Positions 1 to 64,000 of a stretch of DNA of 64,000 nt are shown here, piece after piece (within the stretch, counting starts at the first letter, position 1; every line of letters begins with the position of its first letter). The DNA is taken from assembly GCF_013466605.1 (NCBI RefSeq), contig NZ_CP059162.1, positions 3,968,001 to 4,032,000 on the forward strand, read 5' to 3'. The notes under the pieces are model-generated. The model searched no databases. It was not told the DNA's origin and saw nothing but the letters and a program-made list of their open reading frames with translations. Origin of the DNA: Pseudomonas chlororaphis subsp. aurantiaca (lineage in GTDB: Bacteria > Pseudomonadota > Gammaproteobacteria > Pseudomonadales > Pseudomonadaceae). A program made the position numbers and the translations under genes.

Positions 1-1
1 G

Positions 2-2767
2 CCCGTGCGGGCCACCTTGCGCCTGCAGTTTCATCGCGGCTTCACCCTCGACGACGCGGTGCCGCTGGTGCCCTATTTCGCCCGCCTGGGCATCAGCCAC
101 CTGTACGCGTCGCCGCTGCTGTGCGCCCGCGCCGGCTCGATGCACGGCTACGACGTGGTCGACCCGACCCGGGTCAACCCCGAGTTGGGTGGCGAGGCCG
201 CCCTGGAACGCCTGGTCCGCAGCCTGCGCCAACACGACATGGGCCTGTTGCTGGATATCGTCTCCAATCACATGGCGGTCGGCGGCGCGGACAATCCCTG
301 GTGGCAGGACCTGCTGCGCTGGGGGCGCCTGAGCCCCTACGGCGAGTTCTTCGATATCCAGTGGCACTCCCCCGACCCCTTGATGGAAGGCCAGTTGCTG
401 CTGCCGTTCCTCGGCAGCGACTACGGCGTAGCCCTGCAGGAAGGCACGCTGCGGCTGTGCTTCGATACCGAACGGGGCGAATTCCATGTCGAGCATTACC
501 AGCATCACTTCCCGATCTGCCCCAGCGATTATGGCGAGTTGCTGCGAGTTCGGGGCGAGCTCGACGCCGAGTCGGCCGAGCGCCTCAAGCCTCTGGCCGA
601 TGCCTTCAGCACCCTGCGCTACCAGCCCGACGCCCACACCCAGGCCGAGCCCTTGCAGCGGCAATTGCAGGACGCCGCCTGTGACCCACAGGTCCGCGCG
701 GCCATCGAGCAGCAACTGGCGCTGTATGACGCGCGCCAGCCGCAGGGCTTCGCTCGCCTGCACGCCCTGCTGGAGCAACAGAGTTATCGCCTGGCCAGCT
801 GGCGCACCGCGGCGGACGACATCAACTGGCGGCGCTTCTTCGACATCAACGAGTTGGGTGGGCTGCGGGTCGAGCGCCCGGCGGTGTTCGAGGCCACCCA
901 CGGGAAAATCTTCCAGTTGATCGCCGCCGGCCTGGTGGACGGGCTGCGCATCGACCATATCGACGGCCTGGCCGATCCCCGCGGCTACTGCCGCAAACTG
1001 CGGCGCCGGGTCGATGCGCTGCGCTCCGGCCAGCACCTGCCGATCTATGTGGAAAAGATCCTCGGCGCCGGCGAGACCCTGCGCCGCGACTGGTGCGTGG
1101 ACGGCAGCACCGGCTATGAATTCATGAACCAGCTGTCGCTGCTGCAACACGACCCGCAAGGCGCCGAGCCTTTGGCCGAACTCTGGAGCCGGCACAGCGA
1201 ACGCCCGGCGGCCTTTCTCGAAGAAGCCCGGCTGGCGCGCCAGCAGTTGCTCAACGGCTCGCTGGCCAGCGACTTCGAAAGCGTGGCCCAGGCCCTGCTG
1301 CAAGTGGCGCGCAACGACGTGATGAGCCGCGACCTGACCCTGGGCGCCATCCGCCGCGCCTTGCAGGAACTGATCGTGCACTTCCCGGTGTACCGCACCT
1401 ACATCGGCGCCTGCGGGCGCTCGGCGGCGGACGAGGTGTTTTTCCAGCAGGCCCTGCAAGGCGCCCGCGACACCCTGGGCGAAGCCGACTGGCCGGTGCT
1501 GGCCTACCTGCAACAGTGGCTCGGCGGCCGCGGCTGGCGCCAGCTGCCACCGGGACGCCAGCGCAAGGTGCTCAAGCATGCCTGCGTGCGCTTCCAGCAA
1601 CTGACCTCGCCGACCGCGGCCAAGGCGGTGGAAGACACCGCGCTCTATCGCTCGGCGGTGCTGCTGTCGCGCAACGACGTGGGTTTTTCCACCGAGCAGT
1701 TCTGCGCCCCGGTGGAAGATTTCCACGCGCTCTGCCGCGAGCGCCTGGCGACCTTCCCCGACAACCTGCTGGCCAGCGCCACCCACGACCACAAGCGCGG
1801 CGAAGATGCCCGCGCGCGCCTGGCGGTGCTCAGCGAACTCAGCCCCTGGTACGTCGCACAGGTCGAACACTGGCGCAGACTGGCCCAGGCCCTGCGCAAC
1901 GATCCCCAGGCGCCCGGCGCCGGTGACGAGCTGATTCTCTACCAGGCCCTGCTCGGCAGCTGGCCGCTGGAACTGCACAGCGACGACAGCCAGGGCCTGC
2001 AAGACTATGCCCGGCGCCTCTGGCAATGGCAGGAAAAAGCCCTGCGCGAAGCCAAGCTGCACAGCAGCTGGGCGGCGGCCAACGAGGCCTATGAAAGTGC
2101 CGTGCATGCGTTCATCGAGCGGCTGTTGCTCAGCCCCGAGGGCCTGCCGTTGCGCAGCGCCATCGGTGCGGCCGTCCAGCGCATAGCGCCCGCTGGCGCC
2201 CTCAACGGCCTGGCTCAATCCTTGCTGCGCATGACCGTGCCGGGCGTGCCGGACCTGTATCAGGGCAACGAGTTCTGGGACTTCAGCCTGGTGGACCCGG
2301 ACAACCGCCGCCCGGTGGACTTCGCCACCCGACAGCAGGCTCTGGACCCCTGCGGCGAAACCATGGAACTGTTGACCCAGTGGCGCGACGGGCGCATCAA
2401 GCAGGCCCTGATCGCCGCCACGCTGAAGCGCCGCGGCGAGTACCCGCAGCTGTTTCGCCGGGGCACTTACCAGCCGCTGCTGGCAGAGGGCCGACACGCC
2501 GACAAGGTGCTGGCCTTCATGCGCGAACACCAGGGCCAGCGCGCCGTAGTGATAGTGCCCAGGCTGGTCGCCGGGCTGCTGGAAAGCGGCGCGCAACCCC
2601 GGGTCGACGCGCCGGATTGGGGCGATACGCGAGTGCACCTGCCATTCGCCGCGCCAGGACAAAACCTGAAGGGACTTTTTTCCACGGGGACAGTCACACC
2701 CCACAAGGATCTGATGATCGGCAGCGCATTGCGGGATTTCCCGGTCAACCTCTTCATCCAAACTTGA
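2..2767 (+). CDS. treY: Maltooligosyl trehalose synthase, 5' end cut by window
   Basis: GH13-family enzyme that turns the reducing-end maltose unit of maltooligosaccharides into a trehalosyl unit in the cytoplasm; TreZ then releases trehalose. At least 920 residues are visible, near full length for the family. GH13 region I is seen as DIVSNHM (about residue 84, counted from the GTG at position 5). The nucleophile region is GLRIDHIDG (Asp near 317) and the acid/base region is VEKILGAGE (Glu near 350). The C-terminal part contains VPDLYQGNE, typical of TreY. The frame is open to the left window edge and family members usually carry a few residues before LRATLRLQF, so the true start probably lies just upstream. 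It heads a run of treY, a DUF2934 gene and glgX. treZ, malQ and glgA are expected to the left by analogy with other pseudomonads (inference). Confidence 0.95.
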   Translation, partial: PVRATLRLQFHRGFTLDDAVPLVPYFARLGISHLYASPLLCARAGSMHGYDVVDPTRVNPELGGEAALERLVRSLRQHDMGLLLDIVSNHMAVGGADNPWWQDLLRWGRLSPYGEFFDIQWHSPDPLMEGQLLLPFLGSDYGVALQEGTLRLCFDTERGEFHVEHYQHHFPICPSDYGELLRVRGELDAESAERLKPLADAFSTLRYQPDAHTQAEPLQRQLQDAACDPQVRAAIEQQLALYDARQPQGFARLHALLEQQSYRLASWRTAADDINWRRFFDINELGGLRVERPAVFEATHGKIFQLIAAGLVDGLRIDHIDGLADPRGYCRKLRRRVDALRSGQHLPIYVEKILGAGETLRRDWCVDGSTGYEFMNQLSLLQHDPQGAEPLAELWSRHSERPAAFLEEARLARQQLLNGSLASDFESVAQALLQVARNDVMSRDLTLGAIRRALQELIVHFPVYRTYIGACGRSAADEVFFQQALQGARDTLGEADWPVLAYLQQWLGGRGWRQLPPGRQRKVLKHACVRFQQLTSPTAAKAVEDTALYRSAVLLSRNDVGFSTEQFCAPVEDFHALCRERLATFPDNLLASATHDHKRGEDARARLAVLSELSPWYVAQVEHWRRLAQALRNDPQAPGAGDELILYQALLGSWPLELHSDDSQGLQDYARRLWQWQEKALREAKLHSSWAAANEAYESAVHAFIERLLLSPEGLPLRSAIGAAVQRIAPAGALNGLAQSLLRMTVPGVPDLYQGNEFWDFSLVDPDNRRPVDFATRQQALDPCGETMELLTQWRDGRIKQALIAATLKRRGEYPQLFRRGTYQPLLAEGRHADKVLAFMREHQGQRAVVIVPRLVAGLLESGAQPRVDAPDWGDTRVHLPFAAPGQNLKGLFSTGTVTPHKDLMIGSALRDFPVNLFIQT

Positions 2768-2788
2768 GTTCAGTTCAGGAGCATTGCG

Positions 2789-3127
2789 ATGAGTACCGAC
2801 GACAAACGCATTCGTGAGTTCGCCTATCAAATCTGGGAATCGGAAGGCCGGCCCGATGGCCAGGAGCACCGGCATTGGGAAATGGCCCGCAAGCTGGCCG
2901 AAGCCGAGGCCCTGGCCCCGAGCAAGCCGCCCAGGGCGACCCGCGCCGCCAGCGCCAAGCCTGGCAAGCCCGCGGCAAAACCCAAGGCCGTCGCCAAACC
3001 CGCGGCGGCGGCACCCGTGGTACCTCCCGGAGAAAAGGTGCCTCCTGGAGAAAAAGGATTGCCGCCCGGGGGCAAAAGCAGCGCGGCGAAAAAGCCACGA
3101 GCCCCGCGCAAGCCAGCGGCCAGCTGA
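2789..3127 (+). CDS. DUF2934 protein with lysine/alanine/proline-rich tail
   Basis: Small protein of 112 residues. The first 40 or so residues (IREFAYQIWESEGRPDG, then an HWEMARKLAEAE stretch) are the DUF2934 domain, a short predicted helical module of unknown function. The remainder is a low-complexity basic tail rich in Lys, Ala and Pro, resembling histone H1-like tails, with a short repeat VPPGEK / VPPGEK / LPPGGK near residues 73-91. The start has AGGAG eight bases upstream. It lies 21 bp after treY and about 110 bp before glgX, so it is probably co-transcribed with them. DUF2934 genes are common next to trehalose/glycogen genes in Pseudomonas (family knowledge). A nucleic-acid-binding role for the tail is only a guess. 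Confidence 0.85.
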   Translation: MSTDDKRIREFAYQIWESEGRPDGQEHRHWEMARKLAEAEALAPSKPPRATRAASAKPGKPAAKPKAVAKPAAAAPVVPPGEKVPPGEKGLPPGGKSSAAKKPRAPRKPAAS

Positions 3128-3240
3128 CGACCTTTCGCCAAGGCGCTCGCGCCACCCTCCACTGCCGACCTTGCCCATGTGCGTGGCGCGCCCGTGCGCC
3201 ACAGGGAGCCTGTTCGCCCATCTGATTTGCAGGAGCACCC

Positions 3241-5415
3241 ATGACCCCGTCCAAACCCAAAACAGCCGCCACGCCGAAAACCCCGCAAGCGACCGAGCCC
3301 TCGCGCATCCGCGAAGGCCTGCCCTTCCCGCTCGGCGCGACCTGGGACGGCCTGGGGGTCAACTTCGCGCTGTTCTCGGCCAATGCCACCAAGGTCGAGC
3401 TGTGCCTGTTCGATGCCACGGGCGAAGTCGAACTGGAACGCATCGAACTGCCGGAATACACCGACGAGATCTTCCACGGCTACCTGCCCGACGCCCATCC
3501 CGGGTTGATCTACGGCTACCGGGTGCATGGCCCCTACGACCCGGCCAACGGTCATCGCTTCAACCCCAATAAACTGTTGATCGACCCCTATGCCAAGCAA
3601 CTGGTGGGCGAGCTGAAATGGTCCGAGGCGCTGTTCGGCTATACCATCGGGCATCCCGACGCCGACCTCAGTTTCGACGAGCGCGACAGCGCGCCCTTCG
3701 TGCCGAAATGCAAAGTGATCGACCCGGCCCACACTTGGGGCCACGATCATCGGGTCAGCGTGCCCTGGGACAGAACGATCATTTATGAGACTCACGTGCG
3801 CGGCTTCACCATGCGTCATCCCTCGGTGCCGGAAGCGGTGCGCGGCACCTTCGCCGGGCTGATGGTCGACGATGTGCTGGAGCACATTCGCAAGCTCGGG
3901 GTGTCCTCGGTGGAGCTGCTGCCGATCCATGCCTTCGTCAACGACCAGCACCTGCTGCACAAGGGCATGACCAATTACTGGGGCTACAACAGCATCGCCT
4001 TCTTCGCGCCCGACCCGCGCTACCTGGCCAATGGCAAGATCGCCGAATTCAAGGAAATGGTCGCGCATCTGCACGAAGCCGGGCTCGAACTGATACTCGA
4101 CGTGGTCTACAACCACACCGCCGAAGGCAACGAGCAAGGCCCGACCCTGTCCATGCGCGGCATCGACAATGCCTCCTACTACCGCCTGATGCCCGACGAC
4201 AAACGCTTCTATATCAATGACTCCGGGACCGGCAACACCCTCGACCTGAGCCACCCCTGCGTGCTGCAGATGGTCACCGACTCGCTACGCTACTGGGCCA
4301 CGGAAATGCATGTGGACGGTTTCCGCTTCGACCTGGCGACCATTCTCGGGCGTTATCACGATGGCTTCGACGAACGCCACAGCTTCCTCGTGGCCTGCCG
4401 CCAGGACCCGGTGCTGCGCCAGGTGAAGCTGATCGCCGAGCCGTGGGACATCGGCCCCGGCGGTTATCAGGTGGGCGGGTTCCCGCCGGGCTGGGTGGAG
4501 TGGAACGACAAGTTCCGCGACACTGTGCGCGCCTTCTGGAAAGGCGACGACGGCCAGCTCGCCGACTTCGCCGCGCGCATGACCGCCTCCGGCGAGATGT
4601 TCAACCAGCGCGGCCGGCGGCCTTATACCTCTGTCAATTTCGTGACCGCCCACGACGGCTTCACCCTGCACGACCTGGTGTCGTACAACGACAAGCACAA
4701 CGAAGCCAACGACGAGGACAACCAGGACGGCAGCAACAACAACCTGTCGTGGAACCACGGCGTCGAAGGCCCCACCGACGACCCGCAGATCAATGCGCTG
4801 CGCCTGCGCCAGATGCGCAATTTCTTCGCCACCCTGCTGCTGGCCCAGGGCACGCCGATGCTCGTCGCCGGCGACGAGTTCGCCCGCACCCAGCACGGCA
4901 ACAACAACGCCTATTGCCAGGACAGCGAAATCGGCTGGGTCAACTGGGACCTGGACGAGGACGGCAAGTCGCTGCTGAAGTTCGTCAAGCGCCTTATCAA
5001 GTTGCGCATGACCTATCCGATCCTGCGTCGCGGACGCTTCCTGGTGGGCAACTACAACGAGGACATCGGGGTCAAGGACGTCACCTGGCTCGCCCCGGAC
5101 GCCAGCGAGATGACCATCGAACAATGGCAGGACAGCCACGGTCGCTGCCTGGGCATGCTGCTCGACGGCCGCGCCCAGGAAACCGGAATACGCCGCCCCG
5201 GTGCCGACGCGACCCTGCTGCTGGTGGTCAACGCCCATCACGACATCGTCAACTTCTGCCTGCTGGAAGTGCCCGACGGCGGCTTCTGGACCTGCATGAT
5301 CGACACCAACCAGCCCTCGGTGAAAGGCCAGGAGCGCTTCGAGTTCGGCCACCAGTACTCGGTGACCGGGCGCTCGCTGCTGCTGTTCGAACTGCAGCAC
5401 GAGGATGACGATTGA
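3241..5415 (+). CDS. glgX: Glycogen debranching enzyme GlgX (isoamylase type)
   Basis: Isoamylase-type GH13 enzyme that hydrolyses alpha-1,6 branch points of phosphorylase-trimmed glycogen and releases maltooligosaccharides, which TreY can use. It has 724 residues, normal for GlgX. After a short Lys/Pro/Thr-rich leader comes a CBM48-like N-domain (LPFPLGATWDGLGVNFALF). The catalytic barrel shows DVVYNHTAEG, GFRFDLA (nucleophile near 364), IAEPWDIGPGGY (acid/base Glu near 400) and TAHDGFTLHDLVSY (region IV, near 470). The NDKHNEANDEDN segment is typical of GlgX. The start is supported by GCAGGAGCACCC just upstream. It is the last gene of the treY run. Confidence 0.97.
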   Translation: MTPSKPKTAATPKTPQATEPSRIREGLPFPLGATWDGLGVNFALFSANATKVELCLFDATGEVELERIELPEYTDEIFHGYLPDAHPGLIYGYRVHGPYDPANGHRFNPNKLLIDPYAKQLVGELKWSEALFGYTIGHPDADLSFDERDSAPFVPKCKVIDPAHTWGHDHRVSVPWDRTIIYETHVRGFTMRHPSVPEAVRGTFAGLMVDDVLEHIRKLGVSSVELLPIHAFVNDQHLLHKGMTNYWGYNSIAFFAPDPRYLANGKIAEFKEMVAHLHEAGLELILDVVYNHTAEGNEQGPTLSMRGIDNASYYRLMPDDKRFYINDSGTGNTLDLSHPCVLQMVTDSLRYWATEMHVDGFRFDLATILGRYHDGFDERHSFLVACRQDPVLRQVKLIAEPWDIGPGGYQVGGFPPGWVEWNDKFRDTVRAFWKGDDGQLADFAARMTASGEMFNQRGRRPYTSVNFVTAHDGFTLHDLVSYNDKHNEANDEDNQDGSNNNLSWNHGVEGPTDDPQINALRLRQMRNFFATLLLAQGTPMLVAGDEFARTQHGNNNAYCQDSEIGWVNWDLDEDGKSLLKFVKRLIKLRMTYPILRRGRFLVGNYNEDIGVKDVTWLAPDASEMTIEQWQDSHGRCLGMLLDGRAQETGIRRPGADATLLLVVNAHHDIVNFCLLEVPDGGFWTCMIDTNQPSVKGQERFEFGHQYSVTGRSLLLFELQHEDDD

Positions 5416-5537
5416 GCAGTTGGTTGGCCATTTGCCGGGATGGGATGGTGGGCAGTGGCCAGATCAGACAAATGTACGATGGTGCCAAGCGTCTATTCCC
5501 CGCTATCTTGAACACCTGAGCGTCGCCATCAGAAAAA

Positions 5538-5570
5538 AGCCGCTGGCCCCTGCGACGTCGGCCAACGGCT
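5538..5570. other. Imperfect hairpin downstream of glgX
   Basis: AGCCGCTGGCC and GGCCAACGGCT form an 11-bp stem with one G.T-type mismatch around an 11-base loop. An A-run (AAAAAA) lies immediately to its left, so on the minus strand it would read as a hairpin followed by U residues. No minus-strand gene ends here, so its role is uncertain. It may still help to separate glgX from the next gene. Confidence 0.3.
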
Positions 5571-5621
5571 GTGTATGATTGAACGCTCTTGCAGGACGGC
5601 AATCCAAGGTATGGAGCGCCG

Positions 5622-5644
5622 GCACCCGGACCGACACCGGGTGC
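5622..5644 (+). other. Hairpin in the leader of the PIG-L gene
   Basis: A perfect 8-bp inverted repeat, GCACCCGG / ACCGACA loop / CCGGGTGC, lies about 60 bases upstream of the start at 5707. It is not followed by a T-run. It could be a leader structure or chance in this GC-rich DNA. Confidence 0.3.
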
Positions 5645-5706
5645 GAACCCAAGCGGCCCGGTTCATCACCGTGCGCCGACTGCCCCGGAACAAGGATGTG
5701 ACACCC

Positions 5707-6462
5707 ATGAGATCCATACCCCTGAGCGACAACTGGCCGGAGCAGGTCTGGAACGGCGCCCGCCAACTGCTCGACGTCCCCCCCATCAACCTTGCCAGCC
5801 TGGTGCCGCCCGGATTTCGCGCGGTGGTCATCGCCCCGCACCCCGGCGATGAAGTCCTGACCTGCGGCGGCCTGCTGCAGGTACTGGCCCACCACGGCCA
5901 TCCATTGCAACTGATTTCCGTCACCGACGGCAGCGCCAGCCACCCCGGCTCCGACCTGTGGTCCGAGCGGCGCCTGAGCGTGTTCCGTCCCCAGGAAAGT
6001 GTCGAGGCCCTGCGCCGCCTGGGCTTGCCCCTGCACAGCCTGCTGTGGATTCGCGGCGGTTTCGTCGACAGTGGGCTGCAGGAGCGCGAGCATCAGTTGA
6101 GCCAGTTCATCGGCCGCTACCTGCGTCCCGATGACGTGGTGTTCAGCACCTGGCGCGAAGACGGCAACGATGACCACGACGCTGTCGGCCGGGCCAGCGC
6201 CAAGGCTGCGGCCCAGGCCGGCGTGGCGTTCCACGAAGTGCCGGTGTGGGCCTGGCACTGGCCGGCGCGCGATGAGCACCTGCTGCCCTGGCACCGCGCC
6301 CGCAAGCTGCGCCTCGACACCTGGACCGTGGCCCGCAAGCGCCATGCGGCGCATGCCTATGCCAGCCAGTTGCAGGGCGATCCGGGCATCGGCCTGGCCC
6401 CGACGCTGACGCCGGTGGTGCTGGAGCGGCTGCGCCAGTCCTACGAAATCATTTTCATGTAG
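5707..6462 (+). CDS. PIG-L (LmbE-like) family deacetylase-like protein
   Basis: 251-residue protein of the PIG-L/LmbE family, zinc hydrolases that typically remove N-acetyl groups from sugars or related small molecules. The metal-binding motif is VVIAPHPGDEVLTCGG. The usual motif is HPDDE, so the first Asp, which acts as general base in MshB, is Gly here, while the His and second Asp ligands remain. A later segment, EDGNDDHDAVGRAS, supplies the third-ligand region. I chose the ATG at 5707 because AAGGA stands nine bases upstream; a longer in-frame reading from 5575 has no support. The substrate is unknown. It sits between glgX and an EEP-family gene, and the pair may be functionally linked. 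Confidence 0.85.
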   Translation: MRSIPLSDNWPEQVWNGARQLLDVPPINLASLVPPGFRAVVIAPHPGDEVLTCGGLLQVLAHHGHPLQLISVTDGSASHPGSDLWSERRLSVFRPQESVEALRRLGLPLHSLLWIRGGFVDSGLQEREHQLSQFIGRYLRPDDVVFSTWREDGNDDHDAVGRASAKAAAQAGVAFHEVPVWAWHWPARDEHLLPWHRARKLRLDTWTVARKRHAAHAYASQLQGDPGIGLAPTLTPVVLERLRQSYEIIFM

Positions 6463-6554
6463 GGCTGCCCCGAGGCAAGCAGACCGGGGAAAACCTGAAC
6501 TGACCGGCAAAGTGTCAGTCGCATGAGTAACCGCCCTGATTACGAGGAGTGAGC

Positions 6555-7355
6555 GTGAGCACCGATTCAACCAGGCGCCCGGTCATGTCGGCAGCGCCAG
6601 ACGCCCCCCCGGCGATCCATCGCCTGCGCATCCTGACCGTCAATACCCACAAGGGCTTCACCGCCCTGAACCGCCGTTTCATTCTCCCGGAGCTGCGTGA
6701 CGCAGTCCGCAGCACCCAGGCCGACCTGGTGTTTCTCCAGGAAGTATTGGGCGAGCATGATCGCCACGCCAACCGCTACAGCAACTGGCCCCAGCAGTCG
6801 CAATACGAGTTTCTCGCCGACAGCATGTGGAGCGATTTCGCCTACGGGCGCAACGCGGTCTATCCCGACGGCCATCACGGCAACGCCCTGTTGTCGAAAT
6901 ACCCGATCTGCCAGAACCGCAACCTCGATGTCTCGATCACCGGTCCCGAGCGCCGCGGGCTGTTGCATTGCGTGCTGGATGTACCGGGGCATGCCGAAGT
7001 GCACGCGATCTGCGTGCACCTGAGCCTGCTGGAAAGTCATCGCCAGTTGCAGTTGGCGCTGTTGTGCCAGTTGCTCGAGTCGCTGCCGGACGATGCGCCG
7101 GTGATCATCGCCGGCGACTTCAACGACTGGCAGTTGCATGGCAACGCCACCCTCGCCCGTCGCGACGACCTGCACGAAGCCTTCGAACGCCACCATGGCA
7201 GCCCGGCCAAGACCTACCCGGCACGCTGGCCGCTGCTGCGCCTGGACCGCATCTACCTGCGCAATGCCAGCAGCCACGCGCCGAAGATCCTTGGGCACAA
7301 GCCCTGGACTCATCTGTCGGACCACCTGCCGCTGGCGGTAGAAGTGCACCTCTGA
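6555..7355 (+). CDS. Endonuclease/exonuclease/phosphatase (EEP) family protein, YbhP-like
   Basis: 266-residue member of the EEP superfamily, metal-dependent phosphodiesterases. Family motifs are clear: [10 protein letters not shown] near the N-terminus, VFLQEVLG (metal-binding Glu), IIAGDFNDW (Asp/Asn active-site pair) and the C-terminal [10 protein letters not shown] (catalytic Asp-His). There is no signal peptide. It resembles E. coli YbhP, whose gene precedes a cardiolipin synthase gene; no such synthase follows here. The GTG at 6555 is preferred because GAGGAG lies six bases upstream, whereas the in-frame GTG at 6549 overlaps that site. The substrate is unknown. Confidence 0.88.
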
Positions 7356-7689
7356 ATATCCGGCCAAAGAGTCGTTGGCTACCGAAAATCGCTTTTCCTC
7401 GCCTTTCTTGACGTTTTTCCGCACAAACAAGAACTTAGAGAAGCGCTTTTTTTCAGTCGGTTACAACACCCGAATCTCCTACGCCACTGGTCGGTCATTT
7501 TCTTGACGGCTGCCCTGTCGTCTCCTTAGCTACAGCTTACTACCCCCGGAAATACAACCAGGGGCAAGCCTCGGATACCTGCTCTAGAGCGGGTCGCCGG
7601 GCCTTGCCTCAACGAACTCGGTCGCCCCTCATTCGGGGTAGGAGAGACGCCACGGCGAGACACGGCATGCGATTGCAAGGTAGCCCTCC
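7356..7689. other. 334-bp intergenic region upstream of autotransporter-barrel gene
   Basis: No gene seen. A weak sigma70-like candidate is TTGACG at 7503-7508, a 17-base spacer and TTAGCT at 7526-7531. The region presumably carries the promoter of the 7690 gene and the end of the upstream transcript, but I see no convincing terminator or operator. Confidence 0.4.
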
Positions 7690-8748
7690 ATGAAAACTTC
7701 ACTCACCCCACAAGAGATCAAGATCATTCTGTGCACAGTTTCCGCTTCGGTATTGCTGTGCTCTTCCATGGAGGTACAAGCGTCCCCTGCCGAGGACGAG
7801 GCGCAACTCTGGTATCGCCAGGACCTGCTCCTGAACCGTCTGTTGACACCCGCGCCATCCGCAACGCCCATGCCACCAGCCAGCCAGCCCCCGGGCAACG
7901 GCCTGGGCATCGTGCAAGGCAGCCCGCAGGTCTGGGACCCGCTGTACGGGCCCGCGGCGCGGCAGACTGAAGTCGGTTATCTCGGTTCGCGTTTTGCCAG
8001 CAGCATCAACGGCACGCCCGGCGGCTCGGTGCTCTACACCCTGGAAAGCAGCAGCGGGCATACCCAGCGCATCGGCCTGCTGGGCGGCCAGAGCCAGTTC
8101 CAGGCCAACGGCCAGGGAATGCCCGGCGGTTTCAGCGACCCGCGTAATGACAGTTTCAGTGTCCAGGGTCAAAGTCTTGGCGCGTTCTGGAGCCTGACCG
8201 GCCCGCAGGGCTGGCACGTCGACCTGTCGGCCAGCGGCGCCCGGGTCAGCGGCTTCAGTCGCACCGAGCAAGGCCAGCGGCAAGCCGCCGAAGGCAGCGC
8301 GGTGACTCTGTCGGTGCAAGGCGGGATTCCTATCGGCATCAGCGACAACTGGGTGGTCGAACCCCAGGCGCAATTGATCAACCAGCGCGTCAGCCTGGAC
8401 AACCCGAATGCCGACAGCAGCACCAGCTCCGCCGGCAACCTGAACTCCTGGAGCGGTCGCGTCGGGGCCCACTTGCAAGGGCGTTATGACGTCGCCGGGC
8501 ACTCGGTGGAACCCTATGTACGCACCAGCTTGTGGCACACGGTGTACAGCGGCGACGTGCTGACCCTGGACAAGGTCGACAAGATCAGCAGCAGCCACAA
8601 GTCCTCCACCGTCGAGGTCGGCCTGGGCCTGGTGGCCAGGCTTACTCCCGTCGTCAGCCTGTACGTGAGCGCCGACTACAGCAGCGATGTGGACGACAAC
8701 GACCTCAACGGGCTGATTGGCAGCCTGGGTGTGCGGATGCGCTGGTAA
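7690..8748 (+). CDS. Autotransporter beta-barrel domain protein with almost no passenger
   Basis: 352 residues. An N-terminal signal sequence (hydrophobic IILCTVSASVLLCSS, probable cleavage after VQA near residue 32) directs export. A proline-rich linker of about 60 residues follows. From about residue 95 (QTEVGYLGSRF) to the end (SLGVRMRW) the sequence matches a type V autotransporter barrel: alternating amphipathic strands, internal GRVGAHLQGRYD and SVEPYVRTSLWH, and a final aromatic residue for Bam recognition. A normal autotransporter carries a large passenger, and here almost none is present. It could be a stand-alone outer-membrane barrel or a remnant. AAGGTAG precedes the ATG. It is followed by an REP pair and convergent glgB. 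Confidence 0.85.
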   Translation: MKTSLTPQEIKIILCTVSASVLLCSSMEVQASPAEDEAQLWYRQDLLLNRLLTPAPSATPMPPASQPPGNGLGIVQGSPQVWDPLYGPAARQTEVGYLGSRFASSINGTPGGSVLYTLESSSGHTQRIGLLGGQSQFQANGQGMPGGFSDPRNDSFSVQGQSLGAFWSLTGPQGWHVDLSASGARVSGFSRTEQGQRQAAEGSAVTLSVQGGIPIGISDNWVVEPQAQLINQRVSLDNPNADSSTSSAGNLNSWSGRVGAHLQGRYDVAGHSVEPYVRTSLWHTVYSGDVLTLDKVDKISSSHKSSTVEVGLGLVARLTPVVSLYVSADYSSDVDDNDLNGLIGSLGVRMRW

Positions 8749-8756
8749 AAACCTGC

Positions 8757-8876
8757 ATAGCCGCTGCCGCAGGCTGCGATCGGCGGCGCAGTCGAGGCAA
8801 AGGAGCCATCGGCAATACGCGTCGTCCGGGTTGCGGGCTCTGCGAGCCCGATCGCAGCCTGCGGCAGCGGCTACAG
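8757..8876. repeat. REP inverted pair (TAGCCGCTGCCG type)
   Basis: TAGCCGCTGCCGCAGGCTG at 8758-8776 and its reverse complement near 8856-8874 flank about 80 bp of spacer, forming a long inverted pair. It lies between convergent genes and may limit transcript read-through or stabilise 3' ends, as REPs often do. Confidence 0.85.
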
Positions 8877-8932
8877 GGATTGGTTTTTCAGGGACACCCC
8901 TTGCTGGCTTGCGTTCCTCCGCCCGGCGGTGA

Positions 8933-11157
8933 TCAACCCTCGGGTTGCAGGATCAGCACCGCCAGCGGCGGCAGGTTCAACACCAGCGACAACGCCTGGC
9001 CGTGGCTCGGCTCATCCTCGGTGAAGGCCCCCCCACCGTTGCCATAGTTGGAACCGGCGTAGGTGTCGGAGTCGCTGTTGAGCAACTCGCCCCAGCGCCC
9101 GGCGAACGGCACGCCGACCCGATAGGCCTGGCGCGGCACCGGGGTGAAGTTGGCCACCACCAGCAGCGGCTTGCCCTCCTTGCTCCAGCGCAGCCAGGCG
9201 TAGACGCTGTTGATTGCGTCGTCGCCGATCAGCCACTGGAAGCCCTGGGGCACGTCGTCCTGGTCGTGCAGCGCCGGATGCTCGCGGTACAGCCGGTTGA
9301 GGTCGCCTACCAGTTTCTGCACGCCACGGTGCTCGGGGTATTGCAGCAGGTACCAGTCCAGTTGCTGATCGTGGTTCCACTCGCGCCACTGGCCGAACTC
9401 GCAGCCCATGAACAGCAGCTTCTTGCCCGGGTGGGTCCACATGAAGCTCAGGTAGGCCCGCAGGTTGGCGAACTTCTGCCAGCGATCGCCGGGCATCTTG
9501 TCGATCAGCGAATGTTTGCCGTGCACCACCTCGTCATGGGAGATCGGCAGGATGAAGCGCTCGGACCAGGCATACACCAGGCCGAAACTCAGCTCGTTGT
9601 GGTGATGGGCGCGGTACACCGGGTCCTGCTGGATGTAATGCAGCGAGTCGTGCATCCAGCCCATGTTCCATTTGTAGGCGAAGCCCAAGCCGCCCTGCTG
9701 GGTGCCCTGGCTGACGCCCGGCCAGGCCGTGGACTCCTCGGCGATCACCAGGGCGCCCGGTGCCTCGAGGGACACCACGTCATTGAGGTGGCGTAAAAAG
9801 TCGATGGCTTCGAGGTTCTCGCGCCCGCCGTGGCGATTGGGCACCCACTCCCCGGCGTTGCGCGAATAGTCGCGGTAGAGCATCGAGGCCACGGCATCCA
9901 CCCGCAGGCCGTCGACATGGAAATGCTTGAGCCAGTGCAACGCCGACGCCAGCATGAAACCGTGGACCTCGGTGCGCCCCAGGTTGTAGATCAGGGTGTC
10001 CCAGTCCTGGTGGAAACCTTCCAGCGGGTTGCCGTATTCGTACAGCGCAGTGCCGTCGAACCGCGCCAGGCCGTGGGCATCGGTGGGAAAGTGCGCCGGC
10101 ACCCAGTCGAGGATCACGCCGATACCTGCCAGGTGGCAGGCGTTGACGAACGCCGCGAAGTCGTCGGCGCTGCCGTAGCGGGCGCTGGGGGCGAACTGCG
10201 ACAGCGGCTGATAACCCCAGGAGCCGCCGAAGGGATGCTCCATGATCGGCATCAGCTCGATATGGGTGAACCCCAGGTTCTGGACGTAAGGGATCAGGCG
10301 TTCGGCCAACTCGTGCCAGTCGTACTGGCGCGCCACTTCGCCCAGATCGTCCACCTCGCATTGCCAGGAGCCGGCATGTAGCTCGTAGATCGACAGGGGC
10401 GCGTCCGCGCGCTGGCGTTCGCCCCGGGCCTGCATCCAGTCGAGGTCCTGCCAGTCGATGCTCAGCGGACTGGCGACTTTCGAGGCAGTGTCCGGCGGCA
10501 ACTGGGTGGCCAGCGCCACTGGGTCGGACTTCAGCGGCAGGATGCCGTGGGCGCCGAGGATTTCATATTTGTAGGCTTCGCCCGGGCCCAGGCGCGGAAC
10601 GAACAGCTCCCAGACCCCTGACGGATGACGCAGGCGCATCGGGTGCCGCCGCCCGTCCCAGACGTTGAAGTCGCCGACCACCGAGACTCGCCGGGCATTC
10701 GGCGCCCAGACCGCGAAACGCACGCCATCGACGCCATCCACGGTTTTCATCTGCGCACCGAGGCAAGTACTGAGGTCGCGGTGGTTGCCCTCGGCGAACA
10801 GGTACAGGTCCATCTCCCCCAGCAACGGGCCGAAGCTGTAAGGGTCTTCGCCGATGTGCTCGCCACCGGCCCATTGCGTGCGCAGCAGATAGGGCTGGGC
10901 CTGGGCAAAATGCCCGACGAACAGCCCCGGCACCTCGGTGCCCTCCAGGCTGCCCAGCACTGTAGTGCCATCGCGGGCCAGCACCTGCACACTCAGGGCG
11001 CCCGGCAGGAAGGCGCGAATGAATTGGCCACCGGCGTCGTCGCCATGGGGGCCGAGTACGGCAAAGGGATCCTGGTGCTCGGCACGCACCAGCGCCTCGA
11101 CATCCCGGGCGCTGGGCATTGCCTGTTTGACCTCACCCTGTTCCTTGTTCGAGAAAC

Positions 11158-11161
<4 letters not shown>
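8933..11161 (-). CDS. glgB: 1,4-alpha-glucan branching enzyme
   Basis: GH13 enzyme that introduces alpha-1,6 branches into linear alpha-1,4-glucan, here the product of GlgE. It has 742 residues, normal for a two-N-domain GlgB. An N1 module ([11 protein letters not shown]) is followed by a CBM48 domain ([23 protein letters not shown]) and the catalytic barrel: [17 protein letters not shown] (nucleophile near 416), IAEESTAWP (acid/base near 470) and [12 protein letters not shown]. The ATG overlaps the stop of treS (ATGA), implying translational coupling. It is the last gene of the minus-strand glgE-treS-glgB set. Confidence 0.97.
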
Positions 11162-14502
<3,341 letters not shown>

Positions 14503-14547
14503 GGGTAACTCCTGAAAAATTCATTGGTCCGTGGCTGTGTAGCTGCC

Positions 14548-14604
14548 CTGTAGCCGCTGTCGAGCCTGCGAGGCTGCGCCAAGGCCCGCAGGGCCTTCGA
14601 GCCC
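14548..14604. repeat. Single degenerate REP with adjoining hairpin
   Basis: CTGTAGCCGCTGTCGAGCCT is one arm of the local REP family. It is followed by a perfect 7-bp hairpin, AAGGCCC-GCA-GGGCCTT (14581-14597), in the gap between glgE and treS. It could attenuate expression between the two genes. Confidence 0.6.
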
Positions 14605-14616
14605 CCAGGCACAAAA

Positions 14617-16617
14617 TCAGGCAACGCTGATACGCCAGATGCCGAACGGTTGCTGCCAGGGTTCGATCCGCATGAACTGGGTCTTGCCGTACCAGGTCCA
14701 GCGATGGCCGTTCATCAGGTCCTCGCCCTGGGTCTGCGCATCGTCGGGCAGCCCCAGTTCCCACAGCGGCAATTCGAAATGCGCCTCCTGGGCGTTGAAC
14801 GGGTCGAGGCTGACCGCCACCAGGATGAAGTTGCTGAGGTCGGTGGTGCGCTTGCCGAAATACAGGATGTTGTCGTTCCAGGCGTTGTAGACCTGCAAAC
14901 CCAGGTGGGTATGCAGCGCCGGGTTCTGCCGGCGGATGCGGTTGAGCTGGGCGATCTCGGCAATGATGTTGCCGGGGGCGTTGAAGTCCCGGGGGCGGAT
15001 CTCGTATTTCTCCGAGTCGAGGTATTCCTCCCGTCCCGGAACCGGCGCCGACTCGCACAGCTCGAACCCCGAATACATGCCCCACAGGCCCGAGCCCATG
15101 GTGGCCAGCGCGGCGCGGATGAGAAATCCCGGGCGCCCCGACTCATGGAGAAAGAACGGATTGATGTCCGGCGTGTTGACGAAAAAGTTCGGCCGGTAGC
15201 ACTCGCGCCACGGCGACTGGTTCAGTTCGGTGAAGTAAGTCGCCAGTTCGCTCTTGGTGTTGCGCCAGGTGAAGTAGGTGTAGCTCTGGGAATAACCGAC
15301 CTTGCCCAGGCGCGCCATCATCGCCGGCGTGGTGAAGGCCTCGGCGAGGAAGATCACCTCCGGGTACCGCGCCCGCACATCGGCGATCAACCACTGCCAG
15401 AACGGCAGCGGCTTGGTGTGGGGGTTGTCCACGCGAAAGATCTTCACCCCCTCCTCGACCCAGCCGACCACGATGTCGCGCAGCTCCAGCCACAGGCTGG
15501 GGATGGCCTCGATGGCATAGAAGTCGACGTTGACGATGTCCTGGTATTTCTTCGGCGGGTTCTCGGCGTATTTGATGCTGCCGTCCGGGCGCCAGTTGAA
15601 CCAGCCCGGATGTTGCTTGAGCCAGGGATGGTCCTGGGAACACTGGATGGCGAAATCCAGGGCGATCTCCAGGCCGTGCTCGGCGGCGGCCGCCACCAGG
15701 CGGCGGAAATCCTCGCGGCTGCCGAGCTGCGGGTGGATCGCCTCGTGGCCGCCCTCCTCGCTGCCGATCGCATAGGGGCTGCCCGGTTCGTCGGGGCCGG
15801 CGGTCAGCGAGTTGTTGCGGCCCTTGCGGAAACTGCGGCCGATGGGATGGATCGGCGGGAAGTACAGCACGTCGAAACCCATGTCATGGATCATCGCCAG
15901 GCGCGAGTGCACATCATTGAACGTGCCGGGCCGGGCCGGATCGTCGGTGATCGAGCGGGGAAACAGCTCGTACCAGCTGGCGAACTGCGCACGTTCGCGT
16001 TCCACGTCCAGCGGGTATTCCGGGCTCAGGCTCAGGTAGGGACGGTGGTCGGCCTCGGCCATCAGCTGTGCACTGCGTTCGTGCAGGAACAGCGCCACCT
16101 GCTCGGCTTCGAGCAGCGTCGCCAGTTCATGGTGCAATGCCAGCAACTGCTCGCGCAGCGGCCCTTCGCTGCGCTCGGCGGCCTGCAACACGTGGCTGCG
16201 GCCCTCCTGCAATTCGAGGCTGACCGCGACGCCGGCCTGGTGTTTTTTCTGCAGTTCGTAGCAGAAGCTGGCGAACTGATCGATCCAGGCTTCGATGCAA
16301 TACAGGTAGCGGCCCTGGCTGGGCACTGTGAACTGGCCTTCCCAGCTATTGTTGCCGAGGTCTTCCATGGTTTCGCTGTGCCAGTGGCTGTCGGTCTCGG
16401 CGCACCAGCGGATGCGCACGGCCAGCTTGTCGTGGCCATCGGCGAACACCTTGCTGCTGACCTTCACCACTTGCCCCACCACCGCCTTGACCGCGAACTG
16501 GCCACCGTCGATCAGCGGCCGGGTGTTCTCGATGACGATGCGTGGCAGCAGCAAGGCCTGCGACAGTGGCAGGTTCGGGTTGTATTGCAGTTCAGTCAGT
16601 CTTTTTTCGGCAGTCAT
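14617..16617 (-). CDS. glgE: Alpha-1,4-glucan:maltose-1-phosphate maltosyltransferase
   Basis: GH13 subfamily 3 transferase that adds maltose units from maltose-1-phosphate to the non-reducing end of alpha-1,4-glucan. It has 666 residues, as expected. The N-terminal beta-sandwich (VVKVSSKVFADGHDKLAV) is followed by a long helical insertion and the barrel. Catalytic positions are visible: FRVDNPHTKP (nucleophile Asp near 395), FLAEAFT (acid/base Glu near 424) and NTPDINPFF (Asp near 484), close to the numbering known for the Streptomyces enzyme. The ATG at 16617 has AAGGAG nine bases upstream. It is the first gene of the minus-strand set, so the promoter should lie in 16618-16860. Confidence 0.97.
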   Translation of the reverse strand: MTAEKRLTELQYNPNLPLSQALLLPRIVIENTRPLIDGGQFAVKAVVGQVVKVSSKVFADGHDKLAVRIRWCAETDSHWHSETMEDLGNNSWEGQFTVPSQGRYLYCIEAWIDQFASFCYELQKKHQAGVAVSLELQEGRSHVLQAAERSEGPLREQLLALHHELATLLEAEQVALFLHERSAQLMAEADHRPYLSLSPEYPLDVERERAQFASWYELFPRSITDDPARPGTFNDVHSRLAMIHDMGFDVLYFPPIHPIGRSFRKGRNNSLTAGPDEPGSPYAIGSEEGGHEAIHPQLGSREDFRRLVAAAAEHGLEIALDFAIQCSQDHPWLKQHPGWFNWRPDGSIKYAENPPKKYQDIVNVDFYAIEAIPSLWLELRDIVVGWVEEGVKIFRVDNPHTKPLPFWQWLIADVRARYPEVIFLAEAFTTPAMMARLGKVGYSQSYTYFTWRNTKSELATYFTELNQSPWRECYRPNFFVNTPDINPFFLHESGRPGFLIRAALATMGSGLWGMYSGFELCESAPVPGREEYLDSEKYEIRPRDFNAPGNIIAEIAQLNRIRRQNPALHTHLGLQVYNAWNDNILYFGKRTTDLSNFILVAVSLDPFNAQEAHFELPLWELGLPDDAQTQGEDLMNGHRWTWYGKTQFMRIEPWQQPFGIWRISVA

Positions 16618-16864
16618 CGAGCATCACTCCTTACGCCCCATGGACGCTCTGTTGCTGGTCTATTCCGGCGCGGCGCCCTCTCTTGGGAGCGGCCCCCAGG
16701 GTCGGCAACGACCCGCGCGGATCAGCGAAGCACTTAGGTTCCGAGACACCGGGGCCGGGAAAGTTCACCCGGATTTGCCTCCCTTCGCGCCGGGAATCAA
16801 ATCACCGGGTCGAGGGTCCACCTTGGGAGACTGTGCAAAACCAAGCACAAAGGAGGCCATGCCG

Positions 16865-17062
16865 ATGAGTATCCCGATCCCTGCGGAAACGCCCGATCCG
16901 AACATCGATCGCCCGACCTTACCGCCAATCTTGCCCCCAACAGGGCCGCAACCGGTGCCCGAAGAAGATCCACCGGAAACCACCCCACCGCCCAAGGAGG
17001 ACCCGCCGAACGATCCGGCGCCGGTCATCGCTTCCGGTCACAGCATTGCGCCCAAACCATGA
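16865..17062 (+). CDS. Small proline-rich hypothetical protein
   Basis: A 65-residue protein, about one third proline, with runs such as TLPPILPPTGPQP and ETTPPPKEDPPND. There is no signal peptide, membrane segment or recognised domain. The coding call rests mainly on a near-ideal AGGAGG at 16851-16856, eight bases before the ATG at 16865; the ATG at 16859 is too close to it. Proline-rich composition can also arise in a chance open frame of GC-rich DNA, so the call is moderate. It lies divergent from glgE and convergent with the mgtC-like gene. Confidence 0.5.
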   Translation: MSIPIPAETPDPNIDRPTLPPILPPTGPQPVPEEDPPETTPPPKEDPPNDPAPVIASGHSIAPKP

Positions 17063-17087
17063 CAAGCGTAGACAATCGGTTGCCCGT

Positions 17088-17111
17088 CGCTGCCGTCGCC
17101 AACCGGCAGCG
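17088..17111. terminator. Possible hairpin between convergent genes
   Basis: CGCTGCCG and CGGCAGCG form a perfect 8-bp stem around an 8-base loop, between the 3' ends of the proline-rich gene and the mgtC-like gene. There is no T-run on either side, so intrinsic termination is doubtful. Confidence 0.3.
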
Positions 17112-17152
17112 GGCATCCCTTCGTTGCTGGCGGCGAGCGTGTCCACAACGCT

Positions 17153-17668
17153 TCAGGGCGTTCCTCCGGGCGGATCCTCGTCGCCTTCCAGCTTGCGCAC
17201 TATCCAGGGCATCACGCTGAAGACCGCCAGCGCCAACAGGGTGCTGAGCACCGCCGTGGCTTCGCGACCAACGCCCACCGAGACGCCGATCGCCGCGGTC
17301 ATCCATAGCCCGGCCGCGGTGGTCAGGCCCTTGACGTGCCCTTCCTCGTCCTGCTTGCCCTTGAGAATGGTGCCCGCGCCGAGAAAACCGATACCGGCGA
17401 TCACCCCCTGCACCACCCGGCTCATGGCATCGGCCTGGGAGCCGGACATCTGCGGCACCAGCACGAACAGCGCCGCTCCCAATGCCACCAGCATATGGGT
17501 GCGCACCCCGGCGGCCTTGCCCTTGTGCTCGCGTTCGAAACCGAGAATGCCGCCCAGCAGCGCGGCGATCAGCAGGCGTACGGTGATCTGGGTGAGTTGC
17601 CGGGCATCGCCGATGTCGGCGAACTCCGCTTGCAGGGTGACCCAGACTTCATTCCACCAGGCGTTCAT
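17153..17668 (-). CDS. MgtC/SapB family inner-membrane protein
   Basis: 171 residues. The MgtC signature is clear: LTVRLLIAALLGGILGFEREHKGKAAGVRTHMLVALGAALF in family terms, seen here as LLGGILGFEREHKGKAAG and RTHMLVALGAALFVL, then GVIAGIGFLGAGTILK and GLTTAAGLWMTAAIGV. Four to five membrane helices are predicted. MgtC proteins are linked to growth under low magnesium and to intracellular survival, partly through effects on F-type ATPase. This is a short form without the C-terminal ACT-like domain. The ATG at 17668 has AGGGA seven bases upstream; a longer reading frame to 17878 adds an unlikely Arg-rich leader. It is divergent from the DUF3203 gene. Confidence 0.9.
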   Translation of the reverse strand: MNAWWNEVWVTLQAEFADIGDARQLTQITVRLLIAALLGGILGFEREHKGKAAGVRTHMLVALGAALFVLVPQMSGSQADAMSRVVQGVIAGIGFLGAGTILKGKQDEEGHVKGLTTAAGLWMTAAIGVSVGVGREATAVLSTLLALAVFSVMPWIVRKLEGDEDPPGGTP

Positions 17669-17864
17669 GCGCAGGTCCCTTTTCGTTCGGCGTCTTGTTG
17701 GTTGGCGGGCGACGACTTTGGCGAGGCAGCCCTCCTTAATGAGAGGACAGCGACGCCAGGCAAAAGGTGCGATCCGCCGGCGGGCGACCATTGATCGGGC
17801 GGGCAGAACCCCGGCCGGCAGCCGGGCCCTAAAAACCGTACCCACCGCACAACAGGATTCGACC

Positions 17865-18098
17865 ATGAGCCTGCGCATCGAAAACCAGACCTGTCATTTT
17901 GACACCGAAGACCTTCACGCCCGACTGCCGGCCAGCGCCGTGACTGTGGTCACCGACGCGGCCAAGTCGATGTCGGCGGTCGACCTCGAAGGGCAACGCA
18001 TCTACATCACCGAAGCAGAAGCCGACGCATTGACCGTAGCAGGCGCCACCGACGGCCGGCGCCATCTGCGCGCCACCGACAGTGATTCGGTGATTTGA
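17865..18098 (+). CDS. DUF3203 family protein
   Basis: 77-residue protein matching the small Pseudomonas family DUF3203: MSLRIENQTCHF at the start, a central TVVTDAAKSMSAVDLEGQ and IYITEAEADALTVAGA toward the end. No signal peptide or membrane helix is seen. Function is unknown. It is transcribed divergently from the mgtC-like gene, and a TGAT-N4-ATCA dyad overlaps the end of its stop region, ahead of ccoG. Confidence 0.85.
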   Translation: MSLRIENQTCHFDTEDLHARLPASAVTVVTDAAKSMSAVDLEGQRIYITEAEADALTVAGATDGRRHLRATDSDSVI

Positions 18099-18112
18099 CT
18101 GATCTGCATCAC
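18099..18112. promoter_or_regulatory. Candidate ANR/FNR-type box upstream of ccoG
   Basis: C-TGAT-CTGC-ATCA-C matches the inner TGAT-N4-ATCA core of the ANR/FNR consensus TTGAT-N4-ATCAA with both outer bases off. It lies 194 bp before ccoG. ANR control of cbb3 oxidase genes is established in Pseudomonas, but I cannot place a convincing -10 at the right distance. Confidence 0.4.
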
Positions 18113-18305
18113 GGCACCCGGCACAGGCTTGTGCCAGACGCCGCTGGCGCCCGATACCGGGCGCTTTGCCGGGTATGGCAAGTTGTCGCAGGGCGGCCCT
18201 TCGCGGCCATCTGATCTGCTTTTTATTGCGATACCTGAGCCTGTTATGCAAACAGTTCGCTGGGCATAGTTCATCGGCCTGATGGAGGCTGATGAGCGAA
18301 CGACC

Positions 18306-19718
18306 ATGAGCGAAAGAATCCCCGTCCGATTAGTAGAAACATTCGAGCCTGCGCGCCCAACGACGAAGGCCAAATCCAGCGACAACCTGATCCACACCCG
18401 CAGCTTCACCGGCTTGTTCCGCACCCTGCGCATGAGCGGCGCGGGGTTCCTGTTCCTGCTGTTCTTCGGCACCGTGTGGCTGAACTGGGGCGGCCGCCAG
18501 GCGGTGCTCTGGGACCTGTCGGAAAGCAAGTTCCATATCTTCGGCGCTACCTTCTGGCCGCAGGATTTCATCCTGCTCTCGGCCCTGCTGATCATCTGCG
18601 CCTTCGGCCTGTTCGCCATCACCGTGTTCGCCGGCCGCGTCTGGTGCGGCTACACCTGCCCGCAGAGCTCCTGGACCTGGCTGTTCATGTGGTGCGAGAA
18701 GGTCACCGAGGGTGAACGCAACCAGCGCATCAAGCTCGCGGCCGCGCCCTGGAGCCTGAACAAGTTGATCCGCCGTTCGGCCAAGCACACCCTGTGGCTG
18801 GCCATCAGCCTGCTCACCGGGCTGACCTTCGTCGGCTACTTCACCCCGATCCGGCCGCTGGCCGAGGAGCTGCTGACCCTGCAGATCGGCGGCGTCAGCC
18901 TGTTCTGGGTGCTGTTCTTCACCGGCGCCACCTACCTCAACGCCGGCTGGCTGCGCGAGGCGGTGTGCATGCACATGTGCCCTTATGCGCGGTTCCAGAG
19001 CGTGATGTTCGACAAGGACACCCTGACCATCTCCTACGACCCGGCCCGCGGCGAAATCCGCGGCCCGCGCAAACGTGGCGTGAAACCCACCGATATCGGC
19101 CTCGGCGACTGCATCGACTGCCAGCTGTGCGTGCAGGTCTGCCCGACCGGCATCGACATCCGCGACGGCCTGCAGATGGAATGCATCGGTTGCGCCGCCT
19201 GCATCGACGCCTGCGATTCGATCATGGACAAGATGGGTTATGCCCGGGGCCTGATCAGCTACACCTCGGAGCACCAGTTGCAGGGTGGCAAGACCCACCT
19301 GCTGCGCCCACGCCTGATCGGCTACAGCACAGTGCTGCTGGTGATGATCGGCGCCCTGGCCCTGGCGCTGGTGGAGCGGCCGATGGTGTCGCTGGACGTC
19401 AGCAAGGACCGTGGCCTGTTCCGCGAAAACAGCCTGGGCCAGATCGAGAACATCTACAGCCTGAAGATCATCAACAAGACCCAGCAACGCCAGGATTACC
19501 GCCTGCAACTGATGAATGGCGACGGCTTCCAGCTGCAGGGCAAGAGTGAAATCAGCCTGGCCGCGGGCGAGATCGTCGACCTGCCGGTGTCGGTGGCAAT
19601 GATCGCCGACCAGCCGCAGAGCAGTTCCCAGGAGCTGAGTTTCAAGGTGGTCGACGCCGACCAGCCAGAGATCTACAGCGTGGCCAAGAGCCGGTTTGTT
19701 GCGCCCTTGAACCGTTGA
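18306..19718 (+). CDS. ccoG: Cytochrome c oxidase accessory protein CcoG (FixG/RdxA)
   Basis: Membrane-bound polyferredoxin of 470 residues that reduces copper for insertion into the CuB site of cbb3 oxidases. Features in order: N-terminal soluble part, membrane helices, cysteine motif CGYTCPQSSWTWLF, a further helix pair, CMHMCPYARFQS, then two 4Fe-4S ferredoxin motifs (CIDCQLCVQVCPTG and CIGCAACIDACD), a late membrane helix and a C-terminal immunoglobulin-like domain. The ATG at 18306 begins MSERIPVRLVE. It stands alone here, with no ccoNOP or ccoHIS nearby. Followed by a MocR gene, it resembles P. aeruginosa PA4131-PA4132 rather than the main cco locus. Confidence 0.95.
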   Translation: MSERIPVRLVETFEPARPTTKAKSSDNLIHTRSFTGLFRTLRMSGAGFLFLLFFGTVWLNWGGRQAVLWDLSESKFHIFGATFWPQDFILLSALLIICAFGLFAITVFAGRVWCGYTCPQSSWTWLFMWCEKVTEGERNQRIKLAAAPWSLNKLIRRSAKHTLWLAISLLTGLTFVGYFTPIRPLAEELLTLQIGGVSLFWVLFFTGATYLNAGWLREAVCMHMCPYARFQSVMFDKDTLTISYDPARGEIRGPRKRGVKPTDIGLGDCIDCQLCVQVCPTGIDIRDGLQMECIGCAACIDACDSIMDKMGYARGLISYTSEHQLQGGKTHLLRPRLIGYSTVLLVMIGALALALVERPMVSLDVSKDRGLFRENSLGQIENIYSLKIINKTQQRQDYRLQLMNGDGFQLQGKSEISLAAGEIVDLPVSVAMIADQPQSSSQELSFKVVDADQPEIYSVAKSRFVAPLNR

Positions 19719-19749
19719 TCCCTTAGACTGGGCGCCGCTTTGCGGCTAT

Positions 19750-19793
19750 CGCGGACAAGCCTCGCTCCATTGCCGGAGCGAGGCTTGTCCGCG
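19750..19793. repeat. REP hairpin (CGGACAAGCCTCGCTCC type), likely terminating ccoG
   Basis: A perfect 19-bp inverted repeat with a 6-base loop: CGCGGACAAGCCTCGCTCC, ATTGCC, then its complement. It lies 30 bp after the ccoG stop and before the mocR start, so it may terminate or stabilise the ccoG transcript. It belongs to a different REP class from the long TAGCCGCTGCCG pairs. Confidence 0.85.
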
Positions 19794-19834
19794 GTAAACG
19801 CCCAGACACCGCAGACCCCGACCCGAGCCGCCCC

Positions 19835-21244
19835 ATGAAACGCTACGAAAAATTCGCCGACGACATCGCAGAACTGATCCGCTCCGGGGTGCTCGGCCCC
19901 GGCCAGCGCGTACCTTCGGTACGTTATGCCAGCCAGACCTATGGGGTCAGCCCGTCCACGGTGTTCCAGGCCTATTACCTGCTGGAACGCCGCGGCCTGA
20001 TTCGCGCCCGGCCGCGCTCCGGCTACTTCGTCAACACCCATGCGCCCAGCCCGTTCTCGGAGCCGGTGATCAGCAGCCAGGTCAACGAGTCCACCGAGGT
20101 CGATGTCAGCGAACTGGTGTTCTCGGTGCTGGACTCGATCAAGGACCCGACCACCGTACCGTTCGGCTCGGCCTTTCCCAGCCCGACCCTGTTCCCGTTG
20201 CAGCGCCTGTCGCGCTCCCTGGCCAGCGCCAGCCGCGAGATGGACCCGCGCGTGGTGGTCACCGACATGTCGCCGGGCAACCCGCAGCTGCGCCGGCAGA
20301 TCGCCCTGCGCTACATGGTCGGCGGGCTGATGCTGCCCATGGAAGAACTGCTGATCACCAACGGTGCCCTGGAAGCCCTGAACCTGTGCCTGCAGGCGGT
20401 GACCGAACCGGGCGACCTGGTGGCCATCGAGGCCCCGGCCTTCTACGCCAGCCTGCAAGTGCTCGAACGCCTGAAACTCAAGGCCGTGGAAATCCCCGTG
20501 CACCCGCGGGACGGTATCGACCTGGGGGTGCTGGCGCAGACCCTGGAACGGCACCCGATCAAGGCCTGCTGGTGCATGACCAGCTTCCAGAACCCCATGG
20601 GCGCGACCATGCCCGAGGCGAAGAAGCAGGAATTGGTGGAGTTGCTGCGCAGCCATCAGGTGCCGCTGATCGAGGATGACGTCTACGCCGAGCTGTATTA
20701 CGGCCAGCAGGCGCCGAAACCGGCCAAGGCCTTCGACACCGAGGGCCTGGTGATGCATTGCGGTTCGTTCGCCAAGAGCCTGGCCCCGGGTTATCGCATC
20801 GGCTGGGTCGCCGCCGGGCGTTATGCGCAGAAGATCGAACGGCTGAAGCTGATGACCTCGTTGTGCGCCTCGATGCCGGCCCAGGCGGCCATCGCCGACT
20901 ACCTGCAACACGGCGGCTACGACCGCCACCTGCGCAAACTGCGCTACGCCCTGGAAGAGCAGCAGAGCGCCATGCTCGCCGCCATCGCCCGCTACTTCCC
21001 GGCCCAGACCCGAGTCAGCCAGCCGGCCGGCGGCTACTTCCTGTGGCTGGAACTGCCGTCGCAGATGGATTCGTTGAAGCTGTTCCAGATGGCCCTGGCC
21101 CAGGGCATCAGCATCGCCCCGGGACCGATCTTCTCGCCGACCCAGCGCTTTCGAAACTGCATCCGCCTCAACTACGGCAGCCCGTGGAACGAAGCGGCGG
21201 AAAAGGCCATGGAAACCCTGGGCAGGATCGTGCGGTCGTTCTGA
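19835..21244 (+). CDS. MocR-type GntR/aminotransferase transcriptional regulator
   Basis: 469 residues. The N-terminal winged helix of the GntR family (KFADDIAELIRSG, then QRVPSVRYASQTYGVS and STVFQAYYLLERRGLI) spans residues 1-72. From about residue 105 it is a fold-type I aminotransferase-like domain with ITNGALEALNLCLQ, FQNPMGATM and the PLP-lysine motif HCGSFAKSLAPGYR (Lys near 313). MocR regulators sense PLP or PLP adducts and usually act on a neighbouring gene. The homologous position in P. aeruginosa is PA4132 beside a ccoG paralogue, in a cluster reported as cyanide-responsive (recalled, not checked). Targets here may include ccoG and the ccoN4/reductase group. Confidence 0.9.
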   Translation: MKRYEKFADDIAELIRSGVLGPGQRVPSVRYASQTYGVSPSTVFQAYYLLERRGLIRARPRSGYFVNTHAPSPFSEPVISSQVNESTEVDVSELVFSVLDSIKDPTTVPFGSAFPSPTLFPLQRLSRSLASASREMDPRVVVTDMSPGNPQLRRQIALRYMVGGLMLPMEELLITNGALEALNLCLQAVTEPGDLVAIEAPAFYASLQVLERLKLKAVEIPVHPRDGIDLGVLAQTLERHPIKACWCMTSFQNPMGATMPEAKKQELVELLRSHQVPLIEDDVYAELYYGQQAPKPAKAFDTEGLVMHCGSFAKSLAPGYRIGWVAAGRYAQKIERLKLMTSLCASMPAQAAIADYLQHGGYDRHLRKLRYALEEQQSAMLAAIARYFPAQTRVSQPAGGYFLWLELPSQMDSLKLFQMALAQGISIAPGPIFSPTQRFRNCIRLNYGSPWNEAAEKAMETLGRIVRSF

Positions 21245-21264
21245 AGCCGGGACGATGTGGAATC

Positions 21265-21415
21265 TGTAGCCGCTGCCGAGCCTGCGAGGCTGCGATCGGT
21301 CGCGCAGCGACCGCAAATCCTGAACTTGCGATCTGTCTGGATAGACGCGCTGTCCGGCCTTGCGACTGCTGCGCAGTCGATCGCAGCCTCGCTGCGCTCG
21401 GCAGCGGCTACAGGG
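21265..21415. repeat. REP inverted pair (TAGCCGCTGCCG type)
   Basis: TGTAGCCGCTGCCGAGCCT at 21265 and the complementary CTCGGCAGCGGCTACA arm ending at 21415 flank about 85 bp of spacer. It lies between the convergent mocR and SDR genes. Confidence 0.85.
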
Positions 21416-21423
21416 CTACAGGA

Positions 21424-22170
21424 TCAGCGGCCGCCGCCGAGGTCGATAAAGGTCCCGGTGGAATAGGAGGCCTTGTCCGACAGCAGCCAGATGATTGCCT
21501 CCGCCACTTCGTCCGGGCGCCCGCCGCGGCCCATGGGAATGGCGGACTCCAGTTTGCTGACGCGGTCGGCATCGCCGCTCAGGGCGTGGAAGTCGGTGTA
21601 GATATAGCCCGGGCGCACCCCGTTGACGCGGATGCCTTCGCCGGCGACTTCCTTGGACAGGCCGATGGTGAAGGTGTCCAGCGCCCCCTTGGAGGCCGCG
21701 TAGTCGATGTACTCGCCGGGCGAGCCCAGGCGGGCGGCGACCGAGGACACGTTGACGATGCTGCCGCCCTGCCCGCCATGCCTTGGCGACATGCGCAGCA
21801 CCGCGTGCTTGGCGCAGAGGATCGGCCCGAGCACGTTGGTCTTCATGGTCTTCAGAATGCGGAATTCGGACATTTCGTCGAGCCGCGACTTCTGCCCGAC
21901 GGTTCCGGCGTTGTTGACCAGCGCGGTGACCCGCCCCAGTTCGGCATCGACCCGGTGGTACAGGGCGATCACTTCGTCCTCGATGCTGACATCGGCCCGC
22001 ACGGCAATCGCCTGGGCTCCCAGGCCGCGCACCTGCTCCAGCACCTGGAAGGCCGCCTGTTCGTCGGCCTGGTAGTTGATGCAGATGCGATAGCCCTGTT
22101 GCGCGGCCAGCAGCGCGGTGGCCGCGCCAATACCGCGACCGCCACCGGTGATGAGGATGACTTTGTCCAT
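21424..22170 (-). CDS. Short-chain dehydrogenase/reductase (SDR) family oxidoreductase
   Basis: 248-residue classical SDR, an NAD(P)-dependent oxidoreductase. The cofactor motif is ITGGGRGIGAATA (TGxxxGIG) at the N-terminus. NNAGT, the catalytic Ser in IVNVSSVAA, the YIDYAASKGA (Tyr-x3-Lys) and the post-motif RPGYIYT are all present. The ATG at 22170 is preferred because it immediately precedes the Rossmann start and has GAGGGAG upstream. Substrate is unknown; the sequence resembles generic glucose/3-ketoacyl reductase-like SDRs. It stands alone between REP elements. Confidence 0.93.
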   Translation of the reverse strand: MDKVILITGGGRGIGAATALLAAQQGYRICINYQADEQAAFQVLEQVRGLGAQAIAVRADVSIEDEVIALYHRVDAELGRVTALVNNAGTVGQKSRLDEMSEFRILKTMKTNVLGPILCAKHAVLRMSPRHGGQGGSIVNVSSVAARLGSPGEYIDYAASKGALDTFTIGLSKEVAGEGIRVNGVRPGYIYTDFHALSGDADRVSKLESAIPMGRGGRPDEVAEAIIWLLSDKASYSTGTFIDLGGGR

Positions 22171-22336
22171 GCTGCCAACTCCCTCGCTGATCTTTGAACG
22201 CCAGCAATTAAACACCCTGGGGCCAGCGTTGCAAACCTTCTCGGGACCGTCATCCGTCCCGTGGCTGATCGCCGGTCGGCGTGTCTATCCAGGCAGGTCG
22301 CAGGCTTGGAGTTACGCTTGTTGCGCGACCGGGCGC

Positions 22337-22409
22337 AGCCTCGCGGGCTCGGTAGCGGCTACAGAGTCGACTGCAACGCTAGCGATGTAGCCGCTACCGA
22401 AGGCTGCGA
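22337..22409. repeat. REP arms in tail-to-tail order
   Basis: GGGCTCGGTAGCGGCTACA ending at 22365 and TGTAGCCGCTACCGAAGGCT beginning at 22386 are two arms of the local REP family, facing outward instead of the usual inward pair. They sit between mucR (3' end) and the SDR promoter. Confidence 0.7.
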
Positions 22410-22431
22410 AGCAGGCAGGCTTTCGAGGCGC

Positions 22432-24510
22432 TCAGAGGGCCAGCTGTTCGGCCTGATGGATGTTCTGCATGAAGCGCGCGGCCGGCAGCGGATGGCCGAG
22501 GAAATAACCTTGCAGCGAATCGCAACCCAGCTGGGTCAGGAAGCTTTGCTGCACATCGGTTTCCACGCCCTCGGCGACGATGCGCAAGCCCAGGGCCTGG
22601 CCCAGGGCGACGATGGCCGAGACGATCGCCGCGTCGTCGCTGTCGTGCTCCAGGTCGCGGACGAAACCGCGGTCGATCTTCAACTCGTTGGCCGGCAGGC
22701 GCTTGAGGTACATCAGGCTCGAATAACCGGTACCGAAGTCGTCGATGGACAGGTCCACGCCCATCTCCGCCAGTTGCTTGAGCACGGTCATGCTGGCATC
22801 GGCGTCGCTCATGGCCGTGGTCTCGGTGATCTCCAGGGTCAGGCTGTTGGCCGGCAACTGGTGGCGGCTCAACGCCCTGGCCACGCTGTCGACCAGACCG
22901 GCATGGCAGAACTGCAGCGCCGAGATGTTCACCGCGATCCGCCAGCCTTCATAGCCTTCGCTGTACCACTCGCGCATCTGCCGGCAGGCCTCGTTGAGCA
23001 CCCAATCGCCGATGGGGATGATCAGCCCGGTCTTTTCCGCCAGGTCGATGAACGTGTCCGGCAGCAGCAAGCCCAGTTGCGGGTGCTCCCAGCGCAGCAA
23101 GGCTTCGGCGCCCACCGGCAGGCCGTTGGCGGCGTCGAACTTGGGCTGGTAATACAGCCTGAACTGGCCGTGCTCGACGGCATTGCGCAGATCCTGCAAC
23201 AGTTGCAGTTGCCGGCGTGCGTCGCTGTTCATCGAGGCGTCGAAGAAGCTGTAGCCGTTCTTGCCGGTGCCCTTGGCGTGATACATCGCCGCATCGGCAT
23301 TCATCAGCAGTTCCTGGGGCGTCATGCCGTTGCCCGGGTACACCGCGATGCCGACGCTGGCGGAGATCTGCAACTCATGCTCGGCCACCCGGAACACCTG
23401 GCCGATCAGGCCCACCTGGCGCGCGGCCAGGCGCAAGGCGTCGTCCGCGTCGGTCAGTTGCACCAGCAGCACGAACTCGTCGCCGCCGATCCGCGCCAGG
23501 GTGTCCTGGCTGCGCAGGTCTTCGCGCAGGCGCACCGCCACCTCGCGCAGCAACTGGTCGCCCATATGATGGCCAAAGGCGTCGTTGACCGGCTTGAAGC
23601 CGTCCAGGTCGATGAACATCAGGGCAAAACAGCCGCCCTGCTCCGTCACCCGCTGCATCGCCTGATCGATCCGGTCGGCCAGCAGCGTGCGGTTCGGCAG
23701 GCCGGTCAGGGTGTCGTGCAGCGCCAGTTGGGTCAGCTCGCGGTTGGCCACGGTCAGCGATTCGGCCAGCACCGCGGTACGGGCTTCCAGGCGCGCGTCG
23801 AGTACCGAGGTCAGCAAGGCAATGACCAGCACCGCCAGGGTGGTGATCAGCACCAGGTTGTCCAGGCCCTTGCCGCTCAGGCCGTCCACCGTCGCGCCAC
23901 AGAAACTGCCGTCGGCGAAACGCGCCGCGGCCATGCCGGTGTAGTGCATGCCGACAATGGCGATGCCCATCACCACCGCAGCCCCACAACGGGCCAGGCG
24001 CACATAAGGGGTATTACGGCGCAGGCGAAAGGCGATCCACAGCGCCGCGGCCGAGGCGCCGACGGCAATCAGCAGCGAGGCGCCGAACAGGCTCGGGTCG
24101 TAGTCGATGCCCGGCTGCATGCGCAGCGCCGCCATGCCGGTGTAATGCATGGCGCTGATCCCGGCGCCCATGACCTGCGCGCCGAAGGCCAGCTGCCACA
24201 GCGGCAGGCTCTGCTGGCTCACCAGCCACAGGGCGAAGCCGCAGGACAGCACGGAAATCAGCAGCGACAGCGCGGTGATGCCGGTGTCGTAGCCCAGGTC
24301 GATGGGCAGGCTGAAGGCAAGCATGCCGATAAAGTGCATCGACCACACCCCGATGCCCATGGCCAGGGCGCCGCCGGCCATCCACAGCAACGCCGCTCGA
24401 CCACGCGTGGTGGCGATGCGACCGGTCAGGTCGAGCGCGGTGTAAGAGGCGAGAATCGCCACAAACAGGGAAATCAGAACCAGGGCGGGAGAGTAGGTAC
24501 CGGTGAGCAT
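22432..24510 (-). CDS. mucR: MHYT-GGDEF-EAL cyclic-di-GMP turnover protein MucR
   Basis: 692-residue inner-membrane protein. Residues about 1-250 form a seven-helix MHYT sensor region with three motifs (WSMHFIGMLAF, SAMHYTGMAAL, VGMHYTGMAAA), proposed to bind copper or sense oxygen/NO. A diguanylate cyclase domain follows, with the active site RIGGDEFVLL intact (near 340). The phosphodiesterase domain has the signature GAEALLRWEHP, DDFGTGYSSL and AEGVET, so both catalytic sites look functional. Architecture and length match P. aeruginosa MucR, which raises local c-di-GMP for alginate synthesis and affects NO-induced dispersal. The start has only a weak ribosome site. It is monocistronic. Confidence 0.9.
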   Translation of the reverse strand: MLTGTYSPALVLISLFVAILASYTALDLTGRIATTRGRAALLWMAGGALAMGIGVWSMHFIGMLAFSLPIDLGYDTGITALSLLISVLSCGFALWLVSQQSLPLWQLAFGAQVMGAGISAMHYTGMAALRMQPGIDYDPSLFGASLLIAVGASAAALWIAFRLRRNTPYVRLARCGAAVVMGIAIVGMHYTGMAAARFADGSFCGATVDGLSGKGLDNLVLITTLAVLVIALLTSVLDARLEARTAVLAESLTVANRELTQLALHDTLTGLPNRTLLADRIDQAMQRVTEQGGCFALMFIDLDGFKPVNDAFGHHMGDQLLREVAVRLREDLRSQDTLARIGGDEFVLLVQLTDADDALRLAARQVGLIGQVFRVAEHELQISASVGIAVYPGNGMTPQELLMNADAAMYHAKGTGKNGYSFFDASMNSDARRQLQLLQDLRNAVEHGQFRLYYQPKFDAANGLPVGAEALLRWEHPQLGLLLPDTFIDLAEKTGLIIPIGDWVLNEACRQMREWYSEGYEGWRIAVNISALQFCHAGLVDSVARALSRHQLPANSLTLEITETTAMSDADASMTVLKQLAEMGVDLSIDDFGTGYSSLMYLKRLPANELKIDRGFVRDLEHDSDDAAIVSAIVALGQALGLRIVAEGVETDVQQSFLTQLGCDSLQGYFLGHPLPAARFMQNIHQAEQLAL

Positions 24511-24705
24511 GAACGTCTCGTGGCGTTAGCCGGAAGCGTCCATGCCCGGCGGTAAAAAGGCGCAATTGTACTGATTGCTTACAGAAACACACTCACAAAG
24601 TAAGCAAAAAGCCATCATTCAGACGAAAATAACCGAGCGACAAAACAAATCCATTACATCGGTACCGCCTCCGTAGCCGTTGTGACACAGCTACGGTTCG
24701 GCCCA

Positions 24706-26184
24706 TTACTTGTTGCTGGCCTGCAGCTGGCCGTCCCAGCCGCCGCCGAGGGCGGCGATCAGTTGCACGCTGGTAACCAGCCGGCTTTGCAGCAGGCTCA
24801 GCACGCTGCGTTCGTTGCTCAACGCCGTGGCCTGCACCACCACCACGTCCAGGTAGGCGATCACCCCGGCCTTGTACTGGTTCTCGGTCAGGCGCAGCGA
24901 CTCGCGCGCCGCGTCCAGGGCCTGCTGGCGCACCGCGGCCTCGTCTTCCAGGACCTTGAGCTGCACCAGGTAGTTCTCCACCTCGCGGAAGCTGTCGAGC
25001 ACGGTCTGGCGGTACTTGGCCACGGTCTGGTCGTAGGCCGCCTCGGTGCGGTCGACTTCCGCCGAACGCTGGCCGCCGTCGAACAGGGTCATGGCCAGTT
25101 TCGGCCCCACCGACCAGAAGCGGTTCGGCAGGCTGATCCAGTCGGCATAGGTACTGCTGCTGTAGCCGCCGGCCAGGCTCAGGGTCAGGTCCGGGTAATA
25201 GGCGGCCTTGGCCACGCCGATATTGGCGTTGGCGGCGATTACCGAGCGCTCGGCCGAAGCGATGTCCGGGCGCCGTTCCAGCAGTTGCGACGGCAGGCTC
25301 AAGGGCACCTGGGGCAAGGCCGGGATGTCCTGGGTCTCGGCCAGGCTGAACTCGGCCGGCGGCAGACCGATCAGCACCGCGATGGCGTTTTCCAGCTGCG
25401 CGCGCTGCCAGATCAGGTCGATCAGGTCGGCCTGGGTAGTCTTCAGCTGGGTTTGTGCCTGGGCCACCGCGTCCTTGCCGGAGACGCCGGCGCGGTACTG
25501 GTTCTCGGTCATGGTCAGCGAACGCTGGTAGGCCGCCACCGTGGCTTCGAGCAGGCGCTTCTGCTGGTCCATGACCCGCAGTTGCAGGTAGTTCTGCACC
25601 AGTTCCGACTGCTGGCTCAGGCGCATCGCCGCAAGGTCGGCGAAGCTGGCCTCGGCGCTGGCTTCGTCGGCTTCCAGGCCACGACGCAGCTTGCCCCAGA
25701 CGTCCGCCTCCCAGCTCACCCCGAGCTGGGTGTTGTAGGTGTCGCGAATGCCGCTGGAGGAGCTGCTCAGGGCCGAACTGCTGCTGCCGGTGCCCTGGCT
25801 GGCGCGGGTTTTCCCGGCGCTCAGGTCCACCGTGGGGAACAGCGAGCCACGGGCGCTGCGCACCATGGCCTGGGCCTGGCGGTACTGGGCCTCGGACTGC
25901 GCCACGGTTTGGTTGGCGCTGTTGAGCTTGTCGATCAGGCCGTTGAGCTGCTGGTCGCCATACAGCTCCCACCAGGCGCCACGGGCCAGGGAATCGCTGG
26001 GGCTGGCCTGGCGCCAGCCCGCCGCCTCCTTGTATTGCGCAGGCTCGGCGACGGTCGGGCGCTGGTAGTCCGGGCCGATGGCGCAGGCGCTGAGCAGCGC
26101 CAGGCTCAAGCTCAGGCTCAACAGCCGCGAACCGCGGGCCAGGGCCAGGCGCTGAGGAAGGTTGCGGGGCGAGCAGTCAGTCAT
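24706..26184 (-). CDS. opmB: Outer-membrane efflux lipoprotein OpmB (TolC/NodT family)
   Basis: 492-residue outer-membrane channel of the RND pump encoded just upstream. The N-terminus has a lipoprotein signal with lipobox ALLSACAIGPDY (lipidated Cys near 34). Two OEP repeats follow, each with long helices (LNSANQTVAQSEAQYRQAQ near 110; ENQYRAGVSGKDAVAQAQ and later ENQYKAGVIAYLDVV). The length is standard. Its ATG overlaps the muxC stop (ATGA). By order (adaptor, two RND pumps, channel) it corresponds to OpmB of the MuxABC-OpmB system. Confidence 0.92.
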   Translation of the reverse strand: MTDCSPRNLPQRLALARGSRLLSLSLSLALLSACAIGPDYQRPTVAEPAQYKEAAGWRQASPSDSLARGAWWELYGDQQLNGLIDKLNSANQTVAQSEAQYRQAQAMVRSARGSLFPTVDLSAGKTRASQGTGSSSSALSSSSSGIRDTYNTQLGVSWEADVWGKLRRGLEADEASAEASFADLAAMRLSQQSELVQNYLQLRVMDQQKRLLEATVAAYQRSLTMTENQYRAGVSGKDAVAQAQTQLKTTQADLIDLIWQRAQLENAIAVLIGLPPAEFSLAETQDIPALPQVPLSLPSQLLERRPDIASAERSVIAANANIGVAKAAYYPDLTLSLAGGYSSSTYADWISLPNRFWSVGPKLAMTLFDGGQRSAEVDRTEAAYDQTVAKYRQTVLDSFREVENYLVQLKVLEDEAAVRQQALDAARESLRLTENQYKAGVIAYLDVVVVQATALSNERSVLSLLQSRLVTSVQLIAALGGGWDGQLQASNK

Positions 26185-29100
26185 AGCGGCGTTTCCAGAG
26201 CGGCATCGGTACGGACCCCACGCCAGTGGTTGAATTTATGGCGCAGGCGATCGAGATAGAGGTAGACCACCGGGGTGGTGTAGAGGGTCAGGATCTGGCT
26301 GAAGACCAGGCCGCCGATGATGGTCAGGCCCAGGGGTTGGCGCATTTCCGCGCCTTCGGCGCTGCCGAGCAGCAACGGCAAGGCGCCGAGGATCGCCGCC
26401 AGGGTGGTCATCAGGATCGGCCGCAGGCGCAGCAGGCAGGCGCTGCGGATCGATTCCAGCGGGCCCAGGCCCTGGTGGCGCTCCAGCTGAAGCGCCAGGT
26501 CGATCATCAGGATGGCGTTTTTCTTCACCACGCCGATCAGCAGGAACAGCCCCAGCAGCGAGATCAGGCTGAACTCGCCGCCCAGCACATAGATCGACAG
26601 CAAGGCGCCGACCCCGGCCGACGGCAGCGTGGACAGAATGGTCAGCGGGTGAATGTAGCTTTCATAGAGCACGCCCAGCACCAGGTACACCGCCAGCAGC
26701 GCGCCAAGGATCATGAACGGCTGGCTCTTCTGGGTCGCGGCGAAGGCGTCGGCGGTGCCGGCCATCTTGACGATCACGTCTTCGGGCATGCCGACCTTGG
26801 CGATCGCCCGCTCGATGGCCGCCGTGCCCTGCTCCACCGTCACCCCTTCGGCCATGTCGAAGGAAATGCTTTCCGAGGCGAACTGGCCTTCATGGCTGAC
26901 CCGGTCGTCTTCCAGGCTGTTCTCGTAGTGGGCGATGGTCGACAACGGCACCCGCGCGCCATCGGCGGTGATCACCTGCACCTGGTTGAGGGTGACCGGG
27001 TCCTGGGCGTATTTCGGGTTGACCTCCATCACCACCTGGTACTGGTTGAGGCTGTCGTAGATGGTGGAAATCTGCCGCTGGCTGTAGGCGTTGTTGAGCA
27101 CCGCGGTGACCATGTTCATGTCGATGCCCAGGCGCTTGGCCTGGTCGCGGTCGACCACCAGCGTCACCTGCTGGGCACCCTGACCCTCGCGGGCGTCGAT
27201 GGCGGTGAGTTCCGGCAAGGCGCGCAGCGCGGTGACCACTTTCGGGTACCACTCGCGCAATGCCCCCAGGTCGCCGCTCTGGATGATGTAGGAATACTGC
27301 GAGGTGGTCTGTTCGCGGCCGCCGCCGAACTGCAGGTCCTGGTCGGCCATCAGCATCAGCTGGGCGCCGGGCACCTTGGGCATTTCCTTGCGCAGGCGCT
27401 CGATGACCTTCTGCGCGGAGATGTTGCGCTCCTTGATCGGCTTGAGGCGCACCAGCATGAAGGCATTGTTGGTGCCGTTACTGCCGCCGATGAAGCCGGC
27501 CACGCTCTCCACCGCCGGGTCCTTGAGCACCTCGCGGCGGAAGATTTCCATCTTCGGCTGCATCACGGTGAACGACAGGCCGTCGTCGCCACGCACGAAA
27601 CCGATCAACTGGCCGGTGTCCTGCTGCGGCATGAAGGTCTTGGGCACCACCACGTACAACGCGATATTGACGCCGATGGTCACGAGCAGGCTGAGCAGGG
27701 TCAGGCGCTTGTGGCGCAGCACCCAGTCCAGGCTGCTGGCGTATTTCGCCACCATCCAGTCGTTGCCGCGCTGGCTCCAGCGCTGCAGGCCGTTCTCCTG
27801 GCCCGGCACGTGGGGCTTGAGCCAGCGGGCGCAGAGCATCGGGGTCAGGGTCAGGGACACCACCAGGGATACGATTATGGCCGCCGCCAGGGTGATGGAA
27901 AACTCGCGGAACAGGCTTTCGATGATCCCGCCCATGAACAGGATCGACAGGAACACCGCCACCAGCGAGACGTTCATCGACAACAGGGTGAAGCCGACTT
28001 CCTTGGCCCCCAGGTAGGCGGCCTTCATCGGCGCGATGCCTTCGTCGATGTGCCGGGAAATGTTCTCCAGCACCACGATGGCGTCGTCCACCACCAGCCC
28101 GGTGGCGAGAATCAGCGCCATCAGCGACAGGTTGTTCAGGGAAAAACCGTACAGGTACATCACCGCGAAGGTGCCCACCAGCGACACCGGCACCGCCAGG
28201 GTCGGGATCAGCGAGGCGCGCAGATTGCCGAGGAACAAGTAGACCACCAGTATCACCAGGGCCACGGCGATCAGCAGGGTCATCTCGGCTTCATGCAGGG
28301 TGGCCTTGATCACCGGCGAGCGGTCCATGGCCAGGTTGAGCTTGACGCTGGCCGGCAATACCGCCTGCAACGCCGGCAGCTGCGCCTTGATCTCGTTGAC
28401 CGTCTCGATGATGTTGGCCCCGGCCTGGCGGTTGATCACCAGCAGCACCGCCGCGTCGTCGTTGAAGAAGCCGCTGTTGTAGCGGTCCTCGACGCCGTCG
28501 CTGACCTTGGCCACGTCTTTCAGGCGCAGGGCCGCGCCGTCCTTGTAGTGGATGATCAGCGGCTCGTAGTCCTTGGCCTTCTCCAGCTGGTCGTTGGCCT
28601 GCACCTGCCACATCTGCTCGCTGTTCTCCACCGAGCCCTTGGGCCGGCGCACGTTGGCTTCGGCGATGGTCTTGCGCACATCGTCGAGGGCCACGCCGTA
28701 CTGGTTGAGCAACTGCGGCTCGAGCTCGATGCGCACCGCCGGCAGCGAACTGCCACCGATCTGCACCTCGCCCACCCCGGACACCTGGGACAGGCTCTGG
28801 GACAGGATGGTCGAGGCCAGGTCGTACAGCTGGCCCTTCTCCAGCACATCGGAGGTCAGCGACAGCACCATGATCGGCGCCTGGGACGGGTTGACCTTCT
28901 TGTAGGTGGGCATGCTGCGCATGCCGCTGGGCAGCAGGTTGCGCGAGGCGTTGATCGCCGCCTGCACTTCCCGCGCCGCGCCGTTGATGTCGCGGTCCAG
29001 GTCGAACTGCAGGATGACCCGGGTCGAACCCTGGCTGGAGCGGCTGCTCATGGTGTTGACCCCGGCGATCGCGCCGAAGGAACGCTCCAGGGGCGTGGCC

Positions 29101-29288
29101 ACGGTGGACGCCATCACCTCGGGGCTGGCCCCCGGCAGGCTGGCCTGGACCACGATCACCGGGAAGTCCATCTGCGGCAGCGGCGACACCGGCAGCAGGC
29201 CGAAGCTGACGCCGCCCAGCAGCATGATCGCCAGGCTCAGCAGCATGGTGGCCACCGGCCGGCGGATAAAGGGTCCGGACAGGTTCAT
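26181..29288 (-). CDS. muxC: RND multidrug efflux permease MuxC (MdtC-like)
   Basis: 1035-residue inner-membrane proton/drug antiporter with twelve expected helices and two large periplasmic domains. The first helix is [20 protein letters not shown]. The proton-relay Asp pair lies in [19 protein letters not shown] (helix 4), and the helix-10 Lys in [18 protein letters not shown]. It works with MuxB as the second pump subunit, as MdtB and MdtC do in E. coli. It overlaps muxB and opmB by 4 bp on either side, so the operon is translationally coupled. Confidence 0.95.
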
Positions 29289-32200
29289 GGCTGCTCTACC
29301 GGCTCCGCGGGCTCAGGCGCCGAACGCCAGCGGCGGCCCAGGCGGTCGAAGTACAGGTAGATCACCGGCGTGGTGAACAGCGTCAGGATCTGGCTCAGCA
29401 ACAGGCCGCCGACCATCACCAGGCCCAAAGGCTGGCGCAGTTCGGCGCCGGAACCGGTGGCCAGCATCAGTGGCACGGCGCCGAACAGCGCGGCCAGGGT
29501 GGTCATCAGGATCGGCCGGAAACGCAGGAGCGCCGCCTGGTAGATCGCCTGCTCCGGGGCCATGCCCTGGTTGCGTTCGGCGTCGAGGGCGAAGTCGATC
29601 ATCATGATCGCGTTCTTCTTGACGATGCCGATCAGCAAGATGATGCCGATGATCGCGATCATGCCCAGGTCGTTGCCGCTGAGGATCAGCGCCAGCAAGG
29701 CCCCCACAGCCGCCGACGGCAGCGTGGAAAGGATGGTGATCGGGTGGATGTAGCTCTCGTAGAGCACCCCCAGCACGATGTACATGGTCACCACCGCCGC
29801 CAGGATCAGCAGCAAGGTGCTCGACAGCGAGGCCTGGAACGCCTGGGCCGCGCCCTGGAACTGGGTCTGCACGCCCACCGGCATGCCGATGTCCCGCTGC
29901 ACCTGCTCGATGATGTCCACCGCTTGCCCCAGGGCCACGCCGGGCGCCAGGTTGAAGGACATCATCACCGCCGGGAACTGGCCGATATGGGCGATGGCCA
30001 GTTGCGCCTGGCGCTCCTCGACCCGGGCCAGGCTCGACAGCCGCACCTGGCCGCCGTCGGTGGTCTTCACATGGATCTGTTCCAGCGCCTGCGGGCCGAT
30101 GCTTTCCCCGGCCTGGGCCTGCAATACCACGCGGTATTGGCTGGCCTGGGTATAGATGGTGGAAATCTGCCGCTGGCCGAAGGCGTCGTACAGCGCGTCG
30201 GTGATGTTCGACACCGAGACGCCGACGCGCGAAGCGGCGTCGCGGTCGATCACCAGGTACACCTGCAAGCCCTTGTCCTGCAGGTCGCTGGCGACGTCGG
30301 TGAGCTCCGGCCGGTGAGCCAGGGCATCCACCAGGCGCCCGCTCCACAGGGCCAGCAGGTCGGCATCCGGCGACGACATGCTGAACTGGTACTGGGTGCG
30401 GCTGACCCGGTCCTCGATGGTCAGGTCCTGCACCGGCTGCATGAACAGGCGGATGCCCACCAACCGGTCGACCTGCGGCTGGATCCGCGCAATCACCTCG
30501 GCGGCGCTGAGGTCGCGTTCGCGGTGCGGCTTAAGGTTGATCAGCAGCCGGCCACTGTTGAGGGTGGCGTTGTCGCCATCGACCCCGATATAGGACGACA
30601 GGCTTTCCACCGCCGGATCGGCCAGGATGATTTTCGCCAGGTCCTGCTGGCGCTGGCTCATGGCGGCGAAGGACACCGACTGCGGCGCTTCGGAAATGCC
30701 CTGGATCACCCCGGTGTCCTGCACCGGGAAGAAACCCTTGGGCACCACCATATAAAGGAACACGGTCAACGCCAGGGTGCCGACGGCCACCAGCAGGGTC
30801 AGCGGCTGATGCTTGAGCACCCATTGCAGCCAGCGACCGTAGCTGGCGATCAGCCAGTCGATCCAGGCGCCGCTGGCGCGGTAGAAGCGCCCCTGCTCTT
30901 GCTCCTTGGGCTCACGCTTGAGCAGGCGCGCGCACATCATCGGCGTCAGGGTCAGGGACACCACCAGGGAAATCAGGATCGCCACCGCCAACGTGATGGC
31001 GAACTCGCGGAACAGCCGCCCGACCACGTCGGCCATGAACAGCAGCGGGATCAATACGGCGATCAGCGACAGGGTCAGCGACACCAGGGTGAAGCCGATC
31101 TGCCTGGCGCCCTTGAGCGCGGCCTGCATCGGGCTGTCGCCCTCCTCGATGAAGCGCGAGATGTTCTCCAGCATCACGATGGCGTCGTCGACCACGAAGC
31201 CGGTGGCGATGGTCAGGGCCATCAGGGTCAGGTTATTGACCGAGAAACCCGCCAGGTACATCACGCCGAAGGTACCGATCAGCGACAACGGCACGGCAAT
31301 CGACGGGATCACCGTGGCGCTGGCCCGGCGCAGGAACAGGAAGGTCACCATCACCACCAGGGCGATGGCGATCAGCAGTTCGTGCTGCACGTCGGTGACC
31401 GAGGCGCGGATGGTCTGGGTGCGATCGGTGAGCACAGTGACGTCGAGGCCCGCCGGCAGGTTGTCGGTGATGCTCGGCAGCAGCGCCTTGATCCGGTCCA
31501 CCACCTCGATCACGTTGGCCCCGGGCTGGCGCTGGATGTTGAGCAGCACCGCCTGGTTTTCATTGGCCCAGGCCGCCAGGCGTTCGTTCTCGGCGCCGCC
31601 GACGATCTGCGCAACGTCCTTCAAACGCAGCGGCGCGCCATTCTTGTAGGCCAGGATCAGCTCGGCGTAGTCCTTGGGCGAGGTCAACTGGTCGTTGGCG
31701 TCGAGCATCGACACCCGGGTCGGGCCGTCGAAGTTGCCCTTGGGCTGGTTGACGTTGGAGGCGCCGATCAGGGTGCGCACGTCCGCCAGGTTCAGGCCGT
31801 TGGCCGCCAGGGCCTCCGGGTTGACCTTGATCCGCACCGCCTGGCGCTGGCCGCCGGCGATGCTGACCATGCCGACGCCGCTGATCTGCGCGATCTTCTG
31901 CGCCATGCGGGTATCGACCAGGTCGTTGAGCTTGGGCAGCAGCATGGTCTTGGAGGTGATGGCCAGGGTCAGCACCGGGGTGTCCGCCGGGTTGACCTTG
32001 TTGTACACCGGCGGCGCCGGCAGGTCCGTGGGCAGCAGGTTGGTCGCGGCGTTGATCGCCGCCTGCACCTGCTGCTCGGCGACATCCATATTGATGTCGA
32101 GGTTGAAGCGCAGGGTCAGCACCGAGGCGCCACCGGAGCTGGTGGAAGCCATCTGGGTCAGGCCGGGCATCTGCCCGAACTGGCGCTCCAGGGGCGCGGT

Positions 32201-32389
32201 GACCGCGCTGGTCATCACGTCGGGGCTGGCGCCGGGGTACAGGGTCATCACCCGGATGGTCGGGTAATCGACCTGGGGCAACGCCGAGACCGGCAGCAGG
32301 CGATAGGCGATCAGGCCGGCCAGGACAATGGCCAGCATGCTCAGGGTCGTGGCTACCGGACGGAGGATGAACAGCCGCGAGAGGTTCAT
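29285..32389 (-). CDS. muxB: RND multidrug efflux permease MuxB (MdtB-like)
   Basis: 1034-residue RND transporter. The helix-1 region is [20 protein letters not shown]. The relay motif is [19 protein letters not shown] and the helix-10 motif is [20 protein letters not shown]. The periplasmic porter domains are complete, and the length is as expected for MuxB/MdtB. It is paralogous to the adjacent muxC, with distinct sequence throughout. In P. aeruginosa the MuxABC-OpmB pump exports novobiocin, aztreonam and some macrolides and tetracyclines; the same range is inferred here. Confidence 0.95.
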
Positions 32390-33714
32390 GCGCCGACCTT
32401 GCTCGCCGGGGCGTCAGCGGCCGGGGCCGTGGCCGGTGTGGTCGCCGAGCTGGCCGGCTTGCCCTGCAGATGCTGGGTCGGGGTGGTCGGCACTTCTTCG
32501 GTGGTGTTCACCACCTCCACTTCGCTGCCGTCTTTCAGGCGGTCGGTGCCTTCCAGCACCACCCGGTCGCCGGCTTCCAGGCCGGCCTTGATCACGGTGG
32601 AGTCGCCGTTGCTGTCACCGACCTGCAACTGGCGGATCTTGACCTTGTTGTCGCCGTCCAGGGCATAGACGAAGGTGCCGTTGGTGCCGAACTGGATCGC
32701 CGCCGACGGCGCCAGCACCACGTTTTTCAGGGTGTCGGCGAGCACGCGCACGTTGACGAACTGGTTGGGGAACAGCACCTGGTCGCGGTTCTCGTAGCGC
32801 GCCTTGAACTTCAGGGTGCCGGTGGTGGTGTCGATCTGGTTGTCGAGGCTTTGCAGCACGCCACTGGCCTGCAGCATCTGGTCGCCGCGGTCCCAGGCTT
32901 CCACCGGCAGCTTGGCGCCGCTGCGATAACGCTCCAGCACCCTGCTCAGGTTGTTCTCCGGCAGGGTGAAGGCGACGCTGATCGGCTGGGTCTGGGTGAT
33001 GATCGCCAGCGCGGTGGTGTCGTTGGCCGCCACCAGGTTGCCGACGTCCAGCTGGCGCAGGCCGACGCGGCCGGTGATCGGCGCGCGGATCCTGGTGAAT
33101 TCGAGATTGAGCCTGGCGTCGTTGACCGCCGCCTGGTTGGTCTTGACCGTGCCCTGGTACTGGCTGACCAGTGCCGCGGCGGTGTCCAGGGTCTGCTTGG
33201 CGATACTGTCCTGGGCATACAGGCCGCGATAACGCTCGTAGTCGACCTGGGCGTTCTTCAACTGGGCCTGGTTCTGCAACAGCGTGCCTTCGGCCTGGAG
33301 CAAGGCGTTCTGGTAAGGCCGTGGGTCGATTTCCGCCAGCAGGTCGCCGGCCTTGACCATCTGCCCTTCCTCGAAGGCCACCTTGACCAGCTCACCGGCC
33401 ACCCGGCTGCGCACATTGATGGTGTTCAGCGCGGTGACGGTGCCCAGCGCCTTGTAATACAGCGGGAAGTCCCCGCGCGTGGCCGGCGCCACCCGCACCG
33501 GGATCGGCCCGCTCGCGCCACCGAATCCCGGGCGCATCGACCCGCTGCGCCCGGTGTGTCCGGCGGCGGCCTTTTGCCCGGCGGCATCCTTGTGGGTGGT
33601 CGAGGCCGGCCAGAACTTCCAGCACAGGCCGACGATGGCCAACAGGACAAGCAGGCCGAACAGCCAGCGACGGGAGTTGCGGGAAACGGAGGATTGCATG
33701 GAATGATCAACCAT
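32386..33714 (-). CDS. muxA: RND efflux periplasmic adaptor MuxA (MdtA-like)
   Basis: About 442 residues. A single N-terminal membrane anchor ([19 protein letters not shown], near residue 18) leads to a lipoyl/biotinyl-like domain ([16 protein letters not shown]), an alpha-hairpin ([19 protein letters not shown]), and beta-barrel and membrane-proximal domains, with an Ala/Pro/Thr-rich C-terminal tail. It links the MuxBC pump to OpmB. The start is uncertain: ATG codons at 33714 and 33699 both lack a strong ribosome site. It is the first gene of the four-gene operon, so the promoter lies between it and tpx. Confidence 0.92.
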
Positions 33715-33840
33715 TGGGCGCGAGGGGATCTTTTTCAGAAGACTGAAAGATAAGCACTGGCCGGTGTTTAGCAAAGCGCCTTTACCGGCAATTTACCTTG
33801 GGCTTACGTTTGCAAGTGTCTGCTAAGCCACTGAAGCACA

Positions 33841-33870
33841 AATAAAAACGGCCTGGACAGGGCCAGGCCG
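33841..33870 (-). terminator. Intrinsic terminator of tpx
   Basis: On the minus strand, CGGCCTGG-N6-CCAGGCCG is followed by a U-rich run (complement of AATAAAAA at 33841-33848). It lies 20 bp downstream of the tpx stop and separates tpx from muxA. Confidence 0.9.
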
Positions 33871-33889
33871 TGAATAATTGTAAAACCTG

Positions 33890-34390
33890 TTACTTCAGAA
33901 CGGCCAAGGCCGCGTCGTAGTTCGGTTCTTCAGCGATTTCCTTGACCAGCTCGCTGTGCAGCACGGTGTCGTTCTCATCCAGCACCACCACCGCGCGGGC
34001 GGTCAGGCCGGCCAGCGGGCCGTCGGCAATGGCCACGCCGTAGTTTTCGATGAACTCGCGGCCACGCAGGGTCGACAGGTTCTGCACGTTTTCCAGGCCT
34101 TCGGCGCCGCAGAAACGGGCCTGGGCGAACGGCAGGTCAGCCGAGATGCACAGCACCACGGTGTTGTCCAGGTCGTTGGCCTGGGCGTTGAACTTGCGCA
34201 CGGAGGTGGCGCAGGTCGGGGTGTCGACGCTTGGGAAGATGTTCAGCACTTTGCGCTTGCCGGCAAAGCTGCTCAGGGTGATGTCGGCCAGGCCGGCGCC
34301 CACCAGGGAGAACGCTGGCGCCTTGGAGCCGGCTTGTGGCAGTTGGCCGTTGACTTGAACCGGGTTGCCTTTAAGGGTGACTTGAGCCAT
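33890..34390 (-). CDS. tpx: Thiol peroxidase
   Basis: 166-residue atypical 2-Cys peroxiredoxin that reduces lipid and other hydroperoxides using thioredoxin. The peroxidatic Cys60 is in [12 protein letters not shown] and the resolving Cys94 in [12 protein letters not shown], the standard Tpx spacing. No secretion signal is seen, so it is cytoplasmic in this form. AAGGA lies seven bases upstream of the ATG. It is monocistronic, with a clear intrinsic terminator. Confidence 0.97.
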
Positions 34391-34476
34391 GAACGGAGTC
34401 CTTATAAACGATTGTCATTGAACAGCTGTAAAGAACATCGAGAGGCCGGAAGTTAAACATGAAACGGCCCGGCCAC

Positions 34477-34821
34477 CTATGCCCGGGATACAAATTGTCG
34501 CCCTTTTGCGCCCTTGACTGGATACAGGGAGCGAGGCTGTCGCCATCCAGCCCGCAGGATCGAAGCGACAGCCGTCAACCCGACAAGCGCGCTGACCTCA
34601 CGTATAACCACCGTCCATGTCGCCGGTATGACACCCCACATCCCGTGCCGAAAGCTGAACTGACGCCCGGCGCTGATCCGCAGGCTGTCGATACCCACAC
34701 CTTTCCGAGGGCTGATGCGCTCGGGAAATGTCTTCGGGAAGTTGACGCCTTCAAGGCAGAAGTCCAGCACCTGGGGCGGGCTGCGACCGGCGATAAAAGT
34801 CGTGCGCTCAACCACGGGCAT
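34477..34821 (-). pseudogene. Truncated SRPBCC (START-like) domain gene
   Basis: A 114-codon frame. Its first 80 or so residues look like an SRPBCC/polyketide-cyclase-type ligand-binding domain: VVERTTFIAGRSPPQVLDFC, then NFPKTFPERISP and FSFRHGMWGVIPATWTVVI. Beyond about residue 82 the sequence (SALVGLTAVASILRAGW) no longer fits the fold, and family members are around 150 residues. The gene therefore seems to have lost its 3' half to a deletion or rearrangement. The ATG at 34821 has a good AAGGAG ten bases upstream. The family call is by eye only. Confidence 0.5.
34535..34573. other. Strong hairpin inside the broken end of the SRPBCC fragment
   Basis: GGCTGTCGC and GCGACAGCC form a perfect 9-bp stem, and an inner ATCC/GGAT stem extends it. 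It coincides with the segment where the SRPBCC similarity is lost, so it could mark a deletion junction or an inserted element. Confidence 0.45.
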
Positions 34822-35201
34822 GCCAGGAAAACTCCTTGAGAGCATCAACAATATATGATGAACAACATCATAAATATTACACAACCATATGTTTTTATTG
34901 AATTTACTACTCTTGATAAATCACATTAACTTAACCACTAAAAGTGCATGGAAATAATCACAATCTGCATGAACGACCAAGCAGACCTTGAAGCTCCGTT
35001 GCCACTCGATCCAGGAGCACGCCCCCTGCTGCGGACGGTAGAAACCTGCCATGGACGATGCCATCGGCGGCCTTGCGCCCTCGCCTCGCCAGCAAAACCT
35101 GTGCTTTTGATCGACTGCCGGACCTGCTCGGTGAAGGGGTCAGGCACCCGCCCCGACCCCGACGCAGTTGGCAAAAAGACGCTCGGGAGATGCCCCAGGC
35201 G
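34822..35201. other. AT-rich gap with a dyad; no supported gene
   Basis: Roughly 34840-34960 is far more AT-rich than its surroundings and holds the perfect dyad TATGATG-AACAA-CATCATA (34854-34872), which could be an operator for the truncated gene or a trace of transferred DNA. The rest, up to the DUF3313 gene, shows only chance frames. Confidence 0.45.
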
Positions 35202-35873
35202 TTACTGCTTTTTCAGCTTGTTAAAGGACTGATGCAGGTCGGAGGCCCAACCGTCGATAACGTTTTTCACGTCCGCCGGCTGCATGACCTGGGTGTCGTT
35301 CTGCAGCGGCTTGCCACTGCCCTTGCGCACCACCTGGGCGATCACCTTGTTGTTGCCGCCGTCGATAAACTGCGCTTCGGTGCCCAGGGTGGTCTCCTGG
35401 TCGCGGATCCCACTGGCCGTGCTCACCGCCGCTGCCACCAGGGCGATGGGAATGATTTCGTAGGGTTTCAGGCCTTCGGTCTTGCTGCTCACGGCGGTGA
35501 TCGCCGCGCGCACCACAATCACGCCTGGCCCCGGTGCGCTGGCCAGGGGCATGGCCTGGCCGATCTCGCGCTTGAGCGCCTCGTCGTAATAGCGGTTGAT
35601 GCCGTACAAGGTGTTCTGCGGGATCTTCACCGTCGGTTGCGGCTTGGGATAGAACTGGGTGGGCTCGATATAGACGCTGCTGTACTGCTTCAAGTCCAGC
35701 TTGGGATCGACCCAGCGCATCACTTCGACGCCCGATGGCGACTTGGCCTCCTTGAGCTGGCTGTAGTCGCCAAGAAAACCGGAATACTCGTCGGGCTGGG
35801 TGACGTTGCTGGAACAGCCCACCAACCCGAGGGTGGCCAGGCACAGCGTGCTCATCATTGATGCGAGCTTCAT
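35202..35873 (-). CDS. DUF3313 family lipoprotein
   Basis: 223 residues with a lipoprotein signal: hydrophobic TLCLATLGLVGCSSN with lipidated Cys20. The mature part begins QPDEYSGFLGDYSQLKE, the hallmark of DUF3313, then KQYSSVYIEPTQFYP and a hydrophobic PYEIIPIALVAAAVSTA segment, and ends in VIDGWASDLHQSFNKLKKQ. The function of the family is unknown; it is expected in the periplasm or at the outer membrane. AGGAG precedes the ATG. It is a single gene. Confidence 0.88.
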   Translation of the reverse strand: MKLASMMSTLCLATLGLVGCSSNVTQPDEYSGFLGDYSQLKEAKSPSGVEVMRWVDPKLDLKQYSSVYIEPTQFYPKPQPTVKIPQNTLYGINRYYDEALKREIGQAMPLASAPGPGVIVVRAAITAVSSKTEGLKPYEIIPIALVAAAVSTASGIRDQETTLGTEAQFIDGGNNKVIAQVVRKGSGKPLQNDTQVMQPADVKNVIDGWASDLHQSFNKLKKQ

Positions 35874-36044
35874 GGGGTAACTCCTGTCAGAAATCCGGAA
35901 GCGCTACTGGTTTGAGGAAATCTAGGTATAGCCAATAGCGGGCATATCAGCACGGCAAAAGCGGATTAATCGGCGAAGCAGGCCAGAGTTTTCTTAGCGG
36001 ATCGGAAAGAGACAGGTGCAGCGTCAACACTGCACCCCACCCCA

Positions 36045-37010
36045 TTACCAGGTGGTTCCGCGCCTTGCCGCCGCCTCGCGCCGAGCGTCGATGCGCATGG
36101 CCTTGAGCAGGGAAAAGGTCCCGGCCAGGACGATCACGGCGCCAAACACGAAGTCGATGCCGTACAACTGGTAGTCCTGCAGCGGCCCGATCAGGAATAC
36201 CCGCACCGCCGCCACGCCCAGCAGCGTGGCGAGAAAGTCGATGGTCGGCTCGTCTCGGTACAGCACCATCAACAACGGCAAGCACAGCACCAGCAACAAC
36301 AGCAGCACGATGATCTTGAACGAGCCTTTGCGCTCGATGCTGAAGGCGCACTCGCTGGCGCCATAGGCCGGATAGTCGCCGGGCTGGACCAGGCTGTTCT
36401 GCTCGGCGATGTAGTCCGCCGGGTTGTACACCCGGGTCGGGGTGAAGGTATTGGACAGGTTCATCTGCGTGGTGATGCGCTTGAACGGCAGGTCGACCTG
36501 CTCGTTGCCCTTGAGGATGTACAGCACCGGCTTGTAGCCGTAGCGGTAGACCTCGAAGGGAAAGCGGCTGGACTCGCCATTGACCCGGATCGGCCGGCTT
36601 TCCAGGTCCGCGTAGGCATTCTTGTGCGGGGAACTGAAGTTGCGGTTCAAGGGCTTGACCTTGATCTCTTCAAAGAACAGCGGCGGCATGTTGTAAGTGG
36701 ACTGCAACGGCTCCAGGCGCAATTTCAGCGGGTAGCGGCCCAGTTCATAGCGGTTGTAGGTGCGTTCGGAAACGTTGACCTCCCCCGAGACCCTGAACTG
36801 GCCCTGGGTGCTGTTGGTGACCCTGAGCAGCAGATAGTCGCGCTTGAAGGAATGCGGCGAATCCACGGCGGGGCCGCACCAGCCGTAGCTGTCGAGGGGG
36901 TCGCCGAGGCGCCCGCTGCGGGCATCCTGGTACACATAGAAATAGCCGACCCACAGGGTCAGGATCAGCAACAACGAAAACAACCCGAGTATCTTTTTAG
37001 CAACGCTCAC
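36045..37010 (-). CDS. Membrane protein of unknown function
   Basis: About 321 residues, not assigned to a family. One N-terminal helix (ILGLFSLLLILTLWVGYFYV) precedes a periplasmic region of about 200 residues with predicted beta-rich content. Three C-terminal helices follow (FKIIVLLLLLVLCLPLLMVL, TLLGVAAVRVFLIGPL, GIDFVFGAVIVLAGTFSLL), and the protein ends in a basic tail. The topology is reminiscent of DUF4436-type proteins, but I cannot confirm that. The GTG at 37010 (MSVAKKILGLF) has GAGAG eight bases upstream and puts the first helix at the N-terminus. ATG codons at 37040 and 37091 are alternatives. Confidence 0.7.
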   Translation of the reverse strand: MSVAKKILGLFSLLLILTLWVGYFYVYQDARSGRLGDPLDSYGWCGPAVDSPHSFKRDYLLLRVTNSTQGQFRVSGEVNVSERTYNRYELGRYPLKLRLEPLQSTYNMPPLFFEEIKVKPLNRNFSSPHKNAYADLESRPIRVNGESSRFPFEVYRYGYKPVLYILKGNEQVDLPFKRITTQMNLSNTFTPTRVYNPADYIAEQNSLVQPGDYPAYGASECAFSIERKGSFKIIVLLLLLVLCLPLLMVLYRDEPTIDFLATLLGVAAVRVFLIGPLQDYQLYGIDFVFGAVIVLAGTFSLLKAMRIDARREAAARRGTTW

Positions 37011-37231
37011 AGCCGCGACTCTCTTCCATGGATGGCCCATGCCAGGCACGCCTGCGACTGATCGCCGGACGCCGATCCCTGGCTCCTTCATAAGGGGTGG
37101 GACTCTACCAAAGTGCCATCAGCGACCCAAGGACAAATGCCCCTGTCGGCCAGACAATGGCAGTCGCCTGCCCGATTCCCGGGCGGCTGTGAGCATCGAT
37201 GGAAGCGCCGACCGGTGCCGGCGCCCCCTCT

Positions 37232-37726
37232 TCAGCGCCGCCGGAACAGCGGCCGCGGCTCGATCGCCGAGCGCCCGTAAAGCACGCTCATGCCCGCCAG
37301 CCCCTTGAGGGCGTCGTCGGCGCATTTGTCTTCGCGGATGGCAAAGCTGTCAAAACCGCATTGGCGCATATGGCTGAGCTGGTCGCGCAGCACATCGCCC
37401 ACCGCCCGCAGTTCGCCCATCCAGCCCAGTCGGGTGCGCAGCAGATAGGCCTGGCTGTAGGCGCGGCCGTCACGGAAGCTGGGGAAATCCAGGGCGATCA
37501 GCGGGATCAGCTTGAGCCAGGGCCTGAGGCTTTCCACCTCATCGTCCGGGCCGAGCCAGACCCCGTCCCGCGCCGGCACATGCTCGATGCGGCGGATCAG
37601 CCAGCGGGCCAGTGGCAAGATCAGCGGCCCCTCGGGCAGCGGGCCGTCCACTTCGCGCACCAGGCTCCAGGGATCGTCCTCGACCCGCCCGGCCTGGCCT
37701 TCCTGCAAGCGCAACAGATTGTTCAT
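37232..37726 (-). CDS. DUF934 family protein, partner of sulfite-reductase-like enzyme
   Basis: 164 residues matching DUF934, a family almost always encoded directly after cysI-type sulfite/nitrite reductases. Recognisable stretches are LARWLIRRIEHVPA, LIALDFPSFRDGRAYSQ and AVGDVLRDQLSHMRQCGFDSF. No signal peptide is seen. The role is unproven; it is thought to assist assimilatory sulfite reduction. It follows the reductase gene by 75 bp, with short repeats in that gap. The pair corresponds to PA4129/PA4130 in P. aeruginosa by similarity and context. Confidence 0.9.
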   Translation of the reverse strand: MNNLLRLQEGQAGRVEDDPWSLVREVDGPLPEGPLILPLARWLIRRIEHVPARDGVWLGPDDEVESLRPWLKLIPLIALDFPSFRDGRAYSQAYLLRTRLGWMGELRAVGDVLRDQLSHMRQCGFDSFAIREDKCADDALKGLAGMSVLYGRSAIEPRPLFRRR

Positions 37727-37740
37727 GGTTTTAGTCTCTC

Positions 37741-37813
37741 GCTCACGGCTGTAATTCCTCGCTCATGGCTGTGCTTGCTGTTGCACGGTCGCGTTGCTGG
37801 CTCATGGCTGTGC
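37741..37813. repeat. Three copies of a 12-14 bp repeat at the reductase/DUF934 junction
   Basis: GCTCACGGCTGT (37741), GCTCATGGCTGTGC (37761) and GCTCATGGCTGTGC (37800) recur; the last copy overlaps the reductase stop codon. On the minus strand this repeats the final Gln-Pro codons with an ATGA or GTGA stop/start overlap, encoding a possible 20-codon mini-frame between the two genes. Confidence 0.6.
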
Positions 37814-39475
37814 CTCCAGCACTTTCGGATAGACCCGCTCCTTGAACGGCTCCAGGTCGATGCGCTGCACGGTATCGACGAACAGCTCCTCGCTTTCCCG
37901 GTAACGCACGAAGGTGGCGATGATGCGTTCGATCACCCCGGGCACTTCCTCGGCGCTGAACGACGGGCCTATGACCTTGCCCAGCGCGCTGTGCTTGCCC
38001 TGGGCACCACCGAGGGTGATCTGGTACCACTCGCTGCCGTTCTTATCGACGCCGAGGATGCCGATATTGCCGATGTGGTGATGGCCGCAGGCGTTCATGC
38101 AACCGGAGATGTTCAGGCTGATATCACCCAGGTCATGCAGGTAATCCAGATCATCGAAGCGCGCCTGGATCGCCTGGGCGATGGGGATCGACTTAGCGTT
38201 GGCCAGGGCGCAGAAATCGCCACCGGGGCAGGCGATGATGTCGGTCAGCAGGCCGACGTTGGCGCAGCCCAGGCCGTGCTCGCCCGCCAGCCGCCACAGT
38301 TCATGCAGCGCGGCCTTGGGCACGTCCGGCAGGACAATGTTCTGTTCGTGGGCGATACGGATCTCGCCGAAGCCGAAGGCCTCGGACCACTCGGCCACCG
38401 CCTCCATCTGCGCCGCCGTCACGTCTCCGGGCGGCGAGGCGCTGCCGGGCTTGGTCGACAGCACCACACTGGCGTAGCCCGGCACCTTGTGCGGCTTGAC
38501 GTTATGCGCCACCCAGCGCTCGAAAGCCGGCTCCTCGGCCAGGCGGCTGCCGTAGTCGAGATCGGTGGCCGGCTGGCGCTCGTAGAGCGGCGGGATAAAG
38601 GCACTGGCGACCCGCTGGTATTCGGCCTCGGTCAGCTGCGCCGGGCCGTCCTTGAGGTGCTGCCACTCCTCCTCCACTTCCTTGGCGAAGGCCTCGATAC
38701 CCAGGGCCTTGACCAGGATCTTGATCCGCGCCTTGTACTTGTTGTCGCGCCGGCCGTGGCGGTTATAGACCCGCAGCACCGCCTCGACATAGGACAGCAG
38801 GTGCTGCCACGGCAGGCCGTCGCGGATCTGCTGGCTGAGGATCGGCGTACGCCCCAGGCCGCCGCCGACCATCACCCGCAGCAGCATCTGCCCGCGCCAG
38901 TCGCGGTACAGGTACAGGCCGATGTCATGCATCATGATCGCCGCCCGGTCCTCGCGGGCCGAGCAGATGGCGATCTTGAACTTGCGCGGCAGGAACAGGA
39001 ATTCCGGGTTGATGGTCGACCACTGGCGCAGGATCTCCGCCAGGGGCCGCGGGTCCATCAGCTCGTCGGCGGCCACCCCGGCGAAGGCTTCGGTGGTGAT
39101 GTTGCGCACGCAGTTGCCGGAGGTCTGGATCGCGTGCATCTCGACGCCGGCCAGGCGTTCGAGGATGTCCGGCACCTGGGCCAGTTCGATCCAGTTGAAC
39201 TGCATGTTCTGCCGGGTGGTGAAGTGGCCATAGCCGCGATCGTAGTCGCGGGCGATGCTGGCCAGGGTGCGCATCTGCCGCGCACTGAGGGTGCCGTAGG
39301 GAATGGCCACCCGCAGCATGTAGGCATGTTTCTGCATGTACAGGCCGTTCTGCAGGCGCAGCGGCAGGAACTCTTCTTCGCTCAGCTCGCCAGCCATGAA
39401 GCGTTCGACCTGATCGCGAAACTGCGCCACCCGTTCAAAGACCAGGGCCCGGTCGTACTCGTCATAGTGATACAT
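37802..39475 (-). CDS. Sulfite/nitrite reductase haemoprotein (CysI-like)
   Basis: 557-residue sirohaem/4Fe-4S enzyme. Two ferredoxin-like half domains alternate with sirohaem domains. The cluster ligands are IIACPGGDFCALANAKS (Cys-x5-Cys) and LNISGCMNACGHHHIG (Cys-x3-Cys) near residues 425-470, and substrate/sirohaem Arg/Lys segments include FTTRQNMQFNW and SGNCVRNIT. It should catalyse six-electron reduction of sulfite (or nitrite) in the cytoplasm with an electron donor not encoded here. Sequence details fit the PA4130 type more than the main biosynthetic CysI (PA1838), judged from memory. GAGG lies seven bases before the ATG. Confidence 0.9.
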   Translation of the reverse strand: MYHYDEYDRALVFERVAQFRDQVERFMAGELSEEEFLPLRLQNGLYMQKHAYMLRVAIPYGTLSARQMRTLASIARDYDRGYGHFTTRQNMQFNWIELAQVPDILERLAGVEMHAIQTSGNCVRNITTEAFAGVAADELMDPRPLAEILRQWSTINPEFLFLPRKFKIAICSAREDRAAIMMHDIGLYLYRDWRGQMLLRVMVGGGLGRTPILSQQIRDGLPWQHLLSYVEAVLRVYNRHGRRDNKYKARIKILVKALGIEAFAKEVEEEWQHLKDGPAQLTEAEYQRVASAFIPPLYERQPATDLDYGSRLAEEPAFERWVAHNVKPHKVPGYASVVLSTKPGSASPPGDVTAAQMEAVAEWSEAFGFGEIRIAHEQNIVLPDVPKAALHELWRLAGEHGLGCANVGLLTDIIACPGGDFCALANAKSIPIAQAIQARFDDLDYLHDLGDISLNISGCMNACGHHHIGNIGILGVDKNGSEWYQITLGGAQGKHSALGKVIGPSFSAEEVPGVIERIIATFVRYRESEELFVDTVQRIDLEPFKERVYPKVLEAQP

Positions 39476-39832
39476 GTCACGGCCTCATCAGTGCTGACCC
39501 CGATCCCGCCCCTGAAGCCGCTGTAATCCTGTAGCCGCTGCCGAGCAGCGGCTACAGGGCCACGGTGGCTACGGGGTTATGGCATTCCAGGGGTGATCCG
39601 GGGGGTTTGGTGTGGCGATGACTATGCCCTTGCGGCTCAGAGCGTTACAGATTCAGGTAAAAACTAAAAAACCGTATCAGCCGGTCCCGAGCCTGCATGG
39701 GCAGGCGAGTAAATCTGATCCGTACTAATGGTTTTTTTCTGAGCCTGTTTTGTTTCGCCGCTGCTTTCTACAGTGCAGGGCATGCCAGGCCGGGTGGCCT
39801 GGCAAGCCTTTGCAACCGTGGAAGCATTGACC
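39476..39832. promoter_or_regulatory. Divergent promoter region of reductase and ccoN4
   Basis: 357 bp without a gene. It holds a compact palindrome (39531-39555), a dyad TTAC-N8-GTAA (39645-39660) and a hairpin GCCTGC-ATGG-GCAGGC (39691-39706). No full ANR box (TTGAT-N4-ATCAA) was found. The TTAC-N8-GTAA dyad is a candidate operator for a shared regulator such as the MocR protein encoded at 19.8 kb. Confidence 0.5.
39531..39555. repeat. Compact REP palindrome
   Basis: GTAGCCGCTG-CCGAG-CAGCGGCTAC is a perfect 10-bp stem with a 5-base loop, a collapsed version of the longer REP pairs elsewhere in the window. Confidence 0.75.
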
Positions 39833-41260
39833 ATGAGCACAGCAACAATGGAACCGGCCTACAACTACAAGGTGGTGCGCCAATTCGTCATCGCCACCGT
39901 GGCCTGGGGCGTGATCGGCATGGCAATGGGGGTGTGGATCGCCTCCCAGCTGGTATGGCCGCAAATGAACCTCGACCTGCCCTGGACCAGCTTCGGCCGC
40001 CTGCGCCCGCTGCACACCAGCCTGGTGATCTTCGGTTTCGCCGGCAGCGCCCAATTCGCCGCCAGTTACTACGCGGTGCAGCGCACCTGCCAGGTGCGGC
40101 TGTACTCCGACAAGCTCGCCGCCTTCACCTTCTGGGGCTGGCAGTCGGTGATCCTGATCATGCTGGTCACCCTGCCGCTGGGCTACACCACCACCAAGGA
40201 ATACGCGGAAATCGAATTCTCCGGCGCGGTGTGGATGGCCGTGGTCTGGGTGGTCTACGGCATCGTGTTCTTCACCACCGTGGTGCAGCGCAAGACCAAG
40301 CACATCTACGTCGGCAACTGGTTCTTCGGCGCCTTTATCCTGGTGATCGCCATGCTGCACGTGGTCAATCACCTGTCGATCCCGGTGGACTGGTTCAAGT
40401 CCTACCCGGTGTACTCCGGCGCCACCGACGCCATGGTCCAGTGGTGGTACGGCCACAACGCCGTGGGCTTCTTCCTCACCACCGGTTTCCTGGGAATGAT
40501 GTATTACTTCGTGCCCAAGCAGGTCGGGCGCCCGGTGTATTCCTATCGCCTGTCCATCGTGCACTTCTGGGCGCTGATCACCCTGTACATCTGGGCCGGC
40601 CCGCACCACCTGCACTACACCGCCCTGCCGGACTGGGCGCAATCGCTGGGCATGGCCATGTCGCTGATCCTCCTGGCACCGAGCTGGGGCGGCATGATCA
40701 ACGGCATGATGACCCTTTCCGGCGCCTGGCATAAATTGCGCACCGACCCGATCCTGCGCTTTTTGGTGCTGTCCCTGGCCTTCTATGGCATGTCGACCTT
40801 CGAGGGGCCGATGATGGCGATCAAGACGGTCAACGCCCTGTCCCATTACACCGACTGGACCATCGGCCACGTCCACGCCGGCGCCCTGGGCTGGGTGGCG
40901 ATGATCACCTTCGGCGCCATCTACCACATGGTGCCCAAGGTCTTCGGCCGTGAGCAGATGCACAGCATCCCGCTGATCAACCTGCACTTCTGGCTGGCGA
41001 CCATCGGCACCGTGCTCTACATCGCTTCGATGTGGGTCAACGGCATCACCCAGGGCCTGATGTGGCGCGCGGTCAACGACGACGGCACCCTCACCTATTC
41101 CTTCGTCGAAGCCCTGCAGGCCAGCCATCCGGGTTTCATCGTGCGCTTCGCCGGGGGCGTGTTCTTCCTCAGCGGCATGCTGCTGATGGCCTACAACACC
41201 TGGCGCACCGTGCGCGTGGCCGACCCGCGCCTGGCCCTCAGCGACGCCCAGATCGCCTGA
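39833..41260 (+). CDS. ccoN: Orphan cbb3-type cytochrome c oxidase subunit I (CcoN4-like)
   Basis: 475-residue haem-copper oxidase subunit I with about twelve membrane helices. Haem and CuB ligand histidines are visible in [33 protein letters not shown] and [13 protein letters not shown]. No ccoO or ccoP gene is near, so it must combine with CcoO/CcoP made elsewhere. P. aeruginosa CcoN4 (PA4133, same length by memory) does this, raising cyanide tolerance and supporting biofilm redox balance. The ATG at 39833 ([11 protein letters not shown]) is chosen over an upstream frame extension. It is divergent from the reductase gene and followed by a small membrane protein gene. Confidence 0.93.
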
Positions 41261-41332
41261 TCGCCCAAGAGCACGACGCGGGCCGCACCGCCCGCGTCGT
41301 TCGTTCCCTCCTGCAGCACAGCGAGCCCTCCG

Positions 41333-41560
41333 ATGATCGAATTCGCCCTTGACCTGCTCGGCGTGACCTTCCTCTACCTCAGCATCGACTACTGCCTGCG
41401 CCATCAATCGGCCAAGAGCCTCGACGACGCCAGCCTGATCCCCTTCGCCGACGACCCGGACGTGGCGCGCCGGGTGGAACTGGCCACCGGCAAGAAGATC
41501 GACGCCGTGGCGCCGGAACCGACCGAAGCCCGGCCGGGCTGGGGCAATATGGAGGTTTGA
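41333..41560 (+). CDS. Small protein downstream of ccoN4 (PA4134-like)
   Basis: 75 residues. An N-terminal hydrophobic stretch, EFALDLLGVTFLYLSIDYC, could be a single membrane helix, followed by a soluble acidic tail ending RPGWGNMEV. The position directly after orphan ccoN matches PA4134 of P. aeruginosa. By location and topology it may be a CcoQ-like stabilising subunit of the alternative oxidase, but there is no direct evidence. The ribosome site is weak. Confidence 0.75.
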   Translation: MIEFALDLLGVTFLYLSIDYCLRHQSAKSLDDASLIPFADDPDVARRVELATGKKIDAVAPEPTEARPGWGNMEV

Positions 41561-41632
41561 GGGATGCCCTTGACGGGCTGGAGCAACAACCGCAACGCCC
41601 GATAACCCTTCATTCGCCAGACAGCATGGAGC

Positions 41633-42124
41633 TCACCCACGCTCCCGGGGAATCAGCACCTGCAGCTGCGACGCCAGGAAGTTGCCGTCGAAGGTGAAGA
41701 CGTCGGGCTCCTTCAGGCCATTGGCCTTGCGCCATTGCCAGCTGCCGTCGGGCAGGCCCACCAGGGACACGCTGCCGTAACGCGCGGCGGTCAGGCCCAT
41801 CACCGCCAAGGAAATTTGCCCGGCGGCGCCCATCACATCGGGCACGAACTCCACCGGTTTGCCGGCGATCACAATGGTCAGCTTTTCGGTCTTGAAGGTC
41901 GAGGTTTCCAGCGGGACGCTGGGGCTGAAGGCCACGTAGGGTTCGCGAGTCAAGGCCAGCAGGTCCGGCATCAGCACCGGCGCCAGCCACTGCTGGATAT
42001 GATCGAACAGCTCATTGATACGGTTCGCCCAGACCACCGACTGGCTTTCGAACAGCTGTTTCTTGTGGGCTTCGCTTTCGGCGTAGCGGCGAAGCATCTC
42101 GCCCAGTTGCTGTACGTCGTCCAT
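41633..42124 (-). CDS. Conserved hypothetical protein
   Basis: About 163 residues with no recognised domain. The N-terminal third is charged and helical (VQQLGEMLRRYAESEAHKK, then INELFDHIQQWLAPVLMP). The remainder has beta-strand character (KLTIVIAGKPVEFVPDVMG, SVSLVGLPDGSWQWRK). No signal peptide or membrane helix is seen. AGAGG sits seven bases before the ATG at 42124; an ATG two codons earlier (42130) is too close to it. It is the only gene between ccoN4's partner and an AraC regulator. Confidence 0.75.
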   Translation of the reverse strand: MDDVQQLGEMLRRYAESEAHKKQLFESQSVVWANRINELFDHIQQWLAPVLMPDLLALTREPYVAFSPSVPLETSTFKTEKLTIVIAGKPVEFVPDVMGAAGQISLAVMGLTAARYGSVSLVGLPDGSWQWRKANGLKEPDVFTFDGNFLASQLQVLIPRERG

Positions 42125-42245
42125 GTTCATGCCTCTTCGAGAAACCGCGATTGCGGAACTCGATCATGGCAGATGCACGCCCGCGTCGTATGACTAAAAG
42201 TCGAACCCTGACGGCACGGCTGCCGAACGGTGAACGCGCTCGCCC

Positions 42246-43064
42246 TCAGCCTCGTCCGCCGCCGAGGGCGCGGTACTGGCTGGGGGTCAGGCCGAGGATC
42301 CTGCGAAAGGCGCTGCCCATATGGGACTGGTGGGCGAAGCCGGTTTCCAGGGCGATGGCGGCGAGCGACAGGCCGCTGTGCTCGATCAGCCGCCGCGCCG
42401 CCTGGACCCGCACTTCGACCAGCCAGGCATGGGGCGTCATGCCGATGGCGCGGGTGAAGTCGCGCAGGAAACGCAGTTCGTTGCGCCCGGTGCAGGCCGC
42501 CAGCTCAGTGAGCGACAGCGGCTCGGCGAACCGCTCGTCGATTAGCCTCAGCACCCGGCTGAACTCGGCGCGCCTGGCGGTCTTGGCGGGTGGTTTGTCG
42601 AAGGCCGCCAGGCCGGCGAACTGCAAGGCGCATTGTTCCAGGGCCAACCGATCGTGGTTGGGGTCCAGCAACAGCCGCCGCGCCTGCCGTCCCAGCACCA
42701 GGGCCCTCGCATGTCCTGGCAGCTGCAGGCGCCGCGAACCGCTGGCGATATCCAGACCCTGTGGTTCGGCCAGCCAGCGCAGCAGCAGGTATTCACCGCC
42801 GTGGGGCGACTCGGAAAACACCTCGACCCCGGCCGGGGTCAAGGCCAGGGTCCCCGGCCAGCTGTCGAAATCCTCGCGCCGGTCGCTGCCGATGGCGTGC
42901 ACGCCCCGCTGGCGCTCCAGGCTCACGCCGAGGCTTTGCCACTGCAACGGATCGCGCGCACTGTAGGCCGCGCGCGGCAGCAATTGCAGGTCGAGCGTGC
43001 CGCCCAGCAGTTCGCGGCGCGGCAGCCCGTAACCCTGGACCTTGCGGCTCAGTACGGCGGGCAT
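42246..43064 (-). CDS. AraC family transcriptional regulator
   Basis: About 272 residues. The C-terminal 100 residues carry the double helix-turn-helix of AraC/XylS proteins: PLSLTELAACTGRNELRFLRDF for helix one in family terms, read here as LTELAACTGRNELRFL and GMTPHAWLVEVRVQAARRL, then SLAAIALETGFAHQSHMG and FRRILGLTPSQYR. The N-terminal half is a cupin-like sensing domain (PRAAYSARDPLQWQS, WPGTLALTPAGVEVF). The start at 43064 is preferred, with an in-frame ATG at 43115 possible. It is divergent from the racemase gene, which it may control. Confidence 0.9.
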   Translation of the reverse strand: MPAVLSRKVQGYGLPRRELLGGTLDLQLLPRAAYSARDPLQWQSLGVSLERQRGVHAIGSDRREDFDSWPGTLALTPAGVEVFSESPHGGEYLLLRWLAEPQGLDIASGSRRLQLPGHARALVLGRQARRLLLDPNHDRLALEQCALQFAGLAAFDKPPAKTARRAEFSRVLRLIDERFAEPLSLTELAACTGRNELRFLRDFTRAIGMTPHAWLVEVRVQAARRLIEHSGLSLAAIALETGFAHQSHMGSAFRRILGLTPSQYRALGGGRG

Positions 43065-43143
43065 ATGAAATTTCTTGATAGATCGCGGGGCTGTGCCACG
43101 GGACACTCTCGGCATTCAGGTTTGTCAGCGACAGGAGCTGCGT

Positions 43144-43842
43144 ATGCGCACCATCGGCCTTATCGGCGGCATGAGCTGGGAGTCCAGCGCCGAGTATTAC
43201 CGCCTTATCAACCAGCAGGTACGGGACCGTCTCGGCCCGCTGCGCTCGGCGCAGTTGCTAATGTACAGCGTCGACTTCGGGCCTGTCGAACAGGCCCAGC
43301 ACGCCGGGCGCTGGGACCTTGCGGCAGAGATCCTGGTGGATGCGGCGCGCCGCCTGGAGGCCGGTGGCGCCGAGTGCGTGGTGCTCTGTACCAACACCAT
43401 GCACAGGGTCGCCGAGCAGATTCAGGCTGTGCTGTCGGTGCCCTTCCTGCACATCGCCGACCCGACCGCCGAGGCCGCGCTTGAGGCTGGAACCCTCAGC
43501 GTGGGCCTGCTGGGCACGGCCTTCACCATGGAGCAGGATTTTCTCAAGCAACGCCTGGTCGATCGCGGCCTCAAGGTGCTGGTGCCGGACGCCGTGGACC
43601 GCCAGGCCGCGCACCGGATCATCTACGACGAGCTGTGCGTGGGCGTCATCAGCGAGACCTCGCGCCAGCGCTACCAGCAGGTGATCCAGGCCCTGAAGGA
43701 GCGCGGCGCCCAGGCCATCATCCTCGGCTGCACCGAGATCGGCCTGCTGCTCAAACCGGAGCACAGCCCCCTGCCGCTGCTGGACACCACCGAGCTGCAT
43801 GCGCGGGCGGCGGTGGCGTTTGCCCTGAGTGAGGCGCAGTGA
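43144..43842 (+). CDS. Aspartate/glutamate racemase family protein (YgeA-like)
   Basis: 232 residues, PLP-independent two-cysteine racemase fold. The N-terminus is MRTIGLIGGMSWESSAEYY. The two catalytic cysteines lie in CVVLCTNTMHRVAEQ (near 80) and IILGCTEIGLLLKP (near 195). The length is standard for YgeA-type broad-specificity amino-acid racemases. CAGGAG lies seven bases before the ATG. It is divergent from an AraC gene with an 80-bp gap. Its products may be D-amino acids for wall remodelling or catabolism (inference). Confidence 0.92.
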   Translation: MRTIGLIGGMSWESSAEYYRLINQQVRDRLGPLRSAQLLMYSVDFGPVEQAQHAGRWDLAAEILVDAARRLEAGGAECVVLCTNTMHRVAEQIQAVLSVPFLHIADPTAEAALEAGTLSVGLLGTAFTMEQDFLKQRLVDRGLKVLVPDAVDRQAAHRIIYDELCVGVISETSRQRYQQVIQALKERGAQAIILGCTEIGLLLKPEHSPLPLLDTTELHARAAVAFALSEAQ

Positions 43843-43844
43843 CC

Positions 43845-43956
43845 TGTAGCCGCTGCCGTAGGCTGCGATCGACCGGAACGGTCGTGGCGATCTTGCGGGC
43901 GCCAGAGGTCCTTCGGACCTATCGCAGCCTCGCTGGCGCTCGGCAGCGGCTACAGG
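43845..43956. repeat. REP inverted pair (TAGCCGCTGCCG type)
   Basis: TGTAGCCGCTGCCGTAGGCT at 43845 and the complementary arm ending CGGCAGCGGCTACA at 43956 face inward. Like the other long pairs, it lies between the 3' ends of convergent genes. Confidence 0.85.
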
Positions 43957-43962
43957 GGCGAA

Positions 43963-44481
43963 TCAGGCCTGGGGGGTGCGGCGCAGGCGCGCCATGCTCA
44001 GGACGTCAACGTACTGGCCGTCGCGCACCGCGTAATCGCGCAGCAGACCTTCGCGCTCGAAACCGAACTTGCGGTACAGGCCCAGGGCGGCTTCGTTGTC
44101 GGCGAACACCGTCAGTTCTACCCGATGCAGGTTCATCCAGTTGTCCGCCACATCCAGCACCGCCGCCAACAAACGGCTGCCGACGCCCTGGCCCTGCCAT
44201 TCCACCGCCACGCCCATGCCGACGCCGCCGCAGTGGGCACGACGGATGCGCGAGTACTGCTCGATGCTGCAACTGCCGATCACCGCCCCCTGGTGCAGCG
44301 CCACCAGGGCCACCCGCCGTTCGTTGTCCGGCGCCAGGCGATTGCGCCAGACCTCGGCGGACTGAAACGGCATTTGCAGCACCTGCCGGGCGACCGCAGG
44401 GTCGTTGTACAGCGCGGTGATGCCCTGCACATGGGCTTCGCTGAAACGTTCGATGACGATAGTGGAGGGCTCGGCGGGCAT
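43963..44481 (-). CDS. GNAT family N-acetyltransferase
   Basis: 172 residues of the GNAT fold. The acetyl-CoA motif A is VEWQGQGVGSRLLAAVLD (QGQGVG). The following strand is HRVELTVFADNEAALGLYRKFGFEREG, read in two parts as RVELTVFADNEAALGLY and RKFGFEREGLLRDYA. It resembles the YhhY/RimI-like group that acetylates amino acids or N-termini; the substrate is unknown. GGAAGAC lies just upstream of the ATG. Confidence 0.9.
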   Translation of the reverse strand: MPAEPSTIVIERFSEAHVQGITALYNDPAVARQVLQMPFQSAEVWRNRLAPDNERRVALVALHQGAVIGSCSIEQYSRIRRAHCGGVGMGVAVEWQGQGVGSRLLAAVLDVADNWMNLHRVELTVFADNEAALGLYRKFGFEREGLLRDYAVRDGQYVDVLSMARLRRTPQA

Positions 44482-44571
44482 AAGTCTTCCTTGGTTTATG
44501 CGATAGGGCCGTCGAGTGTAGAGCGCCAGGGGCGGTTGTGGCGATAAGCTGAACGACCGCGTTGCGGTCTA

Positions 44572-44608
44572 TCGCGAGCAAGAGCTGGGCGCCCCCCTTG
44601 CTCCTACA
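44572..44608. repeat. Disrupted REP of the GTAGGAGCG class
   Basis: TCGCGAGCAAG... ...CCTTGCTCCTACA reads as a standard TCGCGAGCAAGCTCGCTCCTAC element interrupted by about 15 extra bases. It lies between the acetyltransferase and LysR genes. Confidence 0.5.
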
Positions 44609-44638
44609 GCAGCAGCGAAGCAGCAGCGCGCCCGGCGG

Positions 44639-45616
44639 CTATTCAAACCATTCGCTGCGCTCATTGAAGGTGCGCAGGATCAGCTCCACCAGCATCCTCA
44701 CCTCGGCGTCGTGCTCCATTTCGGCGTTCACCGCCATCCACACCTGGCGCGGCATGGCCTCGTCGAACAGCCCGGGCAGTGCCGTCAGGCCGCGGTCGAA
44801 GCGGCTCATGTAATGGGGCAACAGGCCGATGCAGGCGCTGCAACGGATCATCTCCAGCATCAGCGCGTAGGAATGCACCTGCACCACTCCCGCCAGGCGC
44901 TGCTCCACCAGCTGGTTCCACGGCCGCAGCGGTTCGACCTGACGGTCCTGCTGCCACTGCACCAGCATGTAGTCGGCCAGGTCGTCCAGGCTGTCGGGGC
45001 GCGCCGCGACCCGCGAATAACGCTTGGCGATATGCGGCAGGTAGTCCAGGCGCACCAGCGGCTGCGGCGGGCTGGTGACGAAACTCGGCCCCGGTGCCGG
45101 CGAATCCACCCCGCCCAGCCACACCACCACGTCGGCGCTCAGGGCCCGCAGCGACAGCTCGCTGTCGATGGAGATGATCTCCAGGCGCACGCTGGCGTTG
45201 CGCCGCAACAGGGAAATCAGGTCACGGCCGAGGATATCGTGCAGGATCGACTCGGCCACCGCCAGGCGCAGCAGCGGCTGTTCGAGCACCGGCAGCGTGC
45301 GTTCGTGGGCCAGGGCGATCAGTTGCGCCTTGAGTTGCTGGCCTTCGCGGCTGAGGCTCAGGGCGCTGCCCTGGAAGCTGAACAAGGAGCGGCGCAACTG
45401 TGCCTCCAGGTGCGCCAGCTGTTTGCGCAGCAGCGTCGACTTGATGTTCAGGCTGCGCGCCGCCTGCATGAAGCAGCCGCAACGGGCGGTGACCAGGAAA
45501 TACTGGGCCAGCTCCGGCTCGATCCCGGCGGCCAGGGCCAGCCAGGCTTCCCGGGGTTCGGCCGGAGCGATGTAGGGTGTGATGCCCGAGATCGGGGCGG
45601 GTTCCAGAAAGGACAT
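44639..45616 (-). CDS. LysR-type regulator at the end of the two-partner secretion locus
   Basis: 325 residues. The HTH region starts only at about residue 35 (LAQYFLVTARCGCFMQAARS, LNIKSTLLRKQLAHLEAQL), leaving a Pro-rich N-terminal extension unusual for LysR proteins. The effector domain follows (LRLAVAESILHDILG, VHSYALMLEMIRCSACIG). AGGGAG six bases before the ATG at 45616 fixes the start. It lies downstream of and in the same direction as the prolyl isomerase gene, in the place of PA0701 in P. aeruginosa, so it may regulate the locus. Confidence 0.88.
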   Translation of the reverse strand: MSFLEPAPISGITPYIAPAEPREAWLALAAGIEPELAQYFLVTARCGCFMQAARSLNIKSTLLRKQLAHLEAQLRRSLFSFQGSALSLSREGQQLKAQLIALAHERTLPVLEQPLLRLAVAESILHDILGRDLISLLRRNASVRLEIISIDSELSLRALSADVVVWLGGVDSPAPGPSFVTSPPQPLVRLDYLPHIAKRYSRVAARPDSLDDLADYMLVQWQQDRQVEPLRPWNQLVEQRLAGVVQVHSYALMLEMIRCSACIGLLPHYMSRFDRGLTALPGLFDEAMPRQVWMAVNAEMEHDAEVRMLVELILRTFNERSEWFE

Positions 45617-45717
45617 GGGTGACTCCCTGTCGTGTGGGTGATGGCATCCATTGCACGTTGTCATAGCGGGTCGGACGGCTGCGCCGTCCGATAGCGGTAT
45701 CAACCACGCCGCCGTAC

Positions 45718-46671
45718 TTACAGCTTCTCCTCCAGCACCTTGTTCAACTGCGCGCCGTCGATACTCAGGGTCGCCGTGTCGAGCATGCCTTCCAGATAGG
45801 CCTTGGCGATCTGCTCCTGGCGCTGGGCCCGCAGGGCCTGGGTCAGGCGTTCGCGCAACTCGTCCAGGGTCGCGGTGCGGGCCGGTTGCTGCTCGGTCAG
45901 CTTGAGCACATGAAAACCCGCCGCGCTCTGCACCACATCGGACACCGCGCCGACCTTCAGGCGCGCCACCGCGCCGCGGACCTCGGGCAGCAGTTGCTGC
46001 AACGGCTGCAAACCCGAGTCGCCGCCGCGCCGGGCACTGTCGGGTTCCTGGGAATACTGGCTGGCCAGGGCGGCGAATTCGCCCGGGGCGGCCTGGGCCT
46101 TCTTGCTCAGTTCCTGGGCCTGCTTGCGTGTTGCTTCCAGCGCTTGCGGGTCACTCACCGCGAGGAAGATCTGGCTGACCCGGTACAAGGCCGGGGTCTG
46201 CCACTGCGCCTTGCCCGCGTCGTAGGCCTGCTGCAACTCGGCCTCGCTCGGGTAACCGGCCGGCACCTGGCTGACCGAGCGCAAGTAGTCGCGAAAGACG
46301 ATCTGCTCGGTGGCCACCCGGGTCTGCAAGGCCACGTCCGGACGCTGGCGCCAGCCCTGGGCATCGGCCTGTTCGAGCACGGCCTTTTCCGCCAGGCGGG
46401 TGCGAATCCAGTTTTCCAGGGCCGGGCGATTGCCCCGCAGCTGCTCGCGGGACGGCTCGGGCAACGCCGCGAACAGCGCCTTGAGCTCCTCCGGCGCCAC
46501 CCGCTGGTTACCCAGGCGCGCCACCGCCGGGCTGTCGTCGACCGGGCTGGCGGCCATCGGCCTGGGCTGTTGCGCCGCCACCGGGTCGCTGCCCGGGCGC
46601 ACGCCCAGCCACACCGCCAATGCCACCAGGGCCAGGGCTCCGACACCGACCATCAGGCTTGGCTTCTTCAC
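45718..46671 (-). CDS. PpiC-type peptidylprolyl isomerase
   Basis: 317 residues, anchored by an N-terminal helix (LMVGVGALALVALAVWLGV) with the rest periplasmic. A SurA-like N-domain precedes a parvulin domain: RVSQIFLAVSDPQAL, then FAALASQYSQEPDSARRGGDSG and VVQSAAGFHVLKLTEQ. It resembles EpsD-type isomerases and probably helps fold the large secreted TpsA or the TpsB/porin barrels. Its ATG overlaps the stop of the YbjN-like gene (ATGA), which places it in the operon. Confidence 0.92.
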   Translation of the reverse strand: MKKPSLMVGVGALALVALAVWLGVRPGSDPVAAQQPRPMAASPVDDSPAVARLGNQRVAPEELKALFAALPEPSREQLRGNRPALENWIRTRLAEKAVLEQADAQGWRQRPDVALQTRVATEQIVFRDYLRSVSQVPAGYPSEAELQQAYDAGKAQWQTPALYRVSQIFLAVSDPQALEATRKQAQELSKKAQAAPGEFAALASQYSQEPDSARRGGDSGLQPLQQLLPEVRGAVARLKVGAVSDVVQSAAGFHVLKLTEQQPARTATLDELRERLTQALRAQRQEQIAKAYLEGMLDTATLSIDGAQLNKVLEEKL

Positions 46672-47162
46672 TGCGCAGGCACCTCGGCGGCCTCGGGCGT
46701 TGTTTCAGGCGCATCGGCCTGGGCCTGCAGGCGCGCGGCGTGCTGGCTGTAGTCGCGCAGGTAGACGATGAATTCCTGCAACAGCCGGTCCCAGAGTTCC
46801 AGCTGGCTGCGCAGGTGATCGTGGCTGACCCCGGCCACCACCACGTCCATTTCCATCACCAGGAACTCGCCCTGCACCGACAGCCGGGCAAAGCGCCGCG
46901 AGGCGTTCCACAACTCGGCCAGGCCCGCCGGCAACTCGCCCTGGACCCGCAGCGCGCAGCTGAAGGTGAAGTCCACATAGCTGCCCTGTCCGGCACCCGC
47001 CGCGTTGCCGAAGCGCACAGCGTAGCCGATGCCCTGGCTCGCGCTGAGCAGTTGCACGATGCCGTTCTGGTCGGTCTGGTTGACCCGGTAGCCGGCGCCT
47101 TGCAGCAGTTCGGTGAGGCTCTGCGGGGTGACGCTGGCGATCAGTTGCGTTGCTTCAGTCAT
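46668..47162 (-). CDS. YbjN-like (T3S-chaperone-fold) protein
   Basis: 164 residues. The core, LIASVTPQSLTELLQGAGYRV to FLVMEMDVVVAGVSHDHLRSQLELW (in parts), fits the YbjN family, whose fold resembles type III secretion chaperones. A Gln/Ala/Pro-rich tail ends the protein. No signal peptide is seen, so it is cytoplasmic. The ATG at 47162 follows GGGAAGA. It sits 20 bp after the coiled-coil gene and overlaps the isomerase gene by 4 bp. A chaperone role in the secretion system is plausible but unproven. Confidence 0.8.
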   Translation of the reverse strand: MTEATQLIASVTPQSLTELLQGAGYRVNQTDQNGIVQLLSASQGIGYAVRFGNAAGAGQGSYVDFTFSCALRVQGELPAGLAELWNASRRFARLSVQGEFLVMEMDVVVAGVSHDHLRSQLELWDRLLQEFIVYLRDYSQHAARLQAQADAPETTPEAAEVPAQ

Positions 47163-47182
47163 GCTCGATTCTTCCCTGATGT

Positions 47183-47857
47183 TCAGTGGGTACTCGCTGC
47201 CTGGGGGGCATCGAACTGGGTCTTGTACAGGTCGTCGCCAAAGCCCTGGGCCAGTTCCTCGAACTTGACCCGGGCGCCGCCGGCGAAGGGCTGGCGGATT
47301 TTCATCACCTGCGCCACGTCGATCTTTTCGTAGGCCGCGAGGATCTCTTTGGCCACGCCATACATCTGCTGATTCTTGACCGAACATTGCTGCACTTGTG
47401 TGTCACGCTCGCTCAATTGCGCCTGCAGCCTGGCCCGCTCGGCCTCTTTGGCCCGTGCCATGACCAGCAGTTCGTCATAGGCCTTCTTGAACTTGCCGAT
47501 CTGCTCGCTGCTGGCGGCCATCTGCGCCTGGGCCTGGCTGTGCAGGTTCTGCTGCTGGCCGGCCAGTTGCTCGGCCACGCCGCGGGCCTTGGCCAGGTCG
47601 GCGGTCAGTTGCTTGATCTGCGCCTGCGCCTGCTTGGCCTGGTTCTCGGCGGCGACCCGGGCGGCGCTGGCCTGGGCCTGTTCGCTCTGCAGCGCCTGCA
47701 ACTGCTGGGTGGTGCTGCGCAACTGGGTGCGCAGGCGCTCCTCCATGCCTTCGGCGCTGGCCCCGCTGGCCAGCAGCACGCCCAGGGTCAACAACAGGCA
47801 GCGCCCTGCCCTGGCTCGCGTGTTCATCGCCGTGCTGTTCATAGCAAGACTGGTCAT
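47183..47857 (-). CDS. Periplasmic coiled-coil protein of the secretion operon
   Basis: 224 residues. A signal peptide (CLLLTLGVLLASGASAEG, cleavage near residue 36) leads to a long Gln/Ala-rich coiled coil: LRSTTQQLQALQSEQAQAS through QAQAQIKQLTADLAKARG and ERARLQAQLSERDTQVQQC. A short conserved C-terminal part contains YEKIDVAQVMKIRQPF. Such proteins are often auto-named DNA repair proteins because of SMC-like composition, but the signal peptide argues against that. It lies 18 bp after the porin gene and probably acts in the periplasm. Confidence 0.82.
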   Translation of the reverse strand: MTSLAMNSTAMNTRARAGRCLLLTLGVLLASGASAEGMEERLRTQLRSTTQQLQALQSEQAQASAARVAAENQAKQAQAQIKQLTADLAKARGVAEQLAGQQQNLHSQAQAQMAASSEQIGKFKKAYDELLVMARAKEAERARLQAQLSERDTQVQQCSVKNQQMYGVAKEILAAYEKIDVAQVMKIRQPFAGGARVKFEELAQGFGDDLYKTQFDAPQAASTH

Positions 47858-47875
47858 GACAGTGCCCCTTGCGCC

Positions 47876-49570
47876 CTAGAAGCGCGTGTTGATTTCAAGC
47901 TGCAAGACATCGATGTCGAACGGCGCGCCGTACACCGCCTCGGAGCTCAGCCAGCGGCCGGTGGCGAAGACGTTCTTGGCCAGGCCGTAGTTGCCGCCGA
48001 GGAAGTAACCCTTGGCGTTGGTGCCGCCGAGGTGGAACGAGGAATCGTTGAAGCCGTCAGGCAGCGCATCGGGCTGGATGTACTTGTAGCCGGCGAACAG
48101 GTTCCAGTCGCCCTGCTTGGCCAGCTCCAGGCTGTTGCCCAGGGTGAACTGCACCATCCAGGCGTTGGCGCCGCTTTCCAGCTCGCCGTTGCTGTCCAGG
48201 TTGTTGACGATCTGGCCTTCGGAGCGCTTGCGCATCTCGCCTTCGTCGTAGCCCAGGTTGTGGATGTAGTTGGCCTGGCTGCGCAGCTTGAAGTTCTCCG
48301 GCAGGTCGGCGTCCCACACCAGGTTCAGGTCCAGCAGGTTGAACTCCGAGGCCAGGCCGACGAACTGCGGCTGCGCGGTGGCGGCCGGGTTGAGCGGGTT
48401 GGGCGTGATGTCGCGCAGCAGGAACACGCTGTTACCCTTCTGCATGAAGGCCACGCGGCTGCCGTCGCTGTCGCAGCCCGGCGCCCCGGCCCAGGGTTCG
48501 CAGGCACTGGAGCGCTGGCCTTCGATGTCGTCGAAGCGGTAGTAGGCCAATGCGCCCTTGAGCCGGTGGTTGCCGTTGATCGCCCAGTTGGCGCCGATCT
48601 GCGCGCCGTACAGCCATTTGTTGTCGCTTTCTTCCTTGTCGAAGCCGTTGCTGGTGGAGGTGTCGTTGGTGTACTCCACCGGGAACGCGCCGACCGTGCC
48701 GAACAGGCCCCAGTCACGATTGAGCTTGTGGTTGAAGATCGCCGCCACACCGTCGAAATTCAGGTCGTTGGAATACAGCAGGTCGGTGGAGAAGAACGGG
48801 TTGGCGATCCGCCCGCCGGTCAGGGTCAGCTCGTCGGTGGCCTTCCAGGTCAGGTAGCCCTGGTCGAGCCAGATGTCCTTCTTGCCGAACCCGCCGCCCA
48901 GGGTCTGGGTGGTGGACACCGGGTTGTTGTCCGAGCCGGTGCCGATGCGGATGCCGGCGGTCCAGTCCTCGGCGACCTGCGCCTTCATGCCCAGCCGGGC
49001 GCGCAGGCGGAACAGGTTCTCGCGGTCTTCGCGGGTGTTGAGCAAGGGCGGCAGGTTGGAGCTGCTGTTGGGGTTGACGTCGTACGGGCCCTTGTCGTTG
49101 AGCCTGGCGAAGTCGACGATCTCGTTGCTGTTGCTGCCCGAGTAGTAGCGCGACTCGTCGCGCAGGCGAATGTCGCCGTCGAAGCTGATGCGCGACACCC
49201 AGTCCGGGAAGGTGTTGGGCTGGGCCCAGTTTTCCTGCTTGGCGGTGGCCATGACCTCGGCCTTGACCTGGTCGCGGATCTGGTCGCGGACGATGGCCGG
49301 CACGTATTGCACCCGCACATCCCCCGGGGTCGCCGCCGGCCCTGCCGCCACCGCGGTGTTGGCCTGGCGCGCCTGCTGCGCTTCGCGCTCGGCCTGGGCG
49401 ATCAGGCCGTCGGCCTGTTCCTGTTTCAGCACGCCCTGCTGCACCAGCAAACGGATCAGATTGATCGTGGCGTTTTCCGAGGGCGCAGCGGGCGCGGCCG
49501 CTACCGGTCCCACCAGGGTCGCGATGACCATGCCGATCGCCAGGGACAATCGATTCACGTTGGAAATCAT
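47876..49570 (-). CDS. Putative outer-membrane porin-like protein
   Basis: 564 residues. A signal peptide ends near GPVAAAPAA. An alpha-helical linker (LIRLLVQQGVLKQEQADGLI) follows, then a beta-barrel from about residue 130 (SRISFDGDIRLRDESRYY) to the final aromatic residue in VLQLEINTRF. It belongs to the group usually annotated putative porin. AAGGAG lies ten bases before the ATG at 49570. Its place in an ExbBD-TonB operon suggests a surface receptor or channel for the system, though it lacks a TonB-dependent plug domain. Confidence 0.87.
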   Translation of the reverse strand: MISNVNRLSLAIGMVIATLVGPVAAAPAAPSENATINLIRLLVQQGVLKQEQADGLIAQAEREAQQARQANTAVAAGPAATPGDVRVQYVPAIVRDQIRDQVKAEVMATAKQENWAQPNTFPDWVSRISFDGDIRLRDESRYYSGSNSNEIVDFARLNDKGPYDVNPNSSSNLPPLLNTREDRENLFRLRARLGMKAQVAEDWTAGIRIGTGSDNNPVSTTQTLGGGFGKKDIWLDQGYLTWKATDELTLTGGRIANPFFSTDLLYSNDLNFDGVAAIFNHKLNRDWGLFGTVGAFPVEYTNDTSTSNGFDKEESDNKWLYGAQIGANWAINGNHRLKGALAYYRFDDIEGQRSSACEPWAGAPGCDSDGSRVAFMQKGNSVFLLRDITPNPLNPAATAQPQFVGLASEFNLLDLNLVWDADLPENFKLRSQANYIHNLGYDEGEMRKRSEGQIVNNLDSNGELESGANAWMVQFTLGNSLELAKQGDWNLFAGYKYIQPDALPDGFNDSSFHLGGTNAKGYFLGGNYGLAKNVFATGRWLSSEAVYGAPFDIDVLQLEINTRF

Positions 49571-49613
49571 TTGCACACAGCTCCTTTTGGCAAAACTTGC
49601 ATCAATCGTTCGG

Positions 49614-50321
49614 TTAACCCGGACGCCGCCCCTGCAGGGACAGGCGTACAGGCAGGGTCAGGGAGGCCGGTGGCCGCTCCGTCAGGTGCGGCGCGCCGCG
49701 CAAGGCGGCCAGCACCAGGGTGTCGATCTGCGGGTTGCCGCTGGACTTGACCAGCTCGACCCGGGTGATCTCGCCGACGGCACTCAGCCAGACGTCGGTT
49801 TGCAGCGAAAAGGCCTGGTTGCGCAGGTCCGGGTTTTCCCGCAGCACGCGCTGGAAGGTGAAGGCCAGGAACTGGCTGTAGGTGCCGTTGCCCAGGCGCC
49901 CACCGCCGGAACCGGCCATGCCGCCACCCTTGCCGGCGCCGATGTTGAAGGCGTCGCTGCCGGCCTGGGCATCGCCATCCATCTGCATCGGATTGGCCAG
50001 GTCGTCCACCGGCGACGGCGGTGCTTCTTCCTCGGGCTTGACCTGTTCCGGCTCCGGGGTCGGTTCCGGTTCGGGCACCTTCTCCTCGACCGGCGGCTCC
50101 GGTTCCTTGGGTTTTTCCGGCGGCGGTGGCGGTGGTGGCGGCAACGGGATGATGGTCGGCACCTTGGGCGCCTCCCGGCGCACTCCGCTCATGTCGTTGG
50201 CCCACTGCCAGAGCAGCCAGGCAGCGCCAGCCCCCAGCAGCAGCCCCGCGCCCCACTTGAGCAGGCGTGGCGCCGTGCGGTTTTTCACTGGCGGCAGCTG
50301 GATAGGTTGTTGTGCGGTCAT
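49614..50321 (-). CDS. TonB-like energy transducer
   Basis: 235 residues with classic TonB layout: short cytoplasmic N-terminus, one membrane helix (LLKWGAGLLLGAGAAWLLWQW), a long Pro/Glu/Lys-rich spanner (IIPLPPPPPPPPEKPKEPEP) and a C-terminal TonB domain (QTDVWLSAVGEITRVELVKS, QIDTLVLAALRGAP). A Gly-rich insertion, FNIGAGKGGGMAGSGGGRLG, precedes the C-domain. It should couple the ExbBD proton channel to an outer-membrane partner. It starts 3 bp after exbD. Confidence 0.9.
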   Translation of the reverse strand: MTAQQPIQLPPVKNRTAPRLLKWGAGLLLGAGAAWLLWQWANDMSGVRREAPKVPTIIPLPPPPPPPPEKPKEPEPPVEEKVPEPEPTPEPEQVKPEEEAPPSPVDDLANPMQMDGDAQAGSDAFNIGAGKGGGMAGSGGGRLGNGTYSQFLAFTFQRVLRENPDLRNQAFSLQTDVWLSAVGEITRVELVKSSGNPQIDTLVLAALRGAPHLTERPPASLTLPVRLSLQGRRPG

Positions 50322-50324
50322 GGG

Positions 50325-50750
50325 TCAGCCCTGGCTCGGTTTGCCGGTGACCAGGCCGACCTGGGACAGCTCCAGCCGGCGCAGCAGGTCCAGGACCTCG
50401 ATGACCTTCTGGTACTGCACCGTGGCGTCGCCGCGCACGATCACCGGGAAGTCCGGGTTCAGGGCCTTTTCCATGCGCAGGCGTTCTTCCAGCTCCGCCA
50501 GGGTCACCGGGTAGGCGTCGAGGAACACCTGGCCGCCGTCGTTGACCGAGATCGCCTTGGTCTTGGCCTCGGACAGCGACACCGAGGCGCTGGCCTTGGG
50601 CAGGTTGATCTGGATCCCGGAGACCTGGGCGGTAGCGGTGAGGATGAACATCACCAGCACCACCATCAGCACGTCCACCAGGGGCGTGATGTTGATGCTG
50701 TCCACCGCTGCGTCGTCATCGTCGTCGTGGGAGGCGTTCACAGAAGCCAT
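50325..50750 (-). CDS. exbD: Biopolymer transport protein ExbD
   Basis: 141 residues. One membrane helix carries the proton-path aspartate: DSINITPLVDVLMVVLVMF, Asp26. The periplasmic domain ends in DATVQYQKVIEVLDLLRRL. The N-terminus has an unusual run of five aspartates (HDDDDDAAVD). GGAGAAACGTC before the ATG is a good ribosome site. It lies 11 bp after the ExbB-fusion gene and 3 bp before the TonB gene, forming a dedicated energising module. Confidence 0.95.
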   Translation of the reverse strand: MASVNASHDDDDDAAVDSINITPLVDVLMVVLVMFILTATAQVSGIQINLPKASASVSLSEAKTKAISVNDGGQVFLDAYPVTLAELEERLRMEKALNPDFPVIVRGDATVQYQKVIEVLDLLRRLELSQVGLVTGKPSQG

Positions 50751-50761
50751 GACGTTTCTCC

Positions 50762-52579
50762 TCAGGCCGGCACGCTGGCGTTGGCGTTATGCCCACGCGC
50801 AGGCGCGGCTTCACTGGACTGGCCGGCGCCATGCAGCTCGGCCAGGCGGGTGATGAACTCGTCGACGAACACCCGCATGTCGGCGCTGACTTCCTTGTTG
50901 CGGGTAATCAGCCGGTTGTAGCCGAACAGCGCCGGGATCGCGACGAACAGGCCCATGGCGGTGGCCAGCAGGGCCGCGGCCATGCCCGGGGCGATGGCGT
51001 TGATGTTCACGTCGCCGGCCATGGCCGTGCCGAGGAACACCACCATGATCCCCAGCACCGTGCCCAGCAGGCCGATATAGGGCCCGCCGGCGATGGCGTT
51101 GGACAGGGTCGAGAGCTTGGAACTGAGCTGCTGGTTCTCGCGGGTGCGCACGCCGTCCATGGAGCAGCGGATGGCCTCGATGGTCGCCGCCGAGACCGAC
51201 GAGGTGTCGGCGCCCTGCTCGCGGCGGGTGCGGATCTCCTGGACCGCCACCTGGTACAGGCGCCACAGCGAGGAATGCTCCAGGCGCTGGGCCAGCTCGC
51301 GGTCGTCGGCGAACATTTCCAGGCGGGTGCCGACTCGGGCGAACTGCTCGCGGAACAGCTGGTTGGCGCTGCTGACACGGCCGACCATGCGGTTCTTGCG
51401 GATCATGATGATCCACGACTGGAACATCATCAGCACCAGCACCGCGATGATCACCCAGGCATCCACCGGCACCGCCTTGAGCAGAAAGCCCAGGCTGCCG
51501 AAACCGAAGCCCGACTGTTCTTCATCGACGCCGTACACCACCAGCTTCGACTCGGCGCCCTGGGCCGCGGCATCGGCCAGCAGCAGGCCGGCGGGACGCG
51601 CCACCTTGGACAGGCGCAGTTCGTCGATGGCGCCGTTGAACGGCAGGAACGCACTGGCCTCGGCGCCTGCAGCCGGCGGCAGGTCAGCACCGATGGCCAG
51701 CGGCGAATTGAACGCCGGCAGCGCCACCGCCAGGCGGGCGCTTTCGCGGCCATTGACCCATAGCGCCAGCTGGCTGCCCTGGGCCGTCAGGGCCAGGTGC
51801 TGCCACTGCCCGGGGTTGAGCGGCTGGGTCGACACCGCGCGCTGGCCGTCGACCTCGACAAAAGGCACGCCCTGGTTGACCCCGACCAGCAGGCTGCTGG
51901 CCCCTTCACGCCGGGCCAGCAACAGTTGCTCGCCGCCGGCCTGGTCCAGGCGCAGCCAGGCGCTGAAGGTAAAGGCGCCATCGGCGCTGTGTTGCAACGA
52001 CGGGCTGGCCGGCAACAGCAGCGGCTGGCCGTTGAACTGCAAGGCCCGGCCGATGACCCCGTCGATGCTCGCCCCGGTGGCGTTCTGCGCGTGGTTGCCG
52101 TAGGCCGTGGTGTCCTTGGCCGGGGTACCGTTGGCGCCGTCGAAGTGATAGAGGGCGATGTAGTTCGGGTCGAAGGTCAGCTGGCCGTTGGCGCTGGCCG
52201 GGGCCTTCTGGTTGCCGTAGTACATCCAGATGTCCTGGCGCTGGCCGCCCTCCACGTTCGGCACATCGACCCAGACCAGGGCCATGCCCATCAGCGGATC
52301 GAAGCTTTCGATCTGGTGGTTGAACACCGTCTTGTCATCGGCGCTGACGAAGCGCAGGTCGGAGCCGTCTTCCTTGACCCCGTCGAAGCTGAAGTTGCCG
52401 GTGTGCAGGCGCACCAGCAGCGCGGTGCGGCCCAGGGCCTGGTTGATGGCCGCGCCTTGCGGCGTGGTGTCGATGGAGACCTGCTTGCGGTAGTGCCAGT
52501 CGTCCTGCCACCACGCCTGGGCCGTCGCCGGGAGCACGAAGCCCAGGCAGATCAACAGGGAAATCAGTAAGCGCTGCAT
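50762..52579 (-). CDS. exbB: DUF2341-LamG-ExbB fusion proton-channel protein
   Basis: 605 residues. A signal peptide (LLISLLICLGFVLPATAQA) is followed by a DUF2341 domain (WHYRKQVSIDTTPQG to DIWMYYGNQKA, residues about 28-130). A LamG/concanavalin-like domain comes next (YIALYHFDGANGTPAKDTT to GAIDELRLSKVARP, about 140-335). A membrane helix (VDAWVIIAVLVLMMFQSWI) and a MotA/TolQ/ExbB channel domain (GPYIGLLGTVLGIMVVFLG, NINAIAPGMAAALLATAMG) complete it. Normal ExbB lacks the large periplasmic part. The domain pair suggests carbohydrate or surface-protein recognition joined to proton flow. GGAG lies eight bases before the ATG at 52579. Confidence 0.93.
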   Translation of the reverse strand: MQRLLISLLICLGFVLPATAQAWWQDDWHYRKQVSIDTTPQGAAINQALGRTALLVRLHTGNFSFDGVKEDGSDLRFVSADDKTVFNHQIESFDPLMGMALVWVDVPNVEGGQRQDIWMYYGNQKAPASANGQLTFDPNYIALYHFDGANGTPAKDTTAYGNHAQNATGASIDGVIGRALQFNGQPLLLPASPSLQHSADGAFTFSAWLRLDQAGGEQLLLARREGASSLLVGVNQGVPFVEVDGQRAVSTQPLNPGQWQHLALTAQGSQLALWVNGRESARLAVALPAFNSPLAIGADLPPAAGAEASAFLPFNGAIDELRLSKVARPAGLLLADAAAQGAESKLVVYGVDEEQSGFGFGSLGFLLKAVPVDAWVIIAVLVLMMFQSWIIMIRKNRMVGRVSSANQLFREQFARVGTRLEMFADDRELAQRLEHSSLWRLYQVAVQEIRTRREQGADTSSVSAATIEAIRCSMDGVRTRENQQLSSKLSTLSNAIAGGPYIGLLGTVLGIMVVFLGTAMAGDVNINAIAPGMAAALLATAMGLFVAIPALFGYNRLITRNKEVSADMRVFVDEFITRLAELHGAGQSSEAAPARGHNANASVPA

Positions 52580-52599
52580 GAAAGTTACTCCGTGAAAGA

Positions 52600-54261
52600 T
52601 CAAAACGTCGCCTGCACACTGAAGTGCACGCGCGAGTCCTGTTTCTGGGTGTTCGGTCCATCAAGCAGCGGGTAACCCCAGTCCAGGCTGCCGGAAAGCC
52701 ATTTGCTCAAGCTGGCGCGGGTGCCCAGGCCGACGCTGGCCAGGCTGTAGTCGGCCTCCTGGTCGGGAAGCTCGTCGCGCAGGTACATCCGGGCGCCTTC
52801 GGCGAAGGCATAGAAGCGCCATTCGTTGACATACCCGCCCAGGTACTTGGCCAGGGACGGCGTGCGCAGCTCCTGGGAAAACAGGTAGCCGTCGTCACTG
52901 GTGCGCTCGGCCGCCAGGTAGCCGCGCACCGAGGTGGCGCCGCCGGCGGAGAACTGCTCGTTGGACACCAGCGGCCCCGAGGCCAGCTGGAACGCGGCCT
53001 TGGATGCGCTCTGCCAGTCGTTGGCAAAGGTGTAGGTGTAATTCAGGTCGCCCTTGAGCACGGCGAAGCTGGGGTTGGCGCGGTAGCGCTTGTAGTCGAA
53101 GTCCTCGTCCGAACTGCCGTAGCCGAACAGGCTGCGGGTGCCGGCCACCAGGCTCAGGCCGAGGCCCAGCTGGGAGGTCTCGGTGTAGCGAAAGCCGTTG
53201 TAGGCGAAGGTGAACGGCGCGTACTTGAGCGGCACCTTGTCGCTTTCGCCGCCCAGGCTCAGCTCTTCCTCGAAGTCCTTGAAATCCACCCCGACCGAGA
53301 ACGAGTTGGCCCAGCTGCCGCTGGCCGGCAGGCTGTAGATCAGCGACAGACCATAGGAATGGCCCTTGCCCAGCACGTTGCTGCCGCCGATGGTGGCGAC
53401 GTTGCTGTCGGACTTGTAGCCGGCGAACTGCAGGCTCCAGCGCTCGTTCAGCGGCGCGGTATAGGAACCGGACCAGACCTTGGCGTTGTCCTGGTCCTCG
53501 GGCGCGGTGAAATAGGTCAGGGAAATGCTGTGGCCCAGCTGCCAGAGGTTGTTGTAGCCCAGGCTAGTGACCGCCCGCAGGTGCTTGGTGTCGGCGCTGT
53601 AGTCGTTGTTCAGGCCGACGCTGGCCTGCCACGGGTTCTGGTCTTCCACCTGCAAGTCGACGTCCATGGTGCCGGGGCGCCGGCCTTCGCGGACCAGCGG
53701 CATGACCTGGCGCCCGGGAGTCTTGTTCAGGCTCGCCAGCTGGCCCTGGACCTTGGCGAAATCCGGTACCTCGCCTTCCTGCAGCGCCGGTACCTCGTCG
53801 CGGATTTCCACCGGCGAATAGTGCTTGGCCCCCACCACCCGCACCCGCCCGACCTTGGTCTCGCTGACCTGCAGGTAGACGATGCCGTCCTCGACCTTCT
53901 GCTCCGGCAGCTCGACGAACACCGACTGATAACCGCGGGCCTGGTAGACCTTCTGCAAGGCGTCGCGGGCGCCCTCGATATCGCTCAGGGCCTTCTGCGG
54001 GCCAAGGAAGGGATACACCGCCTCTTCGATGGCCCGCGCATCGAGCACGGTGTTGCCGCGCACGAAGTACTCATTCACATCCACCAGCCGTGCAGGCGCG
54101 GCCTCGCCTTGCGCCGCACTGCCCTGCACCGGCTCGCCTTCCACCGGGCCGCCCTCCTCGGCCAACAACGGCTGGCTCAGCGCGACCAGCGCCAGCCAGC
54201 CGCACACCGGCAGCCAGCGCCTGGTCGGCCCCGGCCGCCCCCTATCGAACAGATGCTCCAC
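52600..54261 (-). CDS. pdtB: Two-partner secretion transporter TpsB (ShlB/FhaC family)
   Basis: 553 residues from the GTG at 54261. A signal peptide (RRWLPVCGWLALVALSQPLLA) is followed by a POTRA_2 domain (VNEYFVRGNTVLDARAIEE, GYQSVFVELPEQKVEDGIVY). A 16-strand Omp85-type barrel contains the conserved loop-6 motif SVRGYLAAE and ends in HFSVQATF. It should secrete the large TpsA encoded nearby. The GTG has AGGGGG four bases upstream. An in-frame TTG at 54339 overlapping the phdA stop is the alternative and would add 26 residues. By order and content it corresponds to PdtB (PA0692). Confidence 0.9.
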   Translation of the reverse strand: MEHLFDRGRPGPTRRWLPVCGWLALVALSQPLLAEEGGPVEGEPVQGSAAQGEAAPARLVDVNEYFVRGNTVLDARAIEEAVYPFLGPQKALSDIEGARDALQKVYQARGYQSVFVELPEQKVEDGIVYLQVSETKVGRVRVVGAKHYSPVEIRDEVPALQEGEVPDFAKVQGQLASLNKTPGRQVMPLVREGRRPGTMDVDLQVEDQNPWQASVGLNNDYSADTKHLRAVTSLGYNNLWQLGHSISLTYFTAPEDQDNAKVWSGSYTAPLNERWSLQFAGYKSDSNVATIGGSNVLGKGHSYGLSLIYSLPASGSWANSFSVGVDFKDFEEELSLGGESDKVPLKYAPFTFAYNGFRYTETSQLGLGLSLVAGTRSLFGYGSSDEDFDYKRYRANPSFAVLKGDLNYTYTFANDWQSASKAAFQLASGPLVSNEQFSAGGATSVRGYLAAERTSDDGYLFSQELRTPSLAKYLGGYVNEWRFYAFAEGARMYLRDELPDQEADYSLASVGLGTRASLSKWLSGSLDWGYPLLDGPNTQKQDSRVHFSVQATF

Positions 54262-54335
54262 ACCGCCCCCTAGATTTCCAAGAATGTCGAACCGCGTCGA
54301 AACCGCCGTCGCCGTCTGTACGGCGTTTGGCCGGT

Positions 54336-54947
54336 TCAATTGCTCAAGGTCGATGTCGTGGCGTGCTTGGCCAGCCAGCTGTGCAGCAGCGCGAAGTTCA
54401 ACGAGAACTCGGGCATTTGCAGCAAGGCGCCACAGAACACTTCACCGATGATTTTCTGGATCAGCAGCACCGCCCGCGCATCGTTCAACAGCGTGGCGAT
54501 GTCGCGGCTCAGCACGCCGAGGCTCCAGACCTTCTGGTTCAGGTCCAGGCCGACGAACCAGCGAAACAGCAGGTTGTAATTGAGCTGCTCGTACAACTGC
54601 TGCTCGCCGGGCACCGAATACAGCAGCTGCAACAGCAGGATGTGCATCACCGTGCGTGGGGCGATGAGCATGCCGGGCTCGCTGTCCAGGCCCTGGAGAA
54701 TGTCGCGGTGCTGGTCGAGCAAGGCGTCGATCTGCGGACGCAGCAACACCAGCGAATGGCCCGGCGGGATGTAGCTCGACACCTCCTTCAAGGCGCCCTG
54801 CCAGTCATCCTGGGAAACGATCCAGACCCACGGCGCACCGTAGCGATAGACTGACACCGGCTTCTTGCGCGCGGCCTCGACGATCTTCGACAACCGCTGG
54901 TCCAGCTCCTGCATGCCCACTTTCGCGTAGCGTTCCATAGTCCCCAT
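54336..54947 (-). CDS. phdA: Phd-like/transposase-like hybrid protein (PhdA-type)
   Basis: About 203 residues. The first 60 (ERYAKVGMQELDQRLSKIV, PVSVYRYGAPWVWIVSQDDW) look like a Phd/YefM antitoxin DNA-binding fold. The rest resembles the N-terminal helical domain of IS5-type transposases (QLYEQLNYNLLFRWFVGLD, NQKVWSLGVLSRDI). No toxin gene adjoins. Its place between TpsA and TpsB genes matches P. aeruginosa PA0691 (phdA), linked there to DNA release in biofilms under BfmR (from memory). The ATG at 54947 has GGGAG seven bases upstream; the ATG at 54938 is possible. Confidence 0.8.
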   Translation of the reverse strand: MGTMERYAKVGMQELDQRLSKIVEAARKKPVSVYRYGAPWVWIVSQDDWQGALKEVSSYIPPGHSLVLLRPQIDALLDQHRDILQGLDSEPGMLIAPRTVMHILLLQLLYSVPGEQQLYEQLNYNLLFRWFVGLDLNQKVWSLGVLSRDIATLLNDARAVLLIQKIIGEVFCGALLQMPEFSLNFALLHSWLAKHATTSTLSN

Positions 54948-55230
54948 AACCTCACTCCCGGCGTCCCGCCTCGGCTCAGAACAGTGGCCAGAAGGCCCCC
55001 TCAAGCGCGTCACATATCCATGACGGGACTGGCTAAGTGCTACCGAACTTTTGTCACAAAAGCTTCACTCGGAAGAGGGAGAGACTTGTCCGCGATGCCC
55101 GGGAACACCTGCGCACCCGGTTCGGAAATACGGGATGGCGGCTTGCAGGAACGACGGAGGAATCGGTGAGACAGCCCGTAGAAGAGCGGGCTGGAAAAGA
55201 CTGGGGACCTGCGTTCATCTGAAAGCTGAT

Positions 55231-55317
55231 TGTAGGAGCGGCCGGTCGACGCTCGATTGCCCGTGATGGCGTCGGCACTGTCGCGGGTGATGCTAGTTGG
55301 GGTACAGGCCCCTACAA
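55231..55317. repeat. Degenerate REP pair (GTAGGAGCG class)
   Basis: TGTAGGAGCGGCC at 55231 and GGCCCCTACA ending near 55316 are imperfect inverted arms, an eroded copy of the GTAGGAGCGAGC-type Pseudomonas REP. Confidence 0.45.
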
Positions 55318-55601
55318 AAACTGCCCGTCTGGCAGGCCCAGATCGATGCCCCCACTGGCTAATGCCGAAGCCGCTGCCCTGGCCTTCGCTGAAAACAGTC
55401 GCAACCGCACGATTTTATCCAGCGTGTCGCTGCGCAACGCCCCGTCGTGCCGGTTGCCGATCAGGACCACATGCGCAATCGTCCAACCGCCGGCCCGGGC
55501 ATAAAAAAGGAACCAGCGGCGGATCGCAGGTAAAGACGCCAATATCCAGATAGCTGTGCTCCATGCAGCGGGTGGCCACAGCGACCGTCCTCAGCCCCAC
55601 A

Positions 55602-55708
55602 CCCTGTAGCCGCTGCCGCAGGCTGCGATCGGCCGAATGGCCGTGACGTTTTCAAGACCGCTGAAGGTCCTTCGGACCTTATCGCAGCCTGCGGCAGCGG
55701 CTACAGGG
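55602..55708. repeat. REP inverted pair, perfect 28-bp arms
   Basis: CCCTGTAGCCGCTGCCGCAG begins the left arm at 55602-55629, and the right arm at 55681-55708 is its perfect 28-bp reverse complement. It is the best-preserved copy in the window and lies between the lipoprotein stop and phdA. Confidence 0.92.
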
Positions 55709-55779
55709 CAAGCGTCGGGGAAGTAAGCACCCGGGGGCCCATCAGCATGCGGGCGCCCGGCAGTTGAACAGCCCTGGAT

Positions 55780-56400
55780 TCAGAGCTGCTTGGCCATGGA
55801 CTCACTGATGGCCTGCAAACCAGCCTCGGTGATCAGTTTCCAGTCATCCTCGGTAATCATCTGCATGCCTTCGCGTTTCAAGGTCTTGACCTCGACAGGC
55901 GAGGACGCGCTACCGGTGTCCACCTTCAGATGCGATTTGTTGTTCACCGCAACGGAGAAGGCACCCGGCGACATCCATGACCAGAACTCAACCACATGCA
56001 CGGTGACGGTCCTGGCATCCGGCGCCTGCTCGGTGCTCGGCACCACTTGATAACCGGCTTTGCCGTAGGCTGCACCGATGCTCTTGGCAATCAGCGTACT
56101 GACCTTGATGCCCTCCGGTAACAGCACATCGCCCAATCCCATGCCATAGCCATTGCGCTTGCGCGCAATCGCGCGCTCGGTGATCGCCTTGTCGTTGATC
56201 TCGCCGTTCTTCAGCGAAGGAATATCGGCACTGCGCGGGTCGGCTTCAAAACGACGCTCGTCGAGCACGTTGATCACCACCTTCTGGCCGTTGCCACTGG
56301 CCACTTCAGGCCCGTCGATATCTACCACCGAACGGCTGGTGGCGCAGCCGAACAAGGTCGTGGACAGCAGCAGCAAACCAGCGAGTTTCAGGTATTTCAT
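55780..56400 (-). CDS. Lipoprotein of unknown function (YajG-like)
   Basis: 206 residues with a lipoprotein signal MKYLKLAGLLLLSTTLFGCA (lipidated Cys19). The mature part begins TSRSVVDIDGPEVAS and contains KVVINVLDERRFEADPR, TLIAKSIGAAYGKAGYQVV and VTVHVVEFWSWMSPGAF, which resembles YajG-type lipoproteins. Function is unknown. It lies between the TpsA gene, whose terminator separates them, and phdA, all in the same direction. The start at 56400 is preferred for its signal sequence, despite a weak ribosome site. Confidence 0.82.
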   Translation of the reverse strand: MKYLKLAGLLLLSTTLFGCATSRSVVDIDGPEVASGNGQKVVINVLDERRFEADPRSADIPSLKNGEINDKAITERAIARKRNGYGMGLGDVLLPEGIKVSTLIAKSIGAAYGKAGYQVVPSTEQAPDARTVTVHVVEFWSWMSPGAFSVAVNNKSHLKVDTGSASSPVEVKTLKREGMQMITEDDWKLITEAGLQAISESMAKQL

Positions 56401-56557
56401 GGCAACTTCAATCATTGGCATCCATCCAGTTCCGATTCAGTAAACAAGGCTGCCCGACGCACCCAGGCGTATTCGGGCAGCGCAGAATAATGCGTAAAGC
56501 CATTAAATTGCCACCACCCAAACCATGAATCGTTACAAAGGCGGCAAGCAGTGCAGG

Positions 56558-56588
56558 CAAAAAAAAAGGGGTGATCAACGATCACCCC
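56558..56588 (-). terminator. Intrinsic terminator of the TpsA gene
   Basis: On the minus strand GGGGTGATC-GTT-GATCACCCC forms a perfect 9-bp stem with a 3-base loop, followed by nine U residues (A-run 56559-56567 on the plus strand). It lies 24 bp after the TpsA stop codon. Confidence 0.95.
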
Positions 56589-56611
56589 GAGGCTTGGTAC
56601 CACGAGAGAAC

Positions 56612-59600
56612 CTATAAGGTCAGTTGCCGCCGCTCCTCCTCGGTCAACTGCTGCCGCGCCTGATCGCTCAGCGGCCCGGCGCCCAGCACCTGCACCGGGC
56701 TGTCCGGGTTGTAACCGGGGTTGGACCGGCTGGCGCCATCCTGGGTCGGCGCCAGGCGTTCCTGGCCGAAACTCAGCACCTGCACGCTAAACACCGACGG
56801 CATGTTCTGCCGCGCCGCCGCCTGCTGCTGACGCGCCACATCTTCCGCGGCCTGGGTCGCCGAAGACGCCGCCGAACTGGCCGACGTCAGGGCCCCGGTA
56901 TTGACCGACGCCACCACCGGAATCCCCGAGGACTTGCCCTGGGTCTGGATGTTTGCCGCGTTGACTACCTGCAAGGCGAAGATGTTGACGTTACCCGAGA
57001 CCCGGATCCCCGCCTCGCCGGCATCGATGGTGCCCAATGGCGCCAGCAGGTCGATATCCCCGGCAGGCACCTCGGCAATCGGTGCCAGGGTGGCGATCCC
57101 CGCCCCCGAGCTCGGCACGTTCGACGACAGCGTGACGTTGCCCCAGTTGTCGTAGACCCGCTTGGGCGGCGTATAGATCACGGTGGTCTTGGAACCACGC
57201 CCGGCGTTGATGTCGCCAGCGTTCGACCAGCCGAGGATCGATCCGCCAAAGGTGGTCATGACCCGGCTCTGCCCCAACAGGATGCTGCCTTGGGAGTACA
57301 ACTGGATATCGCCGGCGCCCTGGGTGATGACCCCGGCACTGGCCGGTGGCGCCTCGCCTTCGATGCCGAATACCTGTTGCCCACCCGGGGTCAGCATCTG
57401 GATATCGCCACCAAACAGGGTGTGTACGCCCGCACCGCCGTACAGGGTTATGTCGCCGTCGTAAACGATCGGGTTGCCCGCCACATCGGCGGCTGGCAGC
57501 AAGGAGGCGATCGCATTGCGACTGCGCAGGAAGCTGCCGAAACGCGGGCCGTTGGCATCGTTGTACTCGCGGCCGCCCCCACGCAGTTCCTCGAAGTAGA
57601 CACGACGGGCGAAGACCCGCTGCTGCTCCGCCGGCAAGCCGGCAAAGTAGCCCCGCGCCTCGTCGCCGGAACCCTCGAAGGCAAAGCGCTCCTTGAGCCA
57701 CTTCAACATTTCGGTTTCATAGGTCTTGGCGACTTTGCCCCGTTGCTCGGCCAGCGGCACGCCGGCCTGAGCCTGATTGATCGGGTCCAGGTAGGGCGTG
57801 ACGAACTTCAGATAATCCAGGCCCGCGGCCCCGACACCGGCCTGCATGACGATGCTGGCGCCAGGCCGCGAGTCGCCGGCCACCACCGGACCGAGACTGC
57901 TCACCGAGGCCTTGTCCTGCATCAGGATATTGCGGCCGGCGCTGATCTCCAGCGTGCCGGGGCCGGCGACGTTGAAGGAGCTGAACAGCAGGTCGCGTCC
58001 GGCGGAAACGATGGAGATATCGCCGGGGTTGTTATGGACAAACAGGTTGCCGCTGCTGGTGCCACCACCGGAGGACATTATATTCCCCTGGGAACTGGAG
58101 ATGATGCTAGGCATCTCTGTCAGCATGCCCAGCGTCGTTCCCGAGTTGACGATATCGCGACCCGCCTTCATCCACACCGGCCCTGCAGCTTCGTACCAGG
58201 TTTGTCCAAGCCGTGAACCGGAGGTGAAATTCAATATTTCGCCACTGCGCAACCCGACTATGTCCCCGCCAACCGCATAAAAGCGCGCCGCGTCACTGCT
58301 GGCGAACTGACTGTTGGCGGTATTGGCACCAAAGGCGAACAACGAAAACTCGGCCTTGGTGTTCGGGATCGTAATGCCGTCGCTGCTCAGATTAGTCACT
58401 ATGGGGGCGATGTCCGTACCCCAGCCTGCAAAGGCCGGCGCGAAAGGCGTGGGCATCGCGCTCAGAGAAGCTCCAGACTGGTTGATGGCATACCCGCCGG
58501 CATAAATCGAATCCCCGGCCAGCACGTCCAGGCGACCATGGGTCGACGGCGCCAACAGCAACGAGTACTGCTGGTTGTTACTCGCGCCCCCCAACGCCGA
58601 GCCGCCGATGAACACATCGCCACTGGCGGCAATTGCGCTCAATTGCGAAGGGAAGATGAATCGGCCATCGGTCGGCGAGCTGTTGCGGTTGCCAATAGGT
58701 TGACCGTTATTGTTTATATCAATATCACCGACCTGCACACTTGGGGTCAGATTGCCACCCGCCGAAAACAGGTTGATCGCAGTGCGATCGGTCCACAGCG
58801 AAAACCAGCCATAGCCCCCCGTTCCATAAGAAGTACCGTCATAGGTGAATGCCGAGGCGTTTTCAGTAGAAGTCCGCCCTGGGTCGCCCGTACCGGCCAG
58901 CACCAGGTCGCCACGGGTGGCCAGGCTGGCCGTGGCGTCGCCGAGCATCAACACCATACCCCCTGTGGCGGTGCCCAGAGAAGCGTTGAACGGATCGTAG
59001 GCACGGGTCTCCTTGCTGTCGTTAAACAGAGCGAGACTGCCATAGTTCAAGGCAATCCCCCCCAGACTCGAGGCTTGCAGGTCGAGCGCGCCACGCAGGT
59101 TGCTCAAGACCCCGTTCAGACGCAGATCCTGCTGGGTGTAGTCGGTGGATACAGGATTGGCAACCGATGTATTAGTGGCGGCCCGAGCCGATAATCCAGG
59201 GTTCAGATCACCACCGACGCGCACATCCAGATCGCCACCGCCGGTCAGCAGCAGCTCTCCTGTCGGGGTCACCCGACCGCTGCTGCCCACCGCCAACACC
59301 AACCCCTGGCTGCGTGGCGAGGGGGTCGCGTTCGGAGCGCCACGACGGCTGAGCAAACCGGCATCACGACCCACGTCCAGGGTCAGATTGCCGCCGCCCA
59401 AGGTGCCAATACCGGTAAAGCCCACCAGTATTGGCAGCTGCGCAATCAGGCTGCTATCGGGATTACCGGTATTCACTACTCCGCGACCACTCACATAAGT
59501 GCCGAAGTTGATCCACCAACTGGCCGGAATCGGCGTAACCCCGGCCGTATCGCCCGTCCCCTGGCGCCAAAGCCAATTGCCCAGGTTGGAGCTGGCCAAT

Positions 59601-62600
59601 TGAGCGCGGGCGTTTTCCTTACGGGGTTCGGTGTAGTTGCTGAACACATCACCCGTCAGACTGCCACCGCTGCGCAGTAACAGGTTGCCACCCTGATCCG
59701 GGTACCAGGCCGCATACAGACTACCCGGGGCCTCGTTGACCAGGGTTTCGTAAGCGGCCGCCGCACTGCCCAGCACACTGTCATCGCTGCCACGACTACG
59801 CGGCTGATCGAAAGCGCCCTGCAGATCACCGGCTCGTGCAGCGGTCGAAGCCCCGGCGGTATAGACCCCATACGACGACTGCATGGCCACATTGCCTGCG
59901 GCCAGCAGGTCCAGGTCCCCGGTACCGGTGCGCAGTACGCTGAAGTTCTGGGTGACCGGTACCACCTTGTTCACCGGACCGACGATGACTTGCTCCGGCG
60001 TGCCGGGAATGGCCTCGCCCAGTGAGGTACACAGGCCTTCGGCACACCAGGATTCATATTCCGCCAGAACCGGTGCCCCCTCGACAAAGCTAGGGTCGAT
60101 CAATACCCCAAGGTCGTTCCACACATAGTTGAAGCGATTGCACATACCTTCGGCGCACCAGGACTCATCCGCCGGCGCAACACGCGTACCCTCAACGAAA
60201 CTCGGGTCGATCAACACCCCCAGTTCATTCCAGAACCAGGCACCTGCCGGACGCTCCGGGGTCCCCGGAATAATGATGGTCTCGTGCCCCTCGAGGACCG
60301 CGTAATGGGTGTCGGCCAGGGTCAGGTCGCCGGCCATCACCGGTTTGATCGCCCGGGTGTCGGCGGCCTGGGTATCGGCCCCCGAAACCAGGCGCATCGA
60401 CCAGGACAACGAGCCCTCCGGCAACAATGAAGCGACGGCCCAATTGCTGCCCTGGCGCCCGCCGGTCACCGTGCGCAGTGGCACCGAAATCACCCCGGAC
60501 GGCAACTTGATATCGGTTTCCGACGGGATCAAGGCCCCCACCTTGAGCGCCAGCGAGCCGGCCAGTTGTACGCCGTCCGGGTTGTTCGGGCCAACGCTGT
60601 CGCGGCTTGGCAGAGGCACCCCGGCCGGCCAGGTCATGGCGCCCAGCGAGGCCGCCGCGGGCAGCCGTGTGCCAGCGTCCAGAGTCGTGCCGCTGGCCAG
60701 GGTCACGGCTTCGCGGATCAGGGTACCGGCGGCATACACCTGATTGCCGGCACTGTCGCGCACGGCCGCTTGCAGTACCGTACCGGCCGGCAGTTCCAGC
60801 GGTGCCTGCAGGGTCGCCTCGACCGGCAGCAAGGTGCCCTGCGCCAGGCGCACCGGCTTGATCGGCAATGCATAGTTGAGGGTCTTGCCGGCCGGGAACA
60901 GGCTACCATCGGCCAGCGTCACACCCGGCCCCGGCACCACCACGTCGCCACCAAAGGCCTGACGACCAGGGGTCAACACCCAGCCGGCATCGTCCGGGGT
61001 CGGCGGTGGTGGCGCAAAACCGTCGTTGATGCTGCCGTAGATGTCCAGGTTGCCCCCGGCGCGAATCACCAGGTTGCCCGGCTCGCCCGAGCCATACACC
61101 GAGGTTTTCTGCGCATGGGGATTGACGCTGGTATAGCGATAACCGGAGAGGTCCAGGTCACCGCTGATCACCAGATCGCCCTGGGTGACGATCTCCAGCC
61201 CCGGGCGCAGGTGAAAGGCGTCGGCATAGGTGGCGTTGTTCAAACCGGCCAGCTTGCCGTTCATCAAGCCGGTATTGCTCAAGGCATTGTCGATAAAGCG
61301 CTGGCTGTCCTGATGCTTGGCGTCCAGGTAGGCCTGGTCGATCACCTGGTACGGCCGACCGCTGGCGGCCGGCGCCGTGCCCTCGGGGGCATCGGTGTAG
61401 CGGGCGGTGCCGTTTACTGCGATGGAGCGAGCACCCAGGATGTTCAGCCGGCCACTGGCATCAATGGCGATATCGCCCAGGGTCGGGTCGCTGGCATCCA
61501 GGCGCGGGGCATTGAGCTCCAGTGTCCCGCGGGCCTGGCCGTCGTACTGGCCAGGCGCCGTACCGGCAACGACCGAGGTGCCGTGGCGCAGGTCGATGCC
61601 TGCGCCGTCGGCCAGGGTCAGTTGACCAAGGCCGGAGTTGAGTTCGACCACCGCACGGTTCGGCGAATCGATGATCTTGCCGTAGCTGTCGACCCGCAGG
61701 GCCGTGCCATGGGTATCGAGCAAGGCACTGCCGGCCAGGGTCAGGCCCTGGCTGGCAGCGAGGCGAATGCTGCCGACCCGCTCACCGCTGGCATCGATGG
61801 TACCCAGCACCGTCAACTGGCCGTTATCCACGGAAACGTTGACTTCGCCGGCCTTGAGTTCGCTGCCGATCGTCAGGTCGCCGCGCTTGATCTGGAAGCT
61901 GCGGGCGCCGAACACCTGGCCCTGGTTGAGACGCTGGTTGAGCGCAGCGAAATCCCCCAGGGTCTGCGCGCGGATATCGACACTGCCAGCCTTGTAAGGC
62001 ACCAGGGTACCGCCGGCGTCGTAATGCCCCGAACTGGCACCGAGCAGTTGGCCTTGCAGGTCCACCTGACCGCCGCCCTCGCCCACGGCCAGCACTTTCA
62101 GATTGCCGCCGTGGTTGTTCTGCGCCGACAGATCGATCAACGACCCAGCCGCCTGGCGGATATCACCCTCGCGGCTTTGCAGGATCACATCGCCGCCCCA
62201 ACTGTATTGGCTGACTTCGTTGAACATGACCTGGCGCCCGGCCAGGTCGAGATGGGCGCGGTCGGTCAGGTTCAACCCATGCTCGGCATTGACCGTCAGC
62301 TTGCCGCTGGGCAGGGCCACGGCGCTGTCCAGTTCGACGTTGTCGCCGGCCAGCAACACTTCAGCGCCAAGGCTGTCGATAACCGGCAACACCGCCTGCT
62401 GGCCCGGTGCGCGACTCAGCCGCAGGTCCCCCCCCGCCGTGATGCGGTTGACCGAACCCGCCTCGCCGGTCAGCAACGGCGTGCTGATATTCAGGTTGCC
62501 GCCGCTGTAGGCGAAGCCCTTGCCGGCTTCATAGGCACCCTGGGACTGATAGACCGCCAGGCTGCCCTTATGGTTGGCGGTCAGGCGTTCGCTGGCACTG

Positions 62601-64000
62601 AGGTTGACGTTGGCAAAGCCCAGGGCCAGGCGTGCGTAGTCGGCCAAAGGATCGGGCTGAGTGTTGGGGCCATAGCCGAATTCGATGCGCCGGGCCTGGA
62701 TCTCCAGGGTGCCGCTGCCGGTGCCGGCACCGTTGGCGATCACCGCAGCGGGCGTACCGGCTACCCCGTTCCAGATCAGGTTACCGGTCTGGATCAGCGC
62801 CACATCGCCGGCCACGCCGTCGCCGTAGATCGCCGGGGTACTGAGCATCAGGTTGTCCAGCATCGACTGGCCGTTGCTGTCCAGGGTGCTCAAGGTGGTG
62901 CTGCCGTAGAAATTCAATGACTGGCCGGCGGTCAACGACAGGGTTTCCAGGGCCGGCGCCCCACTCGCGATATCGCCGCGTAGCAAGCGGTTCATGACGT
63001 CCTGGTTGAGGGTCAGTCCCGACGGCAGTGCATTGCGCGCCTGGGCGGCGGCCAGGGCTTCTGGACTGCCAACATTGATTCCGCCGACCGCCAGAGTCAG
63101 ATGGCGGGTGCCATAACGCACCGCATCACCCAGCCTGAAGGTGTTGGTGGTGGCGAAGGCAATGGTGCCTTGGGAGTACAGCGTGGTTTCGCCCTGGCAG
63201 GCAGCCTGTACACAGTCACCGATCAAGATGCTGCCAGGTCCTCGGCCCGCATCGCCCTCGGTTGGCGCGAGCATTTGCAGTACGCCATTGGAGACGGCCA
63301 GCACGCTGCGAAGTCCGGGTTGGTAGATGAAACCATCGGTGGAATCATAGGCCGCGTCGCCACGGCCCAGGGTGTTGATCGATGCGCCCTGCTCGATTTG
63401 AATCGCGCCTCTGGGCTGGCCGGAAACGAGGAACACTTCAGGGGCCGACAAGGTCACGCCCTGGCGCAACGTCACCGACTCGGCGGCACGGTTCGCGTCG
63501 AAGCCAACAAAATTGCCACCCTGGCCATACACCACGGTCGGCGCTCCGCCAATGCTCATGCGGGCTGTACCAATGGCGTTCAGATCATCGGCATGGAACG
63601 ACACCCCGTTGCCGCTGGCTTTGGCCCCGGCAGGCAGAATCTCGATCGCGCTGCCGCTCGCCCCGGACATCACCTCCAGACTCGCGCCAAAACCACCTTC
63701 GGCCACTGCCGAACGAGCCATCCCGGCGAACTCGAAGCTGCTGGGAGAACCGCTCTGGCCGGCGATCAGGCTGACCCGCAAGGTTTTGCCATCGGCCTCC
63801 AACGCTGCGCGAGGCACGCCCTGGCGCGCGGCATCGCTGCGGACAAAATCGGCATACGGGGTTTCGTTGTACTGCGAGTAACCGCGCAGCACCGCGGCCG
63901 GGGTCAGGATCACCTGACGGGTCAAGGCATCCTGAATCCCGGTCTGGGCAATGGACAGCCGGCCCGCGCTGGACCAGGAACCGTTGCTCATGACCGTGCC
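56612..64000 (-). CDS. pdtA: Giant haemagglutinin-like TpsA exoprotein, N-terminus beyond window
   Basis: At least 2460 residues, open to the right edge. The N-terminal TPS secretion domain (with NPNL-type motifs) is not in the window, so the protein is longer. The visible part is a long beta-helix of filamentous-haemagglutinin type with recurring AGGNLNI/GDIDL-like rungs (ASGDVFIGGSALGG, GNLVIRAGGNLDIYG). The C-terminal portion matches DUF3739 (AGDIDLLAPLGTIDAGEAG, MPSVFSVQVLSFGQERLAP). Two tandem 37-residue units with a WCAEGxC cysteine pair lie near 60030-60240. It should be exported by the TpsB encoded at 52.6-54.3 kb and act as a surface or released adhesin. In P. aeruginosa the counterpart PdtA is induced by phosphate limitation; the promoter is outside this window. 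Confidence 0.93.
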   Translation of the reverse strand, partial: GTVMSNGSWSSAGRLSIAQTGIQDALTRQVILTPAAVLRGYSQYNETPYADFVRSDAARQGVPRAALEADGKTLRVSLIAGQSGSPSSFEFAGMARSAVAEGGFGASLEVMSGASGSAIEILPAGAKASGNGVSFHADDLNAIGTARMSIGGAPTVVYGQGGNFVGFDANRAAESVTLRQGVTLSAPEVFLVSGQPRGAIQIEQGASINTLGRGDAAYDSTDGFIYQPGLRSVLAVSNGVLQMLAPTEGDAGRGPGSILIGDCVQAACQGETTLYSQGTIAFATTNTFRLGDAVRYGTRHLTLAVGGINVGSPEALAAAQARNALPSGLTLNQDVMNRLLRGDIASGAPALETLSLTAGQSLNFYGSTTLSTLDSNGQSMLDNLMLSTPAIYGDGVAGDVALIQTGNLIWNGVAGTPAAVIANGAGTGSGTLEIQARRIEFGYGPNTQPDPLADYARLALGFANVNLSASERLTANHKGSLAVYQSQGAYEAGKGFAYSGGNLNISTPLLTGEAGSVNRITAGGDLRLSRAPGQQAVLPVIDSLGAEVLLAGDNVELDSAVALPSGKLTVNAEHGLNLTDRAHLDLAGRQVMFNEVSQYSWGGDVILQSREGDIRQAAGSLIDLSAQNNHGGNLKVLAVGEGGGQVDLQGQLLGASSGHYDAGGTLVPYKAGSVDIRAQTLGDFAALNQRLNQGQVFGARSFQIKRGDLTIGSELKAGEVNVSVDNGQLTVLGTIDASGERVGSIRLAASQGLTLAGSALLDTHGTALRVDSYGKIIDSPNRAVVELNSGLGQLTLADGAGIDLRHGTSVVAGTAPGQYDGQARGTLELNAPRLDASDPTLGDIAIDASGRLNILGARSIAVNGTARYTDAPEGTAPAASGRPYQVIDQAYLDAKHQDSQRFIDNALSNTGLMNGKLAGLNNATYADAFHLRPGLEIVTQGDLVISGDLDLSGYRYTSVNPHAQKTSVYGSGEPGNLVIRAGGNLDIYGSINDGFAPPPPTPDDAGWVLTPGRQAFGGDVVVPGPGVTLADGSLFPAGKTLNYALPIKPVRLAQGTLLPVEATLQAPLELPAGTVLQAAVRDSAGNQVYAAGTLIREAVTLASGTTLDAGTRLPAAASLGAMTWPAGVPLPSRDSVGPNNPDGVQLAGSLALKVGALIPSETDIKLPSGVISVPLRTVTGGRQGSNWAVASLLPEGSLSWSMRLVSGADTQAADTRAIKPVMAGDLTLADTHYAVLEGHETIIIPGTPERPAGAWFWNELGVLIDPSFVEGTRVAPADESWCAEGMCNRFNYVWNDLGVLIDPSFVEGAPVLAEYESWCAEGLCTSLGEAIPGTPEQVIVGPVNKVVPVTQNFSVLRTGTGDLDLLAAGNVAMQSSYGVYTAGASTAARAGDLQGAFDQPRSRGSDDSVLGSAAAAYETLVNEAPGSLYAAWYPDQGGNLLLRSGGSLTGDVFSNYTEPRKENARAQLASSNLGNWLWRQGTGDTAGVTPIPASWWINFGTYVSGRGVVNTGNPDSSLIAQLPILVGFTGIGTLGGGNLTLDVGRDAGLLSRRGAPNATPSPRSQGLVLAVGSSGRVTPTGELLLTGGGDLDVRVGGDLNPGLSARAATNTSVANPVSTDYTQQDLRLNGVLSNLRGALDLQASSLGGIALNYGSLALFNDSKETRAYDPFNASLGTATGGMVLMLGDATASLATRGDLVLAGTGDPGRTSTENASAFTYDGTSYGTGGYGWFSLWTDRTAINLFSAGGNLTPSVQVGDIDINNNGQPIGNRNSSPTDGRFIFPSQLSAIAASGDVFIGGSALGGASNNQQYSLLLAPSTHGRLDVLAGDSIYAGGYAINQSGASLSAMPTPFAPAFAGWGTDIAPIVTNLSSDGITIPNTKAEFSLFAFGANTANSQFASSDAARFYAVGGDIVGLRSGEILNFTSGSRLGQTWYEAAGPVWMKAGRDIVNSGTTLGMLTEMPSIISSSQGNIMSSGGGTSSGNLFVHNNPGDISIVSAGRDLLFSSFNVAGPGTLEISAGRNILMQDKASVSSLGPVVAGDSRPGASIVMQAGVGAAGLDYLKFVTPYLDPINQAQAGVPLAEQRGKVAKTYETEMLKWLKERFAFEGSGDEARGYFAGLPAEQQRVFARRVYFEELRGGGREYNDANGPRFGSFLRSRNAIASLLPAADVAGNPIVYDGDITLYGGAGVHTLFGGDIQMLTPGGQQVFGIEGEAPPASAGVITQGAGDIQLYSQGSILLGQSRVMTTFGGSILGWSNAGDINAGRGSKTTVIYTPPKRVYDNWGNVTLSSNVPSSGAGIATLAPIAEVPAGDIDLLAPLGTIDAGEAGIRVSGNVNIFALQVVNAANIQTQGKSSGIPVVASVNTGALTSASSAASSATQAAEDVARQQQAAARQNMPSVFSVQVLSFGQERLAPTQDGASRSNPGYNPDSPVQVLGAGPLSDQARQQLTEEERRQLTL
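60030..60240 (-). repeat. Tandem 111-bp (37-residue) repeat inside TpsA
   Basis: Two units share LGVLIDPSFVEG and ESWCAEGxC at an exact 37-residue period. The DNA copies have diverged at third positions, so the duplication is old and maintained. Each unit has two Cys four residues apart, rare in such adhesins. Confidence 0.85.

Follow-up and report, generated by a model that had tools for sequence, protein, structure and literature searches.

Classical two-partner secretion (TPS) is exemplified by FhaB/FhaC, HMW and CdiA/CdiB. In the passages available from PMC5422565, type V secretion is described as driven by no electrochemical gradient, in keeping with the statement in the original prediction that classical TPS requires no energy source other than Sec. 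The closest described system, the PdtA/PdtB locus of Pseudomonas aeruginosa (PA0690-PA0701, pdtA/PUMA3 regulon), nevertheless carries energy genes, which the available text on the published locus terms "still uncharacterized", in agreement with the original prediction. An association of TPS with exbBD and PA0696 in some genomes was already noted in the accessible part of PMC2729926 (Llamas 2009), which also reports insertion mutants of tpsA, tpsB, the tonB homologue and PA0696, none of which singly altered VreI-induced zebrafish lethality. Excerpts from two other papers provide a precedent for TonB-powered protein export, PopC/Oar of Myxococcus xanthus (PMC6434023), and mention DUF2341 appendages on such motors as being of unknown function (PMC12505986). 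The strictness of the TPS-motor association and its links to DUF3739 and to the TpsA tail were not found in the available portions of the literature on the locus; our literature search found no paper on DUF3739, and no study of the exbB2/tonB4 motor stood among the literature matches listed by title and abstract opening.

The counterpart of PA0690-PA0701 lies in the window (the whole 64,000-nucleotide stretch of DNA that was analysed), where an ORF and profile scan placed every gene named in the original prediction on the minus strand, confirming that they run in one direction:

56612..64000, minus strand: C-terminal part of the pdtA-like tpsA, whose complete gene is L009:612-13310 (4232 aa)
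55780..56421, minus strand: 213-aa ORF between tpsA and phdA, no Pfam/NCBIfam match
55602..55708, no strand: REP-like perfect 28-bp inverted repeat, spacer of 51 bp, in the intergenic gap upstream of phdA
54336..55013, minus strand: PhdA-like, first gene of the operon, with a Phd/YefM-like stretch (below cut-off) and a DUF772 transposase domain
52600..54339, minus strand: tpsB (pdtB-like), POTRA_2 and ShlB domains, short pre-POTRA segment
50762..52603, minus strand: DUF2341-LamG-ExbB/TolQ fusion, by domain profiles
50325..50750, minus strand: ExbD/TolR-like, one hydrophobic segment with Asp, ITPLVDVLMV
49614..50321, minus strand: TonB-like, proline-rich, Gly-rich QAGxDxFxIGxGxGGGM, TonB_2 C-terminal domain
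47876..49576, minus strand: full-length match to the outer-membrane barrel family Porin_5 (693.7 bits), conserved N-terminal segment VRVQYVPAIVRDQIRDQVKAEVMATAKQENWA
47183..47857, minus strand: coiled-coil protein, PA0697-like by position
46668..47168, minus strand: YbjN-like, PA0698-like
45718..46671, minus strand: PpiC-type peptidyl-prolyl isomerase, PA0699-like
44639..45703, minus strand: LysR-type regulator, PA0701-like

The order pdtA, phdA, pdtB, exbB2, exbD2, tonB4, porin, PA0697, YbjN, PpiC, LysR matches the list in the available text of PMC7035377, and the correspondence to PA0690-PA0701 given in the original prediction was therefore correct in both genes and order, although the gene list had missed the PhdA-like gene, the 213-aa gene and the approximately 5.3 kb by which tpsA runs past the window end (position 64000), its start lying outside the window. 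Ten genes, from the PhdA-like gene (54336-55013) to LysR at 44639, are joined by 4-bp overlaps or gaps of 3-37 bp and form a typical operon. The close spacing that had been claimed from TpsA to LysR holds for this run but not for TpsA, which is separated from PhdA by the 213-aa gene and a 766-bp gap with the 28-bp perfect inverted repeat, and tpsA is thus set apart rather than closely joined. According to the accessible part of PMC4971064, pdtA of PAO1 is under its own promoter and phdA-PA0701 under another. The 213-aa ORF, whose N-terminus reads as lipoprotein-like, has a counterpart in 1 of 80 loci, the top-ranking ones out of at least 581 relatives and all from Pseudomonas. A rigid PhoB-box consensus gave no match near tpsA or phdA with up to three mismatches, a looser box being possible. 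The gene order recurs in Pseudomonas, in distant Pseudomonadota and on plasmids, and given this recurrence it is beyond chance.

The label of an ExbBD-TonB module agrees with the Pfam matches of the fusion (PF01618, 94.3 bits), the ExbD/TolR-like protein (PF02472, 102.5 bits) and the TonB-like protein (TonB_2, PF13103, 25.3 vs 22 bits), but NCBIfam places the first two closer to TolQ/TolR: the fusion scored 152.5 bits as TolQ (cut-off 221) vs 78.9 as ExbB, and its partner 91.7 as TolR (cut-off 127.3) vs 69.1, 66.6 and 52.2 as ExbD, all of these being below the equivalog cut-offs, while the TonB-like protein fell under that of TIGR01352 (24.9 vs 27.1 bits). The closest PDB relatives of the ExbB part were TolQ chains, and a Gly/Thr-rich channel stretch was invariant in all 11 aligned fusions (ten genomes). 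Hydrophobic segments of the fusion were found in a hydropathy scan at residues 1-32 (signal-peptide-like), 368-404, 503-538 and 539-563, and its DUF2341-LamG part is probably periplasmic. The Asp within ITPLVDVLMV of the ExbD/TolR-like protein is one that we take to be typical of proton-path subunits.

At the outer membrane, the operon provides TpsB and Porin_5 and no TonB-dependent-receptor exporter; none of the scanned operon proteins matched the plug domain PF07715 at E <= 0.01, and 27 plug-domain matches lie elsewhere in the genome. TpsB scored 62.1 bits for POTRA_2 and 75.8 bits for the ShlB/FhaC barrel. Judged by eye, the module TpsBs have only short Pro/Ala-rich segments ahead of POTRA, where a pore-plugging N-terminal helix is expected, and seem to be without the longer pre-POTRA segment present in the three further TpsBs of this genome that were compared. 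Module porins share a conserved N-terminal segment, VRVxYVPxxVRDQI, which the single porin examined from outside a module (L050) lacks. A PDB sequence search with Porin_5 returned a single match (E 0.32), and AlphaFold models of Porin_5 and of the TpsA end were too poor for use (mean pLDDT 44 and 53). An apparent TonB-Porin_5 fusion in genome G019 (733-aa ORF) was rejected, its TonB being a separate gene in another frame.

Across 299 Pseudomonadota genomes, a TPS domain was found in 111, DUF3739 in 11 and DUF2341 in 10, and all 10 DUF2341 genomes belong to the 11 DUF3739 genomes, which span 9 genera; in the eleventh (G230) a 3.8-kb contig breaks off within the fusion. Full-length Porin_5 was confined to the same 11 genomes, partial matches in G198, G232, G256, G290 and G145 not being counted as full-length, and TpsB was found in 10 of them, with none in the examined contigs of G230. 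In genome G146, DUF2341 is present in two genes, and the three DUF3739 matches include two that are fragments of a single gene. Bearing in mind that same-genus genomes are not independent observations, DUF3739 and DUF2341 occurred in identical sets of 65 among 199 Pseudomonas genomes, and in 38 and 37, respectively, of 200 Burkholderiaceae genomes, where up to six DUF3739 matches stand beside a single DUF2341 match. In the odd Burkholderiaceae genome (G677), the DUF3739 stretch lies on a frame of 170 aa that is interrupted by a stop, the gene apparently being broken. The motor as a general companion of TPS is ruled out, since 100 of the 111 TPS-domain genomes are without DUF3739 and full-length Porin_5; furthermore, nothing resembling the window's ExbB, ExbD, TonB or Porin_5 was found in the 13-18 kb examined at each of the four further TPS-domain loci that this genome has. 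The original prediction of an energised TPS locus is therefore partly supported: TPS without the energy genes is common in general (as gauged by DUF3739 and full-length Porin_5), but not within the DUF3739 subclass (11/10, 65/65 and 38/37), with which the motor pairs in a near-perfect manner.

This pairing is not a matter of linkage only. Whereas 24 of the 46 Pseudomonas DUF3739-DUF2341 pairs on one contig lie less than 30 kb apart, the other 22 are separated by 36 kb to 4.4 Mb, and 19 more pairs are split over different contigs, so that linkage alone is insufficient to account for them. Among the 80 top-ranking Pseudomonas loci (from at least 581 relatives), TpsB adjoins the fusion in every case, with the TpsA end inside the examined flank in 31. 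The fusion is also carried by 11 plasmids, five of which were examined, and DUF3739 was confirmed near the module on four. A conjugative Klebsiella quasipneumoniae plasmid has the module without phdA and with two DUF3739 TpsAs, the stretch examined on a Cupriavidus plasmid held no TpsA, and that on a Methylomagnum plasmid held no TpsB or Porin_5.

TpsA has a TPS domain close to its N-terminus (PF05860, 114.9 bits, residues 153-398) and, towards its C-terminus, DUF3739 (PF12545, residues 4022-4132), followed by an Ala-rich stretch and a tail with SVFSVQVLSFG and PVQVLGAG. Tail patterns were written post hoc, once tails had been inspected; the first was present in 42 of 45 tails but had 0-2 further matches in each TpsA body, and the second was present in 28 of 52 tails, or 14 of 19 non-redundant tails vs 0.044 expected from shuffles. 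The five non-redundant misses of the second pattern comprise three tails with F or M at the first position, among them the window's own, and two divergent tails. The tail pattern was absent from all four remaining TpsA tails in this genome. A TonB-box profile, built from 15 TonB-box-like heptamers that were picked by eye out of 27 receptor stretches in this genome, failed to single out the tail. Of the 13 DUF3739 TpsAs scored, four had motif 2 at ranks 2-4 and two had motif 1 at ranks 2-3, and similar or better scores occurred inside the bodies of all 13.

Read from the sequences, the locus offers its gene content, near-strict co-occurrence that often persists without linkage, one fusion gene to 1-6 DUF3739 genes and a conserved tail. 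We propose, at what we judge to be even chances, that it represents a motorised TPS subclass in which the DUF3739 TpsA is the target of a TolQR/ExbBD-type motor equipped with a TonB-like arm. The proton channel, with its TolQ/ExbB subunit bearing the large DUF2341-LamG domain, would drive the TonB-like arm, which would reach the outer membrane and act there on this TpsA subclass with its short conserved tail, during or after passage through the module's own TpsB, with contact perhaps via the C-terminal tail or via the porin. If the motor does work on TpsA, as we infer, it would energise release, display or gating; most likely the last part of the 4000-aa protein would stay in or return to the periplasm, and the motor would pull, release or re-orient this end, resulting in gated or reversible surface display. 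Porin_5 could serve as a co-factor barrel, PpiC as a periplasmic chaperone and YbjN as a possible cytoplasmic chaperone. A direct grip of TonB on the TpsA tail is speculative. Its fuller version, in which the arm would bind the [IVFM]xVxVL[GS][FYL]G strand as a TonB box and the proton gradient would hold, retract or free the 4000-aa fibre, a single motor serving as many as six fibres, we regard as doubtful; the TonB-box score did not favour the tail. We know of no description of a TPS whose TonB arm works on the substrate's own tail.

The co-occurrence fits uptake and signalling just as well. In an uptake machine, TpsA would be a surface catcher like HxuA and TonB would energise import of the captured ligand through Porin_5, which could be a source of phosphate when cells are starved of it. 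This alternative, unlikely though deserving of serious attention, is favoured by the phosphate control of the P. aeruginosa regulon (in the portions of the literature available), by the restriction of full-length Porin_5 and DUF3739 to the same 11 of 299 genomes, by the module-porin segment missing in L050 as a candidate TonB contact, by the HxuCBA precedent (accessible text of PMC5422565) and by the neighbours of tpsA, which adjoins PstS-like and type II secretion genes both here and in three unlinked genomes examined on both sides, where no TpsB was seen near tpsA and the motor operon has one. The lack of a plug domain among the operon proteins scanned speaks against it, and the TpsB gene within the motor operon together with several DUF3739 genes per fusion gene suits secretion at least equally.

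The FecR-type and ECF sigma genes upstream of the locus in this genome, and the vreAIR-like genes that adjoin the module on the K. quasipneumoniae and Methylosinus plasmids, raise another reading, in which the TonB arm would report TpsA/TpsB secretion status to VreA-VreR-VreI, the cell-surface signalling system controlling the locus; the same association is reported in the available part of PMC2729926. It is hard to see why a sensor should require a dedicated proton channel to which a lectin-like domain is fused, and VreA reportedly seems uninvolved in sigma-VreI activation (available text of PMC7035377). We consider envelope signalling improbable. There may also be no direct link at all, if motor, porin and TPS are merely co-regulated for life under phosphate stress or inherited as a rarely lost group. 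Their single shared regulon in P. aeruginosa, as given in the literature passages available, agrees with this, as do the 65 and 37 shared presences, which come from related members of one genus or family and are not independent events. Against it, the pairing persists in the 22 unlinked same-contig pairs, on the four plasmids with confirmed DUF3739 and in distant lineages, and the remaining TPS loci in this genome are without the module over the stretches examined. We consider the absence of a direct link quite unlikely.

If the motorised TPS reading is true, a proton-motor subclass would break the rule of an energy-free outer-membrane step, DUF3739, DUF2341-ExbB and Porin_5 would gain a shared role, and the role of exbB2-exbD2-tonB4 would become testable in Pseudomonas strains that are harmless. 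What is new here is that the motor is tied to the DUF3739 TPS subclass rather than to TPS generally, the locus itself being already published. With the PdtA/PdtB locus PA0690-PA0701 it shares the same genes in the same order and the type II secretion and FecR/ECF genes upstream, while its 213-aa gene is not in the PAO1 list in the available text of PMC7035377. Its TPS domain and POTRA/ShlB transporter are those of classical TPS, from which it differs by a dedicated proton motor, a Porin_5 partner and a DUF3739 C-terminus. As in Tol-Pal and Ton motors, TolQ/ExbB and TolR/ExbD domains are joined by a TonB_2 arm, but the channel subunit bears DUF2341-LamG. HxuCBA likewise encodes a TPS protein alongside a TonB-linked outer-membrane function (PMC5422565, accessible text), whereas here no plug-domain receptor was found and the motor genes lie inside the operon. 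Finally, a proton motor and TonB are implicated in protein export in PopC/Oar (PMC6434023, accessible text) as proposed here, but there a plugged TonB-dependent receptor is the exporter, and here the outer-membrane partners are TpsB and a porin, with no plug domain detected.

The window locus lies in a 6.95-Mb Pseudomonas genome, the named ExbB fusions closest to its own being those of P. chlororaphis, and is the counterpart of PA0690-PA0701 of strain PAO1. The gene order expected by the original prediction agrees with the published gene lists in the sections covered (PMC2729926, PMC7035377). All of the predicted genes were present, and nine of them, together with a phdA-like gene that the prediction had missed, form a ten-gene minus-strand run whose neighbors are 3-37 bp apart or overlap by 4 bp. 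The compact run had been drawn from TpsA through to LysR; this held from tpsB to LysR and failed for tpsA, which is located upstream, with a 213-aa gene and then a gap of 766 bp between it and the operon.

55013 down to 44639, minus strand: phdA-like, tpsB, DUF2341-LamG-ExbB fusion, exbD, tonB, Porin_5, coiled coil, YbjN, PpiC and LysR genes, in this order
54336-55013, minus strand: PhdA-like gene, combining a weak Phd/YefM stretch with an IS5/IS1182-like transposase domain (DUF772)
55602-55708: REP-like perfect inverted repeat of 28 bp, located between phdA and the 213-aa gene

The TpsA protein (4232 aa, its gene starting 5.3 kb outside the window) carries a TPS domain and, close to its C-terminal end, a DUF3739 domain. 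The region farther upstream encodes a PstS-like protein, type II secretion components and FecR/ECF-sigma regulators. The PBP-like (PstS-type) gene is the immediate upstream neighbor of tpsA (L009:13520-14686, in the stretch holding the full tpsA), and a relative adjoins TpsA in genomes G127, G248, G094, G330, G489, and G463, where the type II secretion genes come next.

Four families (TPS domain, DUF3739, DUF2341, and Porin_5) were searched in one set of 299 Pseudomonadota genomes. The TPS domain was found in 111 genomes and DUF3739 in 11 of these, representing 9 of 180 genera. DUF2341 was found in 10 genomes, every one among the 11 with DUF3739, and full-length Porin_5 in the identical 11; partial Porin_5 matches occurred in five further genomes lacking both DUF3739 and DUF2341. 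In the DUF3739 genome without a DUF2341 match (G230), a 3.8-kb contig carries ExbB, TonB, and Porin_5 genes and breaks off within the fusion. Fisher tests on the pairing gave P = 8e-18 and 3e-20, treating as independent genomes that are not so. Additionally, DUF3739 and DUF2341 matched the identical 65 of 199 Pseudomonas genomes, and 38 and 37, respectively, of 200 Burkholderiaceae genomes, the samples sharing a few genomes (e.g., G000, G127, G210, and G270). In the Burkholderiaceae exception, G677, the sole DUF3739 match falls in a frame of 170 aa that contains a stop (G677:C1:1072176-1072451), apparently a broken remnant. Two Pseudomonas genomes with the fusion gene, G331 (locus L177) and G429 (at G429:C1:2231639), seem to have tpsA broken up into several shorter frames. 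In the phylum sample the motor goes with the DUF3739 subclass (11 genomes) and not with TPS at large (111 of 299).

This pairing is often unlinked. Among the 65 Pseudomonas pairs, 24 lay within 30 kb, 22 were 36 kb to 4.4 Mb apart on the same contig, and 19 were on separate contigs. In the unlinked genomes G330, G489, and G463, TpsB sits inside the motor operon and tpsA elsewhere, adjoining the PstS-like and type II secretion genes, with no TpsB found from ~9-10 kb downstream to ~17-19 kb upstream of it. In the best 80 of at least 581 Pseudomonas fusion loci, some of them cut by contig ends, TpsB adjoined the fusion in all 80, with ExbD in 79, TonB and Porin_5 each in 78, the coiled coil in 77, PpiC in 76, PhdA and LysR each in 75, and YbjN in 61; a TpsA end fell inside the examined flank in 31. 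Because of these distances, unlinked genomes and neighbor counts, we conclude that TpsB belongs with the motor operon and that TpsA is the movable part. The PhdA-like gene, given its DUF772 join and its recurrence, as a rule directly before TpsB, is perhaps a domesticated part of a transposase. Copy numbers also differ: the 38 Burkholderiaceae genomes hold 64 DUF3739 matches vs. 37 DUF2341 matches, with a maximum of six DUF3739 per one DUF2341, and G146, a phylum-sample genome, carries a second fusion gene.

All but one of the 11 DUF3739 genomes of the phylum sample showed a TpsB, which lies upstream of TpsA in G019 and, in G219, together with Porin_5 on a different contig from the motor genes. 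The fusion also occurs on eleven plasmids, five of which were examined. Those of K. quasipneumoniae (pKqq_SB98_1), Methylosinus, and Aquabacterium hold TpsB, motor, porin, and TpsA together; the Cupriavidus plasmid has TpsB, motor, and porin with no TpsA within the examined stretch, and that of Methylomagnum has motor genes with TpsA ~16 kb off and neither TpsB nor Porin_5 within the examined stretch. DUF3739 was confirmed in all five plasmid TpsA ends tested (four of the five plasmids). The conjugative pKqq_SB98_1 copy (L178) lacks phdA, has vreAIR-like genes and two DUF3739 TpsAs, and neighbors IS elements and an arsenic-resistance cluster; the Aquabacterium copy has a tandem exbD pair (L181:21643-22459).

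By hydropathy, the channel subunit opens with a signal-peptide-like segment, continues with ~335 residues that contain DUF2341 and LamG, and then has its other hydrophobic segments. NCBIfam models place it closer to TolQ than ExbB, and its partner closer to TolR than ExbD, every score falling short of its equivalog cut-off; the solved structures nearest to the channel part are TolQ, and the channel core is invariant across 11 aligned fusions (ten genomes). Most aligned TonB-like proteins (window 49614-50321 and relatives) carry a glycine-rich QAGxDxFxIGxGxGGGM-like segment ahead of the C-terminal domain.

C-terminal to DUF3739, most TpsAs carry a stretch rich in Ala and a brief motif, SVFSVQVLSFG in the window and ISVQVLGFG, IIVEVLGFGG, VIVDVLGYAG, or IMVDVVGFG elsewhere; in many of them a repeat of the motif (PVQVLGAG) and LTEEER come after it. 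The first pattern matched 42 of 45 tails and the second 28 of 52 (14 of 19 non-redundant; shuffles predict 0.08 and 0.044), with none among the four other TpsA tails of the window's genome. Conservation of the tail is solid. We take the motif to resemble the TonB box of SusC-type receptors, an assignment that is not solid; a profile of 15 TonB-box heptamers from the same genome's receptors did not separate it from TpsA bodies. Porin_5, with its own conserved segment VRVxYVPxxVRDQI that the single module-free porin examined lacks, is just as good a candidate for TonB contact.

Taken together, the gene set, the near-strict pairing, the ratio of one fusion gene per one to six DUF3739 genes, and the subclass-specific TpsA end lead us to infer that the motor would act on TpsA of the DUF3739 type, either during its passage through the TpsB of the operon or afterwards. 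The contact point, and whether the motor pulls, releases or anchors, are speculative; structure predictions (mean pLDDT 44 and 53) were too poor to use. The original observation is confirmed with corrections and its interpretation is partly supported.

The locus itself was already known. Its gene list, its phosphate and sigma-VreI control, and the transcription of pdtA and phdA-PA0701 from different promoters are described in the sections covered of PMC2729926, PMC7035377, PMC4971064, and PMC9769906, and a number of other bacteria had been noted to have TPS, exbBD, and PA0696 homologues along with the PUMA3 cluster (PMC2729926). In line with the original prediction on the energy genes, exbB2-exbD2-tonB4 are called a putative TonB system, "still uncharacterised", in the part consulted of PMC7035377. 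The new part is the motor's restriction to the DUF3739 subclass, of which no mention was found in the covered portions of the literature searched on PA0690-PA0701 and its motor genes; it sharpens the open question, which is now addressable by deletions. Ton-system-dependent export has one precedent in the literature consulted, PopC, and whereas scanning the operon proteins gave no plug-domain match, the PopC exporter Oar is, in the section covered, itself a plugged receptor (PMC6434023).
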